Of a stretch of DNA of 64,000 nucleotides, positions 1 to 64,000 are shown in pieces. Below the pieces are notes generated by a model. That model saw nothing but the letters and a program-made list of their open reading frames with translations, was not told where the DNA came from and made no database searches. Source of the stretch: Onchidella celtica (Eukaryota > Mollusca > Gastropoda > Systellommatophora > Onchidiidae); NCBI GenBank assembly GCA_963931925.1, contig OZ007570.1, forward strand, positions 2,351,037 through 2,415,036, read 5' to 3'. Within the stretch, counting starts at the first letter, position 1, and each line of letters starts with the position of its first letter. The position numbers and the translations under genes were made by a program.

Positions 1-483
1 TGGTTGTTGTTTTTTTGTTGTTTTTTTAAATCTATGGTTAGGTAAACAACAAATCAAACGAACAAACAAAGAATCCGACAGACCCTTCAGTGACCATCCT
101 AGTGTCAAATGATTCCCTGTGGTTCATATTTCCAGTTTTTTCAGCTCAGTGGTTTGGTCGTCTATGATTAACAAACAATAGACAGACAGTCAACGACAAA
201 ATAGACGTCTTACGACATTTTGGTAATTGTGACAAGAGAAGGCAGGAAGTTCTACATTTTATTCCGAAGCAAAGAATTCGACATTTACGATTTCCTAAGT
301 GTGTACGTTTTTCAATTTAATACTACATCAATATATTGTTTGCTCTATTAGATAATGCCGTGGTTTTGGAGCTCTCACGCTTCCACCATCTGGTGACGTG
401 ACTGTCAGCGACACAGAGTGCTTCTGATGGATTAGGAGCTCAAAAAACAGTTTCAACTGCACAAACATCGTCTTTCATGCAAT
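1..483 (+). other. 5' flank and presumed 5' UTR of helicase-RBR gene 1
   Basis: No protein-coding signal is visible here. In the frame of the downstream gene a TAG at 433-435 closes the frame, so the ATG at 484 is the first in-frame start. A pyrimidine-rich stretch ending in TAG at about 346-351 resembles a splice acceptor, so a 5' UTR intron is possible. No clear TATA box was recognised, and the transcription start may lie outside the window. Confidence 0.4.
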
Positions 484-3400
484 ATGGTGGGACAGTCTGG
501 CACGGATGATCCACCGTACGGACCAGCTTTGGGAGACAAAGATGTCAAAGAGGAGATTCAGAAAGACCTCACAGCTTTGAGTGATCAGTCTGTGAATGTA
601 GTGGAAAAGGAAAGGAGTCAACTGGAAGTTAAACTTGCCCCCTTGCACTCCTCCGGGGAAAACACAAACAGAGAGAAAGAATCGCCTTCAGATCTTCAGT
701 ACAAGAATTCACCAGAACATAGTTTTGGGAATGCCTGTTGGCATGCTATTTCTCCAGATCCTGAACTTTTAGACGGTATCGCGACAAGTAAATACGGTGA
801 TGAAGATGTCAACAGGGATGCAATGGAAAAGTGCTGCATTTTGACCAGTGATAAAGTGAATGAATCAAAATCTGACGTGAAAGCAAATATGACCCAGGCC
901 AGTCGTGGACAAAGGTTGGACAGTGGTACGGGCGGCGCAATACCGAAACGACCAAACTGGTTTGCTCCGACCAATTTGCGGACGTGTGGCGACAATCACG
1001 ATCCCGACCCTGAATCCAGATGCCAAGAATTGCAGGTCAGTGGAAAGAAGACGTGGAAACAGGACAAATACAAAAACAGCGCTCAACCAGAGAATATGAA
1101 ATGGAAGCGTCCGGCCGTGACTGATAACCCTGGTGACTCATCGATGCCAAGTGAAAAGTCAAACCAAATTTTTGAGGGTCACTTTGAATCCAGGAGTCAC
1201 CGAGAAGAAGATTGCCTGGATAGCGGTAACCAAGGGCAGGTAACTCCCCGAAAGTCATTAGATCAACCAGCGACTCCAGACTCCAAAAAAGTAGCCCGGG
1301 ATGTGAAAAACACGAACAGATCCCAGAACCTCACGTTGAAAAGAAATGAAAAGTCGGGTAGATCTTTAACACCGCCCGTTTCTTCGACAGCAGGGGGAGA
1401 TAGAGGCAAGAATTGTTTCCACAGTTCAGACATGATGAGCGGAAAGTCCGAAGATAGTCAGATGAATCTGAGTACAGAAACACTGACAGGGGATTCCCAA
1501 AGACTGAACGTCCCGGAAAAAAAGAAGCGAGTGAGAGGTCCACGTCGACGCAAACGTGGCCCCAGATATGACCAGCCGGATGAGCAACAGCAGCAACAAG
1601 GAATCCGTGGTCAAACCAGTGTCACTGGACCAGATGGCCCAAGAAGTCAAGATCATCCCTCAAAACCAACTGCTTCAGTTAAAGCTTGCAATGACGACCA
1701 CAAGAACGGGACGAAACAGGATAGAAAAACCCAACCTCCCGCTCCTAAGCGAGTTCTTCAGACAAATAAAGGCTATAGCAAACCTGAAATGATTATTTCA
1801 GGTGTAGTGCTCCAAATTATGTACAAATTTGCATCCACAGAGGAGGCCAAGGAAACTATTCGTCAACACGCCTATGTCCCTGAGAATGTTCAACTGCAGA
1901 TTGTTGAAGAATCAATTGTTCGGGTCCAGTCAAGATGCCACTGCGAGATCGTCGTACATGCTAAACAGCTTCAGCTGGCAAAGCAATTTGTGCTTAAGTT
2001 GTGTCACAGCATGAGCGATAGCTTGAGTGCCGAAGTAAAACATGCATTTCTCCTTCCAACGACAGCCAGAAATGAAGGAGAACGAGGTGTTCAAGACGTT
2101 GACCAGCGCCAAAGAGGTGACAGTTCAAGAGCAAATTCTTCAGTAAAGAAAAGTGCCGTGTCTTCAGATCCAATAACAAAACCAGAGAAGATTCGCGACA
2201 ACAAATGTAAATTTAAGCAGCAGGGCAGAGATTCTGGTTCAGTTTCAGCCAGAGTGACGGTCACGGTTAAACAGGAGTTCTCACGAAATGATGATCTTTT
2301 TACTTTTCTGAAAAGGGTTATTGGCGACAATCTGTGGCATGAAGTGCGGGACAAATCTTGTCAAAAGTTGTCGCCCCAGGCTCAGTGTCAGATAACTACC
2401 AACAGCAAAACTTCGGCGACGAAGATAGCGAAGAAGCTAACATCTTCAAAACTAGATAAAATGGCTATCAGTTGTGTTGTTTCAGAGAACACACGCAGGG
2501 GAAATAGTGATGAAACACTCTGTCGAGTAGAAAGTGAAAGAGAAAATACGTCACGTGAAATCCACTCAAAAATGGCATCCATTTTGATAACAATGCTGAT
2601 GAAAATTCATAACCTGCAAGGCTGTATTCGCCACACGAAAAAAATAAGACGTAAAGATGAATCTGAACAGCGCAAATTGCAAGAACAAAAACAAGAGTTG
2701 GCAAACTTGCAGAAACTGCGCAAGGGATTCTTCATGGGTTGCAACACTCTGAAGGAGAAGGTCAGAAAGCTAGATCCAAAGTTAACATCTGTCAAAGAGT
2801 TGTCAGAAGTACATCGCAGCTTTGAAGCTGAATGTCGGCGTGCCAGGGCAGCTTTGCCAATATATTTCATGAGAGACGAGATCGTGAAACATGTCACAGA
2901 AAACCAGGTCTCCATCATACTTGGTGAGACAGGCTCAGGGAAAAGCACACAAATAGTGCAGTACCTGTACGAAGCAGGACTTGCTGGGGACAAACTGATT
3001 GCGTGCACACAGCCACGTAAAGTGGCGGCCATGATGATTGCAGAACGAGTTGGTCAAGAAATGGGCGGCAAGACAGGTGGTCTCGTTGGACACAGGAGTG
3101 GAGTAGACACCAAAATCTCCAAACTGACCAAAATTGTTTTCTCAACAGACTACAACTTAATGCGGGAATGTGCAAATGACCCTGCGCTGTCAAAGTATTC
3201 TTGCATTGTTGTTGATGAAGTTCACGAACGCTGTATCTACACGGACGTTCTGCTGAGCATGCTCAAAAGTTGTTTGTCTAACAGACCAGATTTAAAAGTG
3301 ATCATAACATCAGCCACTGTCGACCCTGCACTTTTTGTGGGCTATTTCCAGTGTAATCCAGCCCTGCAGGTCCCAGGCAATACGTATCCTGTCAACATTA

Positions 3401-6400
3401 ATTATGAGAAAGCCAAGATGTTCGACATTTTGAAGGACACTGAAACAGCGGCTGTGTTGAAGGCGGTTAACGTTCATAAGAATGAGGGCGCTGGGGATAT
3501 TTTAGTCTTTGTCACATCGCCAGTAGAAATCATGCACTGCATTGAGAAATTTGAACATCAGATGAAAGAGCTTCGGGATTTCAAATGTTTTCCTCTACAC
3601 GGCCAGTTGAGCTCTGATGTCCAACGGCAGGTATTTGATCCTTTACCAAAAGGAATACGAAAAGTTGTTTTTGCCACGAACTGCGCAGAAACGTCAATGA
3701 CGATTGATGGTATCAAATACGTCATTGATACTGGCGTTGCCAAGGAAGTGAGATACGATCCAAAAACTAACATTACGTCTTTGTGTAAATGTATGATCAG
3801 CAAGAGCTCTGCAAACCAGCGTAAAGGTCGCGCTGGGCGAACATCGGAAGGCAAATGCTACCGTCTCTATACCGAAGATGACTATAAATCCATGCAAGCG
3901 TTCACGCAGCCAGAAATTTTGAGGGTTCATCTCGGTCAGGCTGTCCTGAAACTTGCAGAGTTGGGAGTTGATGTTAACACATATGATTTTGTACAGTCTC
4001 CCAGCGCTGATGCCATTGATGCTGCAATCAAGACTTTACTAGAACTGGGAGCCTTGAATTCTGAAGGCATCACTGACAGTGGGCGCTTCATTGCCAAGCT
4101 GCCATTCGATCCAAGACAAGGTTATCTTGTGTACAAAGGCAGTAAAAAGAACTTGCTCTATGACTCTGTTGTTGTGGCTTCCCTAATCAGCAATGGGTCT
4201 AATTTGTTTTACCGTGGCTTAACACAGCCCGAGGAACAAACTACCGCTAGAAACAAAAACCTGTTTGGATCTTCCTGTGGAGATGTGATGACCTGGCTGG
4301 ATGTCTTCAAAACGTGGACTCAGCTACCTAAACAACAGCAATCTGAATGGTGCAGGGGAAACTGTATCAACTACAAGGTCATGAGTTCAGTCAAGAAATG
4401 CATTAAAGACGTAGCTGCAGTTCTGGACAAAGAACTGGGGCTTGAAATGAAACTGAAGTTTTCTCCTGAGGAAACCACGAAACGATTACTGCAGAGACTT
4501 ATTTTTGAAGCACATAAATCCTCTTTATGTTGCTTCCTAGGCCATTCAAAAGCAGGATATTTTGCTTTTGCGATAGATCAGTCAGTACATATCCACCCAT
4601 CGTCATCGCTTGTAGCACAAAATGTCAAGCCAGAATGGATTGTTTACACTGAACTAACAAAGACCTCAAGAGATTTTGTGAAATGCATTACTGTCGTCGA
4701 AGAAGCCTGGCTTCTTGAAGCGATTCATAGAGGACAGATGAATTTCGAGCTTGACAAAGTCAAAGAGAGAAAGTTGAAACTGGTTCACAGAGAAGAGGCT
4801 GGAAAGTCAGTTTTCAGAGAGTTTAAAGTTCCTGAACTAGAGCATTCTTTTTCACAGGCTGGCATGTCGGATGTTATTGTAGAAACCAACAGAGAGTTGG
4901 GAACTCTGAACATATACTCATCCTCTGATATGATCCCCGAATGCAGTGATGAAATCAGGATGATAAAAGAACCCGTTTATGAAAGACTGGCTGGGGCAGA
5001 ATATGAAAGCAAAAACTGTAAGGACAATGATGAACGTCATGGTGGGTTTAATGTAGTGCTCCAACAAGGTGGAACAGTCAAAAGCATTTTGAGACCGGGG
5101 CAGAGTGACACTATTCTCATTACGCAGAGCGATTCTACATTCTCTGAGGAAGAAATCTTAGACAAATTTGAAAAGTTCGGTGAAATTGTGAAAATAGAGC
5201 GCTTTCATGGACGAGGTTCCAGGTGGGGTATTATCAAATACAGCTGTGCTTCCGAAGCCGAAACAGCTGTAATCAATACCAAGCATGATGAAGAAAATGC
5301 AGCACAACTGAAGGTGAACACCAGAAGACACCCTGGACAGAAAACATTTGAAGCCAGACTGTCTTGGGTCAGACGGCCCGTGAAAGGGCTTGGAAATGCT
5401 TTCATTACATGTCATCCAGAAGACAGAGAACTGCTGATTGGAGAAAACATTGAGCTTTCTGGCAGGAAGTATCGCATTGGACTGTCTCGGAACCCCGATA
5501 ACCCGAACTTGGTCTGCGCTGGAATCGGTGAGAAAGAGGAAGATGCGGTGGTCAGAGCTCTATTGGAAATATTGCCACATTTGGCTGATGATATAAAAGG
5601 TCTAGTAAAGATACCGAGAGAACACGTTCCTATTCCTGATGACTACGAAATCATGAGATTGAAACGCGATTTATGTACACAAATCGAAGAGTTCCTGCCA
5701 TCTTCTGAATTTGAATTGATATTCAATTCGCCACGTGAGACGTCGTTGTGCCAAGTTGCATTCATTCGCTTTAGTAATCCTTTACGGGGCCTTAGAGCAT
5801 GTATGGAGATGACAGGAGAGTTGCGGATGGGATCTTACATTGTTAAGATTAACCCCAAAATGAAAACACGTATTTATACCTCAGACAAGGTCAAGAAAAT
5901 TAGTGAACAAAAGCTAGATGAAATTAAAAACAAGTTTAAGGAGAAAGTCTCATTCAACATAGGCCAAGCACGCCACAGAGGTTTCATGATAGACATTGAG
6001 TCCTCTGAGGCACAACCTCTGGTCGAAGTAAGAGATGCTGTCACAAGTTTGCTAAATGGCACAATTGTTGACTGTAAACAGAACCACTTCATGAAAAGAC
6101 TCCTCAAACCTGGGGGATGGAAAACAGTTAAGGAGTTGGAAAAACGTTTCCAGGTCCTCATTATTCCCGACGACCGCAGAGAAGAGCTCCGTCTGTATGG
6201 GTCAGAAGAAAATGTCACGATGGTAACAGAGACCATACAACACTTTGGGGAGGGGAGACAGGTGGATGTCTGTCTCAGAGGCAGTGGGAAACCGCCAGGC
6301 TTGATGAAAAAACTTATGGCCAAATATGGGGCATTGGACAACGACTTCTGTGAGGCATTTGGTCTCGACGACGTCATTATAGATTTCAAACGCCATACTC

Positions 6401-7158
6401 TCTCTCTCAGAGGAAGCCCCGAAAATGTCGACAAAGCAGCTGCTAGCATTTCGGAGTTGGAGAGTATTCTAGTGCAGTCACAGACAAACGATCCTGGGAA
6501 ATGGGCCCCTCATTGTGCTGTCTGTCTTGATGTTATTGAAATAACGTCTGATCTACACAGACTAGAGGGGTGTGGACATGCATACTGTATGTCTTGTTTG
6601 AAAATACAGATAACAGTGTCCATCAGGAACAAGCTTTTCCCCATTGCTTGTGTTCACGAAAATTGTGAAACCGACATGGTATGGCAGGACCTTCATCTCT
6701 TTGTGCAAAAAGAATGGATCCGGGAAGACGAACTTGTAAGCATGTCCTTAAATGCTTATGTAGCGTGCAATCAGAATAAATACAGATTTTGTATCACTCA
6801 GGGTTGCTCTGGGGTGTATGAAGTTACACAAGATGATGAAGGTTGTGAGTTTACCTGCCCTTTGTGCTCTATGAGTATCTGCACATCTTGTCATACCGCA
6901 TATCATGGAGGTCTCACTTGCAAACTTCTCACGAGTCAGGGAGAACTCGAGAAGCGGCTCGACCGATGGATCAAGAAGAAGCCTAGAGAACGAAAACGGT
7001 GCCCAGGTTGCAAGGGGCCCGTGGAAAAAACCGAAGGTTGTAATAAAATGCGTTGTTTATATTGTAAAACTGTCTTTTGTTGGGAATGCGGCGAGAAATT
7101 TGCTGATTCACAAATGTGTTACGCTCATCTCATGAAAATCCACGGTGCTATGTACTAA
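484..7158 (+). CDS. DEAH/RHA-type RNA helicase - RRM - RING-IBR-RING E3 ligase fusion, paralogue 1 (DEAH11/12-like)
   Basis: This is a 2224-residue protein encoded without introns. Residues 1-430 are low-complexity, rich in Ser, Lys, Glu and Arg, with a basic cluster near 345-362 that could act as an NLS, followed by a short Gln run. Two related modules of about 80 residues lie at about 435-522 and 592-670, and a probable coiled coil at about 712-770. The helicase core shows Walker A GETGSGKST at 814-822, TQPRK from 842, motif II DEVHE at 911-915, SAT at 943-945, TNCAET from 1065 and QRKGRAGR at 1112-1119. HA2 and an OB-like segment (about 1352-1414) follow, then an RRM-like domain (about 1540-1620), a KH-like segment (about 1926-1996) and an RBR from C2011. 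In RING2, CPGC is at 2173-2176 and the expected catalytic Cys in GCNKM is C2186. RBR ligases pass ubiquitin through this Cys. I infer an RNA-dependent ATPase coupled to ubiquitin transfer; the substrate is unknown. An upstream in-frame stop supports the start. Motif II is DEVH rather than DEAH. Confidence 0.93.
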   Translation: MVGQSGTDDPPYGPALGDKDVKEEIQKDLTALSDQSVNVVEKERSQLEVKLAPLHSSGENTNREKESPSDLQYKNSPEHSFGNACWHAISPDPELLDGIATSKYGDEDVNRDAMEKCCILTSDKVNESKSDVKANMTQASRGQRLDSGTGGAIPKRPNWFAPTNLRTCGDNHDPDPESRCQELQVSGKKTWKQDKYKNSAQPENMKWKRPAVTDNPGDSSMPSEKSNQIFEGHFESRSHREEDCLDSGNQGQVTPRKSLDQPATPDSKKVARDVKNTNRSQNLTLKRNEKSGRSLTPPVSSTAGGDRGKNCFHSSDMMSGKSEDSQMNLSTETLTGDSQRLNVPEKKKRVRGPRRRKRGPRYDQPDEQQQQQGIRGQTSVTGPDGPRSQDHPSKPTASVKACNDDHKNGTKQDRKTQPPAPKRVLQTNKGYSKPEMIISGVVLQIMYKFASTEEAKETIRQHAYVPENVQLQIVEESIVRVQSRCHCEIVVHAKQLQLAKQFVLKLCHSMSDSLSAEVKHAFLLPTTARNEGERGVQDVDQRQRGDSSRANSSVKKSAVSSDPITKPEKIRDNKCKFKQQGRDSGSVSARVTVTVKQEFSRNDDLFTFLKRVIGDNLWHEVRDKSCQKLSPQAQCQITTNSKTSATKIAKKLTSSKLDKMAISCVVSENTRRGNSDETLCRVESERENTSREIHSKMASILITMLMKIHNLQGCIRHTKKIRRKDESEQRKLQEQKQELANLQKLRKGFFMGCNTLKEKVRKLDPKLTSVKELSEVHRSFEAECRRARAALPIYFMRDEIVKHVTENQVSIILGETGSGKSTQIVQYLYEAGLAGDKLIACTQPRKVAAMMIAERVGQEMGGKTGGLVGHRSGVDTKISKLTKIVFSTDYNLMRECANDPALSKYSCIVVDEVHERCIYTDVLLSMLKSCLSNRPDLKVIITSATVDPALFVGYFQCNPALQVPGNTYPVNINYEKAKMFDILKDTETAAVLKAVNVHKNEGAGDILVFVTSPVEIMHCIEKFEHQMKELRDFKCFPLHGQLSSDVQRQVFDPLPKGIRKVVFATNCAETSMTIDGIKYVIDTGVAKEVRYDPKTNITSLCKCMISKSSANQRKGRAGRTSEGKCYRLYTEDDYKSMQAFTQPEILRVHLGQAVLKLAELGVDVNTYDFVQSPSADAIDAAIKTLLELGALNSEGITDSGRFIAKLPFDPRQGYLVYKGSKKNLLYDSVVVASLISNGSNLFYRGLTQPEEQTTARNKNLFGSSCGDVMTWLDVFKTWTQLPKQQQSEWCRGNCINYKVMSSVKKCIKDVAAVLDKELGLEMKLKFSPEETTKRLLQRLIFEAHKSSLCCFLGHSKAGYFAFAIDQSVHIHPSSSLVAQNVKPEWIVYTELTKTSRDFVKCITVVEEAWLLEAIHRGQMNFELDKVKERKLKLVHREEAGKSVFREFKVPELEHSFSQAGMSDVIVETNRELGTLNIYSSSDMIPECSDEIRMIKEPVYERLAGAEYESKNCKDNDERHGGFNVVLQQGGTVKSILRPGQSDTILITQSDSTFSEEEILDKFEKFGEIVKIERFHGRGSRWGIIKYSCASEAETAVINTKHDEENAAQLKVNTRRHPGQKTFEARLSWVRRPVKGLGNAFITCHPEDRELLIGENIELSGRKYRIGLSRNPDNPNLVCAGIGEKEEDAVVRALLEILPHLADDIKGLVKIPREHVPIPDDYEIMRLKRDLCTQIEEFLPSSEFELIFNSPRETSLCQVAFIRFSNPLRGLRACMEMTGELRMGSYIVKINPKMKTRIYTSDKVKKISEQKLDEIKNKFKEKVSFNIGQARHRGFMIDIESSEAQPLVEVRDAVTSLLNGTIVDCKQNHFMKRLLKPGGWKTVKELEKRFQVLIIPDDRREELRLYGSEENVTMVTETIQHFGEGRQVDVCLRGSGKPPGLMKKLMAKYGALDNDFCEAFGLDDVIIDFKRHTLSLRGSPENVDKAAASISELESILVQSQTNDPGKWAPHCAVCLDVIEITSDLHRLEGCGHAYCMSCLKIQITVSIRNKLFPIACVHENCETDMVWQDLHLFVQKEWIREDELVSMSLNAYVACNQNKYRFCITQGCSGVYEVTQDDEGCEFTCPLCSMSICTSCHTAYHGGLTCKLLTSQGELEKRLDRWIKKKPRERKRCPGCKGPVEKTEGCNKMRCLYCKTVFCWECGEKFADSQMCYAHLMKIHGAMY

Positions 7159-7774
7159 GACGTCTTTTTCTGTAACTATTGTTTCTCTCCTGTCCAAATG
7201 ATGGATTTATGAAATAGTAAAGTGTTCACGCGTTCTACTAGGCAGGGATCCTGTCCCCTCAAAACAATTTTTATTATCTAAAATCAGATTTGACATCAGA
7301 GGGCAACGTCAAGAAACAAGAAGTTTGGCGTGTGTTGAAAATGGAAGAGATTAGTCCTGTAGATGTATAAAATTTTGTCATGCCATTTGTCTGTATGAAG
7401 ATTATTTAGATTGTACGGTTGTTGTTTTTTGTGAGTACAATTTTCAGTCATTTTTCTTTCATATCAAATTATCATTTATTAATCATGCCTTGAGTTAGCT
7501 CGCTCAAAGGTTTCATGGGATCGAAGGTCCACCGCTGTCATCGACTAGGAGCTGTGCGCTTGTGGTCAGTAGATACCTGTCTCATCGTCCCTACACACTG
7601 CAGTATAGAACTGCTTACACTGTTACAGTACTTTATCATGTTGTTTTTGAGTCACAGATGTACGATTTTTGTAATGCCTCCCTCCTCCCCCCCCCCCACC
7701 ACCACCACCACCACCCAATTAAGTCTACATTAAACTACAGAACTGATTCTGACACTGACATCCAAAGAGTACAT
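7159..7774 (+). other. 3' flank / presumed 3' UTR of helicase-RBR gene 1
   Basis: Non-coding, AT-rich sequence follows the stop codon at 7156-7158. It contains a C9 run followed by a short (CCA)n tract at about 7688-7716. No AATAAA was seen directly after the stop. The first good match is at about 7995, already inside the degenerate 40-bp repeats, so the transcript end is uncertain. Confidence 0.35.
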
Positions 7775-8570
7775 ATATAAATGATATAACTGATGTAATG
7801 AGTATTTTATTTACATGCATGTGATATAGCTGATGTAATGACCACTGTGTCTCCCTACGTGTGCCACAGACCATGTAATGATTTTTGTGCTTACCTACAA
7901 ATGCCGTAGCTGAAGTAATTATTACTGGTTTCCCTACAAATGCCATAACTGGAGTAATAGTTATTATGTCTCCCTATAAATGCAATAGCTGAAATAAATA
8001 ATGAGTGTTGTCTACTTAAAAAACGTCATAGCTGATGTAATGAGTGTTTACTGGCAGATACCATAGCAGCTGTTATGATTTTTGTGTTCCCCTACATATA
8101 AGTCAAAGCCAATTAATGATTATCGTATCTCACTACAAATGCCATAGCTGATGTAGCGATTATTGTATTTCCATACAAATGCCATAGCTGAAGTAATGAT
8201 TATTGGTCTCCTTACAAATGCCAAAGCTGAAGTAATACTTAATAGGCCTCTCTATTAATGATATAACTGATGTAATGACTGTTGTTTCTCCCTTCAAATG
8301 CCATAGCTGATATAATGATTACGTGTACATACAAATGCCATAGCTAAAGTAACTATTACTATGTCTCCCTAATAATGCCATAGCTCATGTAATGATTGTT
8401 GTTTCTCCCTACAAATGCCATAGCTGACGTAGTGATTATTATGTCTACCTATAAATTCCACAGTTGAGGTGATGATTTTTGTGTTTTCTTACAAATGTCA
8501 CAGCTGAATGAGTGATGTGTTTACAGACAGATGCCATGGGTGATGTAATGATTGACATGTCTACAAAGTA
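7775..8570. repeat. Degenerate 40-bp tandem repeats, old flank of the minisatellite
   Basis: Diverged units recur about every 40 bases, following a pattern like CAAATGCCATAGCTGATGTA then ATGATTATTGTGTCTCC. Units carry many substitutions and small indels, in contrast to the near-uniform array that starts near 8.7 kb. This fits an older, decaying edge of the same satellite. No coding potential is seen. Confidence 0.8.
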
Positions 8571-8710
8571 GTACACGTAATTGAAAGGCAATTGAAGAAT
8601 GATTAATGAAGTTCCTACTTAATCCGTACTTTAATGGCACATAATCAAATCTATAAATATACTTGAATAAACAATGATTTACTACCCCTTACAAAGCATT
8701 CATGTAAATT

Positions 8711-10170
8711 TTAATGTAATAACCGGTGTACTGATTATTGTGTCAACATACAAATGCATAGTTGAAGTAATGATTGTCTACAATCAAATTAATGCCATAG
8801 TTGGTGCAATGGTTATTGTGTCTACATACAAATGTCGTAGTTGATGTAATGGTTATTGTGTCCACATTCAAATGTCGTAGTTGCTGTAATGGTTATTGTG
8901 TCTACATACAAATGTCGTAGTTGCTGTAATGGTTATTGTGTCTACATACAAATGTCGTAGTTGATGTAATGGTTATTGTGTCTACATGCAAATGTCGTAG
9001 TTGCTGTAATGGTTATTGTGTCTACATACAAATGTCGTAGTTGATGTAATGGTTATTGTGTCTACATACAAATATCGTAGTTGATGCAATGGTTATTGTG
9101 TCTACATACAAATATCGTAGTTGCTGTAATGGTTATTGTGTCTACATACAAATGTCGTAGCTGATGCAATGGTTATTGTGTCCACATACTAATGTCGTAG
9201 TTGATGCAATGGTTATTGTGTCCATATACAAATGTCGTAGTTGATGCAATGGTTATTGTGTATACATACAAATGTCGTAGTTGCTGTAATGGTTATTGTG
9301 TCTACATACAGATGTCGTAGCTGATGCAATGGTTATTGTCTCTACATACAAATGTCGTAGTTGATGTAGTGGTTATTTTGTCTACATGCGAATGTCGTAG
9401 CTGATGCAACGGTTATTGTGTCTACATACAAATGTCGTAGTTGATGCAATAGTTATTGTGTCTACATACAAATGCCGTAGCTGATGTAATGGTTATTGTG
9501 TCTACATACAAATGTCGTAGCTGATGCAATGGTTATTGTATCTACATACAAATGTCGTAGTTGATGCAATGGTTATTGTATCTACATACAAATGCCGTAG
9601 TTAATGTAATGGTTATTGTGTCTACATACAAATGTCGTAGTTGATGCAATGGTTATTGTGTCTACATACAAATGTCGTAGTTGATGCAATGGTTATTGTA
9701 TCTACATACAAATGCTGTAGTTGATGTAATGGTTATTGTGTCTACATACAAATGTCGTAGTTGATGTAATGGTTACTGTGTCTACATACAAATATCGTAG
9801 TTGATGCAATGGTTCTTGTCTCTACATACAAATTTTGTGGTTGATGTAATGGTTATTGTGTCTACATACAAATGTCGTGGTTGATGTAATGGTTATTGTG
9901 TCTAAATACAAATGTCGTAGCTGATGTAATGGTTATTGTGACTACATACAAATGTCGTAGTCGATGCAATGGTTATTGTTTCTACATGCAAGTGCCATAG
10001 TTGCTGTAATGGTTATTGTGTCCGCATACAAATGTCGTAGTTGATGCAATGATTATTGTGTCTACATACAAATGTCGTGGTTGATGCAATGGTTATTGTG
10101 TCTACATACAAAATGTCGTAGTTGATGCGATGGTTGTTGTGCCTACATACATAATTATGCCACAGTTGGT
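8711..10170. repeat. 40-bp minisatellite, about 35 units
   Basis: A highly regular 40-bp period is visible: each unit contains ATGGTTATTGTG, TCTACATACAAATG and TCGTAGTTGATG. Units differ by a few substitutions such as TTGATG/TTGCTG and GTAAT/GCAAT. The 40-bp period is not a multiple of three, so no long repeated protein is encoded; the short open frames inside it are incidental. The array lies about 1.5 kb beyond the end of the first helicase gene. Confidence 0.95.
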
Positions 10171-10189
10171 GTAATTTTTGTATTTTATA

Positions 10190-10350
10190 TTTTGTATACT
10201 TCTTTAATTCCATTTGGGGAATTTGCCTTAGTGTCATTGCAGCCAGTTACAACTGGAGCAGACACGTCGTCGCCACAGTGTGGATCAATTTTATTTGCCC
10301 TGGCAGCGGCCTGTTTGGCCTGGTATTTTCAATTTTCAACTGCCAATGGT
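10190..10350 (-). repeat. tRNA-derived SINE, 3' part only (family A)
   Basis: The stretch containing CATTTGGGGAATTTGCC, then CCAGTTACAACTGGAGCAGA and a GGCAGCGGCCTG block, matches the reverse complement of the 3' half of the fuller SINE at 42.3-42.7 kb and the left part of the copy at 36.2-36.7 kb. The tRNA-like head is missing. It sits inside the minisatellite, whose units resume at about 10345. Confidence 0.7.
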
Positions 10351-10440
10351 TATTGCGTCTACATGCAAGTGCCATAGTTGAAGCAATGGTCATTTTGTCC
10401 ACATACGTAGCTGAAGAAGTTATTTCTATGTTTACATCGA
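10345..10440. repeat. Residual minisatellite units after the SINE insertion
   Basis: About two units of the 40-bp satellite reappear here, with AATGGTTATTGCGTCTACAT and ATAGTTGAAGCAATGG. They show that the array was once longer and was split by later insertions. Another remnant is visible at about 10690-10735. Confidence 0.65.
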
Positions 10441-10447
10441 GGTCGCC

Positions 10448-10676
10448 GTGGTAAACTGTCGTAACTCGACATTTTTGAGCTTGAAATATTTGGCGTGCTT
10501 GCAGCCACTGACAGCCCGCAGATAGATTGTGTTATATCGTCTTCGTTAAATTCTGAAAACTAAGGGTTAAATAAGTTGTTGTTTTTTTAATAGCTACTAA
10601 GTCTGATGAAGAAGATAATTTAGTTGTTTGCTTCTCCTGAAAATTTTGTAAGAATCAAGATACGACAGTTTACCAC
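10448..10676. mobile_element. MITE-like element with 16-bp perfect terminal inverted repeats
   Basis: GTGGTAAACTGTCGTA at 10448-10463 is the exact reverse complement of 10661-10676. The roughly 229-bp unit has no coding capacity and lies between two remnants of the 40-bp satellite, as expected for an insertion. I could not identify a clear target-site duplication, so the superfamily is not assigned. Confidence 0.6.
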
Positions 10677-10737
10677 CCGTCAATGGATATATAAAAATCA
10701 TAACTGATGTAATGATTACAGATGCAGTAGCTGAAGT

Positions 10738-10812
10738 AATAATAATGTATAGCATTTATAAAGCGCATATCCATTTAAAATGCTCTATGCGCTTTACAGA
10801 AACAACATGTCA
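10738..10812 (-). repeat. LINE (or LINE-dependent SINE) 3'-end fragment, inverted
   Basis: This stretch, which includes AAAGCGCATATCC and CTATGCGCTTTACAGA, is the reverse complement of the conserved 3' end of the LINE fragment at about 12345-12440. Similarity stops near 10812, so this could be a SINE sharing the LINE tail or a short 5'-truncated LINE copy. CT-rich and CACAACT-type low-complexity DNA follows to about 11000. Confidence 0.65.
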
Positions 10813-11114
10813 ACCACAGAGCAGAATGGAGCTGCCTGCGAAGCGCTCAACACACTACACTGCTTCTTTCTCTCTCCCTGTCTCGCCCACTCTCTCTCTC
10901 TCTGTTCTATCTCAGAGCAAATTGTAACGCAGCCTGTTAGGCGCAGTTCACAACTCACAACAGTTCACAATTCACATCAGTTCACAACACACAACTCAAA
11001 TAATATTTGAATATTTGTTAATAACAATATATATTTAATAATGAATAATAAATTTTGTGGTTGCTGGTTGGGGCGGGGGGGGGGGGGGGGATGATACGGA
11101 TAAATTTTAATCTA

Positions 11115-11395
11115 TTAATTTCAATTTTCAATTTTGCCCGGGCAGCCGCCTTTCGGCCTGCCCTTTACGATTTCCAACTGCCAAGGTATCTTTAACGTGC
11201 GCAACGTGCACACGGGCCCTCCGAATTTTTCCGTCCATATCCGAGAAGACTAGGTACTCGATCCTACCCCCCAATAGGACCAGGGACTTGAAAATATGAG
11301 AAAAATCCAATTTCCAACATGCCTGCACTGCCCGGGTTTTGAACCCGGGACCCTTGGCATGAGAGGCGAGCACCTTGCCTCTAGACCTCTATGTA
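11115..11395 (-). repeat. tRNA-derived SINE, 5' part (family A)
   Basis: Read on the minus strand, it begins with an A-box-like element and a B box matching GGTTCAAAACC, the internal Pol III promoter typical of tRNA-derived SINEs. It continues through the GCCCGGGCAG block also found at 36.4 kb. The 3' tail is missing and a G run lies at about 11080-11090. It is not a functional tRNA gene because it continues into SINE body sequence. Confidence 0.75.
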
Positions 11396-11417
11396 ATGCT
11401 ATAACTGTCCGGAGACA
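11395..11417. repeat. 23-bp direct repeat, left copy
   Basis: This 23-base stretch, containing GCTATAACTGTCCGGAGACA, recurs perfectly at 12621-12643. The two copies bracket the LINE fragment and could be a long target-site duplication. However, satellite-like bases also lie just inside the left copy, so duplicated satellite units are an alternative. Confidence 0.5.
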
Positions 11418-11551
11418 TCAATAATGTAATGACTGTTGTGTATAAATATGGATGATATTCCTAAAGAAATCGGCAGTCTTGCACCAAGCAAAATAAATAT
11501 TTTAACTGATTTTTAAAAAAAGAAAAATGGATGAGTTAATGCCAGAGTTCT

Positions 11552-12166
11552 ATGGATGCTCAACTTATTCAAGACTTGTCAATGAAATCCCATATAACTG
11601 TTCTTTGTAAAAATCTGTATTTTCAGTTAAGAAAAATAGGGAGCAATCGTAAATACCTGACTTCTGACACCAATACTTTGATAACGTCACTTGTACTGTC
11701 ACGGCTTGATTACTGCAATTCATTATTAGCTTGCATAACAGAAGAAAACATACAGCAACTTCAAATTGTACAAAATGCTGCTGCTAAAATAATTACTAAG
11801 AAACAAAAACATGATCACGTGACTCCTATTTTGAAGGAACTACATTGGCTCCCAGTGAAAGAACGCATCACATATAAAATTTGCCTAACATGCTATAAGT
11901 GCTTAAACAACTTGTCTCCAGATTATCTACACCAGTTTTTAACACCATATGTACCTTCAAGAGCACTCAGATCATCGAGTGATATAATCATCCTTCTTAA
12001 ACCTGAAGTAAATTTTAAGGCGTACGGCCAGCGCCAGCGCTCTTTCTCATATTTTGCCCCACTCATGTGGAATAAGCTTCCGAAATCCACCAGAGAAGCC
12101 GAGAATTTGGAAACGTTCAAGAAACAACTCAAAACAATTTTATTTTCATCATACTTTGAGCAGTGA
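11552..12166 (+). pseudogene. 5'-truncated LINE: C-terminal end of reverse transcriptase ORF
   Basis: 204 codons stay open and match the C-terminal region of CR1/L2-type LINE ORF2 proteins. Recognisable blocks are LSRLDYCNSLL, LQIVQNAAAKII, LHWLPVKERI and APLMWNKLP. The polymerase and endonuclease domains are absent, so the copy is dead through 5' truncation, not through mutation. A 3' UTR follows, with the conserved TGTAAAGCGCATAGAGC block, ending in an ATT-rich tail near 12455. The ATG at 11552 is only the first Met in the fragment. Confidence 0.85.
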
Positions 12167-12455
12167 GTAAAATGTACATCAATCCAAGCTTGGCATCTGT
12201 GCGTGTGCGCCCGCCCATGTGGGTGTATGGGCGTTGTATGTGTGTATTAATTGTGGTTGTGTGTGTGAGCTTTTATAAGGGTGTTTCTGTATGCCCCTTC
12301 TATTTTAAATTAAGAGTACCATGTTTGATTTTTTTGTGATTGTTTTACCCATGTATTTTGACATGTTGCTTCTGTAAAGCGCATAGAGCATTTTTAATGG
12401 ATATGCGCTATATAAATGCCATCCGTTATTATTAATAATAATTATTATTATTCGA
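12167..12455 (+). repeat. LINE 3' UTR and (ATT)n tail
   Basis: This continues from the truncated LINE ORF. GT-rich sequence at about 12195-12270 is followed by the GCGCATAGAGC / GGATATGCGCTATATAAATG block and a TTATTATTAATAATAATT tail. The same block occurs inverted at 10738-10812. Confidence 0.75.
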
Positions 12456-13180
12456 ATATTTGTGAATTTTCATGTGTTTTTTTTTCATTGTTGTTTTTAT
12501 TGGTTTTCAGTTATTTCAAATTTGCCCAGTCCAGGAGAATTTGGATGACTGTGTTGTTCTTAAAATGCAATTTTTTGTTGAGAATTATGAAAGTCATTCC
12601 ATACTGATACTGTCATTGTCAATGCTATAACTGTCCGGAGACAGGTTACTGTGACCCGCCAAAGGTGTTTGAACTGTCAGTGTAATTTAGGAGATTCAGG
12701 ATCTAACGCTGTTCTTTCATTTAGAAACTCCAAGAAGAAGATAATTATACATTTATGGAAAGCTGATCTCAGAATAGACTCTGGCAGCCTAACGACAGAA
12801 AACCAAAAAAAACTGCCAATTTATTTGGCTGACGACAGTACTTTAGTTAATAAACTAATTCTTTGAATTGGCTCATTTTTTTTCTCTCTCTTTACAACAC
12901 TGGCAGTCCCTGTTCCATGTCATAACCATATGTAAATGTTTGCCTTATAGACATGCTTTTCAACTTTTGTGCCATTATTCAGGGCCCTAAAGATTTTTTC
13001 TTTTTCATACTTGTAATTGATAAAATTCACAGTATTTTTGCTTCAAGTTTTGCCATAAAATGTCATCATTTTTTTTTATTAACTTTTTTTTTTTGCGAGA
13101 TAGAGCCAATGCTCGTGGGAGATAACTGTCCAGCTTTTCCTGGAGAATTAAAGTATTATGTATTCCCAGCTAACAATCCT
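12456..13180. other. Unassigned AT-rich DNA
   Basis: I see no gene, RNA or repeat family here apart from the right copy of the 23-bp direct repeat (12621-12643) and T-rich homopolymers. Confidence 0.4.
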
Positions 13181-13184
13181 ACGT

Positions 13185-13345
13185 AAATTTGGGGCGTACA
13201 ATTGACATCAAGTTTGCATGTAGACGTCGTTCCTATGTGGATGCGTGCGGTATCATATCTTGTCCGCGTCGGTTTGACGTTGGGAAGCTATCTCAACAAT
13301 AATCCTACCACCCTACGGTAATCCTACCAACCTTACGGAAATTCT
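13185..13345 (+). repeat. Dispersed repeat shared with the right edge of the window
   Basis: The order ATTGACATCAAGTTTGCA, TCGTTCCTATG, GTCGGTTTGACGT and AATCCTACC is matched, with substitutions and small indels, by 63865-64000 in the same orientation. Neither copy has coding capacity. The family is not recognised. Confidence 0.6.
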
Positions 13346-13734
13346 ACATTAATCTTTTATAGTCATTATTTTCAAACATGGAAGCTCCGAGAAACGGAGA
13401 AGGAATTGCCAGAATATCAGTCCATGCCAGGGTTTGAAACAAAAATCATTACCGACAGTTTCGGAATAGATCGAGAATTTGACCGTCAACCAAGGATCAA
13501 AATAAATATTTGTCTTTGTGACTACCTGGGGTGTCCAGCCTTGTCCATGAAAAATCTGTTTATGGTCTGGGTGATTAGACTGGATCTGCTTTACCTTGCC
13601 CCTGATTTTGGATTTATTTTATAGTTGTTGTTTGGTTGGGTGATAGTCTCGCTGCAGTCCCTTTGCGTGTTAACGCCTTTCGCACCCCGCCAGCAGTCGA
13701 TAGGCGGTTTGTGTTTAATGGAAGCGCATATCCG

Positions 13735-14200
13735 AACAACATGTTGTACGGACATGCACAGTGCATATAATATCCGTACAACGCACACAATTCGATGACG
13801 TAGAACACAATCATACCGGAATACTATATTACTGACCTTGTTAATTTGCCTAGTTTTCAAAAATATGAATCGGCTTAGTAGCAAAACAGTCCGACTTCTG
13901 CTCGGAGATTGCGTGATCTGCGCTAATAATATACTTGAGTGTACGTTGATCACCAATGGCTACCCCAACCCCTTTTCGCCTGATTAGTCAATCTGTCTAC
14001 CGCCCATTGATACAAACTGACTAGACCCTCACGCCCCCAGGTCCATCTGACTATTCCATGTGTTGTCACTTTAAATTCGTGAACACCATATCAAGTTTTG
14101 TTTCAGCAAACCTTCACCAGTCGCGCTTTTTGGTAAAACATGTTGTACGGATGTGCACTCTCCATATCCATACAGCATGTTGTACGGATATACACTTCCT
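13735..14200. repeat. Short repeated ACATGTTGTACGGA-type units
   Basis: ACATGTTGTACGGA followed by a short GCAC-containing stretch occurs near 13740 and near 14140, with a related TTGTACGGATATACAC unit near 14175. They suggest an older short repeat around the foldback region. No coding evidence. Confidence 0.45.
13955..14036 (+). repeat. Inverted-repeat pair, left copy
   Basis: The blocks GGCTACCCC, GTCAATCTG and TGATACAAACTGACT, ending in ACCCTCACG, match the reverse complement of 15786-15890, allowing for a short internal length difference. The pair could be two copies of one transposon in opposite orientation, or the arms of a foldback element of about 1.9 kb. Confidence 0.65.
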
Positions 14201-14209
14201 TGTTTAATA

Positions 14210-15120
14210 GTGAACACATGGCCGGAAGTGGTAACGACATGGGTCCATGTGTTCGTGGAAAGGACAGGCTCGGGGCGACACAAATCAAATTTAAAAAAAT
14301 ATTCCTCCATCAGTTCAGTTCTCCAAATCTGAGAAAGAACCTTTCCCAGATCAAAAGGAAGGCGTCTGTTGTGAGAATAAACAATAAATTTGGTAATGAT
14401 TCCCCCCCCCCCCCTTCCCAAATCAAAACTTTCCTCACCAATGTGTAAATTTCTTATTTGAAGTAACAGTTTATATATAAGTGTACTAAATCTTCTACCT
14501 CAACAAGCAAAAGCAAAATGGAAACAAATTCGGGTAGCCAGTCAGTGCGGTCACATGTGCGTTCATAAACTCTCATCACGTTTCCCGCACTTTTAAAAAA
14601 ACTCATTCTTATTATTATTTGTTCATTACTCCATTATCTCGTTTCTTTCTGAGCTAAGAAAGTGCGTCGAAGATTTTATGGGTTGTCATTGATTTACAGC
14701 CAGTAACATTTAGTTTTATGGGTTACTTATTCTGGTCTTTTTGTACGGCACGTATTGTTTTTCTTACGTGTGACGCTGTCAGTGTCAACAATGTCAAGTC
14801 ATTAGTACCTATTAAAAAAACAAATGAGTGAATAAAATAATAACGAAACAATCCATATAAAGAATTCACAGTTTTTGTTTCGTTCATTATGATTTTCGTA
14901 TTTTTATTTTGTTCTAGCTTTTGGTGCCGTGATACTGGGTCGGTGCAGTGATTGATGCAGTGGTACTGGATTGGTGCAATGATACTTGGTTGGTGCAATG
15001 AAGGAGCGATGTTTATATATACTGTGCATAGAAAATGATATGGAATACAATTCATTTCAGTATTTCTTGTGCAGTCTGTAATTAAAATGTCATAACGTAA
15101 TTCTTTGATGACTGTGAATC
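14210..15120. other. Unassigned DNA with a C-run
   Basis: No gene is supported. A run of 13 C lies at about 14402-14414. Several short TACTGGATTGGTGCA-like units near 14930-15000 look like a small degenerate tandem repeat. Confidence 0.35.
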
Positions 15121-15129
15121 TCCCCCTCC

Positions 15130-15131
15130 CC

Positions 15132-15183
<52 letters not shown>

Positions 15184-15415
15184 GTCTGCCTGTCTATCTG
15201 TTTGTCTGTCTGTCAGTCTATCTATCGATCTATCTATCTCTATCTATTTATCTATCTATCTCTAATCTACCTATTTATCTATCTGTCTATCTATCTATCT
15301 ATCTGTCTATCTATCTAGCTAGCTAGCTATCTATCTAATCACACGTATCTATTTTTCTATCTGTCTATCCATCTATCTGTCTGTCGGTCTGTCTATCTCT
15401 TTATCTATCTCGCTC
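15130..15415. repeat. (TATC/TCTG)n tetranucleotide microsatellite
   Basis: About 285 bases are dominated by ATCT repeats with interspersed TGTC units. The first 55 bases are nearly pure and the rest is imperfect. The apparent Tyr-Leu-Ser-Ile open frame across it is an artefact of the repeat. Confidence 0.95.
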
Positions 15416-15714
15416 ACCAACGGCGTTGAAAACACGGAGTATTAACATAGAGGAAAATAGCAGTTCAAAGGAAATCGAAGGATATAAGTAATACATGTAA
15501 TACTAATAAGCTCCGACTTGGATATCTCGCTGTACGGGACGCATCTTTCAGGGGAGTTAACCAATGACATAAATCTTTATTTGAATAAAAGATGCTTTAC
15601 CTCCCTTACAATGCGATCATTTTTTAATTATTTTTTGTCGATGAAAAACAGCTAGATCTAATTTTAGACACATACTAGATTTATTGATGTTATTGTTTAC
15701 ATTATTGGACACAT

Positions 15715-15945
15715 AACGGGAGGACTTCCGAATGCGTTCCATAGGTCGACAAGTGCATAGGCATTGTCGAATTGATAAGTAACGACGTGAGGGTCCAGTC
15801 AGTTTGTATCATTGAGGCCGTAGGCCGATGTTCGTCTGGGCAGTAGTCAGATTGACATATCAGGGAAAGCCGCCGGGGTAGCTATGTATTGTTTTCACTC
15901 GAGCTATGGAACGCATTCGGCCGGAAGTCCTTCCCACGTAATTAT
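15715..15945. mobile_element. Foldback / MITE-like element with inverted ends of about 28 bp
   Basis: GGACTTCCGAATGCGTTCC near 15722 is matched in reverse complement near 15905-15930, with a small insertion in the right arm. The internal sequence contains the right copy of the inverted-repeat pair (15786-15890). There is no coding capacity, and no target-site duplication was identified. Confidence 0.5.
15786..15890 (-). repeat. Inverted-repeat pair, right copy
   Basis: Reverse-complement match to 13955-14036, sharing the GATACAAACTGACT and GTCAATCTGACTAC blocks. It lies inside the inverted arms of the 15715-15945 element, which suggests that element is the mobile unit and that the copy at 14 kb is a partial one. 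Confidence 0.6.
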
Positions 15946-16744
15946 AGGTAACGAATGAAGAAATAATGTGAGTATTCAATGTTTGATGTGCTTTTGGCAT
16001 TATCATGGAATGGCACTGCATGCATGGGGATTTACCACCACCTCGAAGCAAAAAAGATACAAAATAAAATGGTCCAAATGAAAAATTGCGGCTACAGCAT
16101 GTATTATATATACAAACAGTCGCTTCATAAGCTGTTCATGTTCATAAACCTTCACTGAAAACTGAAAGTGAGGATTTGGTAAACATCAATGAAATGTTCG
16201 ATGCAGGAGTTTCAGTTTCAGTTCCAATTTTGAGCAGTTTCAGTTTCTTGCGGTACTGACTATGTTTTATGCTGTCAAATAGATTTACAAATTAATAATA
16301 ATGGCCTGCATCCATAGTTCATTGCCATGATGGTCCTCGGCTAATGTTTTGTAATACATCTATATTAACTTCTCAACGTCAAATATATCGGTATGACTTG
16401 TAATTTTGCTTATTTGAGAAAATAAAAGAACGGTCAAATCGGCGATGAAATAAAATGAATCAAACTACATTTACACCGGCAAAATCTGAAATGAAAATTC
16501 TTGGAAATCTGACGTCACCCCCGTCTTGTGATCTTGTTTTCACGAATGAAACCACTGAACGCGATCACTTCAGTTTACTTGGGGAGTTAGTCAAACAGGC
16601 ATCATTTCGAAAGGCTTCTGGTTGTAGCACTGGGCAGGTAGGATATAATGAATTATGTTGTATAATATAGTATTGTATAATATTATGCGGATAGGCTACT
16701 ATTAGACGTCTAAATTATGGCTGGCAATTGGCATTATCCGCCTA

Positions 16745-16826
16745 GTACTAGATCTAGAGAGTCTAGATCTAGATATCTAGATATCTAGACCTAGATCTAG
16801 TCTAGATCTAGATCTAGATCTAGATT
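16745..16826. repeat. (CTAGAT)n hexanucleotide, self-complementary microsatellite
   Basis: About 80 bases consist of CTAGAT, TCTAGA and GATATC units. The unit is nearly palindromic, so each strand can fold on itself and the tract is rich in XbaI/BglII-like half sites. No gene content. Confidence 0.9.
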
Positions 16827-16984
16827 AGTACATTCGATCATTATCGGGGGATAGGACCCGGACAGTCTACTACCCAGGTTTATCCGCCAACAATATCGGC
16901 CTGGGTTTGGATTAAAGAAAAAGAAGATTGATTAGCCTACTAAAAAGACTCTGGAGGAGTAGCCTACCATTAGGCCTAGTTACA

Positions 16985-17303
16985 GAACTTTAGTCTGGGA
17001 CATTTCATGTTCTGAGTGTTAATCACAAAGTCCCGCATTTACTGTAAAAAACATCCATCTAGAGGACTAGCTCGCCAGGGGGATGCTGCCCCTCCCCCCC
17101 CCCCCCCCCCACCTGCAACCCCCAGTGCACGGACTCCCCTAGAGCCGAGTCCTTGTACTCTATCGATGTAACTGGCATGGAACTCCTCCCAAGACTTTTA
17201 TAAGAGTAAAGAGAAGGGGAAAAAAAACTGCCCTGCTGGAGAATTGAACCAGTCCCCTGATTGACAGGCAAAGATGCTAACCACTATGCTACTCAGGAAC
17301 TTA
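16985..17303 (-). repeat. tRNA-derived SINE-like repeat, family B, with C-run
   Basis: The minus strand at 17303-17232 reads as a tRNA-like head: an A-box region TAGCATAGTGGTTAGC and a B box GGTTCAATTCT. The body continues leftwards through a C-run at about 17094-17110 to the TGTTCTGAGTGTTAATC block. Related partial copies lie at 17735-17880 and 18700-18900. It is a SINE rather than a tRNA gene because homology runs well past the tRNA part. Confidence 0.65.
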
Positions 17304-17734
17304 AACAAGCAATTGTGAGGAAATTCTTATAAAATAAGCATGAGTAAACAAAGAAACCCATACTTGCGGATTAGACCTGAACTTTTGTTTCCGTGTAATC
17401 AATAGCATTCCATTTTTATTCAGAAAAACCTCTCCAATTTCAATCATGCCACCGTTTTCAACACGTATGCAATGCGAATGTTGATCAGGATGAATGGAAA
17501 AAGGGGGAAGGGTTCAAATCAGGAGAGATTACTTGCAAATACATGTAATTTATGCTGGTGGATAAAAGAAATCCTAGGGGAGATTTCATCCAACAGTATC
17601 GGCGAATAAATACTTCATTAAATTATTATGAGCCACAAGGCTATAGATCCAGAATCCATATTATGATTCAATCTTTTCCATGCAGAACAACACCTGTATT
17701 CATTTTAATTTTGGGGAAGAGTAGCCTACCATTG

Positions 17735-17880
17735 AGATAGGAATTTAGTCGGGCACATATTTCATATTCTGAGTGTTAATCGCTGAGCCCGGCATTCACT
17801 TTAAGTAGACCCTAAAGTTATGTCCTTGAAGTATCCCTATCATGTAACTCATATGGAACCCCTCCCCAATTTTGTGTTGC
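17735..17880 (-). repeat. SINE-like repeat family B, partial copy
   Basis: Same order of blocks as the copy at 16985: CATATTCTGAGTGTTAATCG, then GTCCTTGAAGTATCC, then ATGTAACTCATATGGAACC. The C-run and the tRNA-like head are missing. Confidence 0.6.
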
Positions 17881-18699
17881 AGATGAACCTTAGAAATCTT
17901 TTATTGTGTTAATTTTGAAGAGTTAAGCACTCTCTGAAACAAAGAAAAAAAATGTGCACACTCAGACACACTCCTATCTCTTTGGTTTAGCGTTTGGTGG
18001 GTTGAATGTTTTCAGGAATTGTGGCCACAATAAATTCAGAATCTAAGGATCTGCCACTTTATGGTCCTATGCAATAGCCTCTTCATAGAATCCTTTAGAC
18101 TTTATCATATGGGCTACTCATATTTTTATATTCATTTTTACAGAATTCTAGTGCATACATACACCATTTCATGTGAATTTGAGTTTTCGGGCATAGTCAT
18201 CAAAATCATTAGATTTACATTGTAAAGAGCAATTTCAGTGCAGAGGCAAAGGTTCAGGTTGGTCTTGAAAAACATCATTATACATGTAGAATATGTCCAT
18301 GCCAGGAGACCATATATTGCCAGATTGCACTTTTTATTTAATGTTCTCAGCAGTTAATTGCCAAGCTGTGTGTTAACTACAAAACTGTCTCTGCAGACAA
18401 CAGATTACTCCCAGGCAACCTCCCGCACACATGGTCGTTCCTGAAGCCGTGTCCTTGACGGGATCAGTTTAACACTGCAGTTTGGAACATTTCATTCCTG
18501 TAAAAGAAAATCTGACGGTGAGACACATTCAGAAGTCTTTTTTACAACAGATTTGGGTTTAATTTCGGATGAATTAATGCTGATCATATCTGTGCATGAA
18601 GAGCTTTATGTTTCACATTTGACTACCTTGTGAGTGAAATGAAAACGAAAAATTACTAAACAAAATATACTTAAGTTAAACAGTAGTATAATTGACAAC

Positions 18700-18900
18700 A
18701 AAAACGAGGAGTTCCATATGTGTTACATAATAGGGATGTTGCAAGGATGCGACTTTGGGGGGGGGGGGGGGGGTGTCACGGGGGACAGCACCCCTCTAGC
18801 GAGTTGGTCCCCTAGGTTGATGTTTTTATAGTAAATACATGGCTCGGTGATTGGCACTCAGAATATGAAATATGTGCCTGACTAAAGTTCTGCAACTCAT
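18700..18900 (+). repeat. SINE-like repeat family B, inverted partial copy with G-run
   Basis: The reverse complement matches the family B body: GAGTTCCATATGTGTTACAT, a run of about 18 G near 18757-18773, then TTGGCACTCAGAATATGAAA. It faces the opposite way to the two copies at 17 kb, so the three copies can pair as inverted repeats. Confidence 0.6.
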
Positions 18901-20565
18901 ACAGGACTCCACCGGAAAAAAAGAAAAGACTGGACACTCTGCGGAAGTTTTTGGTCTACACATACGTGACTTGTGAAGGGTGGAATGACTGTTAGTGTTC
19001 GCTTGATGAGGAAGTAAATTAATGTTGCCATGATGAGGGAGTATCACCATGATGAGGATGATAACAGTGTTGTTGTCTTGGTGATAATGAGGCATTTCAG
19101 AATTGCCTTGATCAGTAAGAGGCATGATTATGTGGCGTCTGGCTTGCATTCATGAATCATTTCTGCACAACTGAATTGAGGAAACTTATTTTTTCTTTTT
19201 CTTCAAATTATGTCATTCTTTTTTCTTTTATTTTTTCTTTTTTTGGGCTCAGATTCAAATGCAATGCATTCATTTCGTGCATGACTCAGTGATTGGAGAT
19301 CACTTAATAGGTCTCGTGTATTTTATTATGTCTTTCATTAATTACCATAATCCTACACAGACAGTGACACTTTTGAATAGATGAAATAAATATATATAGG
19401 CTATTCAATGAACCCTCAGCTCCAGGCCACCTTCTGCAGCATGTGCCTAAGGATTCCCAGCATTTTTCAACAACTGTAAAAATATGTAAATATACACCAA
19501 ATGCTTGGTGGGCAGATTATTTATTGCTGTACTTTCTGGATATCGAATACGTTAAATTACTAAATATAGTATAGATTCAGAGATATAGTAAGAAATGAGG
19601 AAGAAATAAAAACTTTTCAGTCACATGAATTGCAGAGTCACTGAAGATACTACTCACCAGCTTAGTAAAACTAAAAGTAATTAAAATTATCAGAATGAAC
19701 AGATCAATATCCAAACAACACCAGATCTAGGGCAAGAAATCAGCTTTGTGTGGTTAAAGTTCAAAACATAGCACTGCACATAGAGAATTCCCAGACTGGA
19801 AAACATAAACAACGCGAACAAAGAATCTAAATTAGTGGTCGCAGTGTCCTTTTCTACAAAGTTACTCTCGTAACTTCCTCCAAGTGTAGTTTATTATTCT
19901 CGTTGATGATTGGCTTCTTGCCTTCTAAATGTGGACAGATAGTGGCATGTCCAATGAAAATATTGCTTGACATCTCTATTTACATGAAAATCTCCTACCG
20001 ATGTAGTAGGGACTTGTATGCTGCGGTTGTCAGGGGAAACCAATGTCATCGGGATTAGGGTTCAGTGAGTTAATGTGTTTAACCTTCAGGACACAGGAAA
20101 TCAGTCCCTGTTTGTATAGCTAAGATAATGTATTTCATAGAACTCATCATCAAAAATAAACTTATTCACTGACAGTTCTGTTCTTATCGGTACTTTTCCA
20201 GATAATCTAGCTGGTGCTGCTGCTCTCTGAACATACACATTGTAGTGGTCTACTATGAGACCACCTGACCGGTTACTCTGGTGAACGGACATTATGCAGT
20301 AACTTTGTTTGTTGTGAGGCAATAGAGAGACTTGGTCTGAGAGACGGAGACATCATAAGCAGACCCACCTACTACATCACAGTTTTAAAGCTTACACCTC
20401 ATCCTTACCTGTAGTTGGATGCCCAGTGAGGACATGCTAGATAAGTCGTGGTAAGAGACAAATCTGAAAATATGTCCAGTTGAAGAGACGTACCTTTTTT
20501 CTTCTTGGAATTATATCTTTCTTTTTCCATATATTTTTGACAGGTCTATGACGCTGTTGAATAGA
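18901..20565. other. Unassigned non-coding DNA
   Basis: Apart from T-rich and AT-rich low-complexity stretches I see no gene, RNA or recognisable repeat. Short open frames here have no recognisable homology. Confidence 0.4.
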
Positions 20566-20574
20566 TGACTACAT

Positions 20575-20850
20575 TGTAGTGTCCTCCCGTTGTGACTTTG
20601 AACACTAATCTAAAACTGAGACTTCCTTTGTTTTGTTGTGAACTATGTTATGTCGTCACTTCCGTATGGCTTAGGTACATAAGCCCCATGCCTTTCCTGT
20701 ATTGTGTGTGCCAGCTGTGACCTTATAAGACCAAGAAACACTCACATCGTGAACTCTGTCATTTATGTAATAAAACTGTCATGGTGAGACTTGTGAAACG
20801 ATTTTGCTCGTCTGTTTCGATCAGGCTGTGGTTTGTGGAATCTCTAAATT
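20575..20850 (+). repeat. Probable 5' LTR and adjoining primer-binding region of a Gypsy element
   Basis: The segment begins TGTAGTGTCCTCC, has a TATA-like CTTATAAGA near 20720 and an AATAAA near 20770, and is followed by ATTGGTGTCCCC, the usual style of sequence before a Gypsy gag. No second LTR was found downstream of the integrase remnant, so the boundaries are inferred from structure and position only. Confidence 0.4.
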
Positions 20851-20895
20851 GGTGTCCCCAACGCATAAAATGACAGATCCAGTGTTATAACCTCT

Positions 20896-22381
20896 ATGTC
20901 CCGGCCTCAAGAGGAGTCGGCAGAAACACTGCTCACAAATTTAACATCGCAACTTCAGTTAATCACGCACATGGCAGCCCAGCAGTCAAGTCAATGCAGT
21001 TTTGATAAAATTGCCCTACTTTTGGACCACATGCCCAGGGGTATGGTTTGCTGGAGTGGAGGTCCAGTTTGGCAAGAAGAACATTATACAGGACCAAAAA
21101 AAAAAATATGATTATGTAGTGAGTGCATCAAAATGCCAAACAGCTGAGGAGATACAAGATGTTTTCATTAACCCTCCAAAAGCGGAAACATATGTCACTT
21201 TGAAAAAGGCTTTCTGAAATGGCTTTTTAGAACAGAAAGGAAGTAGGATGCCTTTGATCGTGAACTCCTTGCAGCCTACTCAGATATCAAACATTTCAGA
21301 CCTTTTACGCTATACACAGATCACAAACCTTTGACGTTAGCTCTCATGAGTCAAACTGACCGTCAAGACATCTTTCTTACATTGCTGAGTTCACCACTGA
21401 CATCCAGTACATCCGGGGCTGGTTCAGTGTAGTAGTGGACGCCCTTTGATGTTTCAGCACCAACTCCATTTCAGAAAGACACTGCATCTCAAAAGTAAAT
21501 GACTTCAGTCGCCTTGCTCAAGATCAGATTCAGTCTGGCAAGACGGAGGCCACTTGCAAAGCTCCCACTGGTCTTTGGCTACAAGATGTCCAGCCGGGGA
21601 CATCAACCCTGCTCTGTGATATATATCCACTGGTGTACAGTACAGAGGCCTATGCTACCAAAATCCTGGACTCACTCACTCTTTGACCACATTCATGGAC
21701 TCTCACATGTAGGTGCACATCCCACTCAACAAGCCATCAGCCAACGTTTTGTGTGGTACGGTATGAAAAGTGAAATATGCGTGTGGTGCAAGCAAAGAAT
21801 GTCATGCCTGCCAAATATCCAAAATTCATCAACACACAAGAGCACCACTAGTGGAACGTCTGCCCACCAACACCAGCTTCTGCAGTCTGCATGTAGACCT
21901 TGTTGGTCTTTTCCAACCAGCCAGGGCATGACTTATGTGTTCATCATCATAAACCGTTTCACCAGATGGCCAGAAGCCATTCCTCTACCTGATGCCCATG
22001 CTTCCACTTGTGCTACAGTTCTCATCCACCACTGAATTGCCCAATCGATTTGGGATTCCAGAAGACATTATCTCAGATTGCGGCAGATAGTTCACCTTAA
22101 ATCTTTGGGCAGAGTGTAACAAGCTGTTTGGTATTGAGACACATAGAGCCACAGCTTATCACCCTCAAGCGACGGGCATGGTTGAGCGTTTCCAGCGTCA
22201 GTTCAAGGCAGCACCCAAAGCTCTGATTGCATCAAGATTTCGAATAGTTGCAGAACTGCCCATGGTTCTGTTGGGAATTCACTCTTATTGGCGAGTGGAC
22301 CCCGATTGCTCTCCAGTTTGTTGTTTCCTAAACTGGAATTGTTTCAGAGCATCAGACAATGCCAGATCATCTGTATTCTGA
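20896..22381 (+). pseudogene. Ty3/Gypsy retrotransposon remnant: gag joined to RNase H and integrase
   Basis: Gag-like frames at about 20896-21217 contain blocks such as LPYFW..CPGVWFA and KYDYVVSA. Shortly after come RNase H remains (FDRELLAAYSDIKHF, YTDHKPLTLA) near 21250-21350. Integrase remains follow: a CHACQ-type zinc-binding piece near 21800, core fragments such as GIPEDIISDCGR, and TAYHPQATGMVERF at about 22150-22195. Protease and the polymerase core are missing, so gag is joined almost directly to RNase H by an internal deletion. Several frameshifts and stops confirm it is dead. It ends about 1.2 kb before the second helicase gene. Confidence 0.8.
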
Positions 22382-23582
22382 CAGAGACACACAACACTTT
22401 ACTTTTCTTAATACTTGTAAGATTTAACAAATGTTGGAATTTTTTCTAACAATTGGTGCCCTTCTGAGGGCTTCATAATGCCCCTGCAAAAAAAAAAAAA
22501 AAGCACTTAACCCTCTTGCTGCCATAAGTTGGGCAAGATTGCCACGTGGCCAATATATTATTGCTGTTTCTAAAACTGCAATGAGGCTGATATATCGGCC
22601 GACATTGTTCCGGCACGCTTTGCATTCCTAATTTTGTCAACTTCCAGCTGTCTTTCTATCAGATAATCAATTTTTCTGGTATTGGTCTTGACATCAAAAG
22701 GGTTAAATACTTACTTACTTTCTTGCCTGGTAAGTGTTGTGGGGGAAAAGTGCTCGGAAGAATGTCTTATTCAAAACTTGGATAATCTGATTAATGATTT
22801 CTTGTGATTTTTATCATCATGAAAGATGTGGCATTTTAATCTTCACTTACATTTCTGGGAAATTAGTTATAAAAATCAGGCCCATGGCCTCAGTGCATTG
22901 TAAATAAATTAATACACTTTTGAAATTTCATGATTCTGAGCCCAGCAAAGGACATGATTAAAGAGGAAAATTTACATTTTGAAAATTCAGTCCATATAGT
23001 AAAATCATTAGAAAAAAGGTAAAAGATTTCCTACAACTTAGTTTTTATGGTGTATAGAATGCTAGCAGTTTTTAAACATTGTATGTTTATTTTTATTTAT
23101 CTCTTTTTCATTCAGCCGTGCCTGCTGGTTCACCATCCTTTGATTAGAGGTAACAATAGCTGCCCGTTGACAAGTTTATGCCTCTGTCTTTCCTGAATCG
23201 TCGTGAGTTTCTGCCCAGAGATACCAGTGGACAAACAACAGTGGACTGTTTGAAATTTACTTCAGCTTTGCTTGTAGGCATTAAAGGTGGCTCAATTCTT
23301 CAGGTCTTTGGATAGTAAGGATTCATTTATACAAGACTTTTTCTTTTCTAGACGCAACCACCGAGTTCTTATCACTACAAGGACTGTTATCCCCCTCCAC
23401 CCACAAGAAGACTGATATCATATTCTTCTGGACTTATAACTGTTCGCTTGCCATTCTACATTTTGTCATTTTTATGAGTGTGTGTTGATTAGATTGTGAT
23501 TTGATTAACAGTTTGTTTGTTTTGTTCAATGCATGAAGGCACTTTGATATGGGTTGTGTGTGATTTACTTTTGTGGTAAAAT
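22382..23582 (+). other. Upstream region of helicase-RBR gene 2 with likely 5' UTR splice acceptors
   Basis: No coding sequence is seen. Two strong pyrimidine tracts end in CAG at about 23115 (TCTCTTTTTCATTCAG) and in TAG at about 23351 (TTTTTCTTTTCTAG), so the intronless coding region is probably preceded by at least one spliced 5' UTR exon starting at one of them. A 4-codon upstream ORF starts at the ATG at 23549. Confidence 0.4.
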
Positions 23583-26500
23583 ATGTCACACACAGAAAGG
23601 GGCAGGGGAAGGGGAGGAAGAAGTTCCCATTCTGGAAGGGGTGGTGGGCATCATTTTTCCTCCAGCCCCACAGATCGCAAGGGTTATAACTGTCAGTCTG
23701 CACACTGTGAATGCCAGCAAAAGCATTTTCATCATGCTCCGCCCCAACACTTTACATCATCCCCTAGCCCGGAACATCATCATCAATATCATTATCAACA
23801 GCATCATGCTCAGCAGCTACACTATCATGCAGGGTTATCTCCCCTTCTCCCTCCCCCTCCTCCTCCTCCTCCTCAAGCAACACACATTACTGTGTCTGTC
23901 AACCCATATCCCCCACCCCCGCAGCCACCCCCGCAGCCGCCCCCACTCATGCAGCCACCTCCACCCCCAGCTCCTTATGAAACTACCAAACAATACCCGC
24001 AACCACCAGGTCCATACCACCACAAGGGCTATTATCCTCCCCCACCCCCAAGCTATGGAAGAGATGGGAATCACATGTCATCTTATCACCAACCCAGAGA
24101 TGATGGAAATCACAGCCGACAAAGGTATCCATCCAATAGACCCAATGATGGATACCATCAGAATGATAACCATGTTCACTTGCATGCTCAAAGTGGCAGG
24201 AATGAATGTAGAGGAGATCAGCACCAACGACCAAGAACAGATAACTATCAGGGGAGATCTTCTGAGAATCAAAGACACGGAGCTCACAGTTCAAGAAACA
24301 CTCATTACCAGGAAGACTCACCACCAGCATATGACTCTCTCTTTACAAATGTCCCAGGAAACTGCACAGACACTTCCAGGTCACAACAGCGAGCCCAAAA
24401 ACATCCTTCAAGGGCACAAAATGTTCCACGTGAGTCCGAGTATAAGAAATTCAAGGAGCACTTTCATTATGACAAGTTGAATCAAGATAAAAGTAGTAAA
24501 ACAACCACCGCAGATTTGAAAGGGCAAGATGGGACTTCTAAATCCAGATATGGCAAGGGTAAAGAATTCCCAGCACAAAAAGTGACAAGAGCTGAAAGCA
24601 CCGAGTCTCTACAGAGTGTAGGAGCCAGGCCCAAATCTGCACAGAAATATATGAAGTCTGCCGTAGGCAAAAACCTAGTGGATATTTCAGGCTATGAAAA
24701 CGATGGAGATAATGCAGATGACAAACTAACAACTTCTGGAGGTAGAGGAAATTGGAGGGGTCGATTTCGAGGCCATAGAGGTCATGGTGGGTATCATGGC
24801 AAGCCCAATTTAAAATCACGTGACACTGAAAATGATTATGAGCTTAATGAAGGAGATTCAGGTGGTGAAAGTGATGAAAGTATTGCAAGTAGCACATCAA
24901 CAACTTCGAGAGGTCGAGGTAGGGGTCGGGGTCAAGGTTCCAGAGGTCGAGGTGGGTATCATGGCAAGCCCAATATAAAGTCAGGTGACACTGGAAATGA
25001 TTATGAGCTTAATGAAGGGGATTCAGGTGGTGAAAGTGATGGAAGTATTGCAAGTAGCACATCAACAACTTCTAGAGGCAGAGGAAAATGGAGAGGTCGA
25101 GGTAGGGGTCGGGGTCAAGGTTCCAGAGGTCGAGGTGGGTATCATGGCAAGCCCAATATAAAGTCAGGTGACACTGGAAATGATTATGAGCTTAATGAAG
25201 GGGATTCAGGTGGTGAAAGTGATGGAAGTATTGCAAGTAGCACATCAACAACTTCTAGAGGCAGAGGAAAATCGAGGGGTCGGGGTCGAGGTGGGTATCA
25301 TGGCAAGCCCAATTCAAAATCAGGTGACACTGAAAATGATTATGAGCTTAATGAAGGGGATTCAGGTGGTGAAAGTGATGGAAGTATTGCGAGTAGCACA
25401 TCAACAACTTCTAGAGGCAGGGGGAAATGGAGAAATCAAAGTTCTAGAGGTCGGAGTGGGTACAGTGGCAAGCCTGACTTGAGCAAGGGAGAAAATGTAC
25501 CCGAATCAAGTGAAAGACACCAAAGAGTGGACAAAATCAACAGTGATGAAGTAACACATGGAGATCAGAAATATGCGGGAGACCAAAGTGTAATGAAGAA
25601 ACACCGTCACAGAAAGCATGGGAAGAAAAAAGACCAAGAAAGCTGGAGGCCCGAAACTGAAGGTGAAGGCTTTAATCAGAAGGCTCAATGGCCTGAGCCA
25701 TCCATTCGGATTACAAGAGCTGCACTGGAGATCATCAAAGCCTTCCCAAATCCAGATGCCCTGAAAGAAACTGTTCAGGCAAATTTTGTAACATCTGAAG
25801 ATGCTGTTTTAAAGTTTGTGGAAGAGTCAATAGTTTGCAGTGAGCACAGAAGTCTTTGTACTATACTTGTGCAGACAGACAGTAAACAGTTAGCAAAGCG
25901 TCTCATCAAGACTTTATATACTAGTCTGAGAAAAAATCTGAAAACAAAAATTACATTTGAGATATCAAGTGCTGAAGAGAAAGTGACAAATTTTTCACCC
26001 AATATTACCAACCCTAGCGAAAGCCGGACACGTTCTAAGGTTGATCATATCTTATCAAAAGCCAACAGTAGAAGACCAAATTCTGATAAGGGAAAAAAGG
26101 TGACAGATGAGTTGAAAACTTCCTGTGGCATTGCTAAATTAAATGAAAGAACTTTTGCCACAGCTGCTCCAAGCAATACCTGCAAAGAAAAACAAACCCA
26201 CAGCAGTCTCACTCAAGATCCTACAGCCATTCCAACCAAAATGTCAGTCAGTATTGATAAAGTTTTTGAGAAACCTAAGGACGTGCATGATTTCTTAAGA
26301 AGAATTGATGCAGAGAAAATACCATTTGAGATTTTGACTGACACGATTGTCATTTCAAGCTCAAAGACTCTTTGTGAGCTGCAAGCCAATAGTAAAGCAG
26401 CTGCTAAAAGGCTTGCAAAGCAGCTGATGTCAGTAAAATTGGAAGGAGTGCAGTTGAAATGTATCCTGGCTGAAAACTCTGGACAACGGCCTGACATGGA

Positions 26501-29500
26501 TGCTAAATCTGAGCACTTCAGCAAAGAGATAGAGAACACGTTGAAAGAGATTGAAAGACGCACAGCTGAAGCAGTGGCAACTCACAAGTTAAAAATTAAA
26601 GCATATGAAGAAGCTCTCGATGTGATGGAATCATCATGGATGGATGGAGGAGAAATTAATGATGATGACAGGAATGAAGTTCTGGCACTTAGAGACAAAT
26701 TGACAGAGGTGCTGAAGCAGGAGAGAGAATTCCGTTCAAGGCAGAAATCCCTGATAGAAAAAGTGAAAGATCTGGATCCCATGACAATTTCAATAAAAGA
26801 TTTGAACGATGCACAGAGAGCAGTAGGGGTGGAGTGTGAACGCCTTAGTATTGCACTCCCAATTTATGCCCGACGTAAAGATATCCTGAAGAAGGTGACT
26901 AACGAGCAAGTGTCAATTATTCTGGGTGAGACAGGTTCTGGGAAAAGCACCCAAATGGTCCAATATCTGTATGAAGGTGGACTTGCGGGAGAAAAGCAGA
27001 TTGTGTGTACACAACCTCGGAAAGTTGCTGCTATGACATTAGCAGAAAGGGTGGCAAAGGAATTGGTAGTCAAAGTTGGAAACACGGTAGGCTATCAAAC
27101 TGGAATGAAGAAAATAGTATCAGAAAGAACGAAGATTATTTTCTGTACAGATCATTGCCTCCTAAATGAATGTTTGGCTGATCCCAAACTGACCAAGTAT
27201 TCTTGTATTGTGGTTGATGAAGCACACGAGAGAAGCATTTATACAGATATCCTCTTGGGCATGATTAAAAACTGTCTACCGCACAGACCAGATCTTAAAA
27301 TTGTCATCACCTCTGCAACCATTGATCCTGGAATATTTATCAAATACTTCAGTTGTGATGACGAACTGCGGGTGTCAGGGAGAACATTTCCAGTGGATGT
27401 GATTTATGTGGACACTGAAAGTGATCATGAATTTGAAAATTTTGAAACCAAAGCAGTGCGAAAAGCTGTGGAAGTCCATAACAAAGAAGGTCCAGGAGAT
27501 ATTCTTATTTTCCTGACTTCTCCTGTTGAAATCATGAGATGCTGCGAAGAATTTGAGAAGTGTATGAAAGGGAGGAATGACTTCAAGTGTTTTCCTTTGC
27601 ATGGGCAGTTGCCCCCATCAGAACAGAAGAAGGTCTTTGAGCATTTAGCTGAAGGAATACGAAAAGTTGTTTTTGCTACCAACTGCGCAGAGACCTCAAT
27701 CACAATTGACGGCATTAAACACGTCATAGACACAGGGGTTGCTAAAGAAGTGAGGTATGATGCAAAAAGAAATATTAGTGTCTTGGGTACTCACATCATC
27801 AGCAGGAGTTCAGCCAATCAACGCACAGGTCGTGCTGGACGGACATCCAGTGGCAAATGCTATCGTCTCTACACTGAGGAGGGCTACAGCTCAATGACTG
27901 CCATAACTGAACCTGAAATCTTGAGGGTTCATCTAGGCCAGGCTCTCTTGAAACTTGCTGAGTTGGGAGTTGACGTTAAAGCGTATGATTTTGTACAATC
28001 CCCCAGCGCTGATGCCATTGATGCTGCAATCAAGACCTTACAAGAACTGGGAGCCTTGTCTTCTGAAGGCATCACTGATATTGGGCGTTTTATAGCCAAG
28101 CTGCCTTTTGACCCAAAGCAAGGTTATCTTGTGTATGAAGGCCTCATGAATAACTTGCTCTATGACTCTGTGGTTGTGGCTTCTCTGATCAGCAATGGAT
28201 CTAACTTGTTTTACAAAGGTCTGAATGAATCAGAGGAACAAACAGCCGCCAAGAGCAAAAACAAGTTTGGATCAGAATATGGAGATATTTTTACATTTCT
28301 GGAGGTTTATCAACATTGGGTTCAACTTCCAAGAGATGAGCAGTCAAAGTGGTGTGCAGAAAACTGCATTAACTATAAAATCATGAGCTTCACCTTCCAA
28401 AGCATCAAAGAGGTGGCAACAGTCTTAAATAAGGAGCTAGGTACAAAGGTAGAGTTCAGATTTGCTTCAGAGGAAGAGGCAAAGACTACTCTGCGAAAAA
28501 TGATTTTTCAAGCCAACAGGTCTTCAGTTTGTCAATTTTTGGGACACTATAGAGCTGGGTACTATGCTTTGACTGTGGAGAAGCAAGTCCATTTACATCC
28601 CTCGTCAGTTTTAGTGTCACAGAAAACAGAGCCCGAGTGGATTGTGTACACAGAGTTTACCAAAACCTCACGTGACTTTATAAAGGGAGTCACGGTTATT
28701 GATGAAGAATGGGTCCTTGAAGCTGTGAGCACGGGTAATCTGTCTCTGGATCTCAGTCAGTCACGGCAGCGTAAGATTGAAGTGGTCCGTAGAGAAGAGG
28801 TTGGGTCTTCAGTGTTCAGATGTCTTGTTGGGCCCAGGTATGCTAATCTACGAACACTAGAAGACGAGCTCATAAACACAGGCATGGCCACGGTTGTTGT
28901 TGAGGCAGATAGAGAACTTTCAACTGTAGATGTATACTCATCTTCCCCCATGAATCCCACAAGTGCTGACAATATAAACAAGATAAAGAAGGATGTCATT
29001 GAAAAACTTTGTTCAGATGAGGATGACATTGAAATAAGCAAGGAATGCTGTGGCTTTCGAGTTGTGCTTGGTCAGGGGGGATCTGTGAAAGCTCTTCTTA
29101 TGCCGCATCAGAGCAACAAAATCCTGATTAAAAAATCTAACTATGAGACAACTGAGGATGACATCAAAGCTAAGTTTGGAATGTATGGAGATATCAAAGA
29201 AATTGTACGTTTCAAAAATCCTGATACATGGGGATTTGTAAGGTATAGTTCCCTTTCACAAGCTGAGGCTGCAGCACAAGGCACTAAGAAAGATGAAACA
29301 AATATTGCTGTTCTGAAAATTGACCATCACAACAATAAATTGGTCACTAAATTTCAAGCACGGTTGTGTTGGTGCAGAAGACCTGTAAAAAAAAATGGTA
29401 CTGCATTTATCAAGTGTCCACTCATCGAGCAAAGCAGGCTCATTGGTAGAACACTCTGCCTCCAGGGTCAGTACTGTGAAATCAAACTGTCTAAAAATGA

Positions 29501-31175
29501 AGATGAGCTGATTTGTTTCAATACAGGAAAAACACCAGAGAAAGAGATAAAAAAACAAGTGATGGAGATTTTGGGTTATGATGAAACAGCAGGGAACAAC
29601 ATAAGAGTCAGTGTGATACGAGAGAAAGTAGATGTCCCTTCCAGAGAACAGATGAATAAAATCAAGGATTGTTTGTCAGAATGCTTTTCAAGCTACATCG
29701 CTAAAGACAAATTTACTTTGCACCTTAACCCACCCAAAGAAAATTCAGTCACGCAAGTGGCCTTCATTGGCTTCACTAACCCTGTTGCAGGATTCCAAGC
29801 TTGCAAATCATTGGAGGGAAGACTTTGCATAGAGGGTCAAGCAGTTGAAATCAGCCCAGATCTGAAGACAAGTGTGTTTGTTTCAAAGTCCATAATGAAA
29901 GTGTGTAAAAATCGTTTTGAAGAGATCATCAGTGGGTTGGAACAATACAAACATACAGAGGTGAAAATGCGTTCCCTGAAGCAAGGGGATTTTGCCATTG
30001 ACATCATGTCATCAGAACCAAAGCTCATCATAGAGGCCAGAGATGTGTTTCAAAAAGAATTGGATGGTGAAATCATTGACTGTGGACTTAATACCCTCCT
30101 TTTAAACCTCTTAAAGCCACAAGGAAAAGAGTTCCTTGACAAAATAGAAAAGGACGTGGATGTGTTTATCATGAGGGATGAGCGCAGACAGAAAATTCAC
30201 ATTTATGGTTCGGGGCAGAATGTCACCCGTGCACAAATGAAGATAAATGCATATCTGAGCAAGCTGGCAGAGGGAAAGCAAATTGACATATATCTCAAAG
30301 GCCCAGGAAAGCCGGCAGGTTTGATGAAAGCATTGATAAAGAATTTTGGCTCTTTGCAGAATGACTTTGTGGAACAGTTTGGCCTAAGTGATGTTGTTGT
30401 AGATTTCAAAAAGCAGAAGTTATCCATTCTTGGATCCTCTGATGCAGTGGACAGAGTATCTGCCTGCATTTCAGAACTTGAAAAGAACTTGCAGCCAAGC
30501 ACCCCATCGCATGAAAAATTGGTACCAGATTGCGTAGTTTGCATGTGTCCAGTTGACCCAGTCTCAGAACTATACCGATTGGAGGGATGTGGACACAGTT
30601 ACTGCACTGACTGTATGAAACACCAGGTTGAAGTTGAAATAGATAACAAAAAGTTCCCCATTTCATGTGCCCTGGAGAATTGCAACATGCCTTGGGTATG
30701 GAAAGATTTTCGTTTTTCTATACGTCAGAAATGGACAACAGAAGAAAAATTGGTGCAAAGATCTGTGAATGCTTTTGTGTCTTCAAACCAGGATAAATAC
30801 AGATATTGCATCACTCCCAATTGTCCAGTGGTCTATGAGATCACACAGGATGATGAAGGTTGTGAGTTTACATGTCCCTTGTGCTCTGTGAGTCTCTGTA
30901 CATCTTGTCATACAGCATACCATGGAGGTCTCACTTGCAAAATGGCAGTAAGTCAAGAAGAAGCTGACCTGCAGTTTGAACAATGGAGAAAGAAAAATGC
31001 TGCTCGTTGCAAAACCTGTCCAGGCTGTACAGCTTCAATTGAGAAGAGCGCAGGGTGTAACAAGATGCACTGCATACACTGTAATGCTTACTTTTGCTGG
31101 ATTTGTCTCTACAAAGCTGAAGATGAGCAAGAATGTTACCGCCACCTTCAGAAAGTACACGGTGGCTTTGTATGA
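23583..31175 (+). CDS. DEAH/RHA-type RNA helicase - RRM - RING-IBR-RING E3 ligase fusion, paralogue 2 (DEAH11/12-like)
   Basis: This is a 2530-residue protein without introns; a TAA at 23577-23579 fixes the start. The N-terminus carries an RGG-like patch (residues 5-22), His/Gln-rich sequence and long proline runs (about 88-140). Four near-identical repeats of about 52-61 residues follow at about 401-632, alternating an acidic/Ser block (DYELNEGDSGGESD) with an RG-rich block. Two paralogous modules lie at about 708-795 and 886-966, then a coiled coil (about 980-1066). Helicase motifs are intact: GETGSGKST at 1115-1123, DEAH at 1212-1215, SAT from 1244 and QRTGRAGR at 1413-1420. Next come HA2, an OB-like segment (about 1652-1716), an RRM-like domain (about 1845-1905), a KH-like segment (about 2233-2303) and an RBR from C2317. 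RING2 has CPGC at 2479-2482 and the predicted catalytic C2492. A Cys/His-rich end (CYRHLQKVHG) follows. I infer an RNA-binding helicase-E3 ligase that may act in RNA granules; the substrate is unknown. Confidence 0.93.
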   Translation: MSHTERGRGRGGRSSHSGRGGGHHFSSSPTDRKGYNCQSAHCECQQKHFHHAPPQHFTSSPSPEHHHQYHYQQHHAQQLHYHAGLSPLLPPPPPPPPQATHITVSVNPYPPPPQPPPQPPPLMQPPPPPAPYETTKQYPQPPGPYHHKGYYPPPPPSYGRDGNHMSSYHQPRDDGNHSRQRYPSNRPNDGYHQNDNHVHLHAQSGRNECRGDQHQRPRTDNYQGRSSENQRHGAHSSRNTHYQEDSPPAYDSLFTNVPGNCTDTSRSQQRAQKHPSRAQNVPRESEYKKFKEHFHYDKLNQDKSSKTTTADLKGQDGTSKSRYGKGKEFPAQKVTRAESTESLQSVGARPKSAQKYMKSAVGKNLVDISGYENDGDNADDKLTTSGGRGNWRGRFRGHRGHGGYHGKPNLKSRDTENDYELNEGDSGGESDESIASSTSTTSRGRGRGRGQGSRGRGGYHGKPNIKSGDTGNDYELNEGDSGGESDGSIASSTSTTSRGRGKWRGRGRGRGQGSRGRGGYHGKPNIKSGDTGNDYELNEGDSGGESDGSIASSTSTTSRGRGKSRGRGRGGYHGKPNSKSGDTENDYELNEGDSGGESDGSIASSTSTTSRGRGKWRNQSSRGRSGYSGKPDLSKGENVPESSERHQRVDKINSDEVTHGDQKYAGDQSVMKKHRHRKHGKKKDQESWRPETEGEGFNQKAQWPEPSIRITRAALEIIKAFPNPDALKETVQANFVTSEDAVLKFVEESIVCSEHRSLCTILVQTDSKQLAKRLIKTLYTSLRKNLKTKITFEISSAEEKVTNFSPNITNPSESRTRSKVDHILSKANSRRPNSDKGKKVTDELKTSCGIAKLNERTFATAAPSNTCKEKQTHSSLTQDPTAIPTKMSVSIDKVFEKPKDVHDFLRRIDAEKIPFEILTDTIVISSSKTLCELQANSKAAAKRLAKQLMSVKLEGVQLKCILAENSGQRPDMDAKSEHFSKEIENTLKEIERRTAEAVATHKLKIKAYEEALDVMESSWMDGGEINDDDRNEVLALRDKLTEVLKQEREFRSRQKSLIEKVKDLDPMTISIKDLNDAQRAVGVECERLSIALPIYARRKDILKKVTNEQVSIILGETGSGKSTQMVQYLYEGGLAGEKQIVCTQPRKVAAMTLAERVAKELVVKVGNTVGYQTGMKKIVSERTKIIFCTDHCLLNECLADPKLTKYSCIVVDEAHERSIYTDILLGMIKNCLPHRPDLKIVITSATIDPGIFIKYFSCDDELRVSGRTFPVDVIYVDTESDHEFENFETKAVRKAVEVHNKEGPGDILIFLTSPVEIMRCCEEFEKCMKGRNDFKCFPLHGQLPPSEQKKVFEHLAEGIRKVVFATNCAETSITIDGIKHVIDTGVAKEVRYDAKRNISVLGTHIISRSSANQRTGRAGRTSSGKCYRLYTEEGYSSMTAITEPEILRVHLGQALLKLAELGVDVKAYDFVQSPSADAIDAAIKTLQELGALSSEGITDIGRFIAKLPFDPKQGYLVYEGLMNNLLYDSVVVASLISNGSNLFYKGLNESEEQTAAKSKNKFGSEYGDIFTFLEVYQHWVQLPRDEQSKWCAENCINYKIMSFTFQSIKEVATVLNKELGTKVEFRFASEEEAKTTLRKMIFQANRSSVCQFLGHYRAGYYALTVEKQVHLHPSSVLVSQKTEPEWIVYTEFTKTSRDFIKGVTVIDEEWVLEAVSTGNLSLDLSQSRQRKIEVVRREEVGSSVFRCLVGPRYANLRTLEDELINTGMATVVVEADRELSTVDVYSSSPMNPTSADNINKIKKDVIEKLCSDEDDIEISKECCGFRVVLGQGGSVKALLMPHQSNKILIKKSNYETTEDDIKAKFGMYGDIKEIVRFKNPDTWGFVRYSSLSQAEAAAQGTKKDETNIAVLKIDHHNNKLVTKFQARLCWCRRPVKKNGTAFIKCPLIEQSRLIGRTLCLQGQYCEIKLSKNEDELICFNTGKTPEKEIKKQVMEILGYDETAGNNIRVSVIREKVDVPSREQMNKIKDCLSECFSSYIAKDKFTLHLNPPKENSVTQVAFIGFTNPVAGFQACKSLEGRLCIEGQAVEISPDLKTSVFVSKSIMKVCKNRFEEIISGLEQYKHTEVKMRSLKQGDFAIDIMSSEPKLIIEARDVFQKELDGEIIDCGLNTLLLNLLKPQGKEFLDKIEKDVDVFIMRDERRQKIHIYGSGQNVTRAQMKINAYLSKLAEGKQIDIYLKGPGKPAGLMKALIKNFGSLQNDFVEQFGLSDVVVDFKKQKLSILGSSDAVDRVSACISELEKNLQPSTPSHEKLVPDCVVCMCPVDPVSELYRLEGCGHSYCTDCMKHQVEVEIDNKKFPISCALENCNMPWVWKDFRFSIRQKWTTEEKLVQRSVNAFVSSNQDKYRYCITPNCPVVYEITQDDEGCEFTCPLCSVSLCTSCHTAYHGGLTCKMAVSQEEADLQFEQWRKKNAARCKTCPGCTASIEKSAGCNKMHCIHCNAYFCWICLYKAEDEQECYRHLQKVHGGFV
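24787..25480 (+). repeat. In-frame tandem repeats coding for acidic/RG-rich units
   Basis: Four copies of a 156-183-base unit begin with GGGTATCATGGCAAGCCCAA and contain AATGATTATGAGCTTAATGA. All length differences are multiples of three, and most lie in the GGTCGAGGTAGGGGTCG-type RG block. Copies 2 and 3 are nearly identical at DNA level, implying recent expansion or homogenisation. A partial fifth unit (GYSGKP) closes the array. The first helicase gene has no counterpart. Confidence 0.92.
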
Positions 31176-33065
31176 CTTCTACACAGTTCAATTTATAATT
31201 ATAACTTCACCTAAAATCGGCTGGCTTCGTCCATGCAGTTCTGGGCATCGGTAGAGAAGAAACTCAGACCCAGGATTATATGTATTTGAAATCTATCCTG
31301 ACAATTTATAGGATATGGTGGGTGAACATCATCCGTTTAAGGCAATAATGATGAGCTGCATGAATTTAAATTGGGAGAGTATGATTGCATTTCTTCAGTT
31401 CCTTTTCCCAATTCATTGCTTTTAAGTTTTGCAGGTATTCACAGATTATATAGGATGCCAATCATTTCAAAAGAATCTGCATTTTGGCCCGACAAAATCC
31501 CTTCCAAACCTATAATTCTGTAACGACATAAGTGATATAACTGATTTTTTTCTTCATTTACTAGTGTGTTTTGTGGGTGTCCTTGCAAATTTTATGAAAG
31601 TGATCATGCTATCACTTTTGTTGAAACTTGTGGGCTTTTTTTAATGCATTCTTTTTCCATTCCTTCATTTTATATTTCACATGTTTTTGAAACTCTGTAA
31701 TGTTTTCTTTTGTTGCATCATCAATATTTAGGAAAATTATATTGACAAAATTTAAAAAAAAAAAAAAGACAAATCCTTGTGATGTTCATATTGTTGACAT
31801 TCCGAAGGATGTTGGAAGAATTTAGTGATCCACATAAATTATCACTGAAGAACACACAGATTATTTGATGCTGGTGCTGGTGTATGAAATAAACTGGAAT
31901 GATTAGAAACCTTGGTGCTAAAAGTATGTAAGTCACAAAATGTCTATTTTGAGAAAACCGATATTGAAAATTGTAATTCCTAGTGAAATCAGACACCTCT
32001 TCTTATGAAAGGTCTGAGCATTGCTTCACATTCTGTGATGTTTGATGTGTCAACATGTCACTGTTCAGCTTTCACACTCAAGACGATGCTTCACAAAATG
32101 CCATGAATTTGTTTGGAGCATGGCACTTCTTTCACATGTCTTTGTGACTTCAGTACTTTTTTTTTTTTTAATTATCTTCTTGTCTTCGCTATTTTTATTA
32201 CAAAAGGACGTGGTCATTTTGAACAGTGACATTATGGACTTGAGTACTGATTGTGTACTAAATCTGATGGAACTGAAATCTGCGCTACAACCAAAAGGTA
32301 CTTGAATGCTTTGTTTCCAGTATTTAGGCAGTGGACTTAAACATCCATAGAATACATTCCTACACCACAGTTTCAGATTTCTGAAAATGTGACATAAGTA
32401 CTTCTAGCACTAGGGTCTTCAATTTTCTTTTCACAAATTTGGCTGGGTGGAGTTGATTTGTTTATTATGCCATTTCAGTTCTTCAATTTCGATTATTTTT
32501 TGCAAAATGTTTCATTCTTGCCATATATTAATTTAATTTAATGTAATTCACTGGCGGTAAGCTTGAGACTTTTTGTTTTAGTTATTAATGTCAAATGTAT
32601 CATCCCAAAGCAGAGTTGTACATTATAATTACTAGATCTAGATCATGTACATTTTTTTGTTTGTTTTAAAAAACTTTGTGCCATAACCGTACAAAGATAG
32701 TTTGTGATTTGATTCTTCTTGTTCACTGTGCCAACTGAGATTGCTGATGCCGATTATTTCACGAAACATAATATTTGGTGGCACTCTAAAACACTAGGAC
32801 TTCAGATATTTTGAGATAGATATAAATTTATTCTGTCGAAACCAGGTTTCATTTCCTTGATTATTTCCTGAACTTCGTCTTTTTATCCTCATGAGGTGCA
32901 ACTACGATGCACTGAATCATGAGCTATTCTGAGAAAGATATGTATACAATGTATTATGTTTACTCTGACATGACCAGGTATCAACTTATTTTCCTGAAAC
33001 CATTTGTTTTGTTTTTTGTTTTACCATTTTGATACAGCGGGGCTTGAGTTGTTTTAAGATTATTT

Positions 33066-33127
33066 TTTGTATTTGTATAACTCTTTAATCCCATTTGGGA
33101 AATTTGCCTTTGTGCCATTGCAGCCCA
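33066..33127 (-). repeat. SINE family A 3'-tail fragment
   Basis: TGTATAACTCTTTAATCCCA, then TTTGGGAAATTTGCCTTTGT and GCCATTGCAGCCCAG, is almost identical to the start of the longer copy at 36231. Only about 60 bases are present. Confidence 0.75.
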
Positions 33128-34182
33128 GTTTTTGTTAACACCTTGGCTTTTTTCCCGTTGCCTCTTTTTTCCCTTTGTATGTGTGTGTGTGTCATTTGAA
33201 AGTACTGGGGCATATGTTAGTTTGAGATTGGGAAATTAAATACACATACATGTTTACTCTATCATTTACAAGTTTCAGCCCTCTTATTATTTGCACTTTG
33301 ATCCACCGAAGACTGCGATATTTTGAGAGAGGGTTTACTCTTTTGTTATTAAGTTTCAATTACTTGATTTTTTTCCATGCACACCCCCACCCCCCTTTTG
33401 TGTGTGTGTGGCTTGAAGGTAATTGCTCATGAAGACTGACTGTGTGTCAGGAAGACTAAATTTGATTTGCCATTTTCATGCAATGATCCTAACTAAACTT
33501 TGTTAGATTTTTTTTCTCTTTTTTTTTGGTGAAAATTAAGTTTGTGTAATGTGAAAATTTCATACTGTAAAATGTGAAAGTCATATAATTAATAGGTCAC
33601 ACATATTTGTCCAATGAAATTGGGATACTGGACATTAATAGAATACATATTATATGTACTTGTGTTTTCCATATCAGCGTTACTAAATTGTTAATTGTGA
33701 TTTTGTGCCTTTGACTCATCTCATTTATTCCCCTTTTCTCAGTTTAGATAGACCTGATACTGTACTTCAGTCAAGCTTGAGATGTTGGTCCTCGGTCACT
33801 CGTCTATCAGAAATTACTTTGTTATTACTCTGTTGTCTGTAAAAGTTGAGGGGTTTAGTTCTCTAATGTGCATTTGCCTCAAAATGCTGAAACTGAGCTA
33901 TTGCTTTTAAAGTGCTTTTTGCACATGATATTGATTCTGAAATCATGAACTCTTTGAAGGTGTCCAGCTCCCATAATAAGTCCAGCATTGTACAGAAGAC
34001 AGTATACTTGCTGACCTCAATACACAAACTATACTGTTTGTTTTGGAGTTCATGTGGACTGAGCCCTTCTCATGCCAAGATTGGAGAGATATGATTTTCA
34101 TGTTATTCGTTATTGTTTTTAAATAGTGTAGTCTTGTCAAGTCATAGGATTGAATCTGAAATCCTTGATGATTCAAATTAGC

Positions 34183-34282
34183 ATGGATTACACTTCACTA
34201 ATATATTCATACAAGTTTGTATGGATTACACTTCACTAATATATTCATACAAGTTTGTATGGATTACACTTCACTGATCCTT
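34183..34282. repeat. 38-bp tandem duplication, 2.5 copies
   Basis: The unit ATGGATTACACTTCACTAAT plus ATATTCATACAAGTTTGT occurs twice perfectly and a third time in part. There is no coding relevance. It lies within the presumed 3' UTR. Confidence 0.9.
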
Positions 34283-36230
34283 GCATTTCTTCATTTCAGA
34301 GTGGTCAGAGGGTTGATAAATCATGCTACATTCTTGTGTTATCAGTTTTGTTTGAAAATTATTTCATATCTTGCTTTTTACAGGCCGCATGAATTTATTT
34401 TTTTTTAGCATGAAAGCCATGGAATTTGACTCGCTACAATTTTATTATGATTTGATATGTTGGAGAGCATAGAGTTGTGGAATGTGAAGATTGGTGGACG
34501 AGGGTAATATACATGTAGTTCAAAAAGGCAGTTCATCTGAAAAATGGAAGTCTGATAACACAAAAAAAAACCAGCCACAAATCCACTTGAGACGAGGGTA
34601 AAGAAAGATAAAAAGGAAAGAAATAAAAGACAGCTCTCTGAGTTTATGCATATAAAAAAAGAAAGATTTTATATCAGTAGGATGAAATAATAAATCTTGC
34701 TGCTATAGTCTCCAAATGCTGCAATATTAAAAAAACAACTGCAGGAATTGTATCAGTAAGAATGTACAGAAACTTGCAAAAATACATTCCACAGGTAAGG
34801 ATAGTGTTAAAGACTGGAGAATTTTTACCCATCTTGCTAATTAACATTGATGTTTGTGCTGATGTTGCTACCCGTGGTTCCTGATGTGGTCTGTAAGATG
34901 AAGTGTCATAAGTATATTTTTGAAATGTCAGAATGTGACATGTTGGCTTTAGATATCCATAATTTTGTATGTGCGTGTGTTAATCGCCATTGTATCTTAA
35001 CTGAATAAATTCCCATACATGTGTAGTGAACTGCACATGGGGAAATTTGTTTGTGGACTGATTTACTACTTTTCATACTGTTGAGAAGCTAAATTGCAGT
35101 AACTTTTTTTGCTGCCTGTGATTAGCACTGCTGTGCTATTTGATTTATGTTATGCTAGTTTAAATGCAGAGAAGTTTTTTTTTTTCTTGGTATAACATTT
35201 AAAAATCTTTGTTACACTTTCTACTTAAGTGATGTGATGAATGATCTGTTCCAACCTGGCCTCAAGTGTTTGTCATTCATTTTTTGTTCACTTTTTGTGA
35301 AATTTGAAGAGATTTGGCTGCATTGTTGCAAGAAATGCTGAAGTTTTTAGCATAAGTGTTTAAAAACCGACATCATTTTGAATTGTCTGCACATCTGACT
35401 TGTTCTTGCTGATATTGTGATTTTATCGCAAACATAAGAATTTTCCTTTACTCATTATGTGATAGTCAAATGTAATGTTTTTCCATAGAAGAAGCAAAGC
35501 ATTTAGTCTATTGTATTTTTTAAGATAGAAGTCAGTAATTTATGAATAATCAATTCAGTCACCTCTTGAGCTAGAAATGATTAGACTTGGAGTGTAATTT
35601 TTGTCCAAGCTATTGATTTTTGTACACCTCATCAGGTACCAATTTTGATTTTTTTTTTCTTAATTTATGATTAAATTCTTTCTTTGCCTGTTTTAAGATT
35701 ATTATTACTCCTTTATAATATTATGTCACATTGGTGTCATTACAACATTACACTGCATCTGATGGCTTTTCTGATTCACCTCAGTGCATCATGCAGAATT
35801 TCTTTGATACTGTCCAAATGGTCAATTTTATTCTGCGAAACAATGGTGATGTGGGCGTTGTGTAGATGTACTGGACTAAAGGAAATAATACTAGAGACCA
35901 ATCATCTGGGATGGAATATAGAGAATGACAAGCATATACAATCTTGTTTGATCAGTTGCAATTTTATAGAATTTTGTGTAACAAATGTTATTTGAAATAT
36001 CCAGCAGTATTGCTATGTGCCATTTTACTCCTAGTCATTGTTTTTTTAAACTTAGCATGGTCAAGCTCAGATGTGGCAGATGCATCATGATTTGTGATAT
36101 AAAGTTCAAACTACATGAAAACTTTTCCATTTAGTAATGACCAAATGTAAACTCATGACAGTAAATTTTCTCAAAATGATTTGAGTGTTAACATGTTTTT
36201 TTATTTTTTTTTATTGCACCTACTGCAGAA

Positions 36231-36662
36231 CTATTTGTATTTGTATTTGTATAACTCTTTAATCCCATTTGGGAAATTTGCCTTTGTGCCATTGCAGCCC
36301 AGTTATAACTGGAGCAGGCACGTCGTCGCTACAGTGCAGCGCCGTTCGGCGTTTTTTTTTTTTTTTGGGAGGGGGGGGATCTAGGAATGAATTTTTATTT
36401 AATTTTGCCCGGGCAGCGGCCTGTCCGGTCTGCTCTTTTCGATTTCCAACTGCGATTTCTTTAACGTGCACAACGTGCCCTCCGAAATTTTTCGTCCTTA
36501 TCCGAGAAGACTAGGTACTCGATCCTACCCCGCAATAGGATCAGGGACACGAAAATATGAGAAAAATCCCAAACTTACGACATGCCTGCACTGGCCGGGT
36601 TTTGAACCCGGGACCCTTGGCATGAGAGGCGAGCACCTTGCCTCCAGACCACCTTGACCCCC
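36231..36662 (-). repeat. tRNA-derived SINE family A, near full length
   Basis: On the minus strand it starts with a tRNA-like head (A-box region GGTGGTCTGGAGG, B box GGTTCAAAACC). It runs through a body with GTCTTCTCGGATA and the CCCGGGCA block, an A/C homopolymer segment (T/G run on the + strand, about 36352-36378), and ends in the tail TTTCCCAAATGGGATTAAAG. It matches the pieces at 10.2 and 11.1 kb and the oppositely oriented copy at 42.3 kb. Confidence 0.85.
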
Positions 36663-37726
36663 CGTGAATGTGCATATATTGGATTTGGAAAAGTGTCTTA
36701 TCTGCTTTCTGCAGGACAAAATATCATAATGTCATTGATGAGGAGTAACCTTTTCAGCCAATGGTATTACTATGCATTCTACCCAGGGGCGTATCGGTAA
36801 TGAAACTAATGAAGCCTAAACTTCGGGGACCCTAATCCCAGAGGTGCCATTAAGAAACTTTCTTTAATGAGTGAATTTGGATGTTGCCCTACAGTTGCTA
36901 GTTGCAGAGGGTCCACCACTGATTATTTACCTGTGCCCATTGTCACAAACCTTGGCCTGCTCCCTATGTCCGCAATGTTATTATTGTGGTATTTAAGCAT
37001 TAGATCACAGAATTTTTTTTCAGGGATTTTCAAAAATAGGCTGTCAGGACAAAGATATTTGTACAAGTAAACATTTTCAAGTATATTATTAATATAATAT
37101 GCAATATGTGAGTAGTCCCCAGAAAATTGCTCCATATTTCATTAAAAAATGCTGAACTATGAACATAACACAATCTAATGCCACATTCTCATTTGTGGTG
37201 TTTGAAGCCATCACTTGAGATTCTTGTGTCATATGTTTATGTAAGCTATAAGATTGATAGACACTCGACTGTCTCACATTGTGGGCTGAAAAGGTTTAAA
37301 TGTTTTAAATGAATCAGGTTATGTGAAAATATAATACCATATCAAAATCATTGTTTATTAACATGAAATTTTTATATTTTTCTCATCTGGTGATTGCAAG
37401 AAGAAAATCTTCTATGTATGCTGCTGGAATTATCTTAATGAAATTTTTCATAACCTTCCTCTGCTTAAAAAGTTTTGGAACAGTTTTTTTTTTCTTCTTT
37501 CTGCTTGCTTGTCTTCTTTAATTCAAGAAAACTGGATAGTCTAATAGTCTCAACCATATGTCTACGCTTTGAACTGATTCCTCCATTTAAATGTTCAGTT
37601 GCTTAAAAATATTGATGGTTTTCTTTAATAAAATAAAATTCTTGTAAAACTGGGTTTTTCCCAGATTTGTTGCCATCCAAACAAGGTGCAAAGTGTCTTT
37701 CTGTGCTAAATCTGTCAAAAACTTCA

Positions 37727-37800
37727 AAAGATTTGATCATTTACTTGGCCTGGCCATACATTATGATTTGATCATTTACTTAGCCTGTCCATACATTATA
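37727..37800. repeat. About 35-bp tandem duplication
   Basis: GATTTGATCATTTACTTGGC followed by CTGGCCATACATTAT is repeated once immediately downstream with two changes. Further downstream, 37870-38040 holds a more degenerate repeat of a TTGGCATTTTGAAAG-type unit. Confidence 0.8.
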
Positions 37801-38054
37801 ACTTAACACGAATGATCACTGTTCTTTGGTGTGAAACTTCAGATGTCTCAGATTGGAAGCTAAACTTGAAAGGTGTATTTAACAGCTGTTTTGGTATTTT
37901 CAAAGGTAGAATTTGCAGACCTGTTGGCATTTTTGAAAGCTATAATTAGCAGTTGTATTGGCATTTGGAAATTAATAGTTATCTTGGCATTTTGAAAGGT
38001 GTCATTAACAGCTGTGTTGTTTGACATTAATTGCAGCCAAGCCTTCATTATTCA

Positions 38055-38060
38055 AATAAA
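38055..38060 (+). terminator. Poly(A) signal, + strand (presumed end of gene 2 transcript)
   Basis: AATAAA is followed after about 16 bases by a GT/T-rich element (TTGTGAGTGTTTTTTTC), the normal layout of a cleavage site. The base-composition bias of the + strand appears to change just after it. Confidence 0.55.
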
Positions 38061-38215
38061 TGCAAGAATCCATTGTGAGTGTTTTTTTCTTTAATCAGCA
38101 TGTACAGACATGTTTGTGTGTAAATTATATACAATATTACAATGATAAATTGTGCAGAATCTCTTTAATACAAATTAATGACACAGAAAGAGAGACTACT
38201 AGATAATACAGATAT

Positions 38216-38221
38216 TTTATT
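38216..38221 (-). terminator. Poly(A) signal, minus strand (presumed end of receptor transcript)
   Basis: TTTATT on the + strand reads AATAAA on the minus strand, followed by a T/GT-rich stretch (GTCTCTCTTTCTGTGTC). It faces the + strand signal at 38055 across about 160 bases. Confidence 0.5.
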
Positions 38222-41200
38222 ACAATAATGTATACATATACTTTTTGTACATTTTAGTTCAGTAAAGTTAAAGTGTTTTGCAAGTGCAATTCACAGAATA
38301 AGCAATAGGAGATAAACAGAGCAAGGTTTCACTCTTGCTTAAGGCAACCTTTTGTAAAAATAATAAAATTCAAATAAGTCAAGATCCATCTTACAGTAGA
38401 TCTAAACATTACACACACTCACATAGGCATGCAAAGTGAAAGTAGAGTACTGGTACTTGGAAACTGCAAGCATTCCCCTGACAGTGGATGCAGGAAACTA
38501 CAAATGTATTTGAATGGCAACAAAACCTTAAATATGTTGGAATGACCCCATATTCTGCTGGACTCATAAGGTACCACTTAGTGGAACCAAGCAATACCAG
38601 CTGTCTAATGAAAATCTTTCAGAATTACACGTGAAGCAATAAAGCAGGGTTGTCAGTTCCCACTACCAGTTAGCTGCTATGTGGTTAACATAAAACACGT
38701 TTTCTCCAATAGCAAGATATCACATGTGTGATCCCACAAGATCCAACTCAACTACTTGTTTGCACTGTTTTTGTAGCATACATGGTATTGATACACTCAG
38801 CAGTAGCCTGAAAAGGTCCAAGCCAAGTAAAATGCACTGCTGTGTAAATATAGTTGAGCATCTTGCACCTCTTGATCATCTTATGACTCTCAAATAAATT
38901 GAAGTTTATTATGGAATTCTTATTTACTCGCTTTATCTGCCCCTGTTTTACCTCACATATTTTTGCAAGATGTCAGGAATCCAAGGCCAGAAACCCATGA
39001 TACAGAGTGCTACACAGAAAGTTACAATAACATTTTTGGAATAGAATGGTTCAAGAAAACTAGCATTGAGCATTGAATTTAAAAAAAAAAAAAAAAAATT
39101 AATTCATATGTAACAGATACAAGGTAAATTGTGATAAAGATGATCTAAAATATATCAGTACATACTGCAGAAGAAACCACTGTATTTTACAGAGTACATG
39201 TATTTGAAATGAGAATACTTGTAATTTACAGGTAATGAGTATAATGTATAAGAAATGAAAACCATGATTAAATTAGAAAGGATGAAAGGCTTCAGTTTCT
39301 GACACAATTACCAGGCAGAAAAGAAAACAGGAATAGACGACATTGCATAGATTGGAAGGAATGAACATACTTTTACCACAACTCCCTGGCTATTTAAAGT
39401 CCATTCAACTTTGATGTATATAATACTGGTAGGTTTGTAGTAGGTTTAATGATAACCAACATTGAGCAATGTGTTAGATACATATGGAACTAAAGTTTCT
39501 TGGGCTGTCATTCCCCTGTCGCTAACGTGTAACTAGGGCCAAGACCACGGATAGTAGACAAAAAACAGTGAGGTTGTGATAAACAATGAAAACAAGCATT
39601 GAGCGGTAGATTCAGAACAACAAATGGAATTGAATTTGGGAGGGTTTTCTTTCACTTCTTAATTTGTGATTACTTTTTCATCTTGACAATTTTATTATTA
39701 TTTAAGAAAAAAAAACATTAACAGTAATACAGACAATAACTCGAGTGGTTCTCAAAATCTGAGAAATGGAACCGAAGTCTGGCATTGAGAGAATGCTACA
39801 GACGTCACCCAGAATTCTTAGAAAAGACATAAAAAACAAAACAACATATTACTCAAAGTGATCTTTATAGTTGTTTGTAGTGTGGGCATGAGGTGGTCTC
39901 ATGTGGGCTCTCCAATGAGAGGATGGAAATCACTGCACTGAACATCTCTCAATGAAAGCAGTGGGTAGGACTGACCAACGAAAATGATTTACCAATTTAG
40001 AAAAAAAAAAAAAAAGCAAACTAGGTCACCCTGAGCCAGGACAGGTAACTGAGGTTCCCAAAACTTGCAACAAGACGCCATTTTTGTTAGATCAGAAATG
40101 AAAAAAAGAAACTAAAGCTGCAGAATGTCATGATGCCTAAGACAAATTAAATCAAGTCATAATTAATGAAGTACAAAGCTGCAATATTTCTGTTTTGCAT
40201 TTATGGGAACTGAGTACTATTGCAAAAGCCATTTATTGAACACATCTACAAAAAAATTATATTACAATTTTCAAGACTCATCAACATCATTTAGCACAGA
40301 TAAATTGCATTTCACAAATTCATGCATTTTGAGACTAATTACAGTAAAAACTGAATGGCAGCTATAGTTATTCCATGAGCCGGCTGCCGCAAAGAATTGG
40401 TGTTTCCCTTTGAGGACAGAAGTAGGAAAGAAAATGAAGCTTTAAGAAACACATCAAAAACCCCGTATAAATGTGAGACTGAACTTGAGTAATTGGCAGC
40501 TACAGAGAAAATTAACTAAACCAGAATCATGAAATATTACTCAGACGGAATGGGCTATTCACCTCGCAGGTTGAACAGTGAGAGTCAACATGGATCACAT
40601 TGTTCTAAGCTTTGACTGGATTCATGTAATGTATAAGAACCCCATAACACTGCAAAATTTCAAAAGCAATAGCTGAAATAACACTATTGGACATAAACAC
40701 TATTGGGCATAAAATGATGTCAAATTTAATGCATCTGAAGTATTATGAGACCAACTAGTGAATAACAAAACCTTGTTTGGCTTTGTAAATTTTACAATGA
40801 AAATATCAGAGAAATGTCAGGGAACACATGGATTTATGGGACAGTCTCTTGATTAGATTGTTTGTTTTTTTGTAATGATAGAGCACTCATTCTGTCAACC
40901 ATTCAGGGCCCATCTTCACCAGTCATCTGATGACAGGCTTTCTATTGCAGACACTGTCCCAATAGCTATGGACAATGTACTCTATGACACTGAGATCCTC
41001 AGAATACTATAGACACCCTGTGGCATCCAAACCTCAAACTAAATTGGCTAGAAACATTCCAATACTGTACATTCCTTTGTGTTTGAAAATGATTTTTTTT
41101 ACAGCTTTAGTGGCTATGCAGTGGATAACAGTATATGTAATATGATTATAATTGTACACTTCATTATTCTTGTGTGTCTGACAAAGCAGGCAAGGCATTG

Positions 41201-42332
41201 AAAATCATCAGTGTCACTGTTATCCATGGATATTAGATGTATTAGAATATCCTTAATCAAAGAAAAGTACTGAAAGCCTGCTATGTTCAAGCAACTAATC
41301 TGTGCGTGATGAGCTGGGAATAAAACTGAAACCTCTTACAGTTCTTGTATTATATAAGTTCAAAACTTGACCAAAGAATTTGCATTGAATAGTTTGATCA
41401 AAACAATTTTGAGTCATGAAATTATCATGAATTGTCTTAATTTATTACAGGCTATTAAAATAATTTAGTCAGAAATTGGCAAGAAGAAAATGTTGTATGT
41501 AGCAAAGCCTCACGTAAGAAATAATACCCAAACGATGCAATGAAACACAAACTAAAAGAGAAGACAGAAAATAATTCACATGCACTAACGATACATGTGA
41601 CATAATGAAAATGTGACCAGTTATTACATTACGGATTCCACTTAATGTTGTGCCGTGAAATCCAAACTGGCATACCTACAGCAGTTCCCTAGCCTTGAGC
41701 ATGGTATGTCTAGTCTTGCCTACATCAAAGCTAAAACTTTCAGTCAAAAATATATCTATGAACAAAAATGCAATACAAGCTTAAGATGGCGCCATGGTGT
41801 AAACATCATAAATGGAATGCAAATTTTTCTACATCACTCCTGCAAGAGCTTCCTTGAGAATTCCCAGGAAACTGGTAACAAATCAGGAGAAACTTTGCAA
41901 AACTACCTGATGCTGCCCTGGATCTGAAACATTTCTGATAGTGTATATTACATGTTATTCCACGGAATGTAGCCCCAGTTTGTGTATTTCTACACATTCC
42001 GCACCAACTGGCTACATGAATTCCAATTGTCAGAAACATTTTTTTTTTCTTGACACTGAAGGTTGTGGTGAGATGTATGGATTCTGAAAAAAAAACAAAA
42101 AACTTATTACATGAATAATCCACCACGATGGGTTATACATAGAATCCAAAAACTTTATCACTGGATATGACTGGTAGGGTCTGCTATTTCACACTGCTAG
42201 ACAAACAAGTTTATCGTTTTGTATGTCTCTATTCCTTAGACCCCAAAATGAGTTCATCACTCACCATATACCACATGACTACATGTGTATAACAGATCCA
42301 TGTACGGTCATATGAGTCACGCTGGACTTCAA

Positions 42333-42660
42333 ATGGGGGCACAGTGGTCCAGAGGCAAGGTGCTCGCCTCTCATGCTGAAGGTACGGGGTTCCAATCCCG
42401 GTTGCTGCAGGCAGGTTGGAATTTTTGGCTTTTCCTCATATTTTCCTGTCCCTGATGCTATGGTAGGTAGGACAAAAAACTCGGAGGGACCTTGTGCACA
42501 TTTATCCCTACCACCAAAAAAATGCCAACCAGCCCTGCATTGTGGCGACGTCGCGTCTGCTCCAGTTGCAGTTGTAATTCGGCTGCAGTGACACTGAGGC
42601 AAATTTCCCAAATGGGATTAAAGAAGTATACAAAATATAAAATACAAAAAAATACAAAAT
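42333..42660 (+). repeat. tRNA-derived SINE family A, + orientation
   Basis: It begins with a tRNA-like head (CAGTGGTCCAGAGGCAAGG as A-box region, GGTTCCAATCC as B box) and continues through GGACAAAAAACTCGGAGGG, GACGTCGCGTCTGCTCCAGT and the tail CAAATTTCCCAAATGGGATT to an A-rich end. It faces the opposite way to the copies at 10-11, 33 and 36 kb. Confidence 0.85.
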
Positions 42661-44106
42661 AAATTGGAATCTAATTTTCTCATAAAACACTGAAACATGA
42701 AAAAAGAGAAATCTTGTGGGTTTCCGTGAAACTAAAATTTTTGTACTGCATAGTCTGCTTCCCCATTATCCATGAGAAAACATGACAAAATGTGAATTTA
42801 TCTTGTATGAAAGACAAAAATATTCTTTGAATGTGTAGAGGCAAAAAATTCAAACAATGCAAAAAAGGCAGAACATCAACAGCTGACAAAAAGACTTATC
42901 ATGTAGGCTATGTACACAACAGGTCAAACACAATGAACACTTATTACCGTCAAAGTAACAAAAAAATTTTTATGTACATTGGGCACTTGCAGAGTTAAAT
43001 GACTAATAAGCAAAAAAAACATACAGAGATTCTAAGGAGACAGAATTATGCACGAAAGGTCCCATCACTTCAGAAAGAAGCTGTTCTTAGTGCTGACAAC
43101 ACTTGAGGTTACCGAAAATCTATCACGCATAGATAAATGATGAAAGTTCTTGACAAACGTGCAGGGATTGTTGAAGATCTTGTTCTTTCCTCTGTACCGT
43201 TATCAATACTTAAAACTGGCAGTTTGCAGATTATTCATCCATGGTTTTGTGCTCTGTAATCGCATATCAGTATTTTGAATGCCCGTAATATCACAGCACA
43301 AAATTTTCCAAACCTTTTAAGTGTTACACTACATGTACCAAACAGTATGTCATCCATACAATATGAAGAATTATTTATAAATAAATATAGTTTTTTTTTT
43401 TTGTGCAGAACAATAGGAACATTTACAGTGTCTTACATATGAAAGACTCTTTCAGAAAGGCAGCATGGTTTAAATCAACACAGAAAATACTGAATAATCA
43501 AAGGTTGATAGTCCTTTTTCTTCTGGGCCTGATAAGCCATACCAAACTCTTCATCTTTTCACATCATCAGTGTCAAATAAAGACATGAACAGACATCTCA
43601 AAATTTTTATCAGAGATTTTCAAAGTTACTACAGTTTCAAGCCTTGTTTCACTTCATCCAACAGCCAAAAAAAACAACAACGATATCAGCTACAGATTTG
43701 TGATTTCTAAACCATTAAAGAATTAATTCATTCCTTGCATTTCAACATTTATTAAAGAGCCATTGAAAGTACACTGAAGCAAGCTGCAGCAATATGTATA
43801 TTAATAAGATCACAGTAACAAATTTTACAAACCTGCTGATCATGAAAAAGATAAAGAAAAGTAAATTTCATGAGGTTGTTAAATTTATATTCCCCAGCAA
43901 GTTGAAGAGTAAACCAGGTAAAAAGGCGCTGCCTAATAATTTGACTCTTATTAACCAGGTTTATCGGCTGATGGTAAAAATTCAAAGCCCGCATGGCAGA
44001 TCTGAACAGCCAAACAAAAAAAAAAGCAGCTGCTCCACAGTTCTGAAAACTTGGATAGGAATAGACTTGATGCTAAACAAAGAGAAATAAATCAAACCCC
44101 ACATGT

Positions 44107-44255
44107 CAGAGCTGTCTTAATGATTGGGCAATTTGCCCAGGGGCACCAGGGATTGTGGGGAGCCCCATGCGTGCAAATTTACGTTGTTTTCTGAAAAGGG
44201 AAAACGTAGGCTGTTGTTCTGCCCAGGGGTCCATACTGATATTAAGACAGCCCTG
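44107..44255. mobile_element. hAT-like MITE
   Basis: The left end CAGAGCTGTCTTAAT and the reverse complement of the right end, CAGGGCTGTCTTAAT, form terminal inverted repeats of the CAGGGC type typical of hAT transposons. The flanking octamers CCACATGT and CTACATAT match at 6 of 8 positions, fitting an aged 8-bp target duplication. The 149-bp interior is non-coding. Confidence 0.7.
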
Positions 44256-46072
44256 CTACATATTGTTTCGGCAGTGTGGGAGAACAAAGGTCATCCTTTG
44301 AAAGTTGTGTCTGCTAATTAGAGACAAGATTATGACATGCTAATATTAGAAGACAGAGACAGAAACACAATATTCAGTATAGACTGTACCTTGTCCCCTG
44401 CAATCAAATACATGTACCATTCTGAGTAATCTGGAACAGTAAATTGAGACACTAGTCCACAGTTACTTTTCAGATAACTGTCTGGCACATTTGATATATT
44501 AACTATATATATATAATATATACGTTTTAGTGTAGAATGACATCTGTACAGTCTGTTACAAATAAGCAGCTGAAAATTACACTCCTAGCAACATGATCTG
44601 TGGTTTGATTGTGCTATATTATGAAGATCTGTATAAAATGATTCACAATTAAAATTTTTATCATCTTGAAAAAAAAAGCTTTCAAATATATACCAGGACT
44701 CACAAAAAGTTGAAATTCTTATCATCCAAAAAAAAAAAAAAGGATACACAGACAGTTGGAATTTTTGTCAGCCCAAATAAAATGCAAAGAAAAGAAATTA
44801 TCAAAATATATCATCTAAATAGTTAAAATTTTTATAGTCTGCTTGTGCTGTGTGGCCAAAATAGGTTTTGTTTTACACAGTAAAGAAAAAAAAATTCTTT
44901 GGAAAGTTATAGGCCAGGACTCGGATTAGGTTTATCTGACTGCTAACAACTGCCTTTGCACTCATGACACAGCTCTAATAACCTTTTCAGAAGCTGGGCT
45001 TAAGTTAGTAACAAAAGTTCTATTGCAAATATTTTTGGATACTGGACCCAAATAGCCTCTATCAAATTTTTAGCATCTAAGAAAAAAACAACAACTAAAA
45101 TAGACCATGATTCATAGAAATTTGAGATTTTTATCATCAATCAAAAACAAAAATTTAAGAGTACCAATCTAAAGAATGTCACATGGAATCCATGGCTGTG
45201 ATAGTATTAGTATTGACTAGATTAGCATAGTGGTCAGGGATAGGTCACTCAGAAAATGTGATTAAACATATCATAAAATACATTGCTTTCATTCCCCTTG
45301 GAGAAAGTTTCTCCTGCAATCTCTGACACTGACATCTTTCGCAGCCCACCTAAGCAGACTTTCTCACTTACACATATACATTCAAATTTGCATTGCTCAT
45401 TACAATATAATATGTGAACAATGCACAGTGCAGAATACCCACAGACTGATGCTGGACAACAGCCATGCCAGCAACTCTATGACAATCTGACTGTGGGATT
45501 GAAATCAAGTTTGCTTATGTTATAGAAACGACATCGTTCCAGTGTAAGCCCACTGACTGTGATGTCATGCCTTCATCGGTTTGATTTTACTTTAGGGAAT
45601 CCATCTACAGCTTTATGCTGAGGCCCTCAGGAAACAAAGCTCTTCCCCTCTGGCCAGAAGCTGTTAATTTAAAATTGTGCATCACATTACTGCTGATCTC
45701 CAACTTTTACTGACCATGATACTAAATAAATGTATAGTTACTTCATCCCGATGATTAAAAATTTTACTTTTGGTCATTTTAAATGCTACAGTGGTTTTAG
45801 ATCAGGGAAACAATTCGTCGGTGTAATTATCTAATTGTCTAAGTGCTTTTTACTAAATTTTACACGAGAGCAAAAAAATTATTTATTTCCTTCACTGGAC
45901 GGAATTGGGTCATTTTTTTAACACATTAATTTAGAGTGATTTCCCTTGGCCACAGAGGTCCAATTCGAAAGATGGTCCACGCAAAGTGAAACGAGACTGT
46001 TAGAGAATTACAAAGATGAATTATTTTCTTTAATTAAATAAATAACTAATAAGTGTTTGGATTGCAAAGGCG

Positions 46073-46267
46073 CTAATCACATTTGTTATAAATGTTATCG
46101 ATGACAGGGGGTGGTGAAGCATTTCTATCCAGCCGTGCATAATTGCTGCTCACTGTAGTATCATACAGGTTCTCTGAAGGTACCACGTCCGGACGTTCCC
46201 TGAGGTGATTGTATACATTCTCTGGTGCATCTTGATGACCTTGTGGCATATTTTTGGACCAAGAACC
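46073..46267 (-). CDS. Receptor last exon, cytoplasmic tail part 2 and stop
   Basis: 195 bases, acceptor TCTTCCACATCAG/GGTTC, stop TAG at 46073-46075. It encodes 64 residues with repeated acidic-Asn-hydrophobic-Tyr sites (ENVYNHL, ENLYDTT, DNIYNKC) and a YARL site. Confidence 0.82.
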   Translation of the reverse strand, partial: GSWSKNMPQGHQDAPENVYNHLRERPDVVPSENLYDTTVSSNYARLDRNASPPPVIDNIYNKCD

Positions 46268-49200
46268 CTGATGTGGAAGACAAAATAGATCAAAATCACC
46301 TGATTTTCCTAATTCAGAATCTTGACAAATTTCAAGACTGTACTTGATGAGATGGAAAATGAGGAGCTGAAAATCAAACTGCATGAAGGAGTCTTACTTC
46401 TAATGATATATGTATGAACTCAATGAGTTATAGTGCCATAACTGCTGTATCTTAATTGAACTTTTTGTGCAGTAGCTTGGAGAGCATCTTCATCACCTTT
46501 CCCTGAGATTGGAGTACGGTAACTCAAAAATTTAACAAACTGATTCTTAAAAAAATCTTATATAAATTCAACAAATTCAAATCCGCATTGATTGCTCTTG
46601 GTTATAGACCCCTAAGCCAAAAAAATAACTGAATAGCCAACTTTCAAAACTTCATCGTAGCTAGATCAGTTATGCTTAAAGAATTCAGTTTTTGGCTTCT
46701 ACTGAAAAGTAGCTGAAACAGCTCACTACAGTTTTTCTGAACGGTGACTCTCTAGCATACGTAACTCGCAATTTCTGACCTTTCAGGAAAATCTGTATCA
46801 AAAACTATCTTTTGTTTTAAATTGCTAGAAACCAAAGGCACCAAAAAAGATTTAAAAGAAAAAAAAAATACACATAAAATCATATGAGCAGCATAGCTTA
46901 CTTAAAGCAACCATAGCAAAAACTTTCATTCTTTTCACAAGTATGGCCCTTGCACTTTCATTTTCTGAAAGGTATGATCTTTAAACTTTCATTTTCTCAA
47001 AGGTATGATCTTTAAACTTTCATTTTCTCAAAGGTATGATCTTTGAACTTTCATTTTCTCAAAGGTATGATCTTTGAACTTTCATTTTCTCAAAGGTATG
47101 ATCTTTGAACTTTCATTTTCTCAAAGGTATGATCTTTGAACTTTCATTTTCTCAAAGGTATGATCTTTAAACTTTCATTTTCTCAAAGGTATGATCTTTG
47201 AACTTTCATTTTCTCAAAGGTATGATCTTTGAACTTTCAATTTCTCAAAAGTGGGGGGGGGGGGGGGGGGGCTACTGTCTTTGCACTTTCCTTTTTCTCA
47301 AAAGTATGATTTTTCCACCTTCATTTTCTCAAAAAATGACCTTTGTACTTTCATTTTTCACAATCCTGCAAATTTTGCACAGAACAAACATGTAGCACTA
47401 TCTGACTTATGTGCAGCACGGTGTAATACTGCCACTGCTATAGGAAATTATTGTTTCACAAAAACAGTATTCTTATTAATCTGGTGTTTGTCATATTCAC
47501 ACTCATGGTTGCCTTAACAAAGTACTTGTATTAATAAATCGAATTTAGCATATTGAAAAGTTGATTTCACTGGTTCTGGCTGCACCACATTGAAAAATTA
47601 GTTGATTGAACTGACTAAAGGCAGTAGTGTGGTTAAAATGTGACTTAAATACAGATTTGTGTGGGTAACCTTGTGGTCTGGATTATTTTGGGTGTCCAAG
47701 TTTGAGCTTAAGCTCAAGGTTCCCCGAAGTTGCTCTGAGCTTCTTCACCCCTGAACAGAAGAACTCAAAACAATTTAGAGTAACTTTAATAATAAAACTT
47801 TGAAAAGAAACTGAAAAAAATGTAAAAGTGAGCTAAAATAGGATTTGATTTTTGTGGGTTCAAGTGGAACATTGTTAAAAAGAAGAAAATAATGCATTTT
47901 TGCTGCTTTGCTAAATCAATATTACAGTGAGTACTGTAAATATTCTTTCTTAGCAAATTTACGTTTCTGTAATGACATAGACAACAAACAGAACTTTATG
48001 AACACTTAAAGGAAACAGATGTCCCCTGGTTCACTAACTCACAGCAAGGGTCAGGCAACGACAGCAATTTGGTACGATTTAGGTCTTGCTGGAAGTGCAT
48101 TTTGCATGCAGGGCAGCAAAGAAAACAGTTCATTGACCTAGCTACCAAGGACGTAGCCACATGGCATCATGCCCATCCGACCCCTGAGATGTAAAGCCCC
48201 CCCCCCCCCCCCAGCTGTATTTCTTTAATTAAATAAATCTCTAACAGCAGTAAGCATTATTACTGCAAAGGTGCTAAGTACACTCATTTGCGATTGATAA
48301 CTGTGTGTGTGTGTGTGTGTGTGTGAAACAGAAGACTTACCTTCAGTCATGCAAACTTATTATTTCATGTGGTTGTCTGTATGTACTAAAATACCCCTCC
48401 CCCTCCCCTTTCCTCCCTTTTGCTAGTTCATGGGCGATACCAGAGACCTTCTCCAACTACTTGACTGATTTTTACCATTATAAATATACAAATGAAACTA
48501 AGCAAAGAGTCTGCTTGGCTGTTGGTACATTTGTACTACACAATACTACTTGATACTTTTTCATCTGTGTAATAAACACTTCATTATCTAAATGTCATTG
48601 TCTTAATTCTGGTATTAGGTGAGATGGTGAGGTTGCTATTGTTGGACTATAATGTTCATTTTTATGTTATGCCTTTTGTATATTTTTGAAATGGTGACAG
48701 AATAGTTTCCTTTTTATCCCTGACAAATAAAATTGTCATATTTTATCTTATGGATCCCTACTTATTTTGACATCTGAATACTGGAACCTCTTAAAGTAGT
48801 AAACATTAAAAACTTTATGCAGTGGCATGACAGCTGTGTTCATTTTCTTCATAACCAAAAACTTCATGCGTGCGAGTTGTGGCCATAGAAACATCCATTA
48901 CACAGTTTCACAAATAGTGGCTCATACGATTTGGAGTATTCACTAATATATATAATTATTTACAAAATGTAGTCTATTCAGAGCAACTCTGTTACTTCAG
49001 ACAGAAAGAGAAAAGTGTATGTCGTACAGTGTTTTCATTTCTATCACCTGTTTGTCTACGCAGATAATTATGAGATTTTTGACAAATTAATTTCTGTCTA
49101 ATAATTTGAAATATATTTATGGTATCCGTATCCATTGTCTAAGTCACCAGTATGCCCTCATCTTCAAAAGTTTCATTATTGTTTGAGCTTCGACATCCGA

Positions 49201-52200
49201 AGATTTTCTTCATAAAGTAAATTATGACAAATATGTGGTGTTTACCCACGGGAGGGGGAGGGGGGAACGTCCTGGAAGTGATTTCGGAAACCACTACAGA
49301 TAGACAAATCTATTACCCTCAAATTCATCAAGGTCACAGTAGAGAGTAAAATGATGGGGGGGGGGGGGGGATTACACAACACTCATGGTTAGCATGGTGG
49401 CTGTCGATATCGTGACATTTGGTTTGAAAATCAGCTAATTTCAGTGTAAATACACCTCTACAATTTTTGTGTAAATTACAGTTGTAAAAAGTGTCTTTTC
49501 TCATCTTTGAAGGTTAATTTTGGTATTATAAAATGCCATGAGAAATGTTTTACAGTGAAATTATGTTCAGAAATGGTAGAGCATTAAAAAAAAAAGCAAA
49601 AGTGATTTTTTAACACCAAAGGAATCCCTTATCCCCTCACAATTTCAGTTTCTGCATTAAATCTATGAGGATGTCAACATGAAAAAATATTACATGACAA
49701 CAACTAAACATGCCATTTACTTAGCTTAAAATAAGTGAGTGACTGTAAAACTTTACCACTGTGGCAGACGTTCTGAATGCAGAAAACTGCACAGGGTACT
49801 CGTATGTTCAGTGAGATCATGATAATCATATATAGCAAGATTTTGGGATTAATTTGAAAATCCATAAAAAATCACTCAGTAAACCAAGAACAAGGCAAGC
49901 ATTATCAGCGTTAGGTTATTAAGAGTAGAAGACAGGAATATGCATAGATTTTGTACAAAAGCTATACTGTTCACTGTAAGTGTAATGCAGGGTGATGTTT
50001 AAGCTTGAGTTTGGATTTAATGGAACATCATCAGCATGATAACAACCACTTTGTGTCCTTCGTGGTTTTTTTGAGTATTTTTGAGCAGCTGATTATCAGA
50101 AACTGGGTAATTAAAATTTCATCACTAGGAATCTAACTAGACAAAGGCCCATATAAAATAGTGTGATATGTTAATAATATTAGAAATCTTGGAATTAACT
50201 TGTAGCCCTACTTTAGTTTTCCCTCAGGAAGGACAAGATGTACAAAATAAGAGGGACGACGTCTGGAGAAATTTCTGAACCCTGAATGCATGTTGAGCCA
50301 AAGACTAAACAGTAAGCTAGATTGCCCAGATGTGAAGACAATTTTTATTCAGTCTATGGACACTGAAATATATTTGCACAGTCTTTCATTTTTCCTTGGC
50401 TTTGTGATGGGTGTCTCAACATCCTTTATGCCACAAGAGGCAGTCCAGAGACTGATCCATCTCAACCAGTCTCCCCCATTGCCAGTCACGCCTCATGGTC
50501 AACAAGGCTACCATGTCGTGGGAGGTGCCGAGGTGGTCCTATTTCTTTCTAGACCAGGAACCACACAGAGTCAAAAAAGAGGATGATAGGGAAGTGGGAC
50601 AGAAGACAAACCAAGAAAGGACAATGGATGTCACCCAGGGGCTGTTGAAAAGTGGCGGTCAACAGGTGACAGCCCACCCTTGGGCCTACTATTCAGGGAT
50701 GCCAAATGATTTTTGCAAAAAAACCTGAAAAATGAACGTGTCATTGTGTTTGCACCAAAACAAACATTTTTTTAAACAGTTTTTAAATAATCACTAACAC
50801 AAAAAATACAATTGAATACACGGATAAACCGGAAAAACCGGACTTTTGGCATCCCTATTATATTCCAAACCAGTAAAAAGTGATGTGAAAATGTCAAAAT
50901 TTCTTCTCCTAATGCTGGAAATAGGATACATTATGGCTGTCCTGGTTGGACTGTTGACTGGGTGGGTGATGAAGTTCTCTCCTGCTGAAACCTACAGAAG
51001 TAACGTTTCATATTTTCCCCTCTTTTCATCTGTACATATCTTAGCCATTTCAACTTCATATTTGTGAGTGTGCATGAGAAAACCCACAATAAGTTGGCAG
51101 AGCTGATTTTGAGAAAAAACGGCTTTGAAATGAAAATATGGGTCCGACACAAACTTCCAACTTGGCTGTAGTTTAGGGGACCGTGGCATGTTACAGGGTA
51201 AACTGCAGATGAGCAGTGAACACTACTCACTATGATCTCTATAACGGCTTAGTCATTAGACTACGGTCTCCTAACAACAATCACTCCAATATTACTTGGT
51301 CAATTAGCTATTGCCACTTATAGGATTAAATGCCGTTTTCTCAAAATCTTGTTTTACAGGGGGGGTCACTGACTTTAATTTATCAGAAATAATGTCTTGT
51401 CTTTTATTATACATATGTACAGACCTCAAAATGTCATGTTGCCGAATTATTGTGGGTTTTCTCATGCACACTCACATTTGTTCATCTGACTCTTTACCTC
51501 AGTTGATTCATACTGCTGCTCTTGGTCAGTATCACGCGAAGCACCAGGCTTGTAGTTATTATTGGAGGGATCTTTGGTTTCTTCATACTGGTGCTCCAGC
51601 TCAAAGTACTCTTGAGGTTGAGGTAGAAGTTTGCCAGTCTCTTCAAGTTGAGGCCCTTTGCCTGGGGTTGCATACACGGCTTCATGGGAAGGGGGCCTTT
51701 CTCTACCTGGCCGAGGCCCTTCTCTGGACTGGGGAGAACTAGGAACACTGTCTAGCTCCAAATCAGCTTTATCTTCTGCGTCTTTCCTCCTGCAACAACA
51801 TCAAAGAAATCATAAAATCAGTCACATTTCATGACTAGATATAAAACTTTTGGTATTTAACTAAACAACCCTGAGACCCAAGGAGATTGAATTTTACCAA
51901 GAAACAGATAATTGCACTTCAGAATAATTGCGTTGTGTTTGTTGGGTGTACTGTGTGTTTTTCCTTGATTATGTCGCTTGTTGGAAGCTTATGAATAATT
52001 AGTAATAACAAGTGACGTAATAAATTAACAACATTTTAGGTTATCTCAGGTTTGATTGCACAGATGGAATTTTTACACTTTCTTTAAATTAGAGCATTTT
52101 AGGTATGTTCATCCAAAAATTGTTGCACTACAATTCACCAATTTGAGGGTATAAATGGGCAAAGAGAACAGGAATTTGAGTTGTACAAAGATTCGACCTG

Positions 52201-55200
52201 GTTGGCGGTCTTGGGAAATTTTACTCTGCATTGTGCAACCCATAGTTTCAAGTCGCAGTAACCTTTACCATAACATAGCTGGAGCTCTTCACAAATTCTA
52301 CAATTCAGCCACGTGGGCTTTATATGGCTCACCGTCAATGATAAATTCACACTCTCCCAACCTTCCTCATGCGATTTTTGCCCTTTGAAAAGGAGATAAC
52401 AATAACAATAACAAAATTACATGCAGAGATTTGTCATAAAATTTCGAACCTAATTCAAGGTTTTGTACCCACCATACTACAGGTATAATGGAGCCGGAGG
52501 AGGAACATGTAAGCACCTAAAACTTGACAAATTACATGGATACATCCATTTTGGACAAATTCAGTCTATAATATTATTTACTTGTGACTTTTTTGGGCTG
52601 CAAAAGAAAAAAAGGCAGATTTTCGTCTAGTAAAATCGAAAAGTGTGATCAGGAATTTCGTTCTTCACCTCTCTTTACACATTTGCTGGTCAAAATCCAA
52701 ATTTATCACTTCTGTGTATTCGGTAAAGAATTGCGGTGTAACAGTCAGTTCTATTAGCCATTGCATCTAATTCGATTGCCATTAGCATTATTACTGTGCG
52801 TGACCTAAACCTAGATATGCAGCTATGCTTAGTAAAAAGAGCTGGCAAGATTCATCTTGCCATGATTGGCAAAATCAGGGACAGGAACCACTAACAGAAA
52901 AATTTCCCAAACTTTTGACATAACATGTTCCCAGCAAAAGCAACCTATATGTCATACATATTATGTAGGATGTTGAAAGGTACATCAACTGCCAATCAGA
53001 CTATAGCTTATTACTTACTGTGTTATAAAATGGTGTTTTGGAAATTTATCCTTGCAATTTTTTTATTTGGGGGGGGGGGGGGGGGGGCAAATTTCCACCT
53101 CAAGAATGAAAAAAACAGAAATCTGGAAATTTCCGGAGGATTCACATCCCTGCAAAATGCTTTACCTGCTAAAATGTGACACATTATAGTTCTTAGACTC
53201 TTAGATACCCTGCAGTCCAAGAAGCATACAAAAATGGACTGTCTATTTTCTATGAGACAATATCAACTTGACACTGAAAAAGTGTTACATCAACAACAGC
53301 AACATCTGGCAACCCAAGTCTGTTTACACCTCATGTATGGACATAAACTTATCCAAGTATGATCTATAAATGGTTCTAACACTAAAACTTTCCATGTTAG
53401 TTCTATCTTACTGTCATATGCATAGTAAGAAAAGAAAAAAAAGTATCACAATGCTTGCTACTTACCTCCGCTTGCAGCACCGCCATATGAAAATTATTAC
53501 AACCACAAGTAAGAGCACACCTACAATTATACCAATGATGAGTCCATCTGAAAATACAAACAAAAGAAGGAATACATAACTGGGAATAAAATGGTTCTTT
53601 CATTCACAATACAACCATCTTATTATTATTTATTTGATTTATATCATGTCTGTTATAAAACTTCATGAATAGATCAATACAGTTAACAAAAAAGCAGTAG
53701 CAGCGTGCTCTCCCATTTCTTTCCTCAGAGGCTATCATTGTTATCCGGAAAAACTGTTGAATGTCAAATTTTCCAAAAATTGAAAACCTGGAATGTTACT
53801 TATTTACCCTGCCAATCTAATTAACTGGGTCGCTAGATGATACTGGCTTCCTGTTTGGAGTAACAGTTTTTCCGCAGGACATGCAAAACAGGAATAAGCC
53901 TTTCTTTCTTTTCTTCTCCTGACATGAAAAGTAGAGATTTTGACATACAACAGTTTTCCTGGTCAAGGAATATAATTATATCCCTACATTTTCATTATAC
54001 TGACTCTTTCTTCTCCTGTACTTTATTTGTCTATACAAGCAGAGAATCCGCGACTTTGCAGCCAAAGACAAAAATTGGATTTCTACTCAAGCTTCATTAG
54101 TTTTGTTTTGATCCGTGCTGTCTTCTCCTTCTCCCCACTTTTCTCTCCCCAGTATCTCCTTTTCTATCTGCCCTAACCCCTATCTTAAGTAATGTTCAAG
54201 TTGAAAACGTGTCACATACAATCTCCATTGCCCAGGGCTTATTTAAGTTAGCCAAAAAAAAAATTCATTTTATTTTACCATCGTAACATTTCTAAAAGAT
54301 TACCCGAAACTTCAGAGAACACAATAGTTTCAGACAAGAGAAGTGGGTTACATTATTTGACACCTAAGGACATTAATTTGATCATTTTTGAAACTGTTAT
54401 TTGAGCTGCAGCGCTGAGCAAAAAAGTGGCCAAATTGCACTGCAATGAAATATTCCCACAGCTAATTTTTATTATAATAATAAGATTTGTGTCTCATATG
54501 AAATTAAGATCCATTCTGATATGCTCACTAACTCGGCGTTCTCGATACCTGTAATCACACCCCCGAACATGTATTGCACCTGATTAGATGTATATGTAGT
54601 AATGACATCAGCTGAGGTTTACCAGATACATGTAGAGACTGTATGAAGAACCACAGGAAAGTCCTTGTAAATTTTAGCCTTCTTTTGTCACAACTGCAGA
54701 GCCACTTATAACAATACTGACTAACATTAAGTTTGTGAGTAATATCACACTGTGCTGGGACCCTCATGCTCAGACAATGTTTGCATTTTTCGTATTATAA
54801 ACTGACACTGCTCTAACTTTTAACTCTAACATTTTCCATTCAACTCCCGACTCATACAAACCACACTACAAATTGTATTCAGTTCTGTTACTTCCCACCT
54901 AACTTCTTTCTCTCGTTCAAAATCCTCTAAGTTACTCATAACAGATCCAAGACAAATCCCACAAAATATTCCCTTCTGTTTCTGCCATGATTTTGATAAT
55001 TCATATTTCCAAAGCAGGCTGAGTGACCAAAACCACAACAGCAGTGACAGGTATGAAAAAAGAAAAACTACTCACATTAGTCCTTTGTTAACCCATAAAC
55101 TCTTCAGTTGCATAAAAACTGACTAAAGTTATTGTACTTGATGCTACTGGACAAATATTCATCAGATCCCACACTGTGGTCTACTTTAAAGGTCTACTGG

Positions 55201-58200
55201 AAGACTATAATATACAGGGATTGGCTGATATAATACACTCAGCGGGTTATTACACATAACTCTATTTGAGAAACTTTAAACTCTCACTCTCAGCTTTGAA
55301 TCTCCACTCTACACGGGAAATCTTAATCTCCAAATTACAAAGCTCCACTCAACATTCAATGTCAACAAGACTGTGCACACACTAGGTACTCTTTTCCTGA
55401 TAGAAAACAAAGGAAAAGAGGTAGAAGAGGCGGCATAAAAGTGAGAAACAAGAGAAGAAAATCAAGACCATTTCTTCCTGCTGTTTTATTTGGTAACTGT
55501 CGCACGCTGAGTAACAAACTAGATGAATTACAATGTTGTACGAAATGGTGCCACGACTACCGAGATGCCTCGGCTATTGCATTCACTGAGACCTGGTTCG
55601 ACTCTAACAACACCAACGACGAGACAAGTATAGATGGTTTCATTTTATATCGAGAGGACAGGACAGAGGCATCATTAAAATCTAAAGGCGGGGGTGTTTG
55701 CATTTACATCAACAAACGCTGGGCCCACGCCAACAACATCACTATTGTAAACAACATCTGCACACCTGATATTGAGGTTCTTACTGTAAACGTTCGTCCA
55801 TACTATCTACCTCGTGAGTTTACAAATGTGGTTTTCAACACCGTCTACATACCACCAGATGCTAACAAGACCACCGCTGCAACAACCCTTCATAACATCA
55901 TAAATACACAGGAATCAAAATGGCCAGACGCTGTTCACATCATACAAGGAGATTTTAATCATGCAACCATGGACAACATCCCGCACTACACCCAATATGT
56001 CACCATTCCTACTAGAGACGAGAACACTCTGGACTTATTTTATTGTAATATCACTGGCGCCTATCGTTCTTTCCCTCTACCACCACTGGGGAACTCAGAC
56101 CATCTTATGATATCTATGCAACCAAAGTATCGACCTGTGTTAAGAACTTATAAAGCAGACACCAAAGTAATAAAAACATGGACAGACGAGGCCTGCGACC
56201 AACTTCAAGCCTGTTTTGACTGCACGGATTGGGACATTTTTACAGACACATGTACTAATTTAGACGACCTTGTTCTTACTGTTAACTCCTACATCCAGTT
56301 TTGTGAAGATCTAATTATACCTAAGAAAAGTGTGTGTGTGTATCCAAATAGTAAACCATGGTTAACAAAAGAATGCCTTGAAGCTATTGTTGACAAAAAA
56401 AGACTCCGAAAAAACTATAGTAAAAGCGACCTCGCTAAAGTAAACAAACAAATTAAAAAGAGAATCAAAGTGTGTAAAAAAGAATACAAAGATAAAATTG
56501 AAGCAAGTTTTAAATCAAATGACATGTCATCTGTGTGGAAGGGAATGAAACAGGTTACGGGGTACGATTGTATGAAGAATAAAGTGAATGAAAGCGAATT
56601 TGCCAATGAATTGAATCAGTTCTACTGTCGCTTTGACAAACACGATTTCTCCAACCAACACCAGGAAATAAGAGACAGTTTTGATTTTGATAATGATGAA
56701 TGAAATATTTGTTTTGATTATGATGCTGTTGTGAAACAATTTAAATCTGTTAGGGAAAGAAAGGCATCTGGACCAGATAACATTGGAAGCAAAGTAGTGA
56801 GAACATGTGCTGAACAACTAGCAAAAATTTTTACTTTCATCTTCAACAAATCCTTTCAAAACCATTACATACCAAACATTTGGAGATTGTCAAAAATCTT
56901 ACCTGTCCCCAAAAAACCAAAAATATCTGAAATGAACGACCTTCGCCCAGTTGCATTAACTTCCATTATCTTTAAATGCTTTGAAAAACTTGTTTTAACT
57001 GAACTAAGGAAGGAGGTCAAACAAAATCTCGATCCTTTGCAATTTGCATACAAAGAAAACAGGAACACAGAAGACGCCTTATTGTTTTTATTGCATAACA
57101 TCTGCAGTCATTTAGACACTGGTAAAACCTGTGTTCGTGTGCTCCTAGTCGATTTTTCGTCTGCGTTTAACACCATACAACCGCACTTAATGTTTCAAAA
57201 GCTTACCAACCTACACGTGAGTTATTTTTTAAAGAGCTGGATCTTCGAATTTCTAACACAGAGAAGCCAGTTTGTGGATATAAACAACACATTTTCCAAA
57301 TTACTCACAACAAACACAGGAGTGCGTGCTGTCACCTGCCTTGTATACATTGTATACAAATGATTTCACTGTGACACACAACAACGTTTACCTTCTTAAA
57401 TTTGCCGACGACTCTGCCATTTTAGGCCTTTTACCTAACTCTGGCCACGAATATTCTAACATTGCACAATCCTTTCATTGTTGGTGTAATAACAACTATC
57501 TTCTACTGAATGTTAAGAAAACAAAAGAGCTTGTTTTTGACTTTAGGAAAAATAACAACGATCCTGTTTGCCCTCTTACTATCAACAATGAAGAGGTTGA
57601 AATTGTCACAGAGGCCAAATATCTTGGCATTACTATTGATTCATTGCTTAACTGGCATGCGCATGTAACATATGTATACAAGAAAGCCAACCAGCGCATG
57701 TATTTCCTCAGAAAGCTCCGCTTTTTAAAAGTTAGCAAAAGCATTCTGAAAATATTTTACACCATGGCTATTCAGAGCGTTTTGATGTATGGAGTTGTCT
57801 GTTGGGGAGGAAACATCTTACAAAAAGATAAAAATAAGATCAATAATTTAATTAAAAAAGCATCCAAAATTTGTATCTGTGATCTGCCATATTTTGATGA
57901 GCTGTACACTGGTGCTTGTATTAAAAAAGCTAATATTATTATAAATGACCCCCAACATCCCCTGAACAAGGAATATATAAGATCTGTAAGAAGTTTAAGG
58001 CTGTTGTCAAAGAAAACTATAACTGAGCGCTACTTTAAATCGTTTATTCCATCATCAACTAGGATGTTATAATAATGTCGTCATCTTGATCGTAATCTGT
58101 GCACAGTTGAATTATGTCCTGCGTGTCAGGTCAATGTGTTTTAGTTAGGGAAGCATATTGTGTGCACTGTTAATTTTGTTAATTTAGTTAATTTATCAGT

Positions 58201-61200
58201 GTGTGTGTATATATGTGTGTGTGCGCGCTATGTATCATACTTTCTGCTTCTGTAACTGTATTGTTATGTATTCAATGATCAAAACAAATTTCCTTGTACA
58301 AGGACGAATAAAATTTATCTTATCTTATCTTATCTTATCTTAAATCTTCATAATATAGATCTAGGTCAATTGAAGTTTGGACACTACACACACAAAATCC
58401 ATCCCTCCAAAAAAATATCAAGAAGTATAAATATTTCACTACTACAAACTCTTTCACACCGTCTCAGTACAACAAGGCCTTTGCTTGCATGATAATGGTT
58501 GCTGCAGGATATTACAATGAATGTATCTACAAGCTAATTATGGGCATTGGGGAGCATTATAAAAAATATAGAGACCTATACATTCCTTTACACATAGATT
58601 TCTTGTAAAAGTTACTACTATTATAAAAAAAAAATAATGGCGGGAGTAATTCACTGTAGTGCAATTTTGACCCTTTTTTTGCTCAATGCTTCAACCAAAG
58701 CAACAGTTTAAAAAATTATGAAAATAATTTTCTTGTGTGTCAACTAATCCAACACAATTGTTTTTGTATCGACCGATTGTGTTGATTCAAGTTTCAGGTA
58801 TTTTTAAAAAGTTGTGAAACTGTAAAATACAATGATCTTTGTTTTGGCTCCCTCTAGTAAGCTCACCGCACCAGAAACGATATTAGTATGCGTTCAGTTC
58901 CGTGCACACAATTGCCCTACAAGAAATGAGTACGAAGTTATCTGGTGCGCATCAAATCTGTAGTAAGACTGCAGAATGTTGGAAAATTTGTAGCCCAAAA
59001 CGAGAGAGAGAGAGAGAGAGAAACCAGTGGGTTCACAGATTTATCCCGGATACTGCCGGGAACTTCGTCTAGTTGTATATAACTGTATTACATTTAGAGT
59101 GATCATATAGGATGGACTACACAAAAACTCTGGAATACTGTTTTCTCTATCACATTTCTGCAGAATTCTCAATGACTGTGCAATATAAATGATGCCATCA
59201 CTCACATGGTGTCGCAGCCTCGGCAACAGGCTTTTCTAGAAAAAAAGGTTTGCTGCCACAGATGATTGTCAGGTTTTGACCTGTGGATTTAGAAGTTCTG
59301 ATTAAAATTTAACCCATTCATAACATGGTACATCTTTCACTTGGTCTCAGGCATTAGTTTGCTTCATATGATGTTTTAGAAATTGTACTCCTTACATTTC
59401 TGTTTTCTGCACCTCAAAGATCTGCCATGATAAAGTCTAAAAAAAAATGCATTATGATAATGATGCATATTTACTTAAAATTTTGTACTGTCTCCAGGCA
59501 CCAGATATTTCTTTAATCATCAAAGCCAATAATATTACATTAAAGCATCATGTCATTCTTGGTAACTGCTTTAATCCCTGATTTGTAACAAAAGTATTTT
59601 AAAGAGAAAATTCTACAACTTGACCTCACTGAATCTGCCCGTTTCCAATTTTCAAGATTACTTTGCTTCAAAATGGCAATAGAGCCTTGCGTGACAGTCT
59701 GCATGAAATGATCACTGAAGAATGTGGTCAAGCATCTGATCGAACTGTATCAGAACGTTCTATGATTTGTAATTCTTCTATTTGTATTTACAATAGCTGA
59801 AAATGACTTTGGAATCAACATTACTGGTATCGAGAAATATCACTTACTTCTGTTTTTTTCAATCCAGATTTCAACTCTTGCATGGCTCTGGATGAAGCAC
59901 TTTTTATTGCCCCCCATGCTTTCAGACTTTCAAGTTCTACAGTTGAAAATTGTCTGTCCACACTCTTATACATGTACATGAAAGTTTACCTAAAGTACGA
60001 TTAGGTCACAGTTTAGCCTAAACTTTTACATGTGAACTATGCAGTCCAGCTGGAACTACTCAGGGTTACCAGCAAATTCCAAATTTCAAGCCCCCAAAAC
60101 TGCAGTTGACTAATGGCTCACTACAGAATTAAAGTAATGGGCTGTTCATTTTAGGAAACAGATCGTTTTGTTAAAAAATTTACCACTTCTTCTATGGCAA
60201 ACATATTTGAACTTTTCATGACAATCAATTTTCCTGACAATGATAATATGAAATGCTTAAACACTGGTGCATTGGTGGATGCATAATTTCAAGTTCTTTT
60301 CTGGATTTAAATTCTGGATGACAATTTTGAAACATGAACTTATTGACAGACAATAGATAGAGCCAAGGTACTGTAAACTGGACAACACTGCAAATGACGA
60401 GCTATGGTCATGGCTTGGTTATCTGTTGATATCTGCTGGAAGTGAGTGGGAGCAGACCTTTCCTAATGACTGTACACTCACCTTTAACATCTAGCCATAT
60501 GCTGTCTGGTAATTCTTCTAACTTCAGATTGGCAATTTCTACTACAACTGCTTGCGAAGACTGAAACAAGATACCATCTTGCCACCAATACAGAACTTCA
60601 GAGGAGTCCAGAGTCCTGAATCCACATTACATAAAACATAACATGTAGAGAACAGGTGCTGATGTAGCAAGCCTAAATAATAAACTTTATATTAACAAGA
60701 AAAGTTAATAAATTATTGTATCATAAAACTGCATTTGTCAAAGTGATAAAATTGAAAGCCTAATTAATTTGTAAAAGACAGCTTAATGGTAAATACTAAT
60801 TACCGAAATTACGGAAAACAGCAGAGCAAAGGCAAGTTTCACCTTTGCATGTACATGCATTTTAAAAGTATACAAGCAGTGTGCACAGCTGGTAATGTCC
60901 CCATGACACTGTTCATATCCTTACACTACATACTGACATTCATTAAACAAATAATCTTATAAAATCTTACTCTTTGTAATGTAGGCTAATGGAATCAAAA
61001 CAGATTGAGAAGCAGTGTAAGTAAATGAAATAGATTCATTTTTTTTATGACAATAATTCAGATAATATCATTCATTGCCAGGACCCAACTTCAAACCACA
61101 GCATCCTAAACTTTGGGTAATTGCTCAAAATGTTGTAATTCCCTCGATCTCTATCAATGATCAGCCCTAAACAATTGTGATCTAGAATTAACACCGATGC

Positions 61201-63586
61201 CAATGGACATCTACTTATTGATGGTGTCGGGCGCAAACCAGCCAATTCAAGATAAGCAAATTTTACAGGAGGAACAAAAAGTTGCGGATAACACAAAAGG
61301 GTAATGTACTTAGCTGGTTTGATCACATGTCTATTTTGAATGTTTCTATTGAATTATGGTAAGAGCTATTCTTACAGGTGATGCGGGGTTCCAATCTTCA
61401 TAAATTGGTACTATAAAAAGAAATATGAAAATTTCGGACTTAGCTGGTTTGCGCCCGACACCATCGATATAAATTTTGCATGAATGATGTACAACACATG
61501 ATTTTTTCACTGATCTGATAAAGTTTGCATAAATGATGTACAACGTATGTTTTTTTGTGTGTTTTTTTTACTGATATTCAGTGTTTAAATTTAGCCTTTG
61601 TTTACAAATTTACACTGGTAGAGACAGTTTTTGACTCCTAAGAGATTGTTCTATACTAGAAATCACTATCAGTAATAATGATTAGTTCTTTGAATTTGCT
61701 ACACAATGAAATACCTACTCTGGTCAAAACTGTTCTCAGCAAAACAAGGTTAGTGTACAACAGAAAAACAAAGTGCATGACATCCTCCATATGGATTAAT
61801 AAAATGACCAGCTCTCCCTGCTGGCACTCACCTATTTGTTTAGAAGTAGGTAAAAAGCATATGCATCTCGGTAAAATTTGGACAACTGAAGACAAAAACC
61901 TCACAAAATATTTCTTTTATTACTGTTGTCTATTATCTATTCACAGATACTGCAATAAGCGCACTGTACCTTTCCCGTCCTCCGCTACTGATCTTCAGTT
62001 CAACACTTCCCTGGAGTTGAACATCGCGTGCACTTATTCTGATATTGTCGGTCGTAGTATTCCAAGAAGACACTTTACAGAAGCAAGAAGGCATAGGAGC
62101 TGAACGCTTGTAGGTGTCAGCATTAAACCTGATGCGTGCTTGATTTAAAACCTTAATCTCTGGGCCAGTTTTATTGATGCACATGTCCATGTAGAACATT
62201 GTCTTTGTCTCACCCTCTTCACCTGTGCAGACATGTAGAAAAGACTCCTCAAATATGGATACCAATAATCTATGTAGCTATCTAGCCAGAATCCCTACAT
62301 CAGTCCAACATAGATTTGTATAGGGCTGGTGGGATTACCACAGGCATGGACTGCCTACTTCAAACAGATGTCAGAGCAATGTCATCACCAGCAGATTATC
62401 ATAGTAAAGATATATATGAGCAAATTTGAAGTCAATCCTACGCCTCAGACTTCTATAGGATTGCTGACTGGGTAATTTCGTGTTGCCCATTTCATATTCT
62501 GTGTGTAAAACTGAACAGCTTTTACCTGAATTTAAACATTTCATAACATTCATAAAGACCGAATACCTTTAGTACTTGCGACACTTGGGTCATTCAGGAT
62601 CCCAAAATCTCATACCATGACATCCTCCCAAGGTCTTCAGAACTTGGTATATTTACACATGAGTTAAATGTCTGTTCTAACAGCATTTACATGACAGAGC
62701 AATTTATAACTATGGCAGTTATGACGATGAAGATATTTTGAGTTGTGACAAAGCTGAAAATAAGCTACGCTGGAAAACATTCACCAAACTGGCAATTACT
62801 GCATGACTCACTACAGATCTATGTGTCAATTCAGATAACTGTGATAACAAATAACCACTATAGATCTATGAAATATGTCAGTCAGATAATTGTGGTAACA
62901 AATAATTACTGCAAATCCAAATGTCAGTTAGATAGTGGTCATATCAAATAACCACTGTGGATAGTATCTGTATATAGGAGTCACACATCTGACACATCAA
63001 ATAATCTCTGTGGGCAGTGTTTATTTATGAATCACACATTTTGCCACACCAAACAACCGCCGTGGGCAGTATCTGAATGCACGCCAGATGCCTGTCATAA
63101 GAAATAATCATTCTCAAACGGTTGCATGCAGTACAGTGCAGCTCTCACCTGTTTCGCAGTCATGCTCTAAATCCAACACAGATCCTTCCTCCAGTCCATA
63201 TTTTTCTCCATCACCAATCTTAGAATAAATGATGGAAGTTGAATTTTCATCGAGCTCATCTTGTCTCTTACCATTGTAAGTTTCTAGAAATGGCAGTAAA
63301 AACTGCTTTACGCCCCGAGTTTCATGTGAAACTTGTTGCAGACAAGAAGCTTTGACCTGTTTTTTATATTTGAAAGGGGTGGGCTGTCCATCACACTCCC
63401 GGTATAGTTCTCCAGGAATGTATAGTGTAAAGTCTTTTATAACAATAATCTCGCTGTCTTCAAGGCACGCTCTGCCATTGTAAAAGAAACGTTGTTCTTT
63501 CCTCTCTGAATCCATACAGTATCCAAGGTATAGTGTTTGCACTTCGTTAAAGTCAGACAAGCAGTCACTGCTCAGTAAATCAGTAC
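46073..63586 (-). CDS. Single-pass transmembrane receptor-like protein, 3' part (6 exons, 5' end outside window)
   Basis: Exons in transcript order are 63149-63586, 61970-62222, 60482-60615, 53466-53547, 51498-51789 and 46073-46267. Every junction has AG/GT borders and reading phases join correctly, giving 463 residues plus a partial first codon. The ectodomain (about 275 residues) holds scattered cysteines including a CFC pair and N-glycosylation-type sites such as NST and NTT, but matches no family I recognise. A hydrophobic stretch (LIIGIIVGVLLLVVIIFIW) followed by RCCKRRRK is a clear TM helix with a stop-transfer signal. The cytoplasmic tail of about 165 residues has many tyrosines, including YFEL, YNHL and YARL, and three [ED]N[VIL]Y sites, resembling kinase or SH2-adaptor substrates. 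Signal peptide and any further ectodomain lie beyond the right edge. Extra exons in the large introns cannot be excluded. Confidence 0.8.
46945..47345. repeat. 31-bp minisatellite in receptor intron, with G-run
   Basis: The unit TTTGAACTTTCATTTTCTCA plus AAGGTATGATC recurs every 31 bases for about 11 units. The central ones are almost identical and only GAAC/AAAC alternates. The array is broken at about 47252-47270 by a run of about 18 G, after which degenerate units resume. Confidence 0.93.
47346..50690. other. Intronic DNA of the receptor gene, no other gene seen
   Basis: AT-rich sequence with a C-run near 48198-48212, a (GT)n microsatellite at about 48302-48326 and a G-run near 49357-49370. 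A more GC-rich patch at about 50395-50690 has open frames but no recognisable protein. Confidence 0.4.
50694..50856. mobile_element. MITE-like element with AGGGATGCCAAA ends (possibly hAT)
   Basis: CAGGGATGCCAAA at the left and TTTTGGCATCCCT at the right are inverted repeats of about 12 bases around 163 bases of AT-rich non-coding DNA. The ends resemble hAT termini, but I could not find a convincing 8-bp target duplication. Confidence 0.55.
51498..51789 (-). CDS. Receptor exon, cytoplasmic tail part 1
   Basis: 292 bases, acceptor TGATGTTGTTGCAG/GAGG and donor ACTGAG/GTAAAG, ending in phase 0. The peptide is rich in Pro, Glu and Gln and carries tyrosines in EAVYATP, EYFELEHQYEET, NNYKPG and QQYEST contexts. 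It looks intrinsically disordered. Confidence 0.82.
51790..53465. other. Intron between the TM and cytoplasmic exons
   Basis: No other gene is seen. A run of about 17 G lies at 53071-53087. Short open frames here are not supported. Confidence 0.4.
53466..53547 (-). CDS. Receptor exon, transmembrane helix
   Basis: 82 bases, acceptor TTGTATTTTCAG/ATGGAC and donor GCGGAG/GTAAGT. It encodes DGLIIGIIVGVLLLVV and continues hydrophobic to IWRCCKRR: about 20 hydrophobic residues and then a basic anchor, giving an extracellular N-side and cytoplasmic C-side. Confidence 0.85.
55327..56703 (+). pseudogene. L2/CR1-like LINE ORF2, endonuclease half (stop codon at 56701)
   Basis: The frame is open from 55327. 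An Arg/Lys-rich leader is followed by an AP-endonuclease-like domain: FGNCRTLSNKLDEL, FTETWF, GGGVCIYINKRW, VYIPPDAN, GDFNH and the final SDHLMI. This domain nicks target DNA for target-primed reverse transcription. A linker follows up to a TGA at 56701-56703; the same frame then continues into the reverse transcriptase, so one premature stop splits the original ORF. The element is antisense to the receptor gene and lies in the intron between its TM exon and last ectodomain exon. The first in-frame ATG is unclear. Confidence 0.85.
56704..58072 (+). pseudogene. L2/CR1-like LINE ORF2, reverse transcriptase half with frameshift near 57322
   Basis: In the endonuclease frame it begins with the RT region: ERKASGPDNI, LRPVALTSI, FAYKENRNTEDA and LLVDFSSAFNTI. 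Near 57322 the frame shifts by one. The usual GVPQGC motif is reduced to a few bases, fitting an 11-base deletion. The other frame continues with LSPALYTLYTNDF and the catalytic FADD box, then the C-terminal segment with YLGI, to a stop at 58070-58072. Only this shift and the upstream stop damage the coding region, so the insertion looks fairly young. Confidence 0.85.
58073..58340 (+). repeat. LINE 3' UTR and (TTATC)n tail
   Basis: A short 3' UTR with a GT-rich segment and AATAAA near 58308 ends in about five TTATC units at about 58315-58340. Short tandem tails of this kind, not poly(A), are typical of CR1/L2 LINEs and mark the true 3' end. Confidence 0.8.
58341..60481. other. Receptor intron, remaining part
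   Basis: No other gene is seen. A short (GA)n microsatellite lies at about 58983-59000. The rest is AT-rich with no recognisable repeat family. Confidence 0.4.
60482..60615 (-). CDS. Receptor exon, juxtamembrane ectodomain
   Basis: 134 bases, acceptor GTGGATTCAG/GACTCT and donor GTTAAAG/GTGAGTG. It completes a split Arg codon and leaves one base for the TM exon. It encodes about 45 residues including EVLYWWQDGILF. Confidence 0.75.
61220..61465. mobile_element. MITE-like element with 23-bp perfect terminal inverted repeats
   Basis: The 23 bases at 61220-61242 (starting GATGGTGTCGGGCGC) are the exact reverse complement of 61443-61465. The 246-bp unit has no ORF of note and sits in a receptor intron. 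An internal CTTAGCTGGTTTG near 61307 repeats part of the right end. The target duplication is unclear, so the superfamily is open. Confidence 0.65.
61970..62222 (-). CDS. Receptor exon, ectodomain part 2
   Basis: 253 bases, acceptor TGTCTGCACAG/GTGAAG and donor GGGAAAG/GTACAG. It joins the previous exon through a split Gly codon. It contains MCINKTG, a CFC pair, and a segment that could be beta-sandwich-like (NIRISARDVQLQGSVELKI). Confidence 0.78.
62790..63090. repeat. Degenerate tandem repeats of about 50-65 bp
   Basis: Units with ATAACAAATAACCACT, ATCAAATAACCACTGTGG, ATCAAATAATCTCTGTGGGC and CCAAACAACCGCCGTGGGC recur at similar spacing, each followed by an AGTATCTG-like stretch. The array is old and lies in the intron next to the first receptor exon seen. 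Confidence 0.65.
63149..63586 (-). CDS. Receptor exon, ectodomain part 1 (first exon in window)
   Basis: 438 bases, entered in phase 1 from an exon outside the window (acceptor CTCGTTTCAG/GT) and ending GAAACAG/GTGAGAG. It encodes about 145 residues with six cysteines and an NST glycosylation-type site. No recognisable domain. Confidence 0.8.
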
Positions 63587-63864
63587 CTGAAACGAGCAAC
63601 GTTATATTCAAATATGACAAGGAAATAATTTAATGTTGGGAGTACAAACTGCATTCAGAACAAGCGATGTCTATCATTGGCTCCCCTAATGAAAGCATTG
63701 CCCCCCCCCCCCCCCAATACACACATACACAAATATTACATATGGAGCTAAAGGGTGAACATGTAAGTACCTAAACCTTCCAGACTACCTGACCAAAACT
63801 ATGAAATGTTCTCTGCACTGCCAAAAGTTTTGACCCTAAGCCTGCCAGGAATGGTATGGACATC
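63587..63864. other. Intron upstream of the first receptor exon in the window
   Basis: Non-coding, with a run of about 15 C at 63701-63716 followed by ACACAC-rich sequence. The preceding exon, which should donate one base of a split codon, lies outside the window. Confidence 0.4.
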
Positions 63865-64000
63865 TCATGCATTAGGATTGACGTAAAGTTTGCACATAGA
63901 AATGAGGTCGTTCCTACGTAGTCCAGCTGATTACGAAATCGCGCTGACGTCGGTTTGATGTAGGGAACCCATCCCTATGGTTACCCTATCAATCCTAAGG
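63865..64000 (+). repeat. Dispersed repeat, second copy (see 13185-13345)
   Basis: ATTGACGTAAAGTTTGCA, GTCGTTCCTACG, GACGTCGGTTTGATGT and CTATCAATCCTAAGG follow the same order as at 13.2 kb. The copy is cut by the end of the window. Confidence 0.55.

Follow-up and report, generated by a model that had tools for sequence, protein, structure and literature searches.

The genome of the mollusc Onchidella celtica holds, on contig OZ007570.1 of assembly GCA_963931925.1, two very large genes that each join a DEAH-type RNA helicase to a RING-IBR-RING (RBR) ubiquitin ligase within a single polypeptide. The locus raises the question of what such proteins are, how long they have been kept, and what an RNA motor that carries its own ligase would do in an animal. 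We address it within a window of 64,000 nucleotides, the whole stretch of DNA analyzed (positions 2,351,037 to 2,415,036 of the forward strand), and through searches of the genome assembly, Pfam, the PDB, and the literature. The interest of the pair lies in the scarce literature on animal members of its family, in the case that it makes against the family being plant-specific, and in a duplicated module that has gone undescribed.

The gene pair and its genomic setting

The two genes, P1 (484..7158) and P2 (23583..31175), both lie on the plus strand, and each runs uninterrupted from ATG to stop in one frame, giving intron-free coding regions for proteins of 2224 and 2530 residues in which Pfam matches trace a DEAH helicase, OB, RRM, KH, and RBR series. 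Coordinates, strand, lengths, and intronless frames all reproduce exactly the tandem pair described in an earlier note made from the letters of the DNA, and the spacing of about 16 kb given there corresponds to a measured 16,424 bases between the P1 stop and the P2 start. The longest open stretch expected by chance over three forward frames is 234 codons for P1 and 184 codons for P2 (200 mononucleotide shuffles per coding region). The nearest upstream in-frame stops stand 17 codons before the P1 ATG and 2 codons before that of P2, and thus both proteins start as annotated, barring a spliced-in upstream exon.

A search for OB_NTP_bind, which is a DEAH/RHA helicase domain, gave 18 places in the genome. 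The domain falls within frames of 2240 and 2531 codons in P1 and P2, and within frames of 43–121 codons at the remaining 16, some of which are exons of one gene. Because only the pair has long frames among these 18 places, intronless DEAH helicases are unusual in the O. celtica genome. Among its RBR genes, the intronlessness of P1 and P2 is not unique. The IBR domain occurs at 12 places, three of them inside the pair; four of the other nine (apparently three genes) sit in frames of 942–1040 codons and one in a frame of 539 codons. The first three of these long-frame genes are RBR genes in which no helicase motif was seen by eye in the partial frames inspected.

The surroundings were surveyed through 30 ORF fragments, chosen by eye from 166 listed ORFs and compared with Pfam, four of them being rescanned singly. 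Five fragments match reverse-transcriptase, endonuclease, or integrase families: Integrase_H2C2 (21499-22032), rve_3 (22091-22378, below cut-off), Exo_endo_phos_2 (55327-56700, below cut-off), RVT_1 (56704-57360), and a further RVT_1 match below cut-off, accompanied by ALKBH8_N, at 57284-58069. One more gives a sub-threshold GMP_PDE_delta match on the minus strand (14071-14499; 17.3 against a cut-off of 25). The interval between the two genes, annotated in part, contains minisatellites as well as the integrase-like fragments (21499-22378) and the GMP_PDE_delta match. With Pfam establishing no host gene among the 30 fragments, the heavily split neighbouring gene mentioned in the earlier note was not confirmed. 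Elsewhere in the genome, PF14830, which we take to be the molluscan-type haemocyanin domain, is present at 33 places that form three clusters on one contig, as would fit a mollusc that bears haemocyanin.

Domain architecture and family membership

Profile searches of both proteins bear out the order of DEAH helicase, OB, RRM-like, KH, and RBR elements that had been read from the letters, with DEAD, Helicase_C, OB_NTP_bind, KH_DEAH11, and IBR all above their curated cut-offs in P1 and P2 alike. IBR_1 passes in P1 only, and HA2_N falls under its cut-off of 21 in both proteins (values of 20.9 and 15.5). The RRM of P2 (aa 1853-1902; 29139..29288, plus strand) scores 32.0 bits with RRM_1, whose cut-off is 20.7, and RRM chains match the profile of alignment A1, while the RRM-like domain of P1 (aa 1552-1598; 5137..5277, plus strand) lies just under at 19.6 bits.

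The most telling model is KH_DEAH11 (cut-off 27), which is sited between helicase and RBR and reaches 62.9 bits in P1 (aa 1928-1993; 6265..6462, plus strand) and 66.2 bits in P2, far above threshold in both, as befits the likeness to plant DEAH11/12 proteins previously remarked on. In P2 it is part of a longer KH region (aa 2096-2303; 29868..30491, plus strand) that also contains a KH_DEAH11_2nd match of 27.2, just passing its cut-off of 27, and a KH_DEAH11_1st match of 14.6, below the same cut-off; P1 scores 17.5 with the former, again below, and is not listed for the latter. The KH_DEAH11_2nd and KH_DEAH11 stretches of P2 resemble each other (KH2-KH3, hhalign 80.7%, the regions having been cut with a five-residue overlap). 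RRM_DEAH11 is below cut-off in P1 (14.1) and unlisted in P2. Of the four models named after DEAH11, all but KH_DEAH11 itself miss or barely reach their thresholds in one protein or both.

Shared domains point to P1 and P2 being members of the Helicase (Plant I) RBR subfamily, the kind to which Arabidopsis DEAH11 and DEAH12 belong, and putative orthologs of plant DEAH11: both have a DEAH/RHA core, a C-terminal RBR in the same protein, and KH_DEAH11 between them. This kind is already known and named, not new, and the pair adds mollusc members to it. Arabidopsis gene AT5G10370, which we take to be DEAH12, is one of its plant representatives. One study counts it among the Helicase-type RBR genes (PMC3712016), and another notes its root expression (PMC3827086). 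Arabidopsis is credited with two helicase/IBR proteins (PMC6118397), soybean with two members of more than 1700 residues, GmHELRP1/2 (PMC3904995), and the sorghum B chromosome with a DEAH11 gene (PMC12849586). Plant RBRs comprise four subfamilies, including Plant I/Helicase, and the survey that names them places this subfamily in both unikonts and bikonts, which makes it very ancient, and mentions that several lineages of animals no longer have it (PMC2904391).

Our literature search found little functional evidence for the DEAH11/DEAH12 family, and the term DEAH12 turned up in two papers, one dealing with clams and the other with a fungus, in keeping with the view that the animal versions are barely studied. 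The possibility, raised in the earlier note, that these genes might prove common and well characterized in animals holds for one half: the subfamily is recognized in animals, and there is no sign in the literature found of good characterization. The nearest functional evidence comes from Arabidopsis DEAH11 (AT4G01020), identified in 2024 as DCS4, a dominant suppressor of cop1-6, and reported to be part of the spliceosome; IP-MS in overexpression lines recovered dozens of spliceosome members with each DCS protein tested, and the authors term DCS4 "apparently plant-specific" (PMC11180117). A helicase–KH_DEAH11–RBR pair in a mollusc, as predicted from its domains, argues against that description and is in line with the wider distribution given in PMC2904391.

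The helicase core

The helicase core and OB segment span aa 786-1411 of P1 (2839..4716, plus strand) and aa 1091-1730 of P2 (26853..28772, plus strand). Motif I reads GETGSGKST in both, motif II is DEVH in P1 and DEAH in P2, motif VI is QRKGRAGR and QRTGRAGR, respectively, and the SAT and TNCAE motifs are intact as well. An HrpA-type profile spans the core (in P1, positions 61-680 of 1284, at 432 bits, under the bacterial model's own cut-off). When P2 was used as the query against the PDB, the best 60 of 80 matches were headed by Prp22/DHX8 (415-399 bits), followed by DHX16, Prp43, DHX15, DHX35, and Prp16 (406-352 bits), by bacterial HrpA and Prp2 (350-340 bits), and, lower, by DHX36, DHX37, and DHX9 types (266-216 bits). 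This likeness to spliceosomal DEAH helicases does not prove a spliceosomal function for P1 and P2.

The RBR ligase module

The RING1-IBR-RING2 segment occupies aa 2011-2220 of P1 (6514..7143, plus strand) and aa 2317-2526 of P2 (30531..31160, plus strand), with the catalytic cysteine in a GCNKM context at Cys2186 (7039-7041) and Cys2492 (31056-31058). The Cys/His layout of all three subdomains matches between the two proteins, catalytic cysteine included; individual Cys and His residues are presumed to be zinc ligands, having been assigned from the general RBR pattern. In a PDB search with the 224-residue RBR region of P2, ARIH2 and ARIH1 were the best matches, then RNF216, residues 10-206 aligning with ARIH2. 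The earlier description of a complete RING-IBR-RING is upheld by the IBR model, the Cys/His pattern, and, for P2, this alignment, and is not matched by any RING1 model above cut-off in the Pfam scan of either protein, so that completeness rests on the pattern and the P2 alignment. None of the 18 PDB sequences matching this region is a helicase-RBR protein, and the coupling of motor and ligase is thus without a structure among them.

The catalytic-triad histidine found two residues after the cysteine in ARIH1 and ARIH2 (GCNHM) is replaced by lysine in both P1 and P2, a change that went unmentioned in the earlier reading of this DNA. Among RBRs the catalytic cysteine is described as essential and the other triad residues as incompletely conserved, active HOIL-1 having tryptophan at the histidine position, for which a C-terminal histidine may substitute (PMC9834252). 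The lysine therefore need not mean inactivity. The C-terminal ends of P1 and P2 share a C-x2-H-x4-H arrangement, which could supply ligands or a base.

An RG-rich repeat and a duplicated N-terminal module

Upstream of the helicase lie two further features, both overlooked previously. P2 carries an RG-rich repeat of four units (aa 403-625; 24789..25457, plus strand), detected as a tandem repeat with a period of 183 bases at 24777-25417, and no such repeat was found in P1; the RG count is 31 within the first 700 residues of P2 and 5 within the first 420 of P1. Within a 44-codon core that the units have in common, five of the six unit pairs differ, with pS of 0.134-0.237 against pN of 0.029-0.039. 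The remaining pair shows no difference, which leaves only three distinct sequences and makes the pairs interdependent. Small as this sample is, it fits a repeat that is translated and probably under constraint.

The second feature is a module of about 90 residues that occurs twice in each protein, as copies N1 and N2, at aa 433-520 (1780..2043) and 589-678 (2248..2517) of P1 and at aa 705-794 (25695..25964) and 885-974 (26235..26504) of P2, all on the plus strand. Paired profiles of N1 and N2 align with an hhalign probability of 72.6% (E 3.2e-5), a score reached by none of 200 column shuffles, and among 28 region pairs compared in this way only N1-N2 and KH2-KH3 stand out. In single-sequence tests, on regions picked post hoc from inspection of the alignment, the observed score was reached by 0 of 1000 shuffles for P2N1-P2N2, 4 of 1000 for P1N1-P1N2, and 0 of 1000 for P1N1-P2N2, and the test failed for P2N1-P1N2 (201 of 1000). 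The N1/N2 regions (398 and 373 residues, searched separately) have no Pfam match above cut-off, and a search of the genome for the region gave matches only in P1 and P2 (2 of 9 candidates scored). Six profile matches in the PDB, to AimR-type and BepE chains at E values of 0.038-0.3, were taken as chance.

Divergence, age, and copy number

P1 and P2 are 44% identical over 2025 columns, and the identity is unevenly spread. In 100-residue blocks of P2 it reaches 55-81% over the helicase (1101-1700), 44% over 1701-1800, 31-51% over 1801-2300, and 44-63% over 2301-2500, which covers most of the RBR, and it is 19-34% over 201-1100. Nei-Gojobori-style counts with Jukes-Cantor correction give a dS that is saturated or nearly so (2.3 to undefined), alongside a dN of 0.26 for the helicase, 0.36 for the RBR, 0.56 for the linker-RRM-KH region, and 0.81 for the N1/N2 region. 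With synonymous sites saturated and the protein held, both genes look maintained and the duplication old: P1 and P2 have been kept as proteins over a long time, under purifying selection. The only KH_DEAH11 loci found in the 1.14-Gb, 43-contig assembly were P1 and P2 (six candidates scored, the count being a lower bound).

An origin from a virus or prokaryote was also considered, and three pattern-seeded scans yielded no relative that would support it. With the KH-RBR end of P2 (312 residues), the one candidate stretch in viral contigs was not confirmed, and with alignment A1 none of 129 candidates in viral contigs and none of 590 in prokaryotic contigs held up, in scans seeded by short peptide patterns (six for the KH-RBR end, two per A1 scan) that distant relatives would escape.

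A proposed function and its alternatives

Our preferred reading, to which we give about an even chance, is that P1 and P2 are two paralogous, protein-coding members of the subfamily that arose by an old tandem duplication and act as ribonucleoprotein-docked DEAH motors whose RBR ubiquitinates proteins of the same particle. The RRM, the KH domains, and the N-terminal region (with its RG-rich repeat in P2) would dock each protein on a ribonucleoprotein and choose the RNA or particle; a Prp22-like motor would then pull single-stranded RNA through its core and remodel the particle, and the RBR would pass ubiquitin from an E2 to its catalytic cysteine and on to a protein of that particle. Remodelling would in this way be coupled to the marking or removal of particle proteins. 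The spliceosome, or else a nuclear mRNP, would be the most likely particle, because DEAH11/DCS4 is reported as spliceosomal and the core most closely resembles spliceosomal DEAH helicases; the spliceosomal step, taken by itself, we would put somewhat short of even.

A main role in the cytoplasm, where proteins of this same family would serve RNA or translation quality control by ubiquitinating proteins on stalled or crosslinked ribonucleoproteins, strikes us as rather unlikely. Another RBR, RNF14, does work with GCN1 to have eEF1A and eRF1 degraded where ribosomes stall (PMC10931611), and the RRM, KH, and RG segments would suit mRNA binding; yet the RWD domain, through which RNF14 binds GCN1, is not listed by Pfam in P1 or P2 at E values up to 0.1, and the plant relative DEAH11/DCS4 was recovered with splicing factors (PMC11180117). 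Quite improbable, in our estimation, is an antiviral or innate-immune sensor, with the helicase recognizing foreign RNA and the RBR relaying the signal through ubiquitin. No CARD is listed by Pfam in either protein, the best 60 of 80 PDB matches of P2 are all DEAH/RHA helicases and none RIG-I-like, two copies were found and no expanded family, and the dN of the cores speaks of strong constraint, even if two tandem copies whose N-terminal regions have diverged (19-34% identity against 55-81% over 1101-1700) are compatible with immune genes. The suggestions of RNA quality control and innate defence made in the earlier note find no support here, the nearest functional evidence being the reported spliceosome association of DEAH11/DCS4 (PMC11180117).

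Two further alternatives concern activity and origin. The RBR might be degenerate or unusually weak, binding E2-ubiquitin or RNA with incomplete transfer and leaving the protein mainly a helicase, and the lysine in place of the ARIH1/ARIH2 histidine in both copies is what such a reading would draw on. We hold it to be improbable: the catalytic cysteine and Cys/His pattern are kept in both copies, RBR dN is low, the C-x2-H-x4-H arrangement is shared at both C-terminal ends, and the histidine is incompletely conserved among RBRs, tryptophan standing there in active HOIL-1 (PMC9834252). That the genes are instead recent retrocopies, or pseudogenes open by chance, would account for two coding regions without introns, but we consider it most improbable because synonymous sites are saturated with the protein held and no intron-bearing parent was found, P1 and P2 themselves being the only KH_DEAH11 loci in a genome count that is a lower bound; the copies are moreover adjacent, on one strand, and 44% identical as proteins.

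Under the preferred reading, that of a ribonucleoprotein-docked motor and ligase, the pair would bear on a known theme. The spliceosome is already regulated by ubiquitin, Prp19 ubiquitinating Prp3 (PMC11180117). In that case motor and ligase are separate proteins, and a lineage that unites them in a single polypeptide would allow their coupling to be tested directly. P1 and P2, one lacking an RG tail and the other bearing it, are natural variants within one animal for probing family function. We also put forward, as a tentative proposition that is unlikely to hold in its entirety, that the fusion of a spliceosome-linked DEAH motor with a ubiquitin ligase is of ancient eukaryotic origin and not confined to plants, and that some animals have kept it. 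In O. celtica it would persist as two diverged copies with the undescribed duplicated N-terminal module in common, one copy carrying an RG tail that would target it to RNA or condensates and the other none, and the RING2 would use a base other than histidine.

Comparison with known systems

The systems that resemble P1 and P2 do so in different parts. Prp22/DHX8, Prp2, Prp16, and Prp43 have the helicase core and OB fold in common with them and, to our knowledge, are without an RBR or an RRM/KH tail; Prp43/DHX15 also act outside the spliceosome. ARIH1/ARIH2 and RNF216 share the RING1-IBR-RING2 and its catalytic cysteine, whereas ARIH1 and ARIH2 have GCNHM in place of GCNKM, and no Ariadne domain is listed in the Pfam scan of P1 and P2. 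Within molluscs, a venerid clam gene that carries the annotation DEAH12 (an ATP-dependent RNA helicase) serves as a single-copy nuclear marker (PMC8765752), and is thus treated as single-copy as opposed to the two copies found here. Closest in overall design are plant DEAH11/DEAH12 and GmHELRP1/2, which, like P1 and P2, are very long, have their DEAH helicase and HA2 a long way ahead of the RBR, and number two in Arabidopsis and in soybean, as found in O. celtica; the mollusc proteins differ from them in their animal host, their tandem and intronless genes, and the RG-rich repeat of P2.

Other RBR genes in the Onchidella celtica genome

Beyond the tandem pair of intronless helicase–RBR genes, an IBR domain search of the same genome recovered three further genes with the RING1-IBR-RING2 (RBR) ubiquitin ligase unit, each encoded in one single frame: L001 on contig C16 (959 codons), L002 on C4, the contig that carries the window (942 codons), and L006 on C2 (1040 codons). 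By eye, L001 and L002 look paralogous, and within RING2 they carry GGCPHM and GGCPCM, respectively. Elsewhere in this genome, haemocyanin-type domains gave 33 matches in three clusters on contig C7, near 0.3, 2.5, and 59.3 Mb.

Sequence between and beyond the two genes

Downstream of gene 1, a large minisatellite of 40-base units occupies window positions 7826–10151, with 35.7 copies and 88% matches within 8727–10151 and a more diverged portion before 8727. Between gene 1 and gene 2 also lie a minus-strand frame (14071–14499), possibly a host-gene fragment or else a chance resemblance, whose Pfam match to GMP_PDE_delta is sub-threshold (17.3 bits vs. a cut-off of 25), and plus-strand integrase-like fragments of an LTR-type element (21499–22381).

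Downstream of gene 2, a non-LTR retroelement remnant (55327–58072, plus strand) comprises an endonuclease-like frame, its Pfam match sub-threshold, followed by reverse-transcriptase pieces spread over two frames. Two minus-strand frames (46073–46393 and 51462–51800) gave no match over cut-off in a Pfam scan; judged by eye, they resemble tyrosine-rich cytoplasmic tails with YxxL-like motifs, and are perhaps exons of a cell-surface receptor.
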